Part shown: one piece after another, positions 1 through 64,000 of the stretch
Numbering within the stretch: the first letter of the stretch is position 1
Layout: every line of letters starts with the position of its first letter
Assembly: GCF_000787575.1 (NCBI RefSeq)
Contig: NW_012236527.1
Coordinates: 1,054,001 to 1,118,000, forward strand
DNA from: Acytostelium subglobosum LB1
Lineage: Eukaryota > Evosea > Eumycetozoa > Acytosteliales > Acytosteliaceae
DNA length: 64,000 nt
Direction: 5' to 3'
Made by a program: the position numbers and the translations under genes
The notes under the pieces: model-generated
Told to the model about the DNA's origin: nothing
Databases searched by the model: none
The model's input: only the letters and a program-made list of their open reading frames with translations

Positions 1-78
1 CCAAGAGACTTTGGTGAAGATGATGAGAGAAGTTGTGGAGATAGGTTTATTGTGGGGGATTGTTTCTCCTTTGTTTGA
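1..78 (+). CDS. Possible C-terminal tail of a gene entering from the left
   Basis: Frame 1 is open from the first base to a TGA ending at 78 and would encode about 25 residues ending in RFIVGDCFSFV. After the stop the sequence becomes purine-rich and A+T-rich, as in a dictyostelid 3' UTR. The stretch is too short to assign a family, and an open frame of this length can occur by chance. An internal ATG-started frame (11-202) overlaps it but contains the ambiguous base at 107 and looks non-coding. Confidence 0.25.
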   Translation, partial: PRDFGEDDERSCGDRFIVGDCFSFV

Positions 79-1350
79 ATCCAAGGACAACAGAAGAGAG
101 AGAGGANAGGATATATCAATCAAAATCAAAAATATATATTGCATTGTACATAAAACCTTGTCCAATTGTATTCCTGTTACATTAAAGCTAACACAATATT
201 GAAGAACGGTACATATGATGGTTGATATGATGCCTATAAGTGAGATAACACACAATCTTGAAATAGGTCCTGGCACGATCAGATAGATCCATATCGATAT
301 TAAAATAGAAGTAGGACAGAGCGACACATCTCAATAGAACTTGAAATGCTTATTATTAAGAGATTGTTAGAATAAATAAAACTCTATATTGAATTCAATA
401 CTTACTCATTAGAACAGAGATAGCAATTGGATTGGCAGATCAGGAATCAGTGTTCAAAAATGTAGATAACATATTGGATAAATAAGGTATTAAATAGTTA
501 GTTCGAATGAATTAATAATATTGTAGTTATAATTTAAATCTAAGTAGTGATAACAATGGAATATACAATGTTCAGTCCTTAAATAAGTTTCTCCTATGAC
601 CTCCAGAATTTCTTAACCCTATGGACCATTATATACAAACAATTGACATTTATCAATTAAAGTAGGTAGCATAAATGGAAATGATCAATCATCCATTCAA
701 CCCCACTCTATTCGTTGTCTAGATGGTCAAGCAAATACACTCAACCAGGAAAGAGGAATCACTCCAACATAGCTCTAATTACCAATCAATCAATCAAACT
801 TCCCACCTTAATTAAAATGCATTAAGTTAGAAGTGGTACCGACAGTGTCCCTGCTGTCTTGTCATTTTCTGGTTCTTCCTCAGGGTTATTGTTATTGAGT
901 CTCCCGACCTTCATATATCAAACACCCCCTAAACACTTCAACACTCCTTCCAAGTGAGGTTGCGATATGGATACATGTAGTACTTAAATAATAGATAGTG
1001 TTCCACTCTATCTAAGATGGCAATTCCTTCAAATTGTATATAACCCACAAACACGACAAACAATCAATCATATCAATAAACCCTCTACACTTTTAAGAGG
1101 GAAGTTCGATACTCTTCATCGACTGGACCTCTGAGCTACGGACTGGTCCCTCTAGACCATTTAATCTCTTGCTTCTTCATCTTTGTTAGAGGATAATATA
1201 ACTTAAAATAGGAAATTGTTTCTAATATTTATTATTTCTATTAATTAACTAATCAAAGGATACCTATAAAATTTGATAAATTAATTTAGTTGGAAAATGA
1301 CTGATAATTGCTTTAATCTTATCGAACCTTTACCTTAATAAATATTCTTT
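79..1350. other. Intergenic, A+T-rich, no recognisable protein gene
   Basis: About 1.27 kb with stops in all frames and no exon-like stretch that I can see. It contains an ambiguous base at 107 and a compact inverted-repeat sequence at 1096-1153, described separately as a candidate RNA. Confidence 0.6.
1096..1153 (+). ncRNA. Candidate small structured RNA with 7-bp terminal stem
   Basis: Bases 1096-1102 (AGAGGGA) and 1147-1153 (TCCCTCT) are perfect reverse complements and enclose 44 bases, giving a 58-base unit. Inside is a second short hairpin, CGAT-ACTCTTC-ATCG. At 1042-1050 lies AACCCACAA, which resembles the upstream element (DUSE) recalled for dictyostelid small RNA genes. It starts about 54 bases before the stem. 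Size, terminal stem and upstream element recall dictyostelid class I RNAs, but I do not see their conserved 11-base motif. The strand is inferred only from the upstream element. Confidence 0.3.
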
Positions 1351-1572
1351 TCAAGTGAATCCATGCATCTTATTCTCTCTATTTCCTACCCAATTAACAA
1401 AAACTGAGAATCCTACAGTTGGGATTGCTAGAATAATAGCAAGGAATAAAGGCATAACAAACTTTTTGTTCTGGCATTTGGTCCCATCCGGTACATAACG
1501 ATAGCATACCCAGCACTTGTAATATAATTTACGAGGACGAATTTCATTCTTATCTTCTTCAAGGACGGTCAT
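1351..1572 (-). CDS. Small single-span membrane protein (hypothetical)
   Basis: A 73-residue single-exon frame. The N-terminal 30 residues are charged and contain a CWVC pair followed by a third Cys about ten residues later, in a YVPDGTKC context that resembles part of a zinc-binding knuckle. Residues about 39-60 (FVMPLFLAIILAIPTVGFSV) form one hydrophobic segment, followed by a short polar tail. I do not recognise the family. The composition differs from the surrounding A+T-rich DNA, which argues for a real gene. No conserved neighbour supports it, and an upstream exon cannot be excluded. Confidence 0.4.
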   Translation of the reverse strand: MTVLEEDKNEIRPRKLYYKCWVCYRYVPDGTKCQNKKFVMPLFLAIILAIPTVGFSVFVNWVGNRENKMHGFT

Positions 1573-2224
1573 GTAAGATATTTATATATTTTAATTTATT
1601 ATAATTAATGGTAAATATTTCTAGTGTTTAGGAAAGATTATGATTTCTAATCTTATAGGTACTTAAGATTACCTATAATTTAAAACCAATACCCAATAAT
1701 CTATTATGTCACCTGTGTCTATCAACTCACTAAACTTAACTAATAGTTCCAAAAAGGTTATTAGAATTAGTTCTTATGATTATTAGTACTTTCAAATGTG
1801 GGACACACCAACTTAAATTAGAACCTCGTTGTCTCCAACTAACTTGTCCTTCATTGACCCAGATGTCACCTACCAGCCAACATCTTGCTCCTCAGCAAGA
1901 CTGCTACTGAACATACCCAGGTCCTTCTTAATCCATCACCTGCATCTGCAATATTTATTTATTTAAGAATATTTATTTTCTAGCAACCTTCTATCGTCAA
2001 TCTATCAACCTAACAATCAATCAAAGAATCAATAATAATATCTCATTCACATCCCTTCCTCATTGCTCAATAGATCCCTCATTTGTGAGATAAGAATGTT
2101 GGAGACACGTGTTATGATCCCAAACCAATCAACAAATCAACCAATCAACCAATCAACCAATCAGTCAATCTATCAATCAATCAATCAAACTAATTGTAAT
2201 GTGTGATTGTTATTTACTAATTCT
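1573..2224. other. Intergenic, A+T-rich with CAAT repeats
   Basis: About 650 bases without a plausible reading frame. The distal part, roughly 2123-2190, is an imperfect run of CAATCAAC/CAATCAAT units just beyond the stop codon of the minus-strand MGAT2 gene. Confidence 0.6.
2123..2190. repeat. Imperfect (CAAT)n tetranucleotide repeat
   Basis: About 68 bases made almost entirely of CAAT with CAAC and CAGT variants. The same tetranucleotide recurs in introns and flanks throughout the window. Confidence 0.8.
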
Positions 2225-3660
2225 TTAATAGGATATTTTCAAACAGTGCTGCCTGTCGGCTGTGTCCCATGAACCAAAGCCTGGGGCATTCTTTTGGGGA
2301 TATCCATGGATCAAGCCAGTGTTGATGTCGTATTTGCTCCAGTCGCCATTGTTCTTGCTGTTGTCGAACCTTTGCTCGTAGTCGCGACGCTCGTCTGGAG
2401 TGACCTCGCACACGGCGCCCTTTAGATGGACGCCGCACGTGCCGATATGCACAATTCTTGCAAGTCTTGTGAACATGAACTTGTCTCCAATCTTGCCCAA
2501 GTTCTTCATCCTTTGCATCGTCCAGTCCCAGTTGTAGTCGTTGAACTCGCAGAACTCCTTGGCGGCACCCTTGAGCATGTTCCAGTGCTTCCTGTCAAAC
2601 GTTACACCCATGTTGCCAATGTTGTCCGACATGCCGAGCATGTGATTCTCCTGGCCCCCAAGCTGCGAGCCCTCCAACTGGACACTCCAGCACTCTGGAC
2701 AGTCCTTGTTACGGATATCGCGCACCGCCGTCAGAGTCTGATAGAAGTCTTGCAGTGGCAGGTGGTCCTCCTCCATCAAACAAATGTCTCCCTGGTGGTT
2801 CTTCAACAGGGCTTCCCAAATGTAGTTCAAATGCCACCAATAATGATGCTTCAATGGTGTAACATTATTGTCCCTTGGATGATTAGGGTCGGCCTCCTCC
2901 TTAATTGGCAACTTGCCTGGGAATCTATTCGATAATACTTGTGATGAATATGGATGTATAATTTGCTTGACCTAAAGTGAGGTGGAGGATGGTTGTCAGT
3001 TGTCTTGCTTCTTCTGGTGCATCTGTATGGACATCGATGTGGACTGTCGCGAAGCTGGGACACACATACCTGACAAAAGTCAATGGCAGAGACGAGGTCA
3101 AACATGTCCTTGAAGATGCCGTCGTGTGAGATGATCAACATGGTCTCGCTGATCCTTGGCAGACGCTTGTAGAACTCGAGGACGACCTTGAAGTACTGAG
3201 GCTTGTTGAACACTCTGATTACGATTGGGATGTGGTTGTCTGCCAGCTTGAACTTGTTCTTGTTTAGAACCTCGCTATGCTCGTTAAAGTAGTCGATAAA
3301 GTATGTGAGCATGTCCTTGTCGGTCAAAACGACTTTGGGGTCGAATGGGTCGAGACGACCCTGTAGTCGCTCGCGTGCCAATTGCTTAATGTCGTCCTCG
3401 GTCAGCTGGGAAGGTGGGGTCGTCGAGAAGGCGGTGCTGACCAAAGGTGGCGGGGTCAAGTGGCGTACAAGATCCTCAAGCTCACGTATCTTTGCCAAGA
3501 CCAACTCTGACTCCTTGGCCTGTTTGGCGTCCTTCTCCTCGGCCACAGTCACCAAAGACATTTGATTATTATACAGCCAGCTGACCGTATTGAACACGAC
3601 CACCAATATCAACAAGGTCAACAAAGTGAACACTGTCCTGCGATTGTCAAACCAACTCAT
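2225..3660 (-). CDS. mgat2: Alpha-1,6-mannosyl-glycoprotein 2-beta-N-acetylglucosaminyltransferase (GnT-II, MGAT2 family)
   Basis: Two exons, complement(3070..3660) and complement(2225..2971), joined in phase 0 across a 98-base intron (GTATGT...TTTAG), encode 445 residues, the usual length for MGAT2. The enzyme adds GlcNAc to the alpha-1,6 mannose arm of N-glycans in the Golgi, after MGAT1. Residues 9-31 form the signal-anchor of a type II membrane protein, followed by a short stem. The catalytic domain has the metal/nucleotide-sugar motif EEDH at 264-267, then WDWT and HIGTCGVHLKG, all typical of this family. Splicing restores the conserved stretch between the DFCQ and LPIKEEADP blocks. MGAT1 lies at 50.97 kb in the same window. 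Confidence 0.92.
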
Positions 3661-4778
3661 TATATATCTTTCTTTCTTTCTTTCTTGTGTGTGTATATAA
3701 ATATATTATATATTGTGTTTAGATATTATTACAAACATATATATAAATATATTAGAGTATGTTGAAGGATATATAGATATAGATATATAGATATTTATGT
3801 ACACAATGAATAGTAAAAAGATCTAAATTATTATTATTTTTTGACTTGCTGACTGACTGACTGAATGGTCCTTGCTAGGCTAGGTCAAGCAAGTCCAACC
3901 AATGACCGGAAACTGAAATGTACATGGTCAACACGTTACACAGTTAGAAGTAGATAGGGTTTGTGAGACGGTTGGCTCACAAAAGGTGTGTGTGGTCAAA
4001 CAAGCCAGTGAAGACGTGCCGAGCTGACCAGACCACACAGCGCGACTTTTTTGATTCAAAAATAGCCAATCGCCGTTTGTACTTGGCGCATGATCATTAT
4101 CATGTCTCTGGTGAGAGTGATGACAGCCACGTTGCAATCGTCAACAGAACCTCACAATCAATCAATCAATCCTACATCAACAGCATCTACTGACGTCATT
4201 GTCATGACCATCATGCTGACTCTTGGGCAAGCTGATTGTATTAATTTACGTGTGTGATACATTACCCAACTATCCAATCATACAAACTAGTTTTCAATCA
4301 AATAATAGTATACGTCGATGAGTGTTAAAGACGAATAAATGGTCTATCTTGAGATAAACAGCAACTCAAAGAAGAGAACTTGGCTTGATCATTTCTTACC
4401 TTTAGCAGAAATGAATGAATATATATAATGTCCTTTGTTCCTGAGTCATATATTATTATTACTCTTATTCTTATAATTATTATTAATATTTGGTTGATGG
4501 CAATAATGCGAGTACAGATAATAGGTTTGTGTTGTTGGTCCAAAAAAGGATAATGGAAGTTTGAAAAGTTGTTGGATGGTTGTGGAGTGGGTAATGTTCA
4601 GATCCACAATCATTTCAGTTAACGCAACATCCACATTCTTCTTTTTATTATTAATAACGAAAGAGTTTAAAGACTTCAATCAAAATCAATCACATCAATC
4701 AATCAATCAATCAATCACATCACACTCATATATATAAATAATAATATTTGTTGTTTGTTGTATCTAGGTGAAATAGAC
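3661..4778. other. Divergent intergenic region between mgat2 and the DENN gene
   Basis: 1.1 kb of A+T-rich DNA with TTTC and ATATAG microsatellites near 3665-3790 and a CAAT run at about 4694-4722. Short frames such as 4446-4679 (minus) end in Asn/Lys-rich low-complexity sequence and are not convincing. The CAAT run ahead of TATCTAG at 4761-4767 could mark a 5' UTR intron of the DENN gene. Confidence 0.5.
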
Positions 4779-7099
4779 ATGTTTACAAAGTCACACAAGA
4801 GAACACCTTCAGGAAGAAAGAGGCTGGACATTACTCTTAATGTTGAGCAGATGACCAATGAGGAACGTCTGAGTCGATCACTACACAGTAGAAGACCATC
4901 AACAATAATGGAGAAGCCTCATCTATTTGAATGGTTCTTGGTAGTTGGTACTGAAGCCAAACAGACATCTCCGCCTTTATCACCTTTTGTTGGTAACGGA
5001 GGTGGTGGCAACGGCAACAACAACAGCAGCAGCAACAACAATAGTAACAATAGTAACAATACATTACATGTACCAAATGCTGCACCGGATACTCCACCTG
5101 CACCATCACCTAGAGCGGCATCACCATCATTCTTGTCATCATTTAGTAAACCACCTTTGATGCACTCGGGCAGTACATCACCGCGACCAACACGTCCAGT
5201 GTTTGAGAAGCCTAAAGTACTATATCAATACCCACCTGACAAGCCACTTGGATCAATCAATGTCCAGGACTTCCCCTTCCCCTCTGGCGTGCCCATCACC
5301 ACTCAATCACAGACAGCATCACACTCCAACCTCTTCTCTCTACTCTACACACAGACACACCTAAAGGAGGCAGAGGATTCGTTTGGTAAGTAAGGTGCCT
5401 CAATGATGTTGTGAGTGAGATGGAGGCAGCATCACTAATCATTCAAACAATCAATAGTATTCATGCTCACTGATGAGAAGAAGGATGTACTTTATGGAGT
5501 GTGCACGATGAAGCAGTCTGCTGTTGATAGGAATACACCGGATTCAATCGATGTTAATGATGAGGATATATTGTCACCTTCGATTGATGTTGGTGATAAG
5601 ATACAGGTGGCACCAAAGTGCTACATTGTACTCACCAAGTATCCATTCTTCCCATTGCACTTCAACATACTCAACAGTGTCCTGAACATCCTGCATATCC
5701 AACATCTCGATCAGTTCCAAGCGAACCTCAACCGACGATTCAAGAAGAATCCTGCCATTAGTGGATCAACTTCCCCGCGTCCAACATCACCAACTCCCTC
5801 TCAATCACCATCGCCTTCCCCTCATGTAGATGTGCCCACTTCCACTCCTGTCCAACCATCACAGTCATCGACTCAACAACCAACAGTTCAGATCACAATC
5901 ACACCGGACCCAACTAGCCCTGGATCACCTCCTCCACCAGTGAGGCCACAGCCAATCAAGGAGGTCATTGAATACTTCTACTATCAGAATGTACCAATGC
6001 CTGGAGAGACACTGCGGTATGAAGTGCCATTCTTGGAGACGACCATTCAATTCAGACGAGGCACACTCACTGATGCCAAGGCAGATGTCACGTCAGACTA
6101 TCCCGACTTCCTCATTGAATACGGACTCTTTGTCACACTCCAACTACTCACTCACAAGACCATCCTCATTATTCTCAATGCTATGCTTCTCGAGAAAAAG
6201 ATCATCTTCTACTCCAAGTCACTCAAGAACCTAACATCCGTGATGTAAGTTTGGAGTCCATGGGAGCATCCTGCCTCCACCCTCGCTCACTCACTAACTC
6301 ACTCGTCAATCAATCCAGATTCTCCATGGTATCACTGTTGAAACCATTTGTATATCAATCAGTACTGTTGCCAATCATACCTGATTCGTTGCAGGATGTA
6401 ATCAATGCACCAGTGCCATTCATCATTGGAATGATCACAATGCCAGCGGCAGACGTTGACCTCAGCGATTTGCTCCTAATTGACATTGACCAGAATAAGA
6501 TACAGACCAAGATGCCACCCATCATACTGTTCCCCAAGTGGAAGGAGCTTGGCAACAAGATCATCGAGCATCAGCGCGACATTAAGAACTCGCTGGAGAA
6601 CAAAAAGTCACTGAACTACTACGCCAACGAGGTGCAGGAGGCCTTCTTGTCCACATTCACCGAGACCATCCGTCTGCATCTTAACCGTCTGTTTGAGAAC
6701 TTCTCGGTGCATTGCATTCGCGACGTCTCCCAACTCAAGCACGTGTCCGTCTTTATACCCGAGAGCTTTGCCTCTGTGGAGTATGAGAATGAGGAGGAGC
6801 AAGATTGGATACTGCAGTTCACCAAGACACAGATATTCTCCGTTTATCAAGATAAGCGACTGAGGCAGTCTGATGGCGACGAAGAGGAGGAAGAGGTCAT
6901 TGTCAAAACTCCACCATCGGCAACATTGTCACCACATCCCAGTACACCACCTGTGGCCATATCAGTAGCCAGTCCTGTCGTCGTAGTTGGCTCATCAACA
7001 ACTCTAGCACCAAACTCGCAAGTTCCAAAAAGCGTAGAGATCGATCCCCTCTCCGCTGGCGTGGCCGTCATGACCATTTCCCAACACGCCACTGAATAA
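4779..7099 (+). CDS. DENN domain-containing protein (putative Rab GEF)
   Basis: Three exons, 4779..5385, 5458..6244 and 6319..7099, keep frame and give 724 residues. The tripartite DENN domain is interrupted by Asn- and Pro/Ser-rich linkers. The upstream part begins at FEWFLVVG (about residue 50) and continues at DFPFPSGVP and FVFMLTDE. The core includes YIVLTKYPFFP and, near residue 432, LLTHKTILIILNAMLLEKKI, then PFVYQSVLLPIIPDSL and LLLIDIDQNKI. DENN proteins are GDP-GTP exchange factors for Rab GTPases on membranes. The specific Rab is not predictable. The C-terminal 90 residues are acidic then Pro/Ser/Thr-rich. Both introns carry CAAT runs before the acceptor. The start is the first ATG after a possible 5' UTR acceptor. 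Confidence 0.85.
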
Positions 7100-7172
7100 G
7101 ATACCAAGTCACACGATTGGCAGCGAGCTGAATAAGGTCGTGGACTCAATCAATGTTAGACTATTACTATAA

Positions 7173-8669
7173 TTAGTTTATTAACACTCGCTGGTTGACC
7201 AGGTCTAGCTGTGCTGTCTTGCCGCTGGCAGCTCTGTATATCCTGTCGAATACGGCATCGATGTTATCCAACGATTTGAGCTTGTCGGCACGGAGGTCTG
7301 GCAACAGAATCACCTTGGCACCATCTATAGACTCACTCCAGCGCAATGTCGAAAACAAACAGTTGGCTGCCTCCAACATTGTACTGTTTGGTGACAAGTC
7401 TCTGTATGCTATAAACTTGGATACTATACTAGTGTCACTGCTACTACTACTACTACTACCACTACTACTACTGTCGCTGTTGGTCTTGATATCATTGTTG
7501 TTTGAGTTGTAGATGCTTCCACAGTCCATTAGGTTCTTGCCAAAGTCGATGTAAACGCATTGAGATAGAGGAATGGATGTGGCGCATGGGGAGGAGTCTT
7601 GCTGTGATGATGAGGTTGATGTAAAGATGTCGGTGAGGATGTAGGCTTGGATGTCTGGTGCATAGTGTGTGAGAAGCTGGCCTGGTGCCTCCTGGCCCTG
7701 TGTCGTCGTGTTGGACACTTCTCTGCTGACCGACGTGATGCTGATGGATTGGAATTGATCGCATGACAATGCGCTCTTGATGGCACGCTCCGATACGCCA
7801 CCCTTTCGCAGAATGACCAGGTTCTCGTCGTCGACCAGCTTGAGAACGGTCGACTCAATGCCAATCTTGCATTGGATGTCTGTGTCGAGGATTGTGATGT
7901 CTGACTGGCCAAGGTCGTCAAACACGTGCATGGCCGACGTTGGGCTCACGTGGCCAAATCGATTGGCGCTTGGTGCTGCAATGGGCACGCCGGCCTCTTT
8001 GATAAGTGATGCAGCCACGTCGTGCATTGGATAACGAACGCCAACGAAGCCAGTCTGTGCAGTGACGATCATTGGGATAAGACTCGATGCCTTAGCCACA
8101 ATGGTGAGTGCACCGGGCCAAAAGGTGGTGGCCAATCTGTCGAATATCTGTCGCTGGCGCGGACTCAGTTCGAGCAACGTCGCGGCAAACTCTGCATTGA
8201 CGACGTGTACGATGACGGGATCGGTCAAAGGTCGTCCCTTTGCCGTGAAGATTGAAAGTACGGCATCTTTATCGAATGCATTGGCGCCTAGACCATATAC
8301 AGTCTCTGTGGGGAATCCCACCAGACCTCCATTGCGTATCTTCTCTGCTGCCCTCTTGATATTGTCAACATTGTCCGAGCTAACAATCGTTGCCTTTGGT
8401 TTATAATGTTCTGTCACTGCATCCAGTTGCTCTGTTTTAGTTATCGTTGCAGTCGTCGTTGATGCTGCAATGTTTATCATGTTGTTATAGTTGTTGATAA
8501 TGGTGTTTGTATACTTGTTGAATGAGGCAGGATGTGGAGTTGGAGTTGGAGTATGATTGAATGAATGTGCAGAAGTAGTTAAATATCTTTTAAAGTTGAT
8601 GTTGCTGTTGTATCTGAATGAGCAAAGTTGTAAAGTAGTAGATAGCCTTATCGCTCTATAGTTGAACAT
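7173..8669 (-). CDS. sua5: Threonylcarbamoyl-AMP synthase (Sua5/YrdC family)
   Basis: A single exon of 498 residues. The enzyme makes threonylcarbamoyl-AMP from Thr, bicarbonate and ATP, the first step of t6A formation at position 37 of ANN-decoding tRNAs. The YrdC core starts near residue 100 with GGLVGFPTETVYGLGANAF, followed by KGRPLTDPVIVHV, FWPGALTIV, GVRYPMH and APSANRFGHVSPT. After PGQLLTHYAPD comes the C-terminal Sua5 domain, interrupted by a poly-Ser tract encoded near 7438-7480. The first 90 residues are basic and Asn/Thr/His-rich and could be a mitochondrial presequence. Internal ATGs could give a cytosolic form. It is convergent with the DENN gene, with only 73 bases between the stops. 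Confidence 0.93.
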   Translation of the reverse strand: MFNYRAIRLSTTLQLCSFRYNSNINFKRYLTTSAHSFNHTPTPTPHPASFNKYTNTIINNYNNMINIAASTTTATITKTEQLDAVTEHYKPKATIVSSDNVDNIKRAAEKIRNGGLVGFPTETVYGLGANAFDKDAVLSIFTAKGRPLTDPVIVHVVNAEFAATLLELSPRQRQIFDRLATTFWPGALTIVAKASSLIPMIVTAQTGFVGVRYPMHDVAASLIKEAGVPIAAPSANRFGHVSPTSAMHVFDDLGQSDITILDTDIQCKIGIESTVLKLVDDENLVILRKGGVSERAIKSALSCDQFQSISITSVSREVSNTTTQGQEAPGQLLTHYAPDIQAYILTDIFTSTSSSQQDSSPCATSIPLSQCVYIDFGKNLMDCGSIYNSNNNDIKTNSDSSSSGSSSSSSSDTSIVSKFIAYRDLSPNSTMLEAANCLFSTLRWSESIDGAKVILLPDLRADKLKSLDNIDAVFDRIYRAASGKTAQLDLVNQRVLIN

Positions 8670-8928
8670 GTATTTGTATCTGTATCTGTATTATAATGGT
8701 TGGATGGGATGTAAAGATTGCTCAAAGCTAAAGTGTTCACCCATCTGACTTTCTTCGTCTTTTTTTCTTGTGGTCTACTCGTATTCACACTTTGATTCGA
8801 TACGTCTGGATGAAGTTTCGTCTGGAAGTCCTTTGATTAGTTCAGACACAAACAACTCAAGATATTGAGTTTAACTAACTAATGAAGTAAAGTTTATTAT
8901 CATTGGATACATCAAATCTCATCTCATC

Positions 8929-10504
8929 TCACTCTAACGAGTTACTGATCAAACATGCTCCATAATACGATCTAACATCATAATCATTGTCCTCCAATTT
9001 GGTCCATTGATTGTCTTGGATTGAGTACCGATGGTTATTGTCCTTGCCGCCAATGAGCAGTATTCCAAATTGTATGTCGACAAACACCATTGTCTGGGAA
9101 AATATCTCGATTGCAGGCATTGTTAGCTCGTACATTAGTTTGTCGGACAATGAATACCGGATGAACTGTGATGTGAGAATGAATATGCTGTCGTCACCAT
9201 CGAAGCAGGTGAGCATTATGCTATGCTTTGGGCCAGTTCGCTCGAATACGATATCCTGTGCCAGTGTCTTTACATTGATTGAGTGGATATGATACTGGCG
9301 ACTAACTAGTGCGTTCCATCCAACAACGTAGATGATGTCGTTGCTGAAGTAAACCTTGGGCAACTCTACACGTAGCAACTTTGTGACCTTTGTACACTTT
9401 TGAGTTTCAATGTCCAAGCAATCAACATCACTACTCCATGTAATGCCGTCACTGGCTCCACTCATGAGGTATATATGCTTATCACCATCGTATGCGGCCG
9501 AGGATCTGGGCATTACGGAGAAGACTCCAACCATTTCAACATCGTGATACCATTGTTTCTCCACCAATGATTATCTAGAATAGGTCTTTGGCCCTCTAAA
9601 CAGGTAGACGTTACCTCGAGCATACACCAATGAGTTGTAATGTAAGTTTCTCTTTCCTGGTGAGACATCACTGAGAAGTGGCGTCCATTTGGAAGTGGCT
9701 GGTGAGAACAAAGAAACATCTTTGTCACCCAGTGAGAACACGTGGCCTTCAAACTCTGCTGGTATCATTGTCTGATTGACATTCGATTGATCAATGAGTC
9801 TAAAGCATGATTGTATTTTCTTCTTGACATCATTCAGTTTGCTCACATCGATAATGACTCGCCATGTTTGTACAAGCCTTGTGGACTCATCATCATAAGG
9901 AGTGAGCGACGTGTTCAGTGTGATTCTTGATCATTGTCAACAGATTATCGTCAGTGCCATTATTGACATCCTCAGCATTGATTCGCGGAGAGCATATTAT
10001 GTTGCCAATAATGAACTGCTCCACAGATGTACATGATGTGATGGAGTTGATTATCTCTCGAGTGTCTATCTCTTGATCACCATTGTTGTTGTTGTTTGAA
10101 TGTGATGGATTGATGATTGTATTAATGTCTCTGATCTCATTGATGATATCATTGATGGTTGACTTGAGTAGCTCGGTCTGTGCATTGATTGGTGTCTTGA
10201 CTTTGTGCTCCTGAGCCATGAGTACTTTGATCAATTGTTCAAAATGATCAGTTATCTCTTGATGTGATCTCTCCAATGATTGATATGATGTTGCACATTG
10301 TTGTAGAGTACTCCATAATACATTCAATCTTGGCATGCACCACATTGATTGGTAATCCCTACGTTCAATACAACTCTTTACATTATCCAAATGATCAAAG
10401 CTATGATCTCTATGCAATCTTTGAAAGCAAACAGTGCAACATAACTGTTTATCCAAACATATGAACTCCTTTCGATGATTATGCACCTCACATGAGTGTA
10501 CCAT
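8929..10504 (-). pseudogene. B-box zinc finger / kelch-like propeller protein, apparently broken
   Basis: The N-terminal half (complement 9893..10504) has a B-box: CEVHNHRKEFICLDKQLCC, then CFQRLHRDH, followed by a helical segment. The frame ends near 9893. The homologous continuation (LVQTWRVIIDVSKLNDV) lies in another frame a few bases on, and I find no GT-AG intron of reasonable size to join them. A second interruption is a TAA in the same frame at about 9568-9570, between RGPKTYSR and SLVEKQW. The remainder to 8929 reads as beta-propeller-like repeats (YDGDKHIYLMSG, FGILLIGGKD). Such B-box/kelch-like genes form families in dictyostelids as I recall. One frameshift plus one stop suggests a pseudogene. 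Assembly errors remain possible because the protein sequence is otherwise well preserved. Confidence 0.65.
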
Positions 10505-10642
10505 TGTATCTGTTTGTCTGTCTCGTTATCTCTTTCCAACATCAATTTGATTTTGGGAATGAATCACGGACTAGACCAAGTTGATGACTTCATTGTTGAA
10601 CAACAAAGACACACATAATCAATCATATACATAATAATAATA
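10505..10642. promoter_or_regulatory. Short divergent promoter region
   Basis: Only 138 bases separate the start of the B-box gene (minus) from the start of the p32-like gene (plus), so any promoters must be shared or overlapping. I see no defined element beyond an A+T-rich stretch just before 10643. Confidence 0.35.
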
Positions 10643-11459
10643 ATGTTGACATCATTGGTACAGAGATCATACCCATTGGTTGTTAGACAACTTGTTGGAG
10701 TATCAATTGCAAGATCAATTGGTTGTGGATTGTCAACTTCTTTGCTCACATCTAATGCTAGCAGTTCTCCAAATAGGACCATTAGGACATATATGGGTGC
10801 TGTTGCCATAAACCTAATAGGTCTATGTGATGCTGAGAAGACACGTATAGAGAACAGCAATGACAAATGGGCGGAAGATGAAGCCAAGCGATTCACAACT
10901 TCACGTAACTATGTTGTAAGTATTATTGTTGTTGTTGTAGTTGGAGGGATACAAGATACTGACACCATGATTATAACAAAAGTGTAAACAGGAGGGCGAT
11001 GTATACACAATGGAGAGAAAGACAGGTGATGGAACAAACGTTTGTGTCAAGTTCAATAGTAGCGAGCAAAGTCAGGAGTATACACATCTATTGGATAGTC
11101 TGATAGAGGACAGACAAACAGGACAATACTATCCATTTGATTATCACTTTGATGTTACTATTAGCCGTGGACAATCGTCGGTAATCACATTCGGTTGTTA
11201 TGCAAGCAGTAGTAGGAATGATGACGATGCTGATGAGTACTCGATTGTATCGTTCAATCATGGCACTCCCAACACACTTGCACAGCCAGTCAACATTATG
11301 ATGCGTAGCAATGCATTCCAGAGCAACATCAAACAACTACTTGAGCAACAATATGGCATCGACAAACAACTGACTAAATTCATGTACAATCACATTCAAA
11401 TGGCAATGCGCAAGGATCAAGATGCTTCGTTCGATGCTCTCAAGGCTGTCCTCGTCTAA
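10643..11459 (+). CDS. Mitochondrial p32/MAM33-like protein (tentative)
   Basis: Two exons, 10643..10915 and 10992..11459, joined in phase 0 give 246 residues. The first 50 residues are rich in Arg, Ser and Leu with almost no acidic residues, as in a mitochondrial presequence. The rest has the layout of the p32 (C1QBP/MAM33) family: an N-terminal helix, an acidic beta-rich middle (GDVYTMERKTGDGTNVCVKF, then an Asp-rich loop), and a C-terminal helix where LTKFMYNHIQMAMRK resembles the p32 TNFLHEYM motif. p32 proteins are acidic trimers of the mitochondrial matrix linked to ribosome function. The similarity is seen only by eye. The intron has a GTAAGT donor and an AACAG acceptor. Confidence 0.55.
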
Positions 11460-11728
11460 TTCTAAACAACAATACAAGTCGACATGATGTTCACACACCC
11501 TCAAGATCTACTCATTTGCTGTGAGATGGATGGATGTTTCCTTATTTGGATATCTATTGGATCTGTATCACTCTTTGTTGTAAAGTTCAATTTCCAAGTC
11601 TAGTCTAGTCCTCTCTTTGTCTTTATCTTGTGGATGTTCATTCATCATTTATTCATTACTCATCCATTCAATCAATCAATTATTACAACTATCAATCATT
11701 CAATCAATGATCATTGTATTTGATCTGA

Positions 11729-12334
11729 ATGAGAATGGAGTTGGACCAATTCAAAGACTCAGCAAATGCCATTGAGAGATATATAAAGGATATACGTAAC
11801 AATGGTATAAAGATGATAATGATAATGATAATTATATATCAATGGTTTGGAGTACTAATATATATTGGTAATTATTGATAGGGATAAGAATGAAGACATT
11901 GTATGAGAATAGGATAAGATTATTGGAATGGCAATTGGAAGAGAGTAAGTTTCCAAACAAAATAATAATGATTCCAATTGAATAGAATAAACTTAACCAT
12001 ATTTCCATTTAATAATAACAGAGAACAAGAAGTTACAGGCAATGGAGGAGGATATCAAATCATATAGGAATTTAGAAGTTGAGAACAAACATACACAGGC
12101 ATATCTGGATGTGATGGTTGGGGAGTATGATAGTTGGTCCAAAGGTATGAACATGTACATCTACATTCATTACTATTTATCATACTTACTCTTGCCTCTA
12201 CTCCAAAAGAGCGTGATAAAATGAAAGAACAAGCGGAAAGAGAGAGGAGTGACTGGATGGAGGAGCGAGACAGGATGCGCTCACAACTTGAGAAGTGTTT
12301 GAGGATTACCAACAGAGAAGAGGCAACTGATTGA
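11729..12334 (+). CDS. Small coiled-coil protein, four exons (hypothetical)
   Basis: Exons 11729..11804, 11882..11944, 12022..12144 and 12210..12334 are joined by three phase-1 introns of 65-77 bases with GT-AG ends and give 128 residues. The protein is almost entirely charged helix. Heptad-like stretches include YENRIRLLEWQLEEKNKKL and RERSDWMEERDRMRSQLEK, so a coiled coil over most of its length is expected. I do not recognise a family. The consistent phase and clean splice sites make it a real gene despite its size. The start is the first of two nearby ATGs (11729 and 11735), and either could be used. Confidence 0.65.
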
Positions 12335-12731
12335 CTGATTGAATGCAATGAGAGAGACAGCGAGAGAGCAAGAGTATGTCCAAATATACAATCTTTTTAA
12401 TGTTAACCTACTGATCACTGACTGATCAATATTATATAAATATATATAAGCTTAGGTTTGTGATGGTGATGAGATGTTGGGAGGGGAGGGAAGGGGAGGG
12501 GATGAGGAGGTGGCGATCAGGTGATGACTGACAGTATATCGCATGCCTACCACTGCAGCTCTGTCGCCCTACCTTGCTTTGCTATGCTATGATATGATAT
12601 GCTATGCTATGCTTTGCTTTCTGTTGCCGCTTGGTAATGGTTGGCTTGGTTCGTGGTAATGTGATGATGATGATGATGTAGTGTTGAATGTGATGATGTG
12701 ATGTGATGATGTCTGATGCATGCTGTGTCGA
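12335..12731. other. Convergent 3' region with G-rich tract and pentanucleotide repeats
   Basis: No gene is seen between the two convergent stop codons. The region holds a G-rich tract at 12479-12501, a CTATG/ATATG-type repeat around 12580-12615, and GATGAT-type repeats near 12660-12705. Confidence 0.65.
12479..12501 (+). repeat. G-quadruplex-type G-run cluster
   Basis: Five runs of three or four G separated by one or two A (GGG-A-GGGG-A-GGG-AA-GGGG-A-GGGG) satisfy the four-run G-quadruplex pattern on the plus strand, which is unusual in this A+T-rich setting. It lies just past the coiled-coil gene's stop, so it would be in that transcript's 3' end. Confidence 0.6.
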
Positions 12732-13083
12732 CTAGGATGCCTGAGGCGATGAGGTCTTCTGATTCCTGAGGGCATGTATCTTCAGCACCTTGTCATAAAT
12801 CTCCTTGAAAGTAACCTGTCCAAACTCCTGTTGTTGTTGTTGTTATTGTTGTTGTTGATTAGCAATCACTCTCTTTCCAATGATCGTGAGTAGTCACATG
12901 ACATTGATTAGACATTACCTGAATGATTGGTTGTTGCAATGTTCCCTTTATGATGAAGTCCTCTATTGAGCAATGATCTGCTGTGCTGGTAGTGCCTTTG
13001 TCACGGTTACCCAGCATGACGTAGCCTCCACTGACAAACACAAAGATCCACTGATTTGGGCCCTTCTTAATCTCCCAAGCCAT
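12732..13083 (-). CDS. Small conserved-looking protein of 86 residues (unknown function)
   Basis: Two exons, complement(12919..13083) and complement(12732..12827), joined in phase 0 encode 86 residues. The N-terminal half (MAWEIKKGPNQWIFVFVSGG, then YVMLGN) looks like paired beta strands, the middle is polar, and the C-terminal part (EFGQVTFKEIYDKVLKIHAL) is an amphipathic helix. There is no signal peptide or membrane segment. I do not recognise the family. A compact alpha/beta subunit of a complex would fit but is a guess. The intron ends in a run of CAACAA units before CAG. The spliced reading is better than the unspliced frame, which runs into Met/His-rich sequence and a stop. Confidence 0.6.
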
Positions 13084-13722
13084 TGCTTATATATCTCTCT
13101 ATATATATATATATATATCTTTGTTATATTACTATTATTCGAATGAATGATGTTATATCGATCTGATCACTCACTACTGACTGGATCGCTCGCTCGCTCA
13201 CACACAAAGTACTATATGTCAGTCAGTGTCTGGTTCTTGTATCACTTTTGAGATTTATGAGTGATGGTAATTGATGAGTTTGATGTCTCTCTCTGTTGTC
13301 TGTCTCTGTCTCTATCTATTACACTTGTGTTTGTTCACTATCTCTCTCTTTGAAATTGAGCACAAAAGAGTCATTTGACCACTACTACCTTGCTAGCTAA
13401 CTTTGCAACACATTGAGTGAACTTAAAAAAAATAAATGGGTGGGAAAGACTGATGGGTGTTATCTGTGTTGTGATTGATCACCTGACATTATTTGTTTAA
13501 GTGTGTATGAGTGTGAAGCTAGCTTCTTTATTTATTCATTATGTATCTTATATCTTTCAAATCTCTATACAATACATGAGTAAGTAGTAGTTAGGTATTT
13601 ATTATTAATGAATGAATGAAACAGTACCCATGTGTTAATATTGATTGATTGATACTCAATCATCCAACAGATATATGATTGGACGACCTATTTTGATTGT
13701 ATTTGTGTGTATTAATACAACA
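13084..13722. other. Intergenic, simple-sequence rich
   Basis: No gene seen. It contains an (AT)n run at about 13100-13118, TCTC and GCTC repeats near 13185-13345, and ATTG repeats near 13650. Confidence 0.6.
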
Positions 13723-13841
13723 TCATGGTAATGGATTTTCATAACGACATTCAATCCGTTGATTTGGGAAAACGAATGGTTTATTCTTGTCGGCAATGGC
13801 AAACACCCAATGTCGTCGTTGGATCACTGGGAGGGCACCTC
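13723..13841 (-). CDS. Last exon of an unidentified small gene (5' exon not located)
   Basis: On the minus strand a 119-base open stretch follows a good acceptor (CATAACAG at 13842-13849). After a split codon it reads GGT GCC CTC and runs 38 residues to a TGA at 13723. It includes RRHWVFAIADKNKPFVFPNQ and ends YENPLP. The mix of aromatic, basic and Pro residues looks like a real conserved C-terminus, for instance of a small ribosomal or mitochondrial protein, but I cannot name it. The upstream exon must end in phase 1 and should lie between 13842 and the purL start. I could not identify it. Confidence 0.4.
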
Positions 13842-14285
13842 CTGTTATGATTGAATGAATGAACGAAACACACACACTAACATATCCGATAAATAAAATT
13901 AATCAAAATATTTATTTCGTCTTTGGAACTCTGGGTCTGTCTGACGTCCTCCTACATGGACCATGTTGCATTACCCTATTAGACGATAAACACTCGTTGT
14001 TGAATCTCTATTGTTTCGACAATCCAATACCAACACCAAACAGATACATTACAAACAGTAATAATCACTTATTGTTATTACTGCCTACCCTAGCCTTAAC
14101 AAGCCTCATTCATCCACATTCACATTCACACTCATTCAAACGAAAACGAGCGAACTCCGACTCCAACACAAGTTCAACTTCATTCACGCCACGCCATTCA
14201 GTGTGCTCGCTCATCTCATCATCAACACTAAACATACATACATACAAAGTTATATACATATATACCTAAATAATATAAGATAAGA
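13842..14285. promoter_or_regulatory. Divergent region upstream of purL
   Basis: 444 bases between the orphan minus-strand exon and purL. A plus-strand frame (13859-14269) is His/Ser/Thr/Leu low-complexity and lacks family features, so I treat it as chance. The region should hold the purL promoter and 5' UTR and the missing first exon of the minus-strand gene. Confidence 0.4.
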
Positions 14286-17200
14286 ATGACTATTCAACAT
14301 TTCTACAGAAAGCCAGCTTTGTCTGAGGCGGCAGTCGAGTCACTCAAGAAGCGTCTCAATGAGAAATACACGAGCATCGGAATTGAATCGATTCAGTCCG
14401 AGTACTGCTTCAACGTGCAGTACGCCTCGACGCACACGCTCACCCAGCAGGAGAAGGCCACGCTGACCTGGCTGCTGTCAGAGACATTCGAACCACAATT
14501 CTACGCCGAGACGTCGTTCCTCGTCGCCGCCGACGCCACCCTGCAGCTGGTCGAGGTCGGCCCCAGAATGAACTTCACCACCACCTACTCGACCAACGCC
14601 ACCTCCATCTGCCAGTCGTGTCGTCTGGGCGTTGTCGATCGCATTGAGCGCTCTCGTCGCTACCTGGTCAAGACCAGCGCACCCTGGACCGCCGAGCAGC
14701 GCCAGGCCTTCATCGACGAGGTGCACGACCGCATGACAGAGTGCCCATACGAGAAGCCCATCGAGTCGTTCGAGACTGGTGTCGTCCCCCGTCCAGTGAC
14801 CATTGTGCCGCTGATCGAGGAGGGTCGCGCCGCCCTCGAGCGCATCAACAAAGAGATGGGTCTGGCTTTCGACGAGGCCGACCTCGAACTGTACACAGAC
14901 CTCTTCCTCAACCATCTCAAGCGCAACCCATCCGACGTCGAGTGTTTCGACATTGGCCAGTCCAACAGTGAGCACTCCAGACATTGGTTCTTCAACGGCA
15001 ACCTGTTCATTGACGGCGAGAAGACCCCAAGAACTCTCTTTGAGATCGTCAAGGCCACCCTCAAGGCCAACCCAGCCAATTCCCTCATTGCCTTCTGTGA
15101 TAACTCCAGTGCCATCAAGTATGTTGTCCCTTCATCATCATTGGAATAGTTCCAAAACAGTTGACTAACAATCAATCAATCAAACAATCAACAGGGGATT
15201 CAAAAACACAAAGGTATTGATTCCAACCGCTCCAGAGAAGGCCTCACCATACAAGGCAGGCGAGCGTGATCAGCCAATCATCTTCACCGCCGAGACACAC
15301 AACTTCCCATCGGGTGTTGCACCATTCCCAGGTGCCGAGACTGGCACTGGTGGTCGTATCAGAGACACTCACGCCACTGGACGTGGTTCATTGGTCGTTG
15401 CCGGTACCGTCGGTTACTGTGTCGGAAACCTCAACATCCCAGGCTACGATCTGCCATGGGAGGACAAATCATTCCAGTACCCCTCAAACTTGGCCCACCC
15501 CCTGAAGATCGAGATCGACGCCTCCAACGGTGCCTCGGACTATGGCAACAAGTTTGGTGAGCCCGTCATTGTCGGTTTCACTCGCTCGTACGGTGAGCGT
15601 CTGTCCAACGGCGAGAGACGTGAGTGGATCAAGCCAATCATGTTCTCTGGAGGCATTGGCTTCATGGACGGCAGACACACCAAGAAGGAGCAGCCTGAGG
15701 TTGGCATGGTCGTCGTCAAGGCTGGTGGTCCAGCCTACCGCATCGGTATGGGTGGTGGTTCCGCATCGTCCATGGTCGGTGGTGACAACAAGACAGAGCT
15801 GGACTTCTCCGCCGTTCAGCGTGGTGATGCCGAGATGGGCCAGAAGCTCAACCGTATCATCCGTGGTTGCGTCGAGAACGAGATGTTTGGCAGCGGCAAC
15901 CCAATCGTCAGTGTGCACGACCAGGGCGCTGGTGGTGCCGGCAACGTGCTCAAGGAGATCGCCGACCCATTGGGAGCCGATATCTACTTGTCCAAGATCC
16001 ACGTCGGAGACCCAACTCTCTCCGCCATGGAGATCTGGGGCGCCGAGTACCAGGAGCAGGACGCCATTCTGATGAGATCTGAGCATCGTCCATTGCTCGA
16101 GCAGATCTCTGCTCGTGAGCGTCTCCCCGTCGCCTTTGTCGGTGACGTCACCGGCACTGGCTACGCCCGTCTGGTCGACGATAAGAGCGCTGACAAGTCC
16201 ACCCCAGTCAACTTGCCATTGGAGAAGGTGCTCCAGAAGATGCCACCAAAGACATTCTACAGCGAGAGACTGCCCGCCCAGCTCACCCCAATCACCTTGC
16301 CCGCTGATCTGACCGTCTCTGGCGCTCTGGACCGTGTCCTGCGTCTGTTGTCCGTCGGCTCCAAGCGTTTCCTCACCAACAAGGTCGATCGTGCCGTCAC
16401 TGGTCTGGTCGCCCGTCAACAATGCGTTGGACCACTGCACACCCCTCTGTCTGACGTTGCCGTCATTGCCTCCAGCTACTTTGGCGTCACTGGTGCTGCC
16501 ACTTCGATCGGAGAGCAGCCCATCAAGGGATTCATCTCGCCAGCAGCCATGGCCTACCTCACCGTCGGTGAGGCTCTCACCAACCTGATGTTCGCATCAA
16601 TCACCGCTCTCCAGGACGTCAAGTGCTCTGGCAACTGGATGTGGGCTGCCAAGCTCAAGGGAGAGGGTGCCGCCCTCTACGACGCCGCCGTCTCGATGGC
16701 CGACACCATGATCGAGCTAGGCATTGCCATCGACGGAGGAAAGGACAGTCTCAGTATGGCCGCCAAGTCGCCAAACGGAGAGCTCGTCAAGGGCCCAGGT
16801 ACGCTCGTCGTCTCCACCTACGTCACCTGTGACGACATCACCAAGACCGTCACACCAGACCTCAAGCTCAACTCAAAGGAGGACAGCGCCATCGTGTACA
16901 TTGACATTGGTGCCAACAACAACTTCCTTGGTGGCTCTTCCCTGGCTCACGTCTTTGGCCAGGTCGGCAACGACACCCCACACGTCGCAGTCCAGTCACT
17001 CAAGTCCACCTTCAACGCTGTTCAGCAGCTCGTCAAGGCAAGACTCATCACCGCCGGTCATGACAGAAGCGATGGTGGTTTGATCACCACTTTGATTGAG
17101 ATGTCCATCGGTGGCAACCGTGGAATGAACATTGTTCTGCCCGCCACTCTGCTCCCAGCCAACTACACCTCCACCGACATGTTCAAGCTGCTGTTCACCG

Positions 17201-18378
17201 AAGAGCTTGGTGCCGCCGTTGAGTGCCGTCGCTCGGACCTCGCCCAGGTCATGGACATCCTCAAGCAGAACAACGTCACTGCCTACGAGATTGGTCACAC
17301 CGCCACCAACGCCGCCGGTACCGACCGTTTCGTCGTCACCGCCGCCTCCAACAACGCCGTGCTCTTGGACGCCGAGCTGTGCGACCTCAGCCAACGCTGG
17401 GAGGACACCTCCTACCATCTGGAGCAGCTGCAGGCCAACTCTGCCTACGTCGAGAGTGAGATGCGTGAGCTCAAGAAGCGCGCCACTGGAAGCGGCCGCG
17501 GTCCAAACTACCGTCTCAGCTTCACCCCATCGCCCACCATCGACCAGTCGCTCATCTCCAACAACACACCACGTGTCGCCATCATCCGTGAGGAGGGCAG
17601 CAATGGTGACCGTGAGATGGCCGCCTCCTTCTTCATGGCCGGCTTTGAGGCCTGGGATGTCGCCATGTCCGATCTGATCGCTGGCAACATCGTCCTGGAC
17701 GAGAGATTCAAGGGAGTTGCCTTTGTCGGTGGATTCTCCTACGGTGACGTTCTGGACAGCTCCAAGGGCTGGGCCGGTTCCATCCTCTTCAATGAGTCCG
17801 TCTCCAAGCAGTTCGACGCCTTCTACCAGCGCAAGGACACCTTCTCGCTGGGTCTGTGCAACGGCTGTCAGCTGATGGCCCTGCTCGGCTGGGTTCCATT
17901 CCGTGGAATCGCCGCCGCCAAGCAGCCCCGTTTCATCCACAACGCCTCTGGCCGTTTCGAGTCCCGCTGGCTCACACTCACCATTGGCAAGTCCAACGCC
18001 ATCATGTTGGCCGGCATGGAGGGCTCAGTGCTTGGCTGCTGGTCGCAGCACGGCGAGGGTCTCGCCTACTTCCCCGACACATCGATCCTGGACGACGTTA
18101 ACGCCAACAACCTGGCGCCAATCCGCTATGCCAACGACCAGGGTGAGGTCTCCACCGTGTACCCATACAACCCCAACGGATCGACCGACGGTATTGCCTC
18201 GCTCGTTTCCCGCGACGGTCGTCATTTGGCCATGATGCCACATCCAGAGCGCAGTTTGAACGCCTGGAACTGGCCATGGATGTCCGACAACATCACCAAT
18301 GCCATTGGTGGTCCATCACAGCCATCACCATGGTTGCGTATGTTCCAAAACGCTCGTATATTCTGTGAATCATCTTAA
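14286..18378 (+). CDS. purL: Phosphoribosylformylglycinamidine synthase (FGAM synthase)
   Basis: Two exons, 14286..15118 and 15195..18378, encode 1338 residues, the normal length of the large eukaryotic/proteobacterial PurL. It converts FGAR, Gln and ATP to FGAM in step four of purine synthesis. Order of parts: an N-terminal PurS-like region; the FGAM linker with DIGQSNSEHSRHWFFNG; two AIR-synthase-like halves (ETHNFPSGVAPFPGAETGTG; then GGKDSLSMAAK); and a C-terminal class I glutaminase domain with the nucleophile Cys in LGLCNGCQ (residue 1166) and HPERS (His 1294). The intron splits a Lys codon and ends in a CAAT-rich tract before CAACAG. Codon use is strongly C-biased at third positions compared with most neighbours, as expected for a highly expressed gene. 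Confidence 0.97.
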
Positions 18379-18899
18379 GGTACATATTACAATCACAAAA
18401 CAAATAAATCCAAGTATTATATATTATATTTGTGGATTGGACATCCCATCGGACCGTCCGTCAATCTTGGGACATGTCCATGTCCTCAAATAGTTCCAAT
18501 GCGATGCGAGGACGACTACAAGTCCATCCATCTACCTCACATCAAATACATCATAGGGATTGAGGTTTTTGTTCGATTGGGTGGACCTAAAAATATCTTT
18601 TTTTAATGATCAAAATTGTCAAAATAGGGCCTCACGCGTTCCTCCTGCCTGATTGGTTACTCTTGATCCATCAAGGACCCTCAGTGATTGGGTGGGTACA
18701 AACTTGTCACTACCTCCTAACAAAACATTCATTCATTCAACAACTGGGGAATCAATCAATCAATTAACTCCATCTTGTCACTCACTCCACTCTCGCTCTA
18801 CTCTCTCTCTTCTTCTTCTCATTCTACAACAACAATCAATCAATCATATACTCTATCCATCCAAACATTAATTTTTAATAGTAGTAGAAGTAGTAGTAG
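18379..18899. other. Intergenic between purL and the kinase-RasGEF gene
   Basis: 521 bases, no gene seen. CAAT runs lie at about 18752-18766 and 18833-18846, with TCTC/TTC repeats at 18785-18822 directly ahead of the kinase start. They probably belong to its 5' UTR or promoter. Confidence 0.55.
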
Positions 18900-21592
18900 A
18901 TGTCAGACCAAACAGACCCAGGACTACCAACCCAGTCCATCTGGGACATCCCATTTGAGAACTTGGAGTTCAAAGAGAGGATTGGAAAGGGCAGCTTTGG
19001 ATCGGTGTTTAGAGGCACCTATCTTGGACTCGATGTGGCCATCAAGAAGATTGAAAAGGCAGACGATCCCGAATACCTAAAGTACATCGATCGTGAGGTC
19101 TCAATGCTTCAGTAAGTCAATCACCCGATGTGCAGTATGTACTTGATGGATGGGTGTGCGGTAGCTAACACTCACTCAATCAATCAATCAATCAATCAAT
19201 CAAACATGGAACATAATACAACAGGAGTTTGAGACATCCATTCATTGTCCAGTTCTCGGGTATTTGTGTAAATACATCTGGATTGTATATTGTCACCGAG
19301 TATGTATCCGGCGGTGACGTTAGACAGTTGTTGAAGCAGTCTCCACCCATCACATGGGAGCGTAGAATATCAATCGCCGTCGACTTGGCCAAAGTACTCG
19401 TCTTCCTCCATGCCAAGAAGATCATTCACAGAGACCTAAAGTCAAAGAACATATTGGTACATATCCAATCACTCACTCATTCAATCACTCACTCCGACTA
19501 CTACTAACTCAATCAAATAGGTTGACGAGTACCAGAGGATTAGATTATGCGACTTTGGATTCGCCAGGATGAATGAGCATGTCAAGAAGAACAGACATAT
19601 GACTATGTGTGGCACAGAGGGATGGGTCGCACCAGAGATATTGTTGGGAATGAGCTATGATACATCTTGCGACGTCTTCTCATATGGAGTGGTGTTGGCC
19701 GAGTTGATCACAGGAATGAAACCAGGAACAAACATCTGGGTACGCACACCAGACAGTTGCTTTGACATCAACCCCGATGAGATGAAGCAGAACGCACTTC
19801 CAGGTTGTCCACAGAAGTATGTTAGGAAGTGAAGAATGGAGATGGAGGGAGGGAGGATGGAGAGACGTGCGGGACACACTCACTCATACCCAATCAATCA
19901 ATCAGACTCATCGACCTTTGTCTAGATTGTTGTAAATATGAACCAAGCCAGAGACCAAAGTTCGATGATGTCCTGTCTACGATCAAGAACATTGTCATAC
20001 CAGTCGAGGTGAAGTCACCTGATACCACAGCTACATCAGCTGCCACAGCTCAGACTCCACAATCACAGACGACACAGACACAGACTACACAAGCACCACA
20101 ACAGACATTATCACCGACAATGGGACAGTCTAGAAGGGCAATGTCCTCACTGCACAGGAAGTCAATCGAAGTGATATCATTGGATCAGAAGGAGTTCAAG
20201 GGCAAGTCGAGTGGAGACTCAGTCTTGGTCACAGGCACCAACAACAATTGGCGTGTTGGCGCACCCAAGCCTGCATACCAGAACCTCAAGAAGAAGACGA
20301 CAAATGGTACGCAGACAGTGTCCACGAGCCACTTGGTCAAGATGATTGAGCGCGCCACAAGTGACTACTGCTACGACACGTCCTACATCCAGGACCTTCT
20401 GCTTACATACCCGTCGTTCGTCACGCCGCTCAACCTGTGCGACTTGCTTCAGCAGCGCTACCAATCGTCGGCGCCCGACAACCATGTGGGCCAGGTGGAC
20501 AACTGGAAGAAGGTGCATCGCGTCATTCAACTGCGTGTCGTAATCTTCATCAAGCGATGGATTGAGCACTTCCCCGACGACTTCCAAGACCCATTGCTCA
20601 TGGAGAAGTTGAACGAGTTTGATCGCATCGTAGTTCAGAACAACATGGCTGCACTGTCATTGACACAGAGTACCGGCACGATCGTTGCCGGCGACAGCGA
20701 GCCGCGACTGGCAGGAGAGCTGTCCAAGAAGCGCGAGTCACTCACGCCCGCGGCCACCAGTTTGATCCACGTTGTGCCACCCGAGAGCATCCTGCCCAGC
20801 CCCTCAGCGCTCGCTGCTGGCGAGTATCTCGAGGTGGTCGACGTCAGTGCCATCGAGTTGGCGCGTCAGTTCTCGCTCACAATGTCTACGTGCTACCTGC
20901 TGATCCAGCCTCGCGAGTACCTTGAGATCTGTTGGGAGAAGGTGTCAGACTCACCGTCCCCTTGGGTCGGACGTGAGCAGACTGGCCGCCCCGGCGCCAA
21001 CATCCACGCGTATCTCGAGCGCTACGACGACCTGGTGCGCCTCGTGTCGACCGAGGTGGTCAAGCACTCGTCGCTGGCCAAGCGCACGGCCACCGTCGAG
21101 CGCTTCATCGAGGCGGCCGACAAGTGCCTCTCGTTCAACGACTTTTCCAGCGTGTTCTGCATCATGGAGGGTCTCGCCAACCCATCTGTCGAGCGTCTCA
21201 CTGAGACTTTCAAGGCGCTGAGCGGCAAGGCACACGCCACACTAGACCAGCTCAAAGTGTTTGTGTCCAAGGACAACGACTTCCGCCGCTACCGCGAGCG
21301 TCTGCAGAACTCGCAGGCACCAGCCTTCCCTTACCTCAAGCTGCTGCTCGAGGAGCTGTACTTTATCGAGACGAGCAGTCCCAAGCTACTGCCGGGTGGC
21401 GTCATCAACTTCTTCCACTATCGTGAACTGAGCCGCAAGATCCTATTTGCACACGATCTCACCAACAGCTCTATCCCACACTTCAAGATCGTTGGCACCA
21501 TTCAACGACTCCTAAACAAGCCACCTCAAGAGTTGTTTGACGATGAAGTAATCAGGCACTATTCCCTAACATGTGAGCCTGTATCACTCTAA
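18900..21592 (+). CDS. Protein kinase (TKL-like) fused to a RasGEF
   Basis: Four exons, 18900..19111, 19225..19456, 19521..19816 and 19906..21592, give 808 residues. The N-terminal kinase domain is complete: glycine loop GKGSFGSVFRG (29-39), VAIKK lysine (49/50), HRDLKSKN (139-146), DFG (159-161), GWVAPE and DVFSYGVVLAELITG. The active-site style fits the tyrosine-kinase-like group. A Thr/Gln-rich linker follows, then a RasGEF N-terminal (REM) module from about 381 (HLVKMIERATSDYCYDT) and a CDC25-type RasGEF domain from about 558 to the end (SAIELARQFSLTMS, NFFHYRELSRKI). It would both phosphorylate proteins and activate a Ras GTPase. The target is unknown. Introns 1 and 3 end in long CAAT runs. 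Confidence 0.9.
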
Positions 21593-22379
21593 GTGTGAGT
21601 CTGTTGGTGTGTGTGGACTTCCTTCAAGAACTCACACTCAAACTCATGGTCAAACTCAAACTCAAACTTCAAACTCAACTATATAGAACAACCTACAACT
21701 CAACAACATCCACCTACAACAACACAACAGAGATTTCTAAAACTCAACCTTATATATATACTCATATGATATTTAAAGAATGTAACAATATCCCAGGTAA
21801 CTCAACCATCGATCACTTTCCAGGTATCTCTCCACTCAATCACTCAATCAATCAAACAATCAAGTACTCTCTCTATTTATTACAATCAATGTCAAACATT
21901 ACACTAAATATATACATACATACATACACATGGATAGATACACACATATGGAATAATAAAGTTCTGAGGTTGTCCGTCGTAAACTAATATTTATTTATTT
22001 ATTAAAGAAATAAATGAGTAGTAACCATAAATAAAGTTATAGAAATAGTTTTATTGATTTTTAATTGATTTCGGATTAAGTTTTACGAGTTTACACACAC
22101 TGTGTGTTAGTACTCACACAGACGGAAACGATTCACAATTGGGAGATATCTAGCAGACCCTCTTGACACAGAACGGCTTAGATTCTAGTATCCCGACAGA
22201 CGTACTTTTTTTTATATATCTTTATATATATATGGAAGTAATATGAAACAAAATATTATTATTTTATTATTTGTAAACTTGATTACTTCCCGATAAAACA
22301 TCACCAATCTAAACAATCTTTTAGAGTCCAAGAAATAGAGAGGAATATCGGACTTCAAATTGATCTTTATTCAAGAAAA
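21593..22379. other. Intergenic, A+T-rich, with a T-run-terminated element
   Basis: 787 bases. A plus-strand frame at 21595-21987 directly after the kinase stop is low-complexity and looks like 3' UTR. The less A+T-rich block at about 22085-22206 is described separately. Confidence 0.55.
22109..22213 (+). ncRNA. Candidate Pol III-type small RNA
   Basis: A block of balanced composition in very A+T-rich DNA. It starts with AGTAC (22109-22113) and ends with the exact complement GTACT (22202-22206), followed at once by eight T residues (22206-22213), the form of an RNA polymerase III terminator. The interior has no open frame. It does not match the tRNA, U6, 5S or SRP RNA motifs I know, and I see no clear A or B box. 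Confidence 0.25.
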
Positions 22380-22845
22380 TCAAGAAGATGAAGAATATTG
22401 ATCTTGATCATTGGTAACAAATTCTGTTAAGTATTTGTCTCCAAAAGCGACAGAAGCACCGGAATTTTCAAAAGCACCATAATTAGCTGTAGCAACAGCA
22501 CCACTATTAGCAGTAGAAGTAATACCCGCAGCACCAGCATTTGAAACATAATTAGGATTACCATCATTAGCACCAGCAGCACCAGCAGCAGCACCAGCTA
22601 CAGCAAAAGCAGCTACATTAGCAGAACTTCCTTGACCATCACCACTAGGTAATTTGGACTGTGCTTGGTATAGAATTTCATTCCTAGGAATGTAAAAGAA
22701 AAATAGAAATTAATAAATTAATTAAATAAAATTGGTTTGACCTCCTTTTTAATTACCCTCTACTATTTGAAGATACATGGTTCATTTCTCCATTAATAAA
22801 ATTGGAAATTAATAATATTATTAGTACCAAATATATATACTTCAT
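22380..22845 (-). CDS. Small secreted Ala/Gly-rich protein, two exons
   Basis: Exons complement(22757..22845) and complement(22380..22683) are joined by a 73-base phase-2 intron (GTAATT...CCTAG) and give 130 residues. Residues 1-19 (MKYIYLVLIILLISNFING) are a clear signal peptide. The mature part has an Ala/Gly-rich core (AGAAAGAAGAN) flanked by polar Asn/Ser/Tyr stretches, with no Cys, and ends in DQDQYSSSS. No family is recognised. Its exon plan matches two other genes in this window (26440-26717 and 58782-59175): a signal-peptide exon of 86-92 bases, then a phase-2 intron splitting a Gly or Trp codon. Confidence 0.7.
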
Positions 22846-23516
22846 TATTAAGTTCTAGGATATATATATATATTATATTCAAAATAGGTTTATATATCTG
22901 ATATTTGTGTCACTAGTTTGATAATTGTAATCATTTTATGGCTTCGGTAATAACTGGTTTATGGTGAAATTATTGTTTGTAAGATAGTATTGGTTTGGTA
23001 TCTTACATTATTCAATACCCAGTAAAAAGAGTGAACGAGGGAAGGGAGTGGGGGACGATCTGATTGAGTGAAGTAGTTTACCCATCCTATTAATAGGATT
23101 GTAAGTCAGTATTAGCCGAATCTGGCTCAATTATCCGTACATTCATACTATTTGGTCAATCATATTTTCATTCCTCACAGGCAATCTACCATCATAACTT
23201 TGTTAAGAGGTTCATTATATCTGAGTATAACTCCACAGTAATGCCTTGATTCTAGAACTTGAATGGACATATATAGAGAGGCACAATGCTATACTACTAG
23301 ACTTTGTTCATCAATAAAGGGTGACTGTTAGGAAAATACTTTCACTGACACTATGAACTTGATATTGAACTATGGATTCATGTCCTAGCTCTCACCTTTA
23401 AATGAATAAAAACAATTTATATTGATCAAAACAAGAACAAAAACGAACGATTGTTGAAACAGTTGTTTTCAAACATTGTGATACAGATAATATATATTAG
23501 AGAGATAGATTAAGAC
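22846..23516. other. Intergenic upstream of esf1
   Basis: 671 bases with no protein gene seen. The part 22990-23340 is less A+T-rich than its flanks and could hold an RNA gene, but I find no diagnostic motif or long stem in it. Confidence 0.5.
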
Positions 23517-25962
23517 ATGTCATCTAAGAACAACAATAACAAAGGTGGTGGTGGTGGAGGAATGATCACAGATAGTAGATTCAAGAAGGCACATAATGAT
23601 CCAAAGTTCAAACTAAAGAGACGTGCTGACTCTGCCATTCAACTCGATGAGAGGTTCTCAAAGGTTATGACATCAGATAGATTCAATGATAAAGGTATGT
23701 CTATGTTTGATTGATTGAGTGAATGAATGAATGAATGAATGAGGATGTTAACATTGTTGTGATCAAGCTCCCATCGATGAATATGGTAGGAAGTTAGCAA
23801 AGGAATCAAGTACCACAAAGAAGTTCAAGGATAACTTTAAGGTCAAGAAGGACGATAAGAAGAAACAACAACAGCCACAGAATAAGAAGGATGATGTAAA
23901 GTCTGATTCAAGATTCTCAATCCCATCAAAGTGGAAGGACTTGGAGGAGAAGGATGACGAAGATGCCGAGGAGCATGAAGAGAAGGAGTTGGTTAAGAAG
24001 CCAAAGGCAGCTGCAAAGGCCACAACCAAGAAAACACAGATCGTCAACAAGAACAAAGATGAGGAGAGCGAGGACGATGATAGCGAAGAAGAGAGCGACG
24101 AAGAGGTGGCCGATGGGGATACCGAGGAGTTGGTCTATGGTGGCTTCGAATACAATGATGACACAGAGAGCAGTGAAGAAGAGAATGATGAGGACTTCTT
24201 GAACCAGGGTCAGGAGTTGGACGAGGTCACACTGGAGGAGGAGGACGTACCAAGAGGAGACGCCACCAAACGATTCGCTATACTCAACTGCGACTGGGAC
24301 AACATTCATTCAAAGGACCTATACCTCATACTCAGCTCATTCTTGCCCAAGGGTGGAGTGCTGCTCTCGGTCACAATCTACCCATCGGACTTTGGTCTCA
24401 AGCAGATCGAGATCGAGAAGAGAATGGGTCCATCCAAGGACATCTTCAATCACACCAGATTAAAGACACCATCAGAGGAGACTGATATCCAGTATGATCA
24501 CAAGGAGGACCCCGACTCATTGGATGGCTCAGGCTTCAATCTGGTCAGTCTAAGAAAGTACGAGTTGTCTAAGCTCAAGTACTACTATGCCGTGGCCGTC
24601 TTTGATCGTTTGGAATCAGCGTCCGTGGTCTACGACGAATGTGATGGTCTGGAGATCGAGGACACTGCCAATGCCCTCGACCTAAGATTCGTCCCCGACG
24701 AGCAGGAGTTCACCAATCCACCAAGAGACACATGTACAGACATGCCAGAGACTGCACCAAACCTGGGCTTCACCACCTCGGTGCTCAAGGGCACATCGGT
24801 CGACTTCACATGGGACGTCGACAAGAACAGGAAGAAGGCCCTCACACAGAACTACAAGGAGGACTATGACGAGGACGAGGTGAAGCTGTATCTGGCCGAG
24901 CCAGAGACATCATCCGAGGAAGAGGAGGAGGACAAGAATTCAAGACTGCGTCTGAGGAACAAGTACAAGTCATTGTTGCTGGATGACGACGAGGATGGAG
25001 ACAACAAGTTGGAGGAGAAGGATGACCTTCAAGTCACATTCAAGACTGGTCTGGAGGATAATGACGATGACAGCAGCAGTGATGAAGATGGACTTAAGGT
25101 GGAGTTCAGTGATGGTGAGGTCCAGAGCAGTGGTGATGAGGAGGATGACGACGTCAGCGATGATGATGATGATGAAGGAGATGATGAAAGTGACAATGCA
25201 ATCGATCCACAGGATGAGGAGTGGACAAAGGATATAATGAATCGTGGCGATGACAGTGATGTAGACGAGACAGCTCAGGAGATCACGATCAAGACAGACC
25301 TACACAAGGTTGGAAAGAACCTGCTCAGGGAGAAGGAGAAAAGAGAGAATGGCACATTGTGGACCGAGTACATGGACAAGAAGAGATCAAAACAGAACGA
25401 AAAGATGAAGAATAAGAGACTAAAGGCTGAAGAGGAGGAAAAGAAGCGTGAAGAGGACGAGAAGAAGAGCAGGAAGGGCAAGAAGAAGCCACCCACAGCC
25501 GAGGAGCTCAAGTCCAAGGCCGAGCTGGAGTTGCTCATGATGGACGAGAATGACGGCGAGAAGAAAAAGGGATTCAACAAGAGGATGCTCGAGAGACAGG
25601 TCAAGGTCAACACATCAACCAATCCAAAGAAGAACAAGAAGAGGGCCAACGACCCAGAGGACACCTTTAAGATCGACACCAAGGATCCAAGATTCGAGAA
25701 GCTCTACAATGCATCAGACTTTGCGCTGGATCCAACTGATCCCAAGTTCAAACCAACAAATGCCGTCAAGGATCTGTTGAACGAGAAGAAGAGGAGAAGA
25801 GAGGAGGCCAACAAGAATGGAAATGGCAACAACATATCAAACTCGTCTTCAGCACCAGTCCAGGTTGAGAAGAAACAAAAGTCCGAAGCAGATACATTCA
25901 AGTCAATGGCAGAGAACATCAAGAAGAAGGCACAGCTTAACAAGATGAAGACTACAAGATAA
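23517..25962 (+). CDS. esf1: ESF1 homologue, nucleolar pre-rRNA processing factor
   Basis: Two exons, 23517..23694 and 23768..25962, encode 790 residues. ESF1 is an essential nucleolar protein needed for 18S rRNA maturation in the small-subunit processome. Diagnostic parts are the N-terminal DSRFKKAHNDPKFKLKRR, the DERFSKV...DRF block, a globular core starting RFAILNCDWDNIHSKDLYLI, long Asp/Glu/Ser tracts, a Lys-rich region, and the C-terminal NUC153 motif DPRFEKLYNASDFALDPTDP. The intron splits an Ala codon and has a TGATCAAG acceptor. Charge-biased composition is normal for nucleolar proteins. IMP4, in the same pathway, lies at 59.5 kb. Confidence 0.93.
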
Positions 25963-26439
25963 ATGAATAAATAAATAATACAACTGGACAGATCGAGTGA
26001 TTGATTGGGCATAACCTACAAAGTTGAGGTTGATACCACCTAAGTTGGGGATCTGCCCAGATGTGTCGAACGTTGTTCAGCGAGCGAAAGAACGCATTAC
26101 AGTAAATGCTGCTCCTGTAGTAACGACGAGTATTATTATTATATTTTGTTCCTTATGGAACAAATAATGTGTTTGTTTGTTCGGTGTGTTGATATGAGGG
26201 AAGTTTACAAATCAACGACTGTATTGGATATCTTTAATCGTAAGATATATAATAAATATATAATATTATTGTAGAATTTCTCAAATAATATTAAATTAAT
26301 TCTATTTTTGGAGATTTCAATTTATTATTTGTAAATTATATATTATTGGTAGATCAATAATACATATAAATACTTACAATCAATTGGTTCTAAATAGAAT
26401 ATTATTAATATATATATATATAAATTTATACTACTATCA
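25963..26439. other. Intergenic with short hairpin sequences
   Basis: 477 bases. The part 26010-26130 is of balanced composition in an A+T-rich setting. It includes AACCTACAA (26013-26021), one base off the small-RNA upstream element noted at 1042. At 26145-26164 there is a perfect 8-bp hairpin, TTTGTTCC-TTAT-GGAACAAA. No protein gene is seen. Confidence 0.5.
26145..26164. repeat. Perfect 8-bp hairpin
   Basis: TTTGTTCC and GGAACAAA are exact complements around a TTAT loop. It lies about 180 bases past the esf1 stop, at the right edge of a block of balanced composition. Confidence 0.6.
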
Positions 26440-26717
26440 ATGAATATAAAAATACTTTTAATAGTTTTATTGGCCCATCTATTATTTATTGGCAATTGTA
26501 ATTTTGTCGACAGCCAAAAAGAATGGTAAATAATTTATTTTTAATTATAGTTAACATTTGATAGTAATAATTAACCTTCTTTTTCTATGGTCCCCATAAT
26601 TATGATAGGAATTCTGAATCTTCTAGTGACCAGTTTAAGTATTTGCTGACCCTTTTCTTGGATTCTAATGAATTCCTTCTCCTAATAAATAAAAAACAAA
26701 GGTATAAAATCTATTAA
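26440..26717 (+). CDS. Small secreted protein, two exons
   Basis: Exons 26440..26525 and 26609..26717 with an 83-base phase-2 intron (GTAAAT...GATAG) give 64 residues. The signal peptide is MNIKILLIVLLAHLLFIGNC, then FVDSQKE. After the splice, which completes a Trp codon, come NSESSSDQFKYLLTLFLDSN and a basic tail ending in YKIY. The 3' end is uncertain because a GT at 26702 could start another intron. Without splicing the frame stops just after the first exon. Same architecture as 22380-22845 and 58782-59175. No function is recognised. Confidence 0.5.
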
Positions 26718-26811
26718 ACATATTAAATCTCCATTAGATAGATTTATAACTTATGACCTGTGGAGAATTTGGTTGGGTTTATCCCTCTATTTAAAATTTG
26801 GTGTCCTGGAT

Positions 26812-26842
26812 TTGGTCCTTATGCTCGATCCTCTTAGACCAA
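26812..26842. repeat. Short inverted repeat
   Basis: TTGGTC (26812-26817) and GACCAA (26837-26842) form a 6-bp stem around 19 bases, in the 160-base gap between two convergent stop codons. It may be a 3'-end hairpin. Confidence 0.45.
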
Positions 26843-26878
26843 GCGCGTTTATTATGGGCTGAATAGTGATATATATTA

Positions 26879-28694
26879 TTATTGGGTGTCGACTCCCAAT
26901 GTGTAGGTCTTTGGCTTCCACATCTCCAGTCTGTCTGGAGCGTATTGGATCGAACTCAACTCGTTGGTCAGCAACTCGAGTGACTCTGGACCACAGCTGA
27001 TGCCCTTCTTCTCCATCTGCTTGAAGAACGCTGAAAACTCCTTCTGAGATGTCTTGCTCGACTTGAAGAATCCATCAATGTCGGCTGGTCGCTGATGGCC
27101 TTGCTGCAGCCATGTTTGTCTTAATCTAAAGAGTAATGGTTGTTGAGTTAGTACAATGATGATAACCGGTGAGCGAACCTGTCAGACAGACGACATACTT
27201 ATCAGTGTTAATGTGGGCCAGGTCATCGGCGGAAGTTTCGAATGTGACGATTCCCTCTGGGTCCTGCTCAAACAGCTCGTCCAGACTCTTCAACTCGTTG
27301 GTCATGTTTAGCTGTTGGTAGATCTTGGAGAGATTGGCTGCGACTGTGTGCACGACCTCGTTGTTTCGGCCGAGGCCCTTGGAGAGTCCTTCAAATGCTC
27401 TCAAACAATATGGCAAAGCCTCGGCGAATCTGCTCTGTTGTGAAAGGTAGCTAGACATGTTAAATAGTGCAAACATCAATCGCTCATCAGATGACTTTAA
27501 AGGAGAGCTAAAGTAATGTTGAGTTGGAGTTGGAGGTATGTGTTAGTGATGGTCCATGGCAGATGCGAAGGATGATGTGTGATGTGCCACATACTTCTCA
27601 AGGATTTGGATGGCTTTCAGACATGTGGCTATACAATCTTGTTGGATGTCCATGTTGGACAACAACTCGGCATAGTTCAACAGAGTGACTGCGTAGAAGC
27701 TCTTGTCGACGGACTGTATTGGTGATCGCGAGGAATATAAATGGTCAGCAACTTGATCGATCAATCAATCATTCCAGTCCACAGTCCACACTTACATTCT
27801 CCAACAATTGCAATGAGCTGGTATAGTACTCCTTGGCAACCTCGTATGAGTTCTTGCTCTGGTTAATGTTGGCCAGATATGACAATATATATGCATGAAT
27901 CAGTTGAGGTGGACAGTTGGGATCGTTGTTGCCACTCTCAATGGCGTCCTTGTTGTTCACAAAGTAGGACTGGGCGCCAAGCAGGAGTGGCTCAGCCTTC
28001 TCAATATCCTTGTTGCCCAAGAACTTCTCTGCCTGTTGGATCAAGTTCTGACACTTGTTCAACAATGACAACTGTTGTGACTTGAACACATCGACAGTGA
28101 TCATCTCCTTTGTTGGTGTGTAGTAATCTGATATCTTCTTTGTGATCTGTGTAATCTGATCGCTATATATGATTGATTGATTGATTGAATGAGTCAGAGG
28201 TACTGCCGAACGATTGAATGAAGATTGATTGAATGTACATACTCAGTGATATCTTGATCCTTCAAATGCCACTCGTGCTGCTTGTTGTTTGATTGCTCCA
28301 ACTCCTCCATTTCATCGCCGTACTGAGCATTGTAGATGTCCTCCTCGTTGTCCTCTGCCAAGACATCCTTGACAGGGTTGGTCAACTGATCGTACTCCTC
28401 CTTGTCATAGTCGAACTGATCAAACTTTGATGCTGGCTTCTCGTTTGAAGATGCCTTTGCCGCAGCGGCAACCTTTGCCGAAGCCCTAACAGATCTCCTA
28501 GCATCATTCAATGAAGCTCTTGAGTAATGTGCACGTGAACCTGTGTTGTTGTTGATGTTGTTGATGTTGAGCATTGATGATCTCATCAAAGACATTGATT
28601 GAAGGTTGTTCAAACCATTGGTTCCAATTGACTTGTTGACAGTTGATGTTGCCAACGATCTTCCCAACTTGTACAAGTAGCCATGTGACATCAT
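26879..28694 (-). CDS. TPR-like helical repeat protein, probably mitochondrial
   Basis: Five exons, complement of 28243..28694, 27796..28162, 27595..27713, 27199..27507 and 26879..27125, all GT-AG and in frame, give 497 residues. The first 50 residues are basic, Ser/Asn/Leu-rich and lack acidic residues, as in a mitochondrial presequence. An acidic segment follows (YDKEEYDQLTNPVKDVLAED). From about residue 175 the protein is helical with TPR-like pairs: FYAVTLLNYAELLSNM, CLKAIQILEKY, and FNMSSYLSQQSRFAEALPYC. The C-terminal part (FFKQMEKKGISCGPESLELL) is also helical. I do not recognise an exact orthologue. The start at 28694 is chosen over in-frame upstream sequence because that reads as non-coding. 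Confidence 0.7.
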
Positions 28695-29131
28695 CGTTGT
28701 GTTATATATATATATAAGTATTGCTGCTACTTTATGATGATGTAGTTGTTGTTGCACTTGGACTCGATTGATTGAAAGTGCGAGATGGAGAAAGGCGAGT
28801 GTGTGAGTCTTCGTGTGTTTTGTGTCAAAAAAACTTTGTACCCCTCTGAACTTCCAAATACTTGACAACAATGAATGACCAAAGAGATAAAGATAATCAA
28901 TGACAAAGAGATCAAGATGAGTTAGAGAAGACCTGAAGAGGAGCATAGTCACATATAGAGTAGGAGATGATCATAACTCTAATGTTTGGTTTATTCGATT
29001 ACTTTTCGTAATTTAAACGCATTGGCTATTGGTACAGGTTATTTGTGTAGTCTTGTTCAAACATTGAAGACGGTGAAGTAGATGAAGAAGAGGAAGAGTG
29101 AAGATGAAATGAATGACTGACTTGTCATTGT
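28695..29131. other. Intergenic
   Basis: 437 bases upstream of the TPR-like gene and downstream of the first Sib-like gene. No gene or strong repeat is seen. A run of seven A follows GTC at about 28827, with GTACCCCTCTGAAC just beyond. It probably contains the promoter of the minus-strand TPR-like gene. Confidence 0.55.
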
Positions 29132-32100
29132 TTAGTTGCCCGGTGACTCGTACATTGGGTTGGCCATTGAGTTTCTACTCTGCTCGTACAATGGGTTGCT
29201 GGCGACTGAACCCTCGGAGAAGGCACCCTCGCCAAAGAAGGTGTCGGTGGGTGGTGCGCGAGATCTGAGCACACGCCACACTCCAAGTGCGATGAGTGCA
29301 GCGGCAACGGCAGATGCGGCAATGGCAGCGGACAACACGACGGTGTTGGATCCCTTGCCACCGGTGCCCGGTGCGGCGGCGATGGCCAGGTTGATCGACT
29401 TAGTGTCGGACATCATCGAGACGTTACGGTACTTGGGGTTGGCGTTGTAGCCCAAGTCATTGACGTAGACCACGAGGCTGTAGTTGCCGACAGTGTCAAA
29501 GCTGGCGGTGATGACGTTGAGGTAGTAGTTCAGAGCAGTGTTGCGGTCCACACAGGTGAACTTGTTGGACAACACAGTGCATGCAGACTGCGAGAGGAAT
29601 GGGGCAGAGAGGTTGCCGTTGGGGGTGAGTGCGCCAGTGGAGTCGGTGAGGCTGACGGTGAAGGTGATGCTGTTCTTGGAGGTAGAGTCGGGGTCAGTGA
29701 CATTGACGTTGACGATGCTGACTGGTGCGCCAACTGCGCCCAAGACCTCGGTTCTGGGCAGGGTAACGTAGGGTGGAATGTTGATACGTAGAACGTCCAC
29801 ATTGAACAGGGTGCTGGCGGTGTAGTTCTTGGCGTCGTAGGCCTGGACACGGAAGGTGTAGTAGCCATTACCAGAGAAACCTGGAGTTGGCTCGTATTGG
29901 ATACGCCACAGACCGTCGGCAGAACGCTTGATGCCCTGGCCAAACTCGATGGATGGGCCACGAGCGCCATCGACATAGTGGTAGACGCGGCCACCACTCA
30001 CGTACGAACCAAAGTTGCAGCGCAGTGTCTCCCATGGGAGGTCCAGCGATGTAATGTTCCAGGTGACCACGGTGGTCGAGTTGATGTACATCTCAATGCT
30101 GTTGCTGAGGTAGTTGGTAGAGTTAAAGGCAACATCGGAGCCGTTGAATGTGTAGGAGATGGGGATAATGACGGGTGGCTGGAACACCTGGATCACATCG
30201 ATCACAATGGTGTACAGCACGGATTGGTACTTCTCGTTGAGGACAAAGGTGAAGGTGTCGTAGTTGTTGCCCCACTGGTTGAGCTTGGGCACGTAGCGAA
30301 GCTGGAACTGAGCGAGAGCGTCGGCGCTGACCAGGCCAGAGGCGGGCACCTCGATCTCGTGTGTGCCATTGACCTTGAGGAAGAGCTGGCCGTGATGAGT
30401 GTACGACATGATCGTGAGCACGGCAGTTGGGACCTTGGACACCTGGAGCGTGATTGGAAGGGCGACGTTCTCGTAGGTGCTCAAGTGTGTGCTGCCCTCG
30501 TAGACGGGCAGGACAGTCTCCTCAATGTTGATCACAATTGGGTATGATGTCGATACTGTGTTGTGCTGGGAGAACACGCGGTAATAGATGGTCTCGAAGG
30601 GCACGCCAAACACATCCTTCTTGGGTGTGAAGGTGATGGTGGAGCTAGTGATATTGGCTTCAGTGGACTCGATGGGCACGCCACCAACAGAGAGCACGCC
30701 ACCGTATGGCAGCACGACAAACTGGTAGAACACAGTCTCGGGCTCACACACGGTGCCGACCAAAGTGAAGTCCTTGGCATGGTTCTCGAGAGTGTAGACA
30801 ACGCCAGCTGCGCCAACTGGTGTGGAGTACTGGTAGTTGTAGACGATTGAACCGTTGATTGGGCCACAGATGTTGCCACAGGCGGTGATCTCGTAGGAGT
30901 CGGTGTAGGAGGCCAACTCGTGGTCGGGCTGGTACTGCAACGCGTTGATCAATTTGCTAAAGACGAAGGGGTAGTTGTCGATGCGAACGCCATCATAGAT
31001 GAAGTGGCCGCGTTGTGGTGGCTTGGTGAAGCTGATGTTCCAAGATGGGTCTGGGTTGATCAGTGTTAGACTGATGTTGAAGGGCACTGGCAGTGGGGTC
31101 TCTGAGCACGCGCCATTGGAGACGATCACTGGTGGGTTGAACTCAATCACTGGTGGGTAGTTGACCATCAGGATCTTGACATCGACGCGAACAAGTGCAG
31201 AGGTAGATCCATGCTCATCGGTAACGTAGAAGTGGAACGAGTCATTGCCGAATGTGTTGGCGAATGGCTGGTAGAAGACGGAGAGGGGTGATTCGTCGGC
31301 AGGGGTGAAGGGGCCATTGTTAGACCAAACTTCTCCGTATCTTGGCACGTCGGAGACGGTGACAAAGAGCTTGCCAGTGTATTGGGGCATGAGTGGGTGG
31401 GAGCCAGTGAGCTGGAAGAGCGAGGAGTTGGCGTTCTCGTTAACGATGATCAGGTCGACTGGGTTGGCGACAGGTGGGTAGAAGACCACGGAACCTGTGA
31501 GGGTGATGGTAACGGTCTTGCTAACGGAGCGTCCACCAGAGTCGGTCACCTTGATGGTGAACTTGATGCCAGTGTAGATTGCGTTGATGGCGTGGTAGGT
31601 GATGGTTGAGGCGGCGGCATGTGTGGCAGACACATTGAAAACGCCCAACGAATATGGTGTGGCGGTAATGGCGTTGTTGCTGGCGTCCAAGAACGATCCT
31701 TGGATGGGTTGAGCGTCAGTGACCTCAACAGTTAGAACCTCATTGAAGTTGAGAGAGCCAACTGTGAAGGGAATCTGCTTTGACGAGTCGAGGGCCTGGG
31801 AGACTGAGTCGGGGATGTCGATGGTTGGGTCCACGGCAACACGGTTAACCTTTAGGGTGAGCGAGCACTGCACCTTTAGACCAAACTCGTTGGTGATGGT
31901 GAATGGCACGGATCTTTGGTCAGAGTCGGTGGTCAGAAGTGGCGTGAAGTCGAATGTTGCTGGAGATGAGAAGGTCTGGTCGTTGGAAATTGGGGTGTTG
32001 GCATTGGACACAACTCCAAGGGATGCCAGCGACTCGAGTCCATTGAGTGAAACGCTGAGAACGGTGGTGTCCTGGTCGGTACCATTGAGATTGAATGAGA

Positions 32101-35100
32101 TTGGTGCAATCTGTGTAGTCTCGATCGTGAGGTCGGAGCAGGTGGGTGGTGGATGGATGGTCTTGTAGACAAAGGTGATGATGCCGGTGGCGGTGGCACA
32201 GAGACTAGGTGATCCATTGTCACACACTTGGATGGTGTAGTTGGAGATAAAGTCAGCCTTGACAGTGGTGGGGATGGTGTAGGTTAGGTCGTTGGAGGGG
32301 AGGGTGGATGGCAGAACCGAGATGGGGTTGCCAGCGGAGTTCTTAAAAGATCCAAACTCTGGCAATGTGCCGACCATTGTGACAGTAAGCAAGTCGCTGT
32401 CGACATCGTTGGTGATGATGGGGAAGTCGGTTGATGGTTGTGCGCCACCAGTCTGGCCGTAAAGGTTGATGCTGGGTGCAGTCACAGATGGGTTGTGGTT
32501 GACGTGGGTCACGGTGATGTTGACGGTGACCTGATTGGATGGTGCTTGCAAAGAGTCCTGGACGTAGAAAATCAACTTGTCACTTCCAAAGAAGCCTGTG
32601 TTAGGCTTGTACACGAGTTGGAGTGGGACGACGTTGCCGGTGGCGACCAAAGCAGAGCCGTTGGGATAGAACAGACTTCCAGAGCCTGGCATCGAGGCAA
32701 AGATCACTGGCAAAACATTGTCGTATCTTGTTTGATCGGGGTCAGTGCCATCCAGGGTGAATATTGGCGAAGTACCATCCTCCAACATTGAGATTGGTGC
32801 AACTGACTTGGCTACGGGTGGGTTGTTGACGCGTGGACCATTGACAGCGATCGTGACGGTCTTGGTGTCCTTGCCTGCGCCGAGGTCAGTAACCTCGATG
32901 GTAAACTGGATGCCAACCTCATTGGCGTTAATGGCCTGGTAGTAGATGACATCAGAGGCAGCCCAGACATCAGTGACATTGTACACGCTGAATGTGTAGG
33001 GGATCATTGCTGGAGTAATGGTGCGGTTCTTTGAGTCGTAGAAGGTACCGCTCATTGGTGTGATGGCAGTGATGGTCACGGTGGCCGAGGTCTCAAAGCT
33101 CTGGATGGAGAATGGCATGGACTTAAGGGAGAATGGAGTCATGGTCTGGGTCGTGGGAATGGTCAAGGTTGGTGGCACGTAGTTCCTCTTGAGAATGATG
33201 TTAAAAGGACATTGGACGGACAACAGCTCAGAGTTGGTGACGAGGTAGGTACCGGTCACGTTGGTGTTCCTGGCGGTGCTGAGTGGGACGAAAGATAGGA
33301 TAGTCGGCGAGGAGTACTGAGTGTTGGTGTTGATTGGTGCTCCCGATGGGGCGAGAAGTGAGCCAATGGCCATGTTGCCAAAACCTGAAGAGACCGTGAT
33401 GGCCAGTGGTAGGTTGTTAATATCCGAGCCCATGAGGGTGATTGCCTTGGTGTCGAACTGGTTCGCGTTGAGCGTTATTGGACTGCAGGATGGTACCAGG
33501 GGCACGATGGAGATGGTGATTGAAATGGTACCATCAGCGCTGAGACAACCATCAGAGATGGAGAACTGGGCAGAGTCTGCTCCATATTGGTACAGCGAGG
33601 GGATGTATGTGAACGAGTCGACTGGCAGCGAGTACACAGTGTTGACAACGACTGGAACTGTTCCGTTGATGACGATCTTGCCCTTTGCAGGGATAGAGGT
33701 GAAGGTGATCGACAGGACGTTGTTATCCACATCGTTGGCTGGGATGGTGAACTGGATATTGGTGGCGGTTCCAACATTCTCGCGAACGGTGAATGAGGTC
33801 GATGAGGTGGTTGGGGCGTGGTTGTACTGGATGTGGACCAACTGACGACCAAAACCTGGGGCAGCCAGGGTAACAACTGGGTTGTTGATTGTGGGCAAGC
33901 TGGTCGAGTAGATGAAGCTGGTGGTGAAGTTGACCGCAGAGGTGGTGTTGGAGATCATGATTGGGGCAACGTTGTTGGTGGCGCCACTTGGGTCGGACAC
34001 GACCTTCAGACGCAAGTTGTAAGAGATTGGCACAATAAGGTTGTTGAGCAACTGGGTGAACCAGCTCGAGCCAGTCTTCCAATCGCAGTTGATACCATAG
34101 TTGTTGGCCAACCAGCTGTATGAAGATGAGGAGCCGAATGAGAAGACACCGAGTTGGATGTTGTACTTGGTCAATACGTCCTGGAGCTGCTGTGGAAGTG
34201 TGTTGTCGGTTGGTGCCAAGTTGTTATCGGTGATCAAGATGACCATCTTGACCGAGCCCTCTGGACGATTGGACCATGTGATCGATGGGATACCATTGAT
34301 CAACACATTGTATGGTACATTGGCGGTTGGGGCACCAGAGGTGAAGACCAACTGGGAGATATCGGGCAGGATGGATGGCTTGAGACTGGAGCGAAGTTGG
34401 AAGACGCTGGATGGGTTGGTGGAGTCTTGGAAGTCGGCAAGAGCATAGTTGGTAGTATCACGTCCGTTGAGGTCGGATATACTTCCGGTGAATGTGGAGA
34501 ACTGAGCTTGGACTTGAGAGTAGAGTGTTGATATGCTGGCCGATGAAGAGGTGTCGATGACAAAGAAGAGGTCCCATGGGATGAGGTATGGGTTGGTGAT
34601 GGAGGTCGAGAGCACAGCGGGGGCAGCTGCGTCCTTGGAGAGGTAGAGCTGCGAGGTTACTGGCTGCAGGTTGAAACCCTGTCTGAGGGCAAAGGTCTGA
34701 GAGACGAAAGTGTTGGGCTTGGTGGAGACACAACGCTGGACGAGGGTGATGTTACAGGACTTTCCGCTCCAACCTTGGTTGCAGACACAGCTTCCATCAC
34801 CCCATGTTCCATTGCTTGGGATACCATTGATACATGGGTCCATTGGGGTACACTTGGGTCCGTAGTTGTTTGGTGCACATTGGTCACAGAGTGGGCCGGT
34901 CCAGCCTGGGTCACAAGAGCATCCACCCGAGGTCCTGTTGCCGTTTCCACAGGATGAGGAGGTGACGTTGATGTAGAAGTATTGAGAGCCTCCAACCATA
35001 CCAATACCATCACTATCGATCAGACCCAAGTTAATAATGTACATGCCGAACTGGGATGCAGTTGGCGTCCAGACCAGGATAAGGGTGGATGAGGGGCCGC

Positions 35101-36300
35101 TTCTGACTTGTGGTACGTGCACCATTCCATCGGGAAGAGTTCCAATGTTGATGGACACTGTGCTGGTAGACTGGGGCGACGTGCCCTTAATGGTGATCTG
35201 GGACTCTGAACGGGAGGGGATGGTTCTAACGCTGTTGGCAGCTGGTGTTGGTGGTGTGTTGAACACGGGTGGCAACTTGGTAACTGGTGTCGTGCTGACG
35301 TTTAGGATAAAGTCCACTGGGATGGTGGTGTCCTTGCTCTTAATCAAGGTCTGGGCGCACCAAACTCCAATCTGGGATGGGACGTACGAGACGAAACCGG
35401 TGGAGCTGATCGAGAGTCCTGGTGGTTGAGAGCCAGGCATCTGGGTGCTGGAAGACAGCGAGTAGGCCAATGTTGAGCCATCAGTAACAAGGGCTGGGAT
35501 TTGGAATGTGTTGGTGACGCCCATCTGAATTGGGATAACTGGCAACAATGATGACACGGCAGAGACCTGTCCTAGTTTTCCACGGACTGGTGTTATAGTG
35601 GACTCAAGGTTCCAGTATTCTATAATATTATATTAAATAAAATTAATTAATGAATTATATAATTAAATATAATTATTATGATTAAGGGGGAAACAACTTA
35701 CGATCAGCATTATTATTCAATTCGGAGATTCTGCAGCAGTCAGAGTAGGAGATGGTCTGGGCAGAGTAGGAGCTGAAGGTGGTGGTGTAGACCATGTTGG
35801 CGGTCATCCAGTCGGCGGCATGGTCGACGTTGTTGATTACAAAGTTGGTGGTGATTGATGACGATCCTACATTGACGTAGCCATAGTCAAATGAATCACC
35901 GACTGCAAAGTTTTGCCAGAAGAAGCTGTACCTAAAGGCAGCCTTGAACGTGAAGGTAAAAGTGAGATCATCTGTAGTTGATCCAACCCATGATAATGTT
36001 CCATATCTAAAATGTGATGCTATTTTTGATTGATCGATTGATTGATTGATTGATTGATGGTGTTAGTGAGTGAGTTGGGGTTGAGGGCGAGGGCGAGGGC
36101 GAGGGCGAGGGTAATTGGGTTGAGTTTGTTTCCCGAGTTATTACTTCCCGATCGGGATAATAATAATAATAATAGTAATAATAATAATAATAATAATTAT
36201 ATGTTTGAGTGAATGTATGAGGGATAATACCATTTGATATGGAAATTAACAAAAGGACAATGATGGAACAAAGAAGTGTGGGCCGGTTGATTGGTGCCAT
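29132..36300 (-). CDS. Sib-like integrin-beta-related adhesion receptor (copy 1)
   Basis: Coding exons are complement(29132..35619), complement(35702..36006) and a signal-peptide exon starting at 36300. Together they give about 2288 residues. The ectodomain has EGF-like Cys clusters (CSCDPGWTGPLCDQC; CVCNQGWSGKSCN) and a von Willebrand A domain with a complete metal-site motif in FVIDTSSSAS (codons about 34541-34555). A long series of beta-sandwich repeats follows. Near the C-terminus are an Ala-rich membrane helix (LSAAIAASAVAAALIALGVW) and a short tail with two NPxY motifs (NPLYEQS, NPMYESP). This is the layout of Dictyostelium SibA-E, phagocytic adhesion receptors that bind talin through the tail. 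Exon 1 ends in phase with exon 2 only at 36227, where TA stands in place of a GT donor. The nearest GT (36230) shifts the frame. Confidence 0.85.
36083..36198. repeat. GAGGGC and AAT microsatellites inside the first Sib-like gene's intron 1
   Basis: Nearly five units of GAGGGC at 36083-36111, followed by an AAT/TAA run at about 36157-36198. They make this intron longer (about 220 bases) than other introns in the window. Confidence 0.8.
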
Positions 36301-37348
36301 CTTCTTGTAATATCTGTATGTCTTTGATTTGAACTTATTTGTTTAACAAGTTATAAAGGAATAATGAAGATGGAGGGAGGGAAGTAGATGAAGGAGGAGG
36401 AAGTCGACATGTATTATCATGGACTGATGCCGGTGCCACCACCAGTACCACTTCACTCACTCACACACACACTCATATATATATACAACCACGGCACCAC
36501 GAGTTAGTTGATCCCCTTCCAATGCATGGCACTTATGCCCTTAATTCTTGAATGTTATGGGGGCCAGGATTGATCAACCTCCCGTATCAAAGATGCGGAA
36601 TGTGTCAGCGACAGGGACAGCCTTGGTTCCAAAAAGTGTCATCTCTGACAGAGAATGCGAGAGAAGTTAGAGACAGTGTACACACTCAACAGACAGATAT
36701 TCAACATGTTTAGATACGTTTGTTTGCGAAGGGTTGACTGGCGGTCCTCCAAAGGGCACCCCCGAATCGTAGAGGGGCCGAGCCATTGGCTGCATGGTCA
36801 AAGATATTATCCGGGATCGAACATGTACACATAAGTCATGGTCGAGGGAGAGAGGTATGTGTATAACTCCTTTTCTGAAGCTGAGTGATCCCATGTGATG
36901 TAGGTTGGTTCGAGTGATCGGATGGATCACTCATTGTTGGCCCAGTGTTTGATGGATGTAGGGTACCTGTGTGAATGTTGGCGGGTGCATGTTTAGGTGA
37001 TGATCGTCGCTACATCGAGGCTTTTATAATAAACAAACCATGGTATCACAGATGTGCCCTGCGAGTAGAGATAAGCATATGGCACACTGCTCACCCTGGA
37101 CCATGTACATCGCGCGCCCCTATCGCCAATCAACCCCCGACATGGATCTCTCAAGTACCATCAACATACGCAACACCACCCAATCAAAAAGATTCGAATC
37201 AAATCAATGTGACAGATATTAATTATTATTCGTGAATGGGGTAGTTTTAATGATTGTGAAGGTGTTGGGGCTGGGCCTCGGGGCACATGCAACCACAACA
37301 CCACGGGCTTGGTTTCGGGCCAGTGCTGTGGAACGAGAATGAATTCGT
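36301..37348. other. Intergenic between the two Sib-like genes
   Basis: 1.05 kb, presumably holding the promoter of copy 1. The part 36500-37250 is less A+T-rich than most intergenic DNA here and includes an inverted repeat, GTTGATC near 36503 and GATCAAC near 36570. The open frames (36667-36930 minus, 36975-37235 plus) have no family features. No tRNA is seen. Confidence 0.5.
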
Positions 37349-40300
37349 TTAGTTGGCACCCTCATAGAGTGGGTTGGCAGCACTGTTGGGAGACTCGGTG
37401 TACAGTGGGTTGGAGGAGACTGATCCGTCAGAGAATGGGCTGTCGCCAAAGAAGGCATCGGTAGGTGGAGCACGGGCCTTGACAATTCTCCACACCGCCA
37501 GGGCGATGGCGGCGGCGACGACGGCAGCCACGGCAATGGCAACCGATAGGATCGTTGTGTTGTTTGTCTTGCGAGTGGTCGATGCGCCGACGGCGATCAC
37601 GACGGCCTTGGTGTCAGAGAGACGTGACACGTTTCTAAACATTGGATCGGCGTTGTAACCGAGATCGTTGACATAGACGACCATCTGATAGTTGCCCTCC
37701 TTTTGGATGGTGACAGAGAGCAAAGACAGGTAGGTGTTGAGCACGCTGTTTCTGTTGACACATGTCATCGAGTTGTTGGCAACAATGCAGTCTGAGCCTC
37801 TGTTGGCGAATGGCATCGAGAGTGAGACGATGTTCTCATCGACGAGGACATTGGTGTCGTCGCCCATGGTGATGTTGACAGTGAATGTGATGTTGTTGTT
37901 TGAAGTTGAATCGGGGTCGATCACCATGACGCTGTTGAAGTTAACTGGTGAGCTGACGGTGGTGTTCTGCTGCGTCTGGTTGAGGTAGACGACAGGGGGC
38001 TCATTGACACGCAGTACATTGACCTTGAGGTTGCCAGTGCCAGCCAAGGAGTTGACTGGGTCAGCGACCTTGATGGTGAATGAAGAGTAACCCTGGCCTG
38101 ATCTGCCTGGGGCGGGGGTGTAGACCATGCGCCACAATCCGTCGGCGGACTGGTTGACCACTGATCTGAATGTGATTGGCTCGCCCTTATTGTCTTCGAG
38201 TGTCTCGTTGAACTGATGCAGGAGACCGCCAGAGAATGGTGAGGCGATGCTCGAGACGAGCTCTCTTGAATCAATCTCGCGAGAGGTGGCGTTGAAGGTG
38301 ATGACAGTTGATGAGTTGATGTAGATGTTGATGTTGTCCTGCACGATTGGCAACACGGCACCCTTGCTAGTGTATGAGATTGGGATGAACACTGGAGCTC
38401 TGGGCACGTGGGTCACGTCAATGTAGACGGTGTAGGCCTCAGAGGTGTAGGTCTGGTTGAGGGTGAAGGTGAAGCTGTCAATGTTGATGCCAGAGACGTC
38501 GACTGGTGGCATGTAGTACAGGTTGTAGACGTTCATGAACATGGACACACCAGTGGTTGGAATCTCCACATGGTAGGTCGAGTTGAGGGCCTGGTACAGC
38601 TTGCCGTGGCCAGTGAAGTGGGTGATGGTCATGGTGAATGGGGATTCGTTGGGAGCGTGGGCGTCAATGCCGATGGGCAGACCAGTGTTCTCCTGGGTGG
38701 TGAGGTTGCGCGAGCCACTGTACAATGGCACTGGGCGTACAAAGATGGTTAGTGGGTAGGATCTCGAGGCCAAGTTATGACGGTTTGTGACGACATAGTT
38801 CAGGGTCTCCAATGGGCCATTGTGGTCGGCGGTGTCGAGGTCGGACAGACCGGCATTGGGCTGGTAGGAGAGGGTGGTGGTGGTGAGTACCTGGGTGGTC
38901 GAGGTGATTGGCACGCCGTTGACGGACAAGGTACCGAACAATGGGAGGGAGGAGATTTGGTAGGTGAGCGAAGCGACATCCTCACAGTCGTTACCGGTGA
39001 GCTTGACTGCGACTGGCACATTGGTGACAGTCTCGAAGGTATTGGCGGAACCAGTTGGGGCTGCAGCGATGTACAACACGTTGATCAGGCCAGTGGCGGT
39101 GTTGCAGATGTTGGCACCGTAGCAGGCAGACACTCCGAAGGAGGTGTTGTAGCTGACGAATCCGGTGGAGGTTGGCTGGAAGGTGAGCGAGGAGCCGTCA
39201 GTGACGACTGCTGGGACGGCTGCAACGGCGACGCCATCCTGGAAGATGGTGCCGTCAGTTGGCAGAGAGGTGATCGAGACGACCAGGTTGTCCATGTTGT
39301 TGATGTTTGAAACATCGATGGAGAAGGCGACCTTGACGGCGGGGACGACAGCGCAAGTCAACTCAGACACGATGGTGAGTGGGCTTAGCTCGATGGTGGG
39401 TGGGTAATCGACCTTGGTGACAATGACCTGGACAGTGAGGTACTCGGACTGCTTGCCAACGTTGTCTTGGACGTAGAACTCGAATGAGTCCTGGCCGAAG
39501 AAACCGTAGGCTGGCTTGTAGGCGACAGAGTGTGGCGACAACATGTTGGTGGAGAGTGTGGTGCCGTCACCGTTGACGATGGAACCATTCATTGGCTGGG
39601 TGGAGATGAACACCTGGAGGTCACCGCTGTATCTTGGCTTCAATGGGTGGGTACCGGCCAAGGTGATTGGGTCAGAGGTGATGCCCTGCTTGGTGGTGAT
39701 TGGGCCAGCTGGGGTGGCGACTGGTGCGTAGTCGACGAGAGAACCATTGACGTTGATCAAGACGGTGGTCAAGTAGGAGCCCTGGATGTCAGTGATCTCA
39801 ATGTCGAACGAGACACCAGGGTAGATGGCGTTGGCAGAGGTGTAGGAGATCGAGCCAGATGCAGAGCCGGATGAGACGTCAAAGTTTCCGAGGGAGTATG
39901 GACCGGCGTTGATGGCAATGTTGTTGGCATCGGCGAACTGACCAATCACTGGGGTGACCGACTTGATGGTGGCCTGGATACCGGCTGGGTTGAAGCCATA
40001 GTCGATGATCTTGAAGGGGATGACCTGGGTGGTGTTTGGTGCGACGTTGATTGGTGAGTTGATCATCAGAACGGGTGCCACGTAAACACGGGTCACATTG
40101 ATCAAGAGAGAGCAGGATGCCTCAAGGTCGTGCTGGTTGACGATGGTGTAAGAGATTGGCACAGAGTCGGTTGGGGCGGTGGACAGTGGAGTGAAGGTGA
40201 ACAGGGTGGAGGCAAGGTACTGCTGGCCCTCTACAACATCGACACCGGCGGCAGAGATGGAACCAAAGCTGGTGAGCGAGGCCAGGTATGGGAAGGAGAT

Positions 40301-43300
40301 CTTGGCGGTGTTGAGGTTAGGATCCATGTACTGAACGTTGAAGGTCTTGGCGTTGAGCTGGTCCGACTCGATCTTGGTGCCAATGGTGCAGTTGGGTGGT
40401 GGGTAGACAGTAGTGTACAAGAAGACTATGTTGCCTGTGGCTGAGACACAGCCTCCGTTCTTGTCGCAACCACGGATCGAGTAGGCGTCGTTGAAGTTGA
40501 CTACGACCGACTCATCAACCTGGTAGGTGATGGCAAGGGAGGTGAGTGCAGTGTTGATGGTGACTGGGCTACCGTCCTGGTTCTTGAAGACACCCTGAGT
40601 TGGGAGGGCGGTGAACGAGACGGTCACATCATCGTTGACGTCCACATCGGTGGCGATGAGGGTGACAACCTTTGAGGGTGAGCCACCTCCGGTGATGCCG
40701 TACAAGGTGATGTCTGGTGCGTTGACGGATGGAAGAGTGTTGACGAACACGACGTTGATGTTGACAGTAATGATGTTGGACTGGGCGTTCATGGTGTCGA
40801 CGACGTAGTACGAGAAGCTGTCAACGCCAAAGTAACCTTGGACTGGCGAGTAAATCACTCCCAGTGGGGACAGTTGACCGGCGGCGAGTGGGCCACTGGT
40901 GCTGCTGAGGAGCTGGCCATGACCTGGGGCCTCGTTGATGACAACAATGAGGTTCTGGTCGTAGGTTGGACGATCGGCATCGTTTCCGACGAGGCTGATG
41001 ACGGCAGAGTCGACATTCATGTTGGTGGAGACGAGGGCCACTGGCATGGCGACTGGGGCAGTGTTCATTCTTGGGCCGACGACGTTGATGATGACGTTGG
41101 CGGTGCTTGAGAGACCGGCGGTATCAGTGACCTTGATGGTGAACTTGATACCCTGCTCGTTGGCATTGATGGCAGTGTAGAAGAAAGAGGCCGAGGCAGA
41201 GTGACTGCTACCCAGAGCAAAGGTGGACAGGGTGAATGGCGACACGGTGATGGGGTTGCTGGCAGTGTCCAGGAACTTGCCGCTCATTGGGGTGGTAGTG
41301 ACCGAGACAACCAAGTTATCACCAAAGTCATCGTCGTTGACCGAGAATGGGATGGTGAGGGTGGTGTTGGGGGTCATTGTCTGGTTGGTGTTGATCGAGA
41401 TAGTTGGAGCAACGTTGACTCTGGCAATGGTGAAGGCGATTGGGCATTGAGTGGTGAGACCGCCGCCAGTGATGAAGATCACGGGGATCGACACTGTACC
41501 AGAGGCAGCAGAGGCTGATGGGTCAAACTCGAACGAACCGGACTGGCTGTACTGGGTGTTGGCAGAGACTGGAGCACCGTTGTACAGGATTTGGCCGAAT
41601 CCACCGAGGGTGGCAAGCGAGCTGAACGAGACAACGAGGGCATCTCCGTTGGGGTCGGAACCCTTGGGTACGAATGCCTTGTTGGTGAACTGATCGGTGG
41701 TGAGAGCGTCGTTGTTGCAGGTTGGTGGGAAGCTGACCTTGGTCACGGTGAAGGTGACTGCGCCGTTGGCTGGGAGACAACCGTCGTTGACAGTGTAGTT
41801 GAGGAAGTCAACACCAAACTTGTATGGCAGCTGGACGAAAGTGAACTGGCTGCCGGCGAGGTTGTAGACGGTGCCAGTGGCGACGTTGGTGCCGTTGAGC
41901 TTGACGGTGCCGGTGGCGGGCAAGTGGGAGAAGGTCACAGTGAGCACGTTGTTGTCAATGTCGCTGCCTGGAACTGGGAAGCTGGTGGTGACGGCGGCGG
42001 TGGCAACCTCGGCCATGGTGAAGGCAGTGTTGAAGGTGGCTGGGGCGTGGTTGGTCTGAACCTGGACAGTCTCCTTGCCGTAACCTGGGACACGGAGGGT
42101 AACAACTGGGTTGATGGCGGTGACAGAGCTGTTGTAGATGAAAGAGGTGACGTAGACTCCGGTTGATGGGTTGGTGTATCCAGAGACAAAACCAGGGTCC
42201 TGGACGACGAACTGCATGTTGTTGGCCAATGGTCCGACGACATTCTTGGCAAGCTGGGTGTACCATGGATCACCGGTTGGGGTCCAAGCCCACTTGGTTC
42301 CGATGGATGGTGTGATCCACGAGTAGGATGCGACTGATTTATAATCGTTGGCACAGAAGACACCGAGCAGGACGTTGTACTGAGCGAGCAACTTGATGAG
42401 GTTGTCACGGATGGTGGGGTCTGGAACGAGATCATTGTCAGTAACAAGGATGATTGAACGGATTGAGCCTGGAGTCCAGGTGATGGTTGGGATTGCACTG
42501 ATGAGGGCTTGGTACTGGATGTTGACCTGTGGTGTGCCGGTTGTCAATGGGATAGTGGCGACCTCGGTGGCGATGGAAGCCTTGATGGTGGACATCAGCT
42601 GGAAGGTGTTGGCCTGGCTGGCAGAGTCGGAGAAGTAACCAAATCCGTAGTTGACCTTGGAGCGGTAGGTTGGTACTAAGACAGATGGGAACGAGGTGTA
42701 AGTGGCCTTGAACTGGGGGTACTGGGTAAGATTGGCGGGGGCAGACAGATCGAGCACAATGAAGGCGTCGAGACCGAGAGTTTGTGGGTAGGCGATGGTG
42801 GAGGTAAGGGCGTATGGGGTGACAGAGTTCTGAGACAGGTAGATCTGGACTGCGCTTGGCTGCACGTTGGAGGTGCCGCGGCTCTCAGTGATGGTGAAAC
42901 TGGCCTTGTTTGGATCACAACGCTGGACATAGCTGCTGTTACAGAACTGTCCGTACCAGCCTGGGTCACAAATGCAAGTGCCGTCTCCGTTGAGACCGCT
43001 GTTGATGGTGCCATGGTCACAGGGTGGGTCCTTGATACAGTTTGGACCGTAGTAACCCTTGGCGCACTCCTGACAGTTGGTACCGTTCCAGCCGACCTTG
43101 CATGGGCATGGGCCTGGGGTACAGGTTGGCATGATGACCTTGATGTAGAAGTAGCGGACACCGCCACCCTCAGTCATCTTGACGCCGTTCGAGTCGGACA
43201 GACCAATGTTGATGATGTAGACACCAATGTCGGCAGTGGTGGGAGTCCATTGGAGGACGACATCTCCAGTGCCTCCATTGTTGGTCTGTGGCAGAACCTT

Positions 43301-44483
43301 CATTCCGTAGGGCACCTCACCGATGGCGATGGTAACGGTGGTGGACGCACGGGGGGTGGTTCCTCTGATAATGTTCCAGCCGGCTGGGATTGGACTGTTG
43401 GCTGGGAGCGTGAGGGTAGTGCCTGCGTCGGGCGTTGGCTCAATCAGGATTGGTGGAGTGGATGTGGGGGGTGGCTTGTTGGACACTCTAATAAGGAAGT
43501 CTACGACAATGGTCGAGCCGGTAGGGCTGCTCTTGGAAATCTTGATCTGGGCGGACCAGAGACCAAGCTGAGTTGGGGTGTACGAGCAGACACCAGTGTT
43601 GGCGTTGACGGACAGTCCTGGGGGTTGCTGGGGCAATCCAGAGGACAGGGAGAAGGTGAAAGAGGTGGTCTGAACATCAATGACTGGGATGGTCCAGGTG
43701 TTGGTCTGGCCGATGTAGGCATCGATAACGGCCATCATACTGGAGACTGGCGATGAGTTTAAGACACTATCATCCCAATGTCCGTTCTCCATCTCACACC
43801 AAGCCTCAATGTAGAATGGTTCTATATTGTTAGTTTGATTGATTGATTAATTAATTAATAAGAGTATTAATGGCAAATAATAATATATAATACATACGGT
43901 TGGCATTGTTGTTGAGCTCGGTAAGTCTGTTTCCGTTCTCATAGTAGGCGTAGAAGTTCTCGTGGCCATATGAACCAGAGTAGGCGGTGAAGGTGAACTC
44001 GGCGGTGACAATGTCGGCAATTGGGTCAACATGGTTCACCAAGAACTTGGTGGAGAAGGTGTCGTCGAACCAGTATGGGAACCATTCGACGGTGACATCA
44101 CCATAGTTGAATGTGCTTCCGACCTGCAAGTTGAGACCCTCAACCTGAGTGAAGTAACTGTTTCTGAAGGCAGCCTTCAGAGAGAACTGGATATACTTCC
44201 AATTTGGAGTACGCTTCCAAGTGAGTTGTCCATATCTAAAATGTGTAGCTAATTATCATTTAAATAATATTGTGTGTGTGTGTTTGATTGATTATTTGAT
44301 TGATTGATTGATTGATTGAGTGTGTGTGTTAGTGTGTGTGGTCCTGATTGTGATCATCACAAATCAATGAATGAATGATCATTAACATGTAATATACATA
44401 CCGTCGGCCACATCTGGAATTGTAACAAGGGCTAATAAAATAGTAATACAACTGAGCCATAGGATTGTCCTATGGATCGCCAT
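37349..44483 (-). CDS. Sib-like integrin-beta-related adhesion receptor (copy 2)
   Basis: Three exons, complement of 44398..44483, 43898..44235 and 37349..43821, are in frame for 2298 residues. Exon 1 encodes a signal peptide (MAIHRTILWLSCITILLALV). The EGF-like Cys repeats (PCPCKVGWNGTNCQEC; CICDPGWYGQFCN) precede a VWA-like domain whose metal-site motif, near residue 499, reads DLSAP instead of DxSxS. About a dozen beta-sandwich repeats follow. The membrane helix is LSVAIAVAAVVAAAIALAVW, and the tail has two NPLY motifs. It is a tandem paralogue of the gene at 29132-36300, with the same intron positions. By analogy with SibA it would bind particles or substrate outside and talin inside. The altered metal site suggests a changed or metal-independent ligand mode. 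Confidence 0.88.
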
Positions 44484-46036
44484 TGTTTTAAATTGTTTGT
44501 TTGTTTGTTTGTTTGTTGTGTATAAATGTGAATAATATAAGTAATTAATTAATTTAATTAATTAATTAATGTTATAATATATATGATACAAATAATAATA
44601 ATGATTGTTATACACAAATACACATACAACTAATAAACAAATAATAATTAGTAATAATAATAATAATATCTTCAGAGGTAGGAGGCGTCAAGAAGAATAA
44701 TGAATTCTCGGACTAGGTGTTGCGCAAGGTAGACAGGCGGTCATTCAGATGGAGGACAGTACGAAATGTAACTAAGGGGAGGGGAGGAAGTTGACAAGAT
44801 AAGTTTGATGACAGGAGTCTACCAAAGCAACGGATCATAATCACTCTCTATCTTGGTGCACCACCACCATACACACTCAATCAAATCGATCACCGCTCTA
44901 TTGATCAATTGATGTCAACATCAGCCTCATTTAAGAATGCGTGGCCTTTCAAATCCAAATCCAAATTATGATCCACTGACATTATTCCCTTCTAAATTAT
45001 ATGCACACACATTCACCATAACTAAATAATAAATAAATAATTAAATATCAATGGGCCTTGTTCTACCCTCCATGCTCACTATCCTTGGGCTAACATCCAT
45101 ACAGTATTTTTAGTTAGTCGACGGTTGGTGGTAAATTCATGTGCTTCGCTGTAAGGGTGGGGCTCGTGGATACAACAGGGTGTAGTCCTAGAGACTGCAA
45201 TTGCAATCAAAATCAAACTACCTGCCTTTCGTTCCGTGTCTATCTACATGCGAATCTCAGATTAAATCATGAAGTGGGGAGGTCAATGAAAACAAAATAG
45301 TTGAAAAAACAAACAAAAAAGTTCGATTTATCAAAAAACGGTGAAGGTGATCACGGAGAAGCCCCATGAAGAGTGCACATGTCATCATTTCTAGACAACT
45401 TGCAAAGAAGATGTGTGTTAGGTGGGGGATGGATGAAAATATCTGGGCCAGTGGCCCCCGAAGACGGCATTTGGTGACACGTCAAATGGAATGCCGATGG
45501 ATGGAGAGTCCTCACTTATCATCTAAATAACCGAAGAGCTTAGTTGGTGAAGTGAGAGATAGATAGAACGGAACTTATCAAGTTATCAGAGATGATCGAA
45601 TGGTCATGGCATGCACCAATGCAACGATCAACTAAAATATTATTGACGGGGTTTGATCAATAAGATCCAGAAGTAGGACATCCATGATATGTACATAATT
45701 CGTCCATCCAACCCCCACTTGCCCACGCTATTTGTTGCCGGCTGGATCGAAAATTCAATCTACTCTTCCGTGATTTAGTAGCCACGTACACACACTTCCG
45801 GTTCAAATTCCAGTGATCCCTGGTTCCAACTGTGCCTCCTCCAACAACACAATTGGAACTTTCCAAACTTGTAAAGGGTGTCAATCCAAATTGAATCGGA
45901 AGGTTACTTGTGTGTCAGTTTGTGTGACATCATCATCATAATGACGATTGGATTTATAATTGTGAGGCCTCACGAGGTTTGGTGAATAGAAGTGAAGTTA
46001 TAGGGGGTTGGATAATTAGTTACATTGTGTAGTTAT
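44484..46036. other. Intergenic, 1.55 kb
   Basis: The left part is strongly A+T-rich (GTTT and TTAA repeats near 44490-44570) and is probably the promoter of the second Sib-like gene. GGGGAGGGGAGG lies near 44774. The short minus-strand frame at 45657-45884 has no family features. No RNA gene is recognised. Confidence 0.5.
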
Positions 46037-49000
46037 TCATTGGTGTTGTCCAACAATCACAGGCAGACTGTGATCGATGCTTTGGCGATGTGGACTGATG
46101 CCTTGCGCGACGTTCAAGGACTGGAGACATGGATCACACACTCTGGTCGGACTGTTCATTCTGAATTTGGGAAGGGGCACTTTGTTGCTGGCACACTTCT
46201 CACAGAACACCTTGCCGCAGTTGGAGCAGTTGAACCTGGTCTGGAGAAGAGGTGACACCATCTGGTTGAGCAGACCAAACGTCTGCTTGCAGTTGGCGCA
46301 GTTGGACACCGATCCAATCGGGATCTTGGTGGGAGGGATGTAGGACGCTCCGACATATCGATGGAATGAGTCCAGTGCATTCTTCAGTCCATTCTCATCG
46401 CGCAGTTTGGTTGATAGTAGTTTGACGCGTGATACCACGTCTGTATCGTCGATCACTGATAGGATGGCGTTAGACATCGACTTGGCAGAGAGCTCCTTGC
46501 TCGACAGCGCCTTGCCAATGCCAACCTCTTGAATGCGCTCGCCCCAGAAGAACTGGTCGCCAAAGAATGGAACGATCAGTGTTGGCTTGCCACTGAGTAT
46601 GCCTTGGGCGGTGGTACCTGCGCCACCATGGTGGACCACCATCGACACCTTTTCAAATAGCCATGAGTGGGACACTGGCTGGTCGAGCAGGTAGATGTCT
46701 TGGTACTTGTCACCAGATAGCTTGAGACCACCCCAGCCCTGTGAGATGATTGCTCGGCGTCCAACCAATTTGACTGCCTCTGCGATGATCAATGACATGG
46801 CATCAGGGTCCTCAATGACGATACTACCGAATCCAATGTAGATTGGTGGTGAGCCTTGGTCCAGGAATGTGACCAGTGTCTCGGGTGGGGCCTTGTCGTT
46901 GGTCTCTGGCAGGAACCAGTAGCCTGTCAAAGAGACCTCTCCGCCCCAATCAATTGGCTTGGGCACCAGATGCTTGCTGTAGCAATAGAGGTAGGGTATC
47001 CTGTAGGTCTCGGTGATGGCCACCGAGGAGTTCCATGCAGGTAGCTTGAGAACCTCTGTACGCCACTGGTTGATCTGTCCACTCACTGGCTGCCAGAGAA
47101 TCTTCTCCATCATTATGTGCGTGGCAAGGTTGAACACCCCACCAAGTTGTGAAGAGGCAAATGGAGCGAAAGGATTAGGGTACATCCTGGTCCTGTGGAA
47201 TGGCATCGTGAATGAGTGGAAGAAGGGTATTTGCAGCGCCTGGGCAATGTGTGGACCAGCAAAGCATCCTGGCGTGGCGATCAGTGCCTCTGCGTCATGA
47301 CTAGCCTCTGTGCAGCTCCTGAGCAGGTCGTCAATGAATTGTCTGAACCTCGACAGCGCCTCCTTGATGAACTTGGGAGTGAAGATACCGTTGCGCACGC
47401 ACAGGTCCATCAACTCCTTGGGATCGCCACTCAATGGACGGAAGTTGAGGCCAAAGTCTTTTGTTACGAGGTCGCGATATAGCTCGTGTGAGGCCAGTGT
47501 CACTTGATGTCCAAACGTCTTCATCGCCTTGGCCAATGCAAGATATGGTTGGATGTCTCCACGCGATCCAATCGTCAAGATGGTGATCCTCATGAACCTT
47601 GTCGGTATTGGAGTGATGGTCTCGGGTGAGGGTATCTGCGGGGTCAGTGGAGCCGCCATTGGCAACTCATTGCTTCCAGACACGGCTGTGCGCAATTGTG
47701 AGGTGGCGGGGGCTGTCGCATGCACCGCCTTATTCTTCTTCCATTGATCAAGTAACAGATTGTAGACCTGTCCACGATGCAAGAATGACGAGAAGACAAT
47801 GTCTTGCTCATGTGTAGTGATCTTGAGTGCATTGGGGATCAATGTCGAGTGTCTCTGTATCTGAGTGACACTGTTAAACGGAATAACAATAGTCCTGCGT
47901 TGAATACCAAACTTTGATCTAAAGCATACAAAGTGCTTTGTAATGTACAACACTCCATATTTGAGTTGTGCTCCTCTAAAGTTTGTACAGTTGTACCCTA
48001 TGATTGATCAAGTGATTGGATTGAATGAGTGAGTGATTGTGATCACACATGATGTGAGAGACGAGCGAGTGTACATACATGTGATCAGTGGTTCATCAGT
48101 TGGTAGGCCTAGTTGATGCTTGATCTTGACTGCCTCGGATGGCGTGAATATACCTTCCTCTTTGTTGGCACTGACATTGTTGTGAGTGTCCACCAACAGT
48201 TGGTAGAGGCCATAGAAGTTCTGGATGGAACCAAAGATCCACTTGTGATCGCTGGTGATCACCTTGATACAATGATAGAAGACCACTGATCGCTCCTTCT
48301 TCACGCTGACCACATCTTCAAATGGTATCAAAGCCTTCATATGCTTGGATTTGGATCCATCCTTATCTCCACTAGTTGTGTCTTGATTGTAGTTGTTGTT
48401 TGGTGAGAATGCAATGTAGGACTTGGTGACAAAGATGTGACCTTCGACAAAGGTGTTGGTGGAGGAGTAGTATAATGTGCAGGATTGATGACTGACTATC
48501 TTCTCGTTGAGTGGCAGCGAGGGGAAGTCGTTGTGAAGCTTGGAGATGAGGTTGGGTTGCAACTGCTTTTGAATTAGTATTGTCTTGTCGGCCTCGGAGG
48601 ATGACAGCGATGGAGATGGCGCACTTGCCATCAATGGCGATGTGCTCGTGCTGCCACTCTGAGGCGTAGTAGTGTGTGGCGAAAGCAAGTTGCTGTTGGA
48701 CCTTGATCTAAAGATTGGAAGTGGCAATGACTTGGGGATGACGGGGATGAAACTGGTCAATGTACGCCAACGTCCAACCTTCTTCGCGGACTCAACTGGC
48801 GCGGACTCTGTTGGTGAAGCCAGTCCATGCTTGCTGTGTGCGATTGATTGATTGATCTTGGTGAATGCTTCGATGGTGTTGTCGTAGAATCGTTCGTGGT
48901 CCTCGATCAGGTCAAAGTTGAACACCTCGTAGTCCTTTGTGATCACCTTGATGGCTTCTGGTGAGTCAGCCTCGCGTGGATCAATTGATATCGAGGTGAT

Positions 49001-50472
49001 ATCCGTCGCAGGGATGATCAACACAACCGAATCCTCGCCACCCTGTGAGCTAAAGTAAAGTCCATCATCCGTAAGATATATATTGCCCTCATAGGACAGG
49101 TCATCATTGAACAACAGGCATGTCTTGTCTGATGGATTGGATGGGGAAGTGTTAGTGGCTCATTCATCCGCTCATTCAATCAATCAATCAAACATACGTG
49201 CAATGATGTGAACACGTTGATTGTTCAATCTGAATATCTTTTGGAACTCGATTGTCTGTAGCTTGAAGGATGAGGATAGACTGTCGCTGTGATGTGAGGT
49301 CAAGGTTGGACTCCAGATGTATTGCAACAGGTTGAAGACCTCTTCTGGGTTGGAGACGGGCGTGATGATGAAGTTCTCGCCACGCTTGGTTGTGATGTAG
49401 ATCGAGTCATAGAACATGGCGGCCTCGACATCCATCTCAATATTGACAATGTCCGCCATGGAGATGATTAGTGTGAGGTTCTTTTGCATGCGTCCAATCT
49501 CGTTGAACCACAGGTCGACCTGGACCTCCGAGTCGGCTTCGAGAACGTAGATCTGCGAGTCAGTGCCAATCTCCAGACAGAAGGGGCGCGAGGCAGTTTG
49601 TGGCAGCTTATGAATAGAGGTGATGTTGCGCAAAGGTATGACGCCGTTGGGATAGTAGGTCTCCTTCGCGTCGGACGTGCGGTACCATGACAGCGAGTCG
49701 TGATTGAGCACGAACCAGTGCTTGCGCCAAAAGAAGTCGCCCTTCATATTAAGATAGTTCTCCATCGCGTAGCCAGTGTGTGATTGTTCCTTGGGCATGA
49801 AGCACAGCTCCTGCGAGGTGATTATCATGTTGCCAGTGGTCATGTGATTAGACAGCAACGAGCACTCGCAAAAGCCATAAATCTCCTGATCGCCAGAGAT
49901 TGCCGTTGCCTTTTGTTCCAGACATGTCAACTCCTCCCTAACCATTGACTTGAATCGCAGTCTTTCTTCATTCGATTGGAATCCAGTTGGTATTGGTCTA
50001 GTTATAACTCTTTTGTGTGAAGGTGATGTGAAGTCCTGATGTTGTTGTTGTTGTTGTTGTTGTTGCTGTTCGGATGATGTTGATGTTGATGATACATCAT
50101 CATAAGGTTCAAATATAATGAACTTTGGGAATGATGATGTTTGTTGTTGTTGTTGTTGACCAGTTGAATCGATTGGCCTTGCGCCTTCGATCTCATCATA
50201 GTACTCGCTATAAGTGTCATCGAAACTCTCATGATCCTCAAGAGCATCCACTTCATCATCATCCTCATTCGGTAAACTAATACGACTTGTATTCAATCTA
50301 CTTAGTGACGATGTCAAACTATCGATTGATATCTATATATGGACTTGTTAATAAACCAATTCATTGCGTTTCAATCAATTGATTAATAATTACTTACCTG
50401 TCTCCATAGTTTACCATCAACGATAGGTATAACATTGTTGTTATTACTATTATTATTACTATTTACATTCAT
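46037..50472 (-). CDS. ugt52: Sterol 3-beta-glucosyltransferase, Ugt52-like (GRAM-PH-GRAM-GT-FYVE-like)
   Basis: Four exons, complement of 50398..50472, 49198..50332, 48079..49128 and 46037..47997, encode 1406 residues. The enzyme family transfers glucose from UDP-glucose to membrane sterols (fungal Atg26/Ugt51, Dictyostelium Ugt52). Order of parts: poly-Gln-rich N-terminus; GRAM-like segment; PH domain (WRKHWFVLNHDSLSWYR); further GRAM-like domains (LSYEGNIYLTDDGLYFS; VEGHIFVTKSYIAF; YGVLYITKHFVCFRSKFG); a GT28-type glycosyltransferase starting ITILTIGSRGDIQPYLALAK with the UDP-binding HHGGAGTTAQG; and a C-terminal FYVE-like zinc finger (CSNCGKVFCEKCA, CDPC). The finger lacks the basic RRHHCR patch (it reads QTRFNCSNCG), so PI3P binding is doubtful. 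Confidence 0.92.
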
Positions 50473-50973
50473 TATTACTTGTTATGTTTTGGATGATAAT
50501 GATGTTCAACAAACCACTTCCTTGTGTTTATTACACTTCGGTGTTTGGACTCGTGTGTGTGGAGTTGGTCCCTGGTTCGTGGGGTCATCTTGAAAGAAAG
50601 GGGTCGCCCCTTTGACTCCAGTTGCTTCGACATTTTGATATTGTGTAAAGATGTAGATACAACAACTAAGTATACATTGTGTGTGTATATATATATGAAC
50701 AAGTCAACTTAACAAATGATTGAGCCTTTTGTCTTCACTATCTATCAAGACTTTGATTGACCTAATTAGCTAACTTCTTTGGACTTCAGGTTTAGATGTC
50801 GTGTCGCTTCATGAACAAACACACACACACACACACAAAGGAGTTAAACCGATCCAATCTGACTGACAATCAATCAATCAATCAACATGTTATAACATGT
50901 TTAACAGAGGTATGATGAGGTCCACTCTCATTCCATCAACTTATCTTGTAATATATAATAATAACAAATTACC
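50473..50973. promoter_or_regulatory. Divergent region between the Ugt52-like gene and MGAT1, with nested hairpin
   Basis: 501 bases. At 50597-50613 is a perfect 7-bp hairpin, AAAGGGG-TCG-CCCCTTT, enclosed by a second pair GGAGT (50561-50565) and ACTCC (50615-50619). A CA repeat lies at about 50818-50837 and a CAAT run at 50868-50884 upstream of MGAT1. No protein gene is convincing. Confidence 0.5.
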
Positions 50974-52667
50974 ATGGTAATTAATAATCTAAGACTTGGA
51001 AATAATAGTATGAATAATCCTAGACCATGGTGGCTATTACTATGTGTATCATTGTTAATAGTAGTATTCGTGGCAGTATCATTCGTTGCCAATATATATG
51101 ATAGTATGCTAAAGGAGAACAAAGCATTACATGATGAATTGTTAAAGACTGGATTGGTTGGAAACTCAATGAAGAACGATCTTCATACAATCAACAAACA
51201 TGTAGTTGAATTACAATCAGATTCAAAGGATAAACTTAGAGTATTGGAGGATGCTGTCAATATATTGAACGAATCATATCAACAACATGTTAAACATAAC
51301 TTACAACTACAACTAAAGTTACACAAGTCTGAACAAGACCTAACACTTCACGTCAAAGAGTACAAACAACTTCAAAATGAAGCTCAACAACTACAACTAC
51401 AACTTCAACAACTTCTACAACAGAATGATCAATATAAACATCAACTTCAACAGCCTTTACAACAACAAGATGTTGTACCATTACTCATATTCACATGCAA
51501 TAGGGCCTTCTACTTGGACCAATGTTTGCGTACTATATTGTCGTGAGTATCCATCCATTGAGTGTCGCGATCAAACATAATCATAACTAACATCCATGTT
51601 GCCAATGAAGTATTCCAAGGGATAAGGATAGACATCCAATAATAGTATCACAAGATTGTGATGATGAACCAACAACCAACTTACTCAACACAGTATACAA
51701 GGATGATATCATCTTGCTAAGGGTATGTCCAGAGAGACCAAGATATCATAGCTCATTCATTCAATTATTGACCAATCAACAGCATCAGAACAGAACATCC
51801 ATGCCTTCATATGAGGCCATTGCTACTCATTATCATTGGGCATTGTCACAGGTGTTTAGGATGTCATTCCAGGCGGCGATTGTGCTGGAGGATGACTTGG
51901 ATGTGTCACCTGACTTCTTTCAATACTTTGATGCAATGTATCCATTGCTGCGGAACGATCCTTCATTATATTGTATAAGTGCATGGAATGATAATGGTGT
52001 GCCGGAGTACATGAACCCTGATCAAGAGGCATCGCGACGCACTTTCCAGCGAACAGACTTCTTCCCGGGTCTTGGCTGGATGCTCACAAGGAACTTCTGG
52101 AATGAGTTGGAGCCAGTGTGGCCAGCCAACAATTGGGATGACTTCCTTCGACAGCAGAGTGTTGTAAAGGGACGCCATTGCATACAGCCCGAGCTACCAA
52201 GAGTCAGAAACATTGGAATGAATGGCACCAGTGCCACCGACATCTATGAACGATTCCTCAAGAAGATGGACTACAACAATGTCACCATGGACTACACTCA
52301 AGTCGACTTTACCTATCTTGAAAGAGTATGTTTGAATGATCATCGATTGATTGAACGACTGACACCAAACCATCAACGACAAAAGGACAAGTATGTGGCG
52401 TACTTGAAGAAACAGGTTGACGCGGCCAAGTCGATTGACTTGTATGAGATCGATTCATTCCAGTATCGCAACCTTACTTTGAAGGCCACATTCAAGAGTG
52501 ATGCAGACTTTAGGATGTTCAATCATGTACATGGACTGATGGACGACCTCAGAGAGGGCATGTCCAGGACATCATTCAGAAAGATAGTCACCATCTTTGT
52601 CGATTCCAACAAAGTATACTTATTGCCCAAGGATCAAGACTGGAGTGATATCAAAGTGATTGGATGA
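50974..52667 (+). CDS. mgat1: Alpha-1,3-mannosyl-glycoprotein 2-beta-N-acetylglucosaminyltransferase (GnT-I, MGAT1 family)
   Basis: Two exons, 50974..51542 and 51611..52667, give 541 residues. It starts complex N-glycan formation in the Golgi by adding GlcNAc to Man5. A signal-anchor lies at about 20-40 (WLLLCVSLLIVVFVAVSFVA), then a long Gln/Leu-rich coiled-coil stem to about 165, longer than in animals. Catalytic features are PLLIFTCNRAFYLDQCL, IVSQDCDD, VLEDDLDVSPDFF with EDD at 283-285, ISAWNDNG, FFPGLGWML and WDDFLRQQ. All match the MGAT1 family. The intron splits a Ser codon (TC|T) with a GTGAGT donor. An alternative start is the Met at residue 13, just before the anchor. MGAT2, the next enzyme on this branch, lies at 2.2 kb. 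Confidence 0.92.
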
Positions 52668-52708
52668 TTGATTGATTGATTGATTAAACACAAGTGCAAT
52701 GATGTTCA

Positions 52709-53874
52709 TTACTGGGCCTGGCCTTGGGCTTGTAGTTTCTTGAATTCCAACTCTCGCAAGTAGGTGGAGCTGAGCTTGAAGTCGCCACCCTGCTCCACTC
52801 CATCAAAGTAAGTGATGGCATATATCTCCAAAGGCTTCAGATTGCTCTCTTTCCTCTTCTCATTGATGAACAATGCTGTCTTGAGTGTCTCTGGCGAGAT
52901 AACAATCACCTCCAATCTTGAACTAGTCATAGTGTTGGCATAAGGTTCCAACAGTCTCAACATCTTTGTGAAGTGATGACGATAGCATTAGTATTATGAG
53001 CCAATTATGTACATGTGCAAGCGTCAATCGAACATACATTGTACTCAACATAAGGATTGACATGTTTGATGAACTCATAAGTCTTGTTGGTACGTTGGTC
53101 AAAGGGAGCAATCAGCTCAGAGTACTTCTTGGACTTGAGTATACTGTTGTCTGTCACTCCAATCTCCATGTACTCACTGCACAGCAGTGCAGACATGGTC
53201 AACAGTATCTTGTGACCTGGATGCATGTGATCGAACGTGCCACCCAACACGACACCCTTGAACAATGGCGCAAAGGCATGGGTATTGCTGCCGTCATGCT
53301 TGTCAAAGACTGATTGCTTATACTGATCAGTAGGGTATGCTACATTGTCATCAAAGACCACGAGGTTGGTGTGGCCAGACAGGTGTGCACGGTCGGCTTC
53401 GTCGACAAACAGTGCGTCCACTTGATGCTCCAGTGGCGGCAGCACTGGTTGAGTGGCGTGAATGTGAGCAATGTGTTGAGATGATGGAGTGGCCATGTGG
53501 GGAACGATTGTAACATCCAATTCACTGTTCAGTCTATACATTATCTTGTAATATGTGTCGATGAGTGACTCCAATTGCTTCAGACGTGGTAGATGTTGGT
53601 TGACCAGTGGCGAGCAGTCTCCATTGTTACTTTGAACATTGATAATGTTGGGAAGCTTTGTGAATGGGTTATTGTTATCCAATACATTTGTTATTGGTTG
53701 TGACTGATTATGTTGTTGCTGATTTTGTTGTTGTACGAATTGAATGTACAGTCTCTCCTTGACTTTACTCTGAGCAGCAGTGAGTTTGGCTAGATTGAGT
53801 GTATGAATAGCATCACGAGATGACTCTGAGAAGAACAATCGTACCAATCCTGATCTGAAAATTGATGATGTCAT
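52709..53874 (-). CDS. Phosphopantetheine adenylyltransferase (PPAT, eukaryotic COASY-type domain)
   Basis: Two exons, complement(53038..53874) and complement(52709..52963), joined in phase 0 give 363 residues. PPAT transfers AMP from ATP to 4'-phosphopantetheine, the penultimate step of coenzyme A synthesis. The nucleotidyltransferase motif is GTFDHMHPGHKILL, with the HxGH signature as HPGH. Later come the IGVTDN segment and SSTYLRE, the family's ATP-binding SSTxLR motif. The first 190 residues are divergent and Gln/Asn-rich, as in eukaryotic PPATs. No dephospho-CoA kinase domain follows, so the last step must be encoded elsewhere, as in yeast. It is convergent with MGAT1, with 41 bases between stops filled by ATTG repeats. 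Confidence 0.88.
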
Positions 53875-54501
53875 TGTAGTAGTTATAATATATGAAACTA
53901 ATTACAACAATAAATAAATATATGTACAATGATTTATTATTAGTTAAAACAATCAAGTCAATCTCGAGATCGTGAGTCTGTTCATGTGCTGCAAGTTTGG
54001 GACCTGGGTCCCACATTCTGTCTTTGTTCCATCCCAGTGGGAATGAACTTTTGAATGTTCCAATGACATGATTATAACACAACGTTTACAAATATATACA
54101 TATAACTTAACTAACAAGTAATATAAGTAAGTCAATGAATAGATGAACATCATCCATGACTGATTGAATGAAGAGTGAGTGCTTTTACAAACAAACAATC
54201 ACACAACTCTGAAAAAGGAAAGTGATGGTGGGGTTCCATCCATTTGTAATAAAAGGGTCCAACCTTTGTGTTGTGGCAGTGATAAACTAGGGACACGCGA
54301 TCCCATTTATATTGCTATCGTATCTATCTCAACACATTCAATTTCATTCATTCAATCAATAAGCAGTCAGTCTGAACTTGAACAAGATATTGCTTGTCCA
54401 CACACCAAACAACATACTTGCTTACTCAAACGAACGAAGGGAAGGAATCACAGTGTTATCTTATTAGTTGTATAGTTAGAGATACATAAGATAAGAACAA
54501 G
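53875..54501. promoter_or_regulatory. Divergent region between PPAT and citrate synthase
   Basis: 627 bases with no gene seen. Two short stem-forming sequences occur: TTCC...GGAA around ATCCCAGTGG near 54027-54050, and AAAGG-GTCCAA-CCTTT at 54252-54267. The latter resembles the hairpin at 50597 and is preceded by a similar GTGGGGT sequence. Confidence 0.4.
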
Positions 54502-55907
54502 ATGAGTGAACAAGAGTTTTCGAAAGGTTTAGCTGGCATCTATGTTGCCAAGTCTGCTGTGTGCACAGTTGGTGTCAAGGGCACTGGACTAAACTACAGA
54601 GGCTATGACATAAAAGGTACCAATCATACTCATTCAAGGACAAGATGATACTTACTTACTAACTTGCGACGACAACGATGATGACACTGAACAGAGCTTG
54701 CTGCCAAGTCCAACTTTGAGGAGGTAGCCTACCTCTTGATATATGGATCATTGCCAACTGACCAGCAATTGCTCAACTACAACAGAACATTGGCATCATT
54801 GCGTGATATCCCAGGTGCTCTCAAGGATTGTTTGGAGCGTATCCCAGCCAATGCACATCCAATGGATGTTCTTCGTACCGGTTGTTCAATCTTAGGAGTA
54901 TGTACATCATCATCTGCCCAATAATCACATCATCTGCTCACTCAATCAATCAATCAATCAAACATAGACTTTGGAGCCAGAGAGTCCAACGAATGATCAT
55001 TACCAGATCTCAAATAGATTGATCGCATCGTTTGGATCGATGTTGTTGTACTGGCATCATTGGGTCTGTGGAGGAAAGAGAATCAACTGTGTGACATCAC
55101 CAGATGATACAACTGCCAAGCACTTCTTGAAGCTGCTCAGACAGGATGGTTTGGAGCCATCGCCACTGCATGTGCGCGCCGTCGACGTCTCCCTCATCCT
55201 CTATGCCGAGCACGATTTGGCTGCATCCTCCTTTGCTGCACGTGTTACTACCTCTACCCTCACCGACTTTTACTCTGCCATCTGCACTGCCATCGGTACC
55301 CTACGCGGACCCCTACACGGTGGAGCCAACGAGGCTGCCATGAAGCTGCTCGAGCAGTACCCAACGCCAGACGAGGCGGAGGCTGGAGTAAGTGTCAAGA
55401 CAAGGACGGGGCATAAGGCCTGGCCTACCTTGGGCCAACTCACTCACTCATTCAATCCCTCACTCAATCAATCAACCAACATAGATCATGGGTATGCTGT
55501 CAAAGAAGGAGTTGATTATGGGATTCGGACATAGAGTGTACAGGAATGGAGATCCAAGGAATCCAATCATCAAGGAGGTGTCGAGGACACTTAGCCAGGC
55601 ACCAAACGGCAACCCCCAGCTGTTTGCCGTGTCGGAGCGCGTCGAGCAGGTGGTGCAGCGCGAGAAGAAGATGTTCCCCAACCTGGACTTCTACTCCGCG
55701 TCGACCTACCAGCAGGTGGGCATCCCAACACTCTTCTTCACACCAGTGTTTGTCATCTCGAGAACGACAGGCTGGGCTGCGCACATCATCGAGCAGCGTC
55801 AAGACAACAAGCTGATCCGACCATCTGCCATCTACACTGGTCCAGACACCAGGCCATACGAGCCAATCCAAAACCGCAAACCTGTAAGACAACAGTCGTC
55901 CCTCTGA
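54502..55907 (+). CDS. Citrate synthase (2-methylcitrate synthase-like type)
   Basis: Four exons, 54502..54616, 54695..54897, 54968..55387 and 55485..55907, encode 386 residues. The enzyme condenses oxaloacetate with acetyl-CoA, or propionyl-CoA in the methylcitrate subgroup. Catalytic blocks are present: GPLHGGANEAAMKLLEQ (first His), GFGHRVYRNGDPR (second His) and FPNLDFYSAS (Asp). The short length and TLTDFYSAICTAIGTLRGPL resemble bacterial-type citrate/methylcitrate synthases rather than the longer mitochondrial form. There is no mitochondrial presequence. The protein ends in SSL, at best a weak peroxisomal signal, and the peroxisomal citrate synthase of dictyostelids is a plausible orthologue. 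Introns 2 and 3 end in CAAT runs. Confidence 0.9.
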
Positions 55908-56302
55908 TCAGGTCTTGGCAGGCACAGAGGGGGGTCGATGCCATCTTCATAATCAATCACATCCACTTATACCAATCATTCAATCATCCATTCATTCATT
56001 CATTCGNTTCATTCAATCACCAAAGTGATAATATTAAGCGATTGATAGAGTTAGTTTAATGCAATAGTGTGATTCATAAATGAACGTGCCAACTGGAACG
56101 CAATCGGTGATCATGAAGGATGATCAGTCACGTGGTCTTTGATTGAACATTTATAAATAAATTTATTTGTGGATGGAGTGATGATGTTTCCCTCATGATC
56201 AAATTTAACGAGTTGACATCCATGTCTTACACTTCATTCATTCAACCATTCATCAGTTCAATCCATTCATTCAATCAATCAATCCCCATCTTCTATCAAA
56301 TA
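55908..56302. other. Intergenic with ATTC repeats and an ambiguous base
   Basis: 395 bases with no gene. A CATT repeat at 55989-56015 contains the unresolved base at 56007, probably a sequencing slip in the repeat. CAAT runs at 56261-56284 immediately precede the secreted-protein start. Confidence 0.6.
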
Positions 56303-56800
56303 ATGAAATATTTATTATTAATTTTATCATGCTTATTGGTAACCATTGTTAATGTATCAGCTGATAGTATAACCATTCCAAATGATTATATTACTATTTG
56401 TGCCACTTGTAATAATGAACCAGGTGGTGTACAGAACTTTTATCAATGTGGCAATAAGTCTTGTTCGACTTTCAAGGTTGGAAGTTGTGTACCAAACATT
56501 AATATTTGTTCTGGCAACGTAACTTCGTCACCACCAACATGGGTCTCCTACTCCTGGCCACCAACTCATATCATAATGGGAGAGAAGGGTGACCTAATGA
56601 CCACATTGTTTAGTGATGCCGAGTGCAAGATGGTTACCTACGGACCAAATCCAGTTTGGTGTGGACGATGTGCAATGTACAATGCCCTCACTCCAACATG
56701 TCCCGAGAACTTCCTCTACACTGGATCTTCCAGCCATCATTCAGTATCCATGGTCCTCTCAGTCCTATCCATAATCATTTCTTTAATCAATATTCTTTGA
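56303..56800 (+). CDS. Secreted, probably GPI-anchored Cys-rich protein
   Basis: A single exon of 165 residues from the ATG at 56303. The open frame reaches back to 56195, but the upstream part lies in Ser/Phe/Ile-rich leader sequence and lacks a signal, whereas 56303 gives an ideal signal peptide (MKYLLLILSCLLVTIVNVSA). The mature region has about ten Cys, including ICATCNN, QCGNKSCSTF and VWCGRCAMY, plus two NxS/T sites. The C-terminus is SSS then a hydrophobic tail (VSMVLSVLSIIISLINIL), the pattern of a GPI attachment signal. No family is recognised. A cell-surface role is inferred from the signals only. Confidence 0.75.
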   Translation: MKYLLLILSCLLVTIVNVSADSITIPNDYITICATCNNEPGGVQNFYQCGNKSCSTFKVGSCVPNINICSGNVTSSPPTWVSYSWPPTHIIMGEKGDLMTTLFSDAECKMVTYGPNPVWCGRCAMYNALTPTCPENFLYTGSSSHHSVSMVLSVLSIIISLINIL

Positions 56801-56896
56801 AAAAAATAAATAAAAGTCTGATGAGCGAGAGCTCTAAATCTCCCAAGATTGATTCTCATCAACCCAAACATCATTATCATTTTAGATCAATCAAAG

Positions 56897-58615
56897 ATGG
56901 AACAAGATATTGATGTATTGTTCAGACGATTGATCAAGAATTGTTATATCTCCAAACTGTTATTCAATCAAGTCCATGACATCCACATGATAATGTTGGA
57001 GCGGACCATCATTCACACACTCAATCAATCAACATCATCAACAACATCAAGTAATAAGAAGAAGAAGAATAAGAATAAGAAGTATATAAACCAACCAAGG
57101 AAATGGAAAGACTTTGTTGAACATTGGATTCAATGTGTCGACACATACTTTGGCGTACGTGATAGTGACATCAGTGAGCCAGTCAAGTTTGAACATGGCC
57201 CCTTCAACATGTATCAAGGCCATCACTATATCATCAAGTACCTACTCGAACATGATCTTCAAAGATTAAAGACGACATTATATGCATTGGATGTAATGTC
57301 TTCAATAGGCAGGATGGACTTGGTTCGATATCTACATGATAACAATGTTGTGGCATCATCAAATGCGATGGACCATGCTGCCACACTCGACATCTTCATC
57401 TTTCTCCAACAACATCGAACCGAGGGTCATACACTCTATGCGTTGAGCATAGCTGCGTCGCATGGCCGCCTCCCAATAGTTGAGCATATACTCAACACGG
57501 TCACGGACAAGGAGTTGGACTATAAACTTGCGTTGAACCAGGCAGCTATACAAGGACATGTTGATGTGTTGCGATTCATTCATCATGATGGTAGCTATGC
57601 CAAGCCGGGACTCAGGACTCTGTTCAGAAATGATGATACCATGGATATTGCAGCAAGGAATGGCCATCTCGAAGTTGTCAAGTACCTCCACGATAATGAA
57701 TATGGGGGCTGCTCACAAGATGCAATGCACTTGGCATCCATCAAAGGCCATTTGGATATCGTTCGATTCCTACACGAGAACCGCACAGAAGGTTGCTACA
57801 CGCATACAATGGACTTGGCGGCAAGGAATGGACACTTGGACATCGTAACCTATCTCCACAACAACCGCACAGAAGGTTGCGGGTCAGATGCCATGGAGTT
57901 TGCATCAAGAAAGGGACACCTGGGCGTGATACGCTTTCTTCATCATCATCGCACAGAGGGCTGCACATTTGAAGCGATATATAACGCATCACTGAAAGGA
58001 CATTTGGAGATTGTTCGCTTCCTGCATGAGCACAGGACCGAGGGCTGCACTGATGATGCCATGGATTTTGCTGCTCTCAATGGCCATCTGGACATTGTTC
58101 GATACCTTCATGAACATAGGACTGAAGGATGTACCCATGATGCCATGGACTATGCTGCCATGTATGGTCATTTGGATGTTGTTCGATTCCTTCATTACAA
58201 CAGGACTGAAGGATGCAGTGTGTATGCCTTGAACAATGCAGCGCGGTATGGCTGGATTGACATTGTTATGTTTCTGTTGGACAATCGAACAGAGGGATGC
58301 ACTGTGAAGGCCATGGACAAGGCTGCAAAGAATGGACATTTGGACATTGTCAAGATACTTCATTCAAGAGGGAAGGAGTGCAGCCAGCTTGCCATTGAAA
58401 ATGCGGCGCAGAAAGGACGTTTAGAAGTTGTCAAGTTCCTCAGAGAGAATAGAACTGAGGGACACATCCCCCAAGCCATCTCCATTGCAAAGTACAATGG
58501 ATTTGATATGATTGTTGAGTATCTTTCCACGCCCCTACCCACACAATCATTATTATCATCATCATCATCATTAATGGAAGGAGCTACCAGTCTCAAGAGG
58601 CAATTATCAAGGTAG
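56897..58615 (+). CDS. Ankyrin repeat protein with 28-residue RTEGC units
   Basis: A single exon of 572 residues. The N-terminal 120 residues contain a Ser/Lys-rich insert and resemble the cap of dictyostelid ankyrin proteins. From about residue 140, and regularly from about 57700, the protein is built of ankyrin-type units such as NGHLDIVRYLHEHRTEGCT. The period is 84 bases (28 residues), shorter than the canonical 33. Regular units continue to about 58500 and the tail is Ser-rich. Such proteins are numerous in social amoebae and probably mediate protein contacts. No catalytic domain is seen. The frame is open from 56849, but 56897 is the first ATG after a non-coding-looking TTTTAG. Confidence 0.8.
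   Translation: MEQDIDVLFRRLIKNCYISKLLFNQVHDIHMIMLERTIIHTLNQSTSSTTSSNKKKKNKNKKYINQPRKWKDFVEHWIQCVDTYFGVRDSDISEPVKFEHGPFNMYQGHHYIIKYLLEHDLQRLKTTLYALDVMSSIGRMDLVRYLHDNNVVASSNAMDHAATLDIFIFLQQHRTEGHTLYALSIAASHGRLPIVEHILNTVTDKELDYKLALNQAAIQGHVDVLRFIHHDGSYAKPGLRTLFRNDDTMDIAARNGHLEVVKYLHDNEYGGCSQDAMHLASIKGHLDIVRFLHENRTEGCYTHTMDLAARNGHLDIVTYLHNNRTEGCGSDAMEFASRKGHLGVIRFLHHHRTEGCTFEAIYNASLKGHLEIVRFLHEHRTEGCTDDAMDFAALNGHLDIVRYLHEHRTEGCTHDAMDYAAMYGHLDVVRFLHYNRTEGCSVYALNNAARYGWIDIVMFLLDNRTEGCTVKAMDKAAKNGHLDIVKILHSRGKECSQLAIENAAQKGRLEVVKFLRENRTEGHIPQAISIAKYNGFDMIVEYLSTPLPTQSLLSSSSSLMEGATSLKRQLSR
57690..58490 (+). repeat. 84-bp tandem repeats coding for ankyrin units
   Basis: The segment coding for RTEG(C/H) recurs at 84-base steps, for example near 57780, 57864, 57948, 58032, 58116, 58200 and 58284. 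Units have diverged at the DNA level but keep exact length. Confidence 0.75.
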
Positions 58616-58781
58616 ACATCCTCGAGTTATTGTAGATTGATATCAATTGAATGAATGATTAAATGTGATCACATTTTCATAATCATTTTATTGTCTCTCA
58701 ATTCTTTAATATGATTGAATAGAGATAATTATCATTACTCCATTCTGGATATCTCTCCCTGAATCACCTACTAATCCATCT

Positions 58782-59175
58782 TTATTCTCTTTCATGGTTG
58801 AAGTTGTTGTCTTTGTTGAATTGATATGTATGATGGGATTTATGTTTGGTATTAGTTTTGGGTGGTGGATTTGAATAGGTTCTTTCTCCATCTGGGTTGA
58901 TATTGTTGTCTCTGTTGAATTGATTTATAAGATTGGACTTATGATTTGTCATAAATTGGGGACCTGGATTTACTACAGGATCTAGATATCTATCATTATC
59001 AGCATCCCTATATTATAAAATAAAGTAAAAGAATAAATCAGTTAATTATATTATAAAATAAAGAATAATAAATATATAATTACCCAAAAGCATAGGAATC
59101 TTGAGAATACCTATTTGCATATATAGAATTAAAAAGAATACCTAATACTATAAGTAAAATAAATAAATTCTTCAT
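58782..59175 (-). CDS. Small secreted Asn/His-rich protein, two exons
   Basis: Exons complement(59084..59175) and complement(58782..59007), with a 76-base phase-2 intron (GTAATT...TATAG), give 105 residues. The signal peptide is MKNLFILLIVLGILFNSIYA. After the splice, which completes a Gly codon, the mature part is very hydrophilic (DADNDRYLDPVVNPGPQF). It contains two related segments, HKSNLINQFNRDNNINPDGE and HKSHHTYQFNKDNNFNHERE, an internal duplication of about 20 residues. There is no Cys. It matches the exon plan of 22380-22845 and 26440-26717. Function unknown. Confidence 0.65.
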
Positions 59176-59478
59176 TGTATTATTTATCATATGATTGGTT
59201 ATTGATTGATTGATTGATTGATGAATAAATGAAGAGACGGATGTATATTAATGTAAAGAAAGGATATTTATTTATGTCCTGATTTTTTCCCTTCATAGAA
59301 TGCTCCAAGATTTCTTGTATCTATAAAGACGAACTTCTGATTTCACCACATTTTGGCATTCGTTCGTCTTTTGGCTGATCACCCATTTTTCAAACATCTA
59401 TTATTATTATTTAATTTATTACTTACTTAATCAACAACAGATAATAACATATATAATATATATATAGGGATATAGAGA
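59176..59478. promoter_or_regulatory. Divergent region upstream of imp4
   Basis: 303 bases shared by the small secreted gene (minus) and imp4 (plus). It contains ATTG repeats at 59204-59222 and an inverted repeat, GACGAAC (59328-59334) and GTTCGTC (59362-59368), about 110-150 bases before the imp4 start. Confidence 0.4.
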
Positions 59479-60567
59479 ATGATAAGAAGAAATACAAGAT
59501 TAAGACAAGAATATCTTTATAGAAAGAACTTGGAGGGCAAAGAGAAGGACAACTATGAGAAGAAGAGAAAGATAAAGAAAGCATTGAATGAGGGTAAACC
59601 AATACCTTCAGAGTTGATCGACTTTGAGTTTAATAAGAGACAGGAGTTGGAGGTCGATGGCGACTTCTCAAACGACAAGAAGGTCAATATCGACGATGAG
59701 TATGCACGTGCTGGCATCGACGATCCCAAAGTGTTCATCACGACTAGTCGCGACCCATCATCTCGTCTCGTTCAATTCTCCAAGGAGCTTCGCATGCTCT
59801 TCCCCAACGCACAAAAGATGAACAGAGGTGCCCACGTCATGCGCGAGATGGTCGAGGCCTGTCGCGCCAACAACGTCACAGATCTAGTCATTGCACATGA
59901 ACACAGAGGTGAACCAGGTATGTTTGTTCGTTGAACGACAGTGTCTCTCTCTCGCTCACTTACTCATTCATTCAATCAATCAATCACTTATATAGTTGGA
60001 CTGGTCATATCACATATGCCTTATGGACCTACAGCATACTTTGAGATACAGAACTGTGTAATGATTCATGATATTCAAGACTCACCTCCAGCATCACTAG
60101 CCTATCCACATCTTATATTCAACAACTTCACAACACCTCTTGGTGAAAGAGTAAGTGATACATGGATGGTGTTGCTACTCCCTCCTCCTCGAACGACGCA
60201 CTAACTAACTTGTTCACTACCTCTAGACCGAGACCATTTTAAAGCATTTGTTCCCTGTACCCAAGGATGACAGCAGGAGAATCGTAACCTTTTCAAACAA
60301 CTCTGATTTTATATCATTCAGGTAAGCAAGCATGAGCAAGGCAAATGAATGAGGAGGAATGCATGACCAACTAACTCGTGATACACATATAGACATCATC
60401 TATACGAGAAGGATGGACATAAGAATATACTGCTAAAGGAGGTTGGACCAAGATTCGAGCTAAAGCTGTACAAGATTCAGTTGGGCACAGTCGATCAGGA
60501 TGAGGCGGATATCGAATGGGTCTACAGACCATACATGAACTCAACAAAGAACAGACAGTTCCTCTAA
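59479..60567 (+). CDS. imp4: IMP4, U3 snoRNP protein with Brix domain
   Basis: Four exons, 59479..59917, 59996..60150, 60227..60321 and 60393..60567, give 287 residues, the usual IMP4 length. IMP4 binds U3 snoRNA with MPP10 and IMP3 in the small-subunit processome and helps pair U3 with pre-rRNA. The N-terminus (MIRRNTRLRQEYLYRKNLEG) is the highly conserved IMP4 signature. The Brix domain starts at KVFITTSRDPSSRLVQFSKE and includes VGLVISHMPYGPTAYFEI, HLIFNNFTTPLGER and EVGPRFELKLYKIQLGT. Splicing phases 1, 0 and 2 are all consistent. The first intron ends in CAAT repeats. Confidence 0.96.
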
Positions 60568-60716
60568 CAGTTGTTATTGTTGAATCAACGAACGATAAAT
60601 CATGTGAATGTGATCGATCAATCATCATCATCATCGTAATCATTTATTGGATAATTTGGATTGAGGAATGTGGATTGTGGATTGTGGATTGTGGACTAGT
60701 GGACACAAGCGGCTAC

Positions 60717-63700
60717 TCACCGCTTGGTAAAGAAATTCCTGGCTGTTTGGATACCAGTGGTTGGTGGCTTGGCTCCACTACTACTGCTACTGCTGCTGCT
60801 GCTGCTGGATGATGGTGGCTTGGCTGTGCTACTGGATGGTTGTATTGGAGCTGTAACAGAGGTGGTGGACGGCTGAACGCCACTCCACGATTTGAGCACT
60901 GGAGCACTGGATGGCTGCGGTGGCGGATTTGAGCTCTTAAAAGTAGTAGTTGTAGGGGTAGTAGGTTGTGATGATGGCGAAGATATAGGTGTGGGCATTG
61001 TAGACCTAGGTATTCCCTGTGATGGCACTGTAAAGGAAGCCCTGTGCACTGGACCTGACGTTGGTGAAATTGGTTGTGAAGGTGATGAGGTGTTGGATGT
61101 TGGCATGGTCCTTGGGGGAGGGGATGACGTTGTAGTCGATGTTGGCATGGTCCTTGGTGGAGGTGATGAAGTCATCGGCGATGTTTGAATGATTGGCTTT
61201 GGATTCTGTGATGCTCGATGACTACTTGACGACACTACCCATCCTGCTGGTGGGGACGCACCCTGTGTCGAACCTTGTCGCTTGTGTGTTGTGACCTTGG
61301 CCTGCTTGAACTCATACGTTATGGGCTGCTCGATGTTGGAGAGAAGGGTTTCAATGCCCGGTGTCACTGGCATTGGTGTCTTGTGTAGTTGGTACTCATC
61401 GAGTGGCTGGAACATGTAGCCAAAGGTCTGGTGCTGTGCCATGTTCTCCCTCATGAATGATTGAGCAATCTCCTGTATCAGCTTCTTCCTTTGAATGAAT
61501 GGATGCTCGTACGGTGTGTTGATCTGGAGGAAGGCCTGGAAGGATAGCGACCGCAGTATTGTGGCGAGTGATTGCTTGCTCGTGACAATGTCGTGGCTCA
61601 AGCCCAGGTTGACCTTGGTGTGCGCACCCTTGAACAGTCGCACACGATATAGATTCTGATGTTGTGGTGTCTGTGTTACGACGATCTGAACACGATTTGC
61701 CATGCAGTGACCACTGAGCACACCGGCCTCGTACTGCTCCATCGTTCCCGTGTACCAAATGATAACAACATTGTTCTGACTCATCAGTCGTTTCTTATGC
61801 TCGACACTCGTTCCAGCATTGGGCATGATTGAAGGCACATGGAAGATGCATTCCTGCAGACTGCTAGCGTAGTAGGGCGCAACGCTGCCATGATGGCCAC
61901 GGACTTCAAGTCCGCCCATGTAGCCCTCATGCGTGGCGAGGTCGACCATCCAACCAAGTGATGTCACCATGTGCATAAAGTCCATATGAGTCTTGGGCGA
62001 TGCTACATTGCTCAGTATCTCCTCTTCTGTCGTGTCATCTCTCTGCATCAATACAACGCCAATCCTAATCTGAGCTCGTTCGGAAGCTTGGTCAAGTGTG
62101 TCCAGTGCCTGGAACATCTGTGCAGAGCTGTCCATGATACTCAGCCGACTCTTGGCATCGGACGACAAAAGACCAAGGTGCGACAGCATGGTACGCGAGA
62201 GAATGAACTTGTTCTGTGATTGGTAGAGCGTGCTTGGAGGGGCGGGTGGACGGACTGTAGTGTCGCAGTTGTAGCCATAGATCGATTGCTTTAGGATTCT
62301 CTCTTCATTCTTGAGCAGCTCATCATCCTGTTGTTTGAACTCAAAGTTGATCGATTTGGACAGGTGGTCGTTGAGTGCCGTATACTCCTCGCCAGTGAGG
62401 TCGTACAGCTCGCTGGCAGTCTTGACAAGTACGGACTTGCTCAGGTCGAGTGGTGGCGGCATCGTTGCCGGCACCATCGTTGCGCCCGTGATGAGTATCT
62501 CGCCCTCAGTAGATATGGTCTCCAAACTATCGAGACGGGGCGTAAATGGAACAAATGCTGACGAAGTGTTCATCACGTAGCGACCAGTGCAGTCACGAAG
62601 GACTACCGTGACGAACGGGCCATCGTCGCCAAAGGGCTGGTCGATCAGGGTCAACATGATAGACTCTCCCAATGCAAACACTCTCACGCACTGTTCGGCG
62701 GGGAATTTGTCGTATCCTCTCTTCTTGGCCTGGCTGCGAAGGGAGGCAATCACCTCTGTCTCGGTCCACTGCGATGAAGTGAGTCCGCGCACACCCGAGT
62801 TGTAGGCGTTGGGGAACTGGCACGTCCTGTTCAAAATGATGTCCAAGGTGTGTTGCGCCATCTCCTTGATCCTCTGAGGTATGTTTGGTTGTGGCGGGGG
62901 TGTGGTCGGTCGTGACAAAGACGATGATGGCACGGTTAAGGACTTTTGTGCGCTTGTCGACGAAGTGATGGGAAGTGAATCGAGTCTCGATGATCGATCG
63001 CCCAATGCTGAACAGATGGCTCCAATCAACTCGTATAGGGTACTAGTGTCATATTTACAATTGTTGTCCAGTAGCCAGCCGTCAACGATCGCCCAATGGG
63101 CAACGGTGGACAGGGCAGTGGCCACCATCTCCTCAGTGTCCGACGACATTGACAAATCCTGGCATCGTGCGTGGATGTATCTGGTGAGCTTCTTGACGAC
63201 ACTATGAGCCAGTTGACTGAATCGCGGGATGGAAGTGTGATGGTCTGCCATCTCGGACAGGATCTGTAGGGCGTGTACGGCAACCTCACCCGTCCACTGA
63301 TAGCCTGCGCTAGGGCCTGCTGGAATGATAGCGACCGTCTTCTTCAAGAGTATGTTGGTGGCAATGACGATAAAGTTGTCTACGGCGACATCATTTGGAT
63401 GCTCTAGTTGGAACTGCAACACGTACCACATCAACGTGGTCAGATTGCCAGGCACCATCTCAGTGTTGAGGGCATGTAGCACGAGGTGTGCCACATGGCA
63501 CTTGAGGTCAGAGTATGTGTTGAGCAATGGCTGACCAATGTCCAGACGCTCGGCCACATCCACTGGCAGTGCGGGGTATGAATCCATCATCTGTTGCTCC
63601 ATGAATCCTGAACATTTGAACGAGAGGCTTGAAAATGCTGTGGACAGACTCGATATCTGGCCCAGTAGGCGAACAGATGCATTGCGCAACGACTCATTGC

Positions 63701-64000
63701 TGTTGGTCTTGGATGTGGTGAGAACGCGACTAAGAGCACGAACGAATGAAGGGACGAGAATCCTGCAGCCTGGCATGTTGGAGTTGAGCAAGAACTGTGA
63801 GTGAATGATCGCCGAGTGCAAGACCCTGCCCTCGCTCCACAGCGCCGAGCAAAGGCTCGAGTAGTAGCTGGCAACGTATAGTGATTCGAATGTGTTGGTT
63901 GGAGAGCATGTCTGGAAGATTGTGCACAGTGTCTCGACGGCGAATGACGCACCCTCTTCAAAGCCAGCACGTACAGGCTTGACGGCCTCGAACAGGTACT
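60717..64000 (-). CDS. RalGAP alpha-like protein with Rap/Ran-GAP domain (5' part outside window)
   Basis: The minus-strand frame is open from the right edge (64000) to the stop at 60717, about 1094 residues. The protein's N-terminus and its start are missing from the window. The N-terminal part seen is alpha-solenoid-like (LMWYVLQFQLEHPNDVAVDN), as in the large helical regions of tuberin/RalGAP proteins. The GAP domain lies about 600-850 residues in: GWMVDLATHEGYMGGLEVRG, APYYASSLQECIFHVPSIMP and NNVVIIWYTGTMEQYEAG. These correspond to the Rap-GAP fold with its Asn-thumb region. The last 170 residues are Pro/Ser/Thr low-complexity. Such proteins switch off Ral- or Rheb-type GTPases. The target here is not known. 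Confidence 0.85.
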   Translation of the reverse strand, partial: YLFEAVKPVRAGFEEGASFAVETLCTIFQTCSPTNTFESLYVASYYSSLCSALWSEGRVLHSAIIHSQFLLNSNMPGCRILVPSFVRALSRVLTTSKTNSNESLRNASVRLLGQISSLSTAFSSLSFKCSGFMEQQMMDSYPALPVDVAERLDIGQPLLNTYSDLKCHVAHLVLHALNTEMVPGNLTTLMWYVLQFQLEHPNDVAVDNFIVIATNILLKKTVAIIPAGPSAGYQWTGEVAVHALQILSEMADHHTSIPRFSQLAHSVVKKLTRYIHARCQDLSMSSDTEEMVATALSTVAHWAIVDGWLLDNNCKYDTSTLYELIGAICSALGDRSSRLDSLPITSSTSAQKSLTVPSSSLSRPTTPPPQPNIPQRIKEMAQHTLDIILNRTCQFPNAYNSGVRGLTSSQWTETEVIASLRSQAKKRGYDKFPAEQCVRVFALGESIMLTLIDQPFGDDGPFVTVVLRDCTGRYVMNTSSAFVPFTPRLDSLETISTEGEILITGATMVPATMPPPLDLSKSVLVKTASELYDLTGEEYTALNDHLSKSINFEFKQQDDELLKNEERILKQSIYGYNCDTTVRPPAPPSTLYQSQNKFILSRTMLSHLGLLSSDAKSRLSIMDSSAQMFQALDTLDQASERAQIRIGVVLMQRDDTTEEEILSNVASPKTHMDFMHMVTSLGWMVDLATHEGYMGGLEVRGHHGSVAPYYASSLQECIFHVPSIMPNAGTSVEHKKRLMSQNNVVIIWYTGTMEQYEAGVLSGHCMANRVQIVVTQTPQHQNLYRVRLFKGAHTKVNLGLSHDIVTSKQSLATILRSLSFQAFLQINTPYEHPFIQRKKLIQEIAQSFMRENMAQHQTFGYMFQPLDEYQLHKTPMPVTPGIETLLSNIEQPITYEFKQAKVTTHKRQGSTQGASPPAGWVVSSSSHRASQNPKPIIQTSPMTSSPPPRTMPTSTTTSSPPPRTMPTSNTSSPSQPISPTSGPVHRASFTVPSQGIPRSTMPTPISSPSSQPTTPTTTTFKSSNPPPQPSSAPVLKSWSGVQPSTTSVTAPIQPSSSTAKPPSSSSSSSSSSSSGAKPPTTGIQTARNFFTKR

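Follow-up and report, generated by a model that had tools for sequence, protein, structure and literature searches.

In eukaryotic genes for secretory proteins, a signal-peptide exon that ends at an intron close to where the peptide is cleaved is a described arrangement, with an excess of phase-1 introns at that position (PMC1626468, citing Tordai and Patthy, in the portion of that paper used here). Among social amoebae, the 20% of developmentally essential proteins that are unique to Dictyostelia are, in the section of the study cited, mostly extracellularly exposed or secreted (PMC4931340). In yeast, thymine-rich intergenic DNA has been shown to favour transmembrane segments, at least in the part of the work relied on here (PMC7005711). 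For Acytostelium subglobosum, the relevant part of the genome report describes gene models derived from cDNA, from homology to Dictyostelium discoideum and from a dicodon-based predictor, and cDNA reads from four stages, at 0, 8, 16 and 24 h (PMC4334915).

Here we analyse a window of 64,000 nucleotides from A. subglobosum LB1 (contig NW_012236527.1), in which an initial annotation had described three genes for small secreted proteins with one exon architecture, and had read them as a rapidly evolving family perhaps built by exon reuse. Our preferred reading, to which we give a probability of about 0.6, is that genes 1 and 3 represent two distinct AT-rich orphan genes, absent from the annotation, for small Cys-free secreted proteins, and that gene 2 is a doubtful model lying in AT-rich intergenic DNA.

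Gene models and exon layout

Rebuilding the models from the sequence reproduced to the base the coordinates, first-exon lengths, phase-2 introns, donors and split codons (GG|G in genes 1 and 3, TG|G in gene 2) of the initial annotation (Table 1). The genes had also been called unlinked; all three fall inside 37 kb of one contig. Gene 3 has a second in-frame ATG 15 bases upstream of the modelled start, and in gene 2 another acceptor in the same frame lies 18 bases downstream of the modelled one, so that exact exon and intron lengths are model choices.

Table 1. Predicted genes, exons and introns, with two comparator first exons; positions are those of the window.
Feature	Position	Strand	Remarks
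Gene 1	22380-22845	-	exons 89 + 304 bases, intron 73; 130 aa
Gene 1, exon 1 (89 bases)	22757..22845	-	ATG, predicted signal peptide, about 10 mature residues; signal-peptide score 3.61
Gene 1, predicted intron (73 bases, phase 2)	22684..22756	-	GG|GTAATT...CCTAG|G; 19% GC; TAA immediate if unspliced
Gene 1, exon 2 (304 bases)	22380..22683	-	Ala/Ser/Gly/Asn-rich, without Cys; strong coding evidence
Gene 2	26440-26717	+	exons 86 + 109 bases, intron 83; 64 aa; doubtful
Gene 2, exon 1 (86 bases)	26440..26525	+	signal-peptide-like; score 3.08
Gene 2, predicted intron (83 bases, phase 2)	26526..26608	+	TG|GTAAAT; 101 bases with alternative acceptor
Gene 2, exon 2 (109 bases)	26609..26717	+	doubtful; without coding evidence
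Gene 3	58782-59175	-	exons 92 + 226 bases, intron 76; 105 aa
Gene 3, exon 1 (92 bases)	59084..59175	-	107 bases if in-frame ATG at 59190 is used; score 3.53
Gene 3, predicted intron (76 bases, phase 2)	59008..59083	-	GG|GTAATT; 9% GC
Gene 3, exon 2 (226 bases)	58782..59007	-	Asn/Asp-rich, without Cys; 20-codon imperfect duplication; good coding evidence
Comparator: signal-only first exon of SAMD00019534_032020 (82 bases, phase 1)	44402..44483	-	accounts for first 77 annotated residues
Comparator: signal-only first exon of second Sib-type gene (70 bases, phase 1)	36231..36300	-	own model

In each model the first exon encodes a strongly hydrophobic N-terminus of the signal-peptide type, as judged by hydropathy score alone (3.08-3.61). 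These first exons are poor in GC (23-26%, against 28-41% in the second exons and 9-21% in the introns) and sit in intergenic dips of 24-35% GC in a window that averages 46%. When the intron is retained, the donor leads directly into GGG TAA or TGG TAA, so that the full protein would come from spliced RNA only. The mature parts contain no Cys, the predicted gene 2 protein has a Leu-rich stretch, and an AATAAA lies 8 bases past the stop codon of gene 1. The duplication pointed out in gene 3 (58935-59003 together with the repeat next to it) is real, with 47 of 60 bases identical. Its 13 differing bases are split 4/4/5 across codon positions 1/2/3, an even spread that, for so small a number, gives no sign of purifying selection.

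Two other open reading frames were noted. An intronless frame of 165 aa beside gene 3 (56303-56800, +), which starts like a signal peptide, contains several Cys and ends in a hydrophobic tail, looks by eye like a small GPI-anchored surface protein; a Pfam search with the longer open frame at these positions gave no match reaching the curated cut-off. The other is an ankyrin-repeat frame of 588 aa (56849-58615, +) whose many repeats are near-identical (Pfam).

Coding evidence

The second exons carry the case for genes 1 and 3. Their open length exceeds chance expectation in gene 1 (p = 0.001) and gene 3 (p = 0.0035), with p = 0.061 for gene 2, and the same two exons show 3-base periodicity (0/2000 for gene 1, p = 0.001 for gene 3, p = 0.545 for gene 2). 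In gene 1, G occupies 49% of first codon positions. These tests give good support to genes 1 and 3 but none to gene 2; the proposal of genes for secreted proteins looks sound for the former pair and doubtful for gene 2, whose second exon is indistinguishable from chance. Periodicity was absent from the first exons of all three (p = 0.86, 0.23 and 0.49). Our own gene finder, trained on GC-richer genes (median coding GC 49%), called none of the three.

Scanning for a signal exon followed by a phase-2 intron gave three instances in 224 kb, whereas 120 local order-2 Markov shuffles averaged 0.05 and never yielded more than 1; the thresholds (exon 1 of 80-110 bases, intron of 60-105 bases, signal score of at least 3) were fixed after the three genes had been seen, and the scan took gene 2 with its alternative acceptor and gene 3 with its upstream ATG. 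In the 160 kb scanned beyond the window, no signal exon of phase 2 reached the threshold; the five signal-exon candidates there were all phase 1.

Annotation, homologues and origin

The proteins predicted from genes 1 and 3 were compared with a protein collection that includes annotated A. subglobosum LB1 proteins, some of them from the same contig. Gene 1 drew 201 candidates and no match at E <= 10, and gene 3 drew one candidate sharing words and no match at E <= 1, in a comparison limited to proteins of 0.55-1.75 times the query length, which a very different annotated model would escape. Since the species' own proteins were in the collection, both genes look unannotated. This agrees with the earlier suggestion that such genes are easily missed, and it points to a lineage-restricted distribution. 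An annotation approach like the published one would plausibly pass over genes of this kind. Within the 30.7-Mb genome a search with each of the three proteins (E <= 1) recovered the two exons encoding it and nothing else, no Pfam family was found for any of them at E <= 1, and a literature search, judged by titles and abstracts, turned up no paper describing them.

The orphan status of genes 1 and 3 raises the question of their origin. They may have arisen de novo and independently, AT-rich intergenic DNA readily encoding signal-like starts; this is compatible with our preferred reading, and we regard it as possible if rather doubtful. It would fit the low GC of the first exons and of the dips in which they lie, the failure to find homologues (protein collection, genes 1 and 3) or paralogues (own genome, all three), and the yeast precedent cited above. 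The second exon of gene 1 speaks against it, being like that of an established gene in its strong codon periodicity and its preference for G at first positions.

Is there a family?

Alternatively, genes 1 and 3, and perhaps gene 2, could form a local family, in which duplication inside 37 kb copied a signal exon together with its GG|GTAATT intron of phase 2, and the mature exon was replaced or diverged past recognition. We consider this unlikely. It draws on a likeness between the first exons of genes 1 and 3, the only pair among three to suggest kinship, seen at the DNA level in region-wise codon shuffles (p = 0.003) and in dinucleotide shuffles (0/300 as alike) and at the protein level (p = 0.02). 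The likeness does not extend to gene 2, for which the corresponding values are p = 0.17 against gene 1 and p = 0.66 against gene 3 in DNA, and p = 0.12 and p = 0.37 in protein. Nor does it reach beyond the first exon: local alignments of the mature parts score like shuffles (p = 0.52, 0.48 and 0.96 for the three pairs), in keeping with the initial annotation, which had found these parts unrelated by eye; the 200 bases upstream show no likeness (p = 0.76 to 0.99), and that of the introns is marginal at most (p = 0.06, 0.05 and 0.77).

The donors are a second point in favour of a local family. All three genes use GTAAAT or GTAATT, which occur in only 4 of 191 predicted introns; this census covers 61 genes called by our own gene finder, and because that program is biased to GC-richer genes (2/191 introns lie below 21% GC) it may under-count AT-rich introns and says little about them. 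The other features of the junction are common, phase 2 accounting for 62/191 predicted introns and G as the last exon base likewise for 62/191.

Pattern searches of the 30.7-Mb genome, with reversed patterns in the same genome as controls, bear on both local and genome-wide reuse. The literal form of the architecture (ATGAA start, [GT]G|GTAA[AT]T, TAG|G) has seven matches, three of which, those with a signal peptide, are genes 1-3; the reversed controls gave 12. Variants of this form gave 17 matches for other starts (ATGA followed by C, G or T; control 19), 2 for other -2 bases (control 13), 36 for other bases after TAG (control 41) and 10 for GTAAGT/GTATGT donors (control 17), none of them with an open signal exon scoring at least 2.4. 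A looser form did exceed its control (150 versus 88), and among the matches listed (100 of 150) we checked 86 distinct starts, none of which had an open first exon scoring at least 2.4. The nearest other match among those listed, an open frame at C39:565332, scored 2.3, below the 2.4 threshold. The initial annotation had named a lack of enrichment of this architecture as refuting its proposal, and for the literal form that test came out negative; the looser form showed an excess of matches, but no further open signal exon among the starts checked. Within the limits given next, genome-wide exon reuse is rejected for the literal form.

Within the limits of these searches, which were confined to ATGA starts and the donors tried, with acceptors beyond TAG in the looser form only, every open signal exon of the literal form lies in the one window, which would favour a local family; the patterns were, on the other side, fitted to the three genes afterwards. 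The idea of a family built by exon reuse is thus not supported for the three genes together, given mature parts that score like shuffles, no paralogue found in the genome and no enrichment of the literal form, and what is left of it is a trace in the first exons of genes 1 and 3.

An early intron is also ordinary in this genome. The window contains tandem Sib (integrin-beta-like) genes (29132-36300 and 37349-44483, both -), with Ig-like and EGF-like Pfam domains and, in the first gene only, a VWA domain. One Sib-type protein of the window corresponds to SAMD00019534_032020 (100% identity over the residues searched), and both genes begin with a signal-only first exon (Table 1). Two further genes of the HFRYG type elsewhere have first exons of 64 and 64 bases, again phase 1. 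With an intron right after the signal exon common in secreted genes here, shared ancestry is not needed to account for the layout of genes 1-3.

That some of the models are chance open frames is quite improbable: gene 2 invites the suspicion, its second exon being open by chance at p = 0.06 and lacking periodicity, 19 of 4092 ATGs in its shuffled flanks begin an open signal-like exon, and all three genes escaped our gene finder, itself biased to GC-richer genes, but genes 1 and 3 passed both exon-2 tests and shuffled sequence seldom yields this class. Where genes 1 and 3 are concerned the explanation falls on the coding evidence, and we give it hardly any weight.

Possible roles and significance

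Returning to our preferred reading of genes 1 and 3 as separate orphan genes, the signal peptide would route the nascent chain into the endoplasmic reticulum, cleavage would probably fall near residues 18-20, to judge by eye, and the low-complexity chain would then be exported. Guessing from composition, we would tentatively see the Ala/Gly/Ser/Asn-rich product of gene 1 as a structural component of the extracellular sheath or the stalk matrix, the most likely of its possible functions. The Asn/Asp-rich product of gene 3, with its duplicated segment, might be a disordered surface or matrix protein, a suggestion of the same kind that we hold more loosely still.

Small, AT-rich, spliced genes are easily lost in annotation, and the secretome of this social amoeba, which lacks cellular stalks, is therefore probably under-counted. 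Should the signal exon of genes 1 and 3 prove to be shared, the two would offer a small test case of an export signal reused with replaced cargo. Under local duplication, one signal exon and its rare intron would have been kept and the exported part swapped or wholly diverged, as in venom or effector families, with the process confined to one 37-kb neighbourhood; we think it improbable that this happened.

Comparison with known systems

As far as the cited part of PMC1626468 describes them, eukaryotic signal exons resemble those of genes 1-3 in encoding little beyond the signal peptide and in their G|G junction, but the introns here are phase 2 and lie about 10 residues beyond the likely cleavage site. 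The Sib genes of the same genome are alike in having an early intron, behind a signal-only first exon of 64-82 bases. They differ in the phase of that intron (phase 1), in its position exactly before Ala-Ser/Thr-HFRYG, in their donors (GTATGT or GTATTA) and in encoding huge membrane proteins with Pfam domains. Like the Dictyostelia-unique proteins, in so far as the cited section of PMC4931340 characterizes them, the products of genes 1 and 3 are predicted to be secreted and have no outside homologue that we could find; unlike them, genes 1 and 3 have no known developmental role and are apparently unannotated. The yeast de novo transmembrane proteins, going by the part of PMC7005711 used here, share with genes 1-3 an AT-rich intergenic setting and a hydrophobic start, whereas the genes described here are predicted to be spliced and, in the case of genes 1 and 3, have a long, coding-like second exon.
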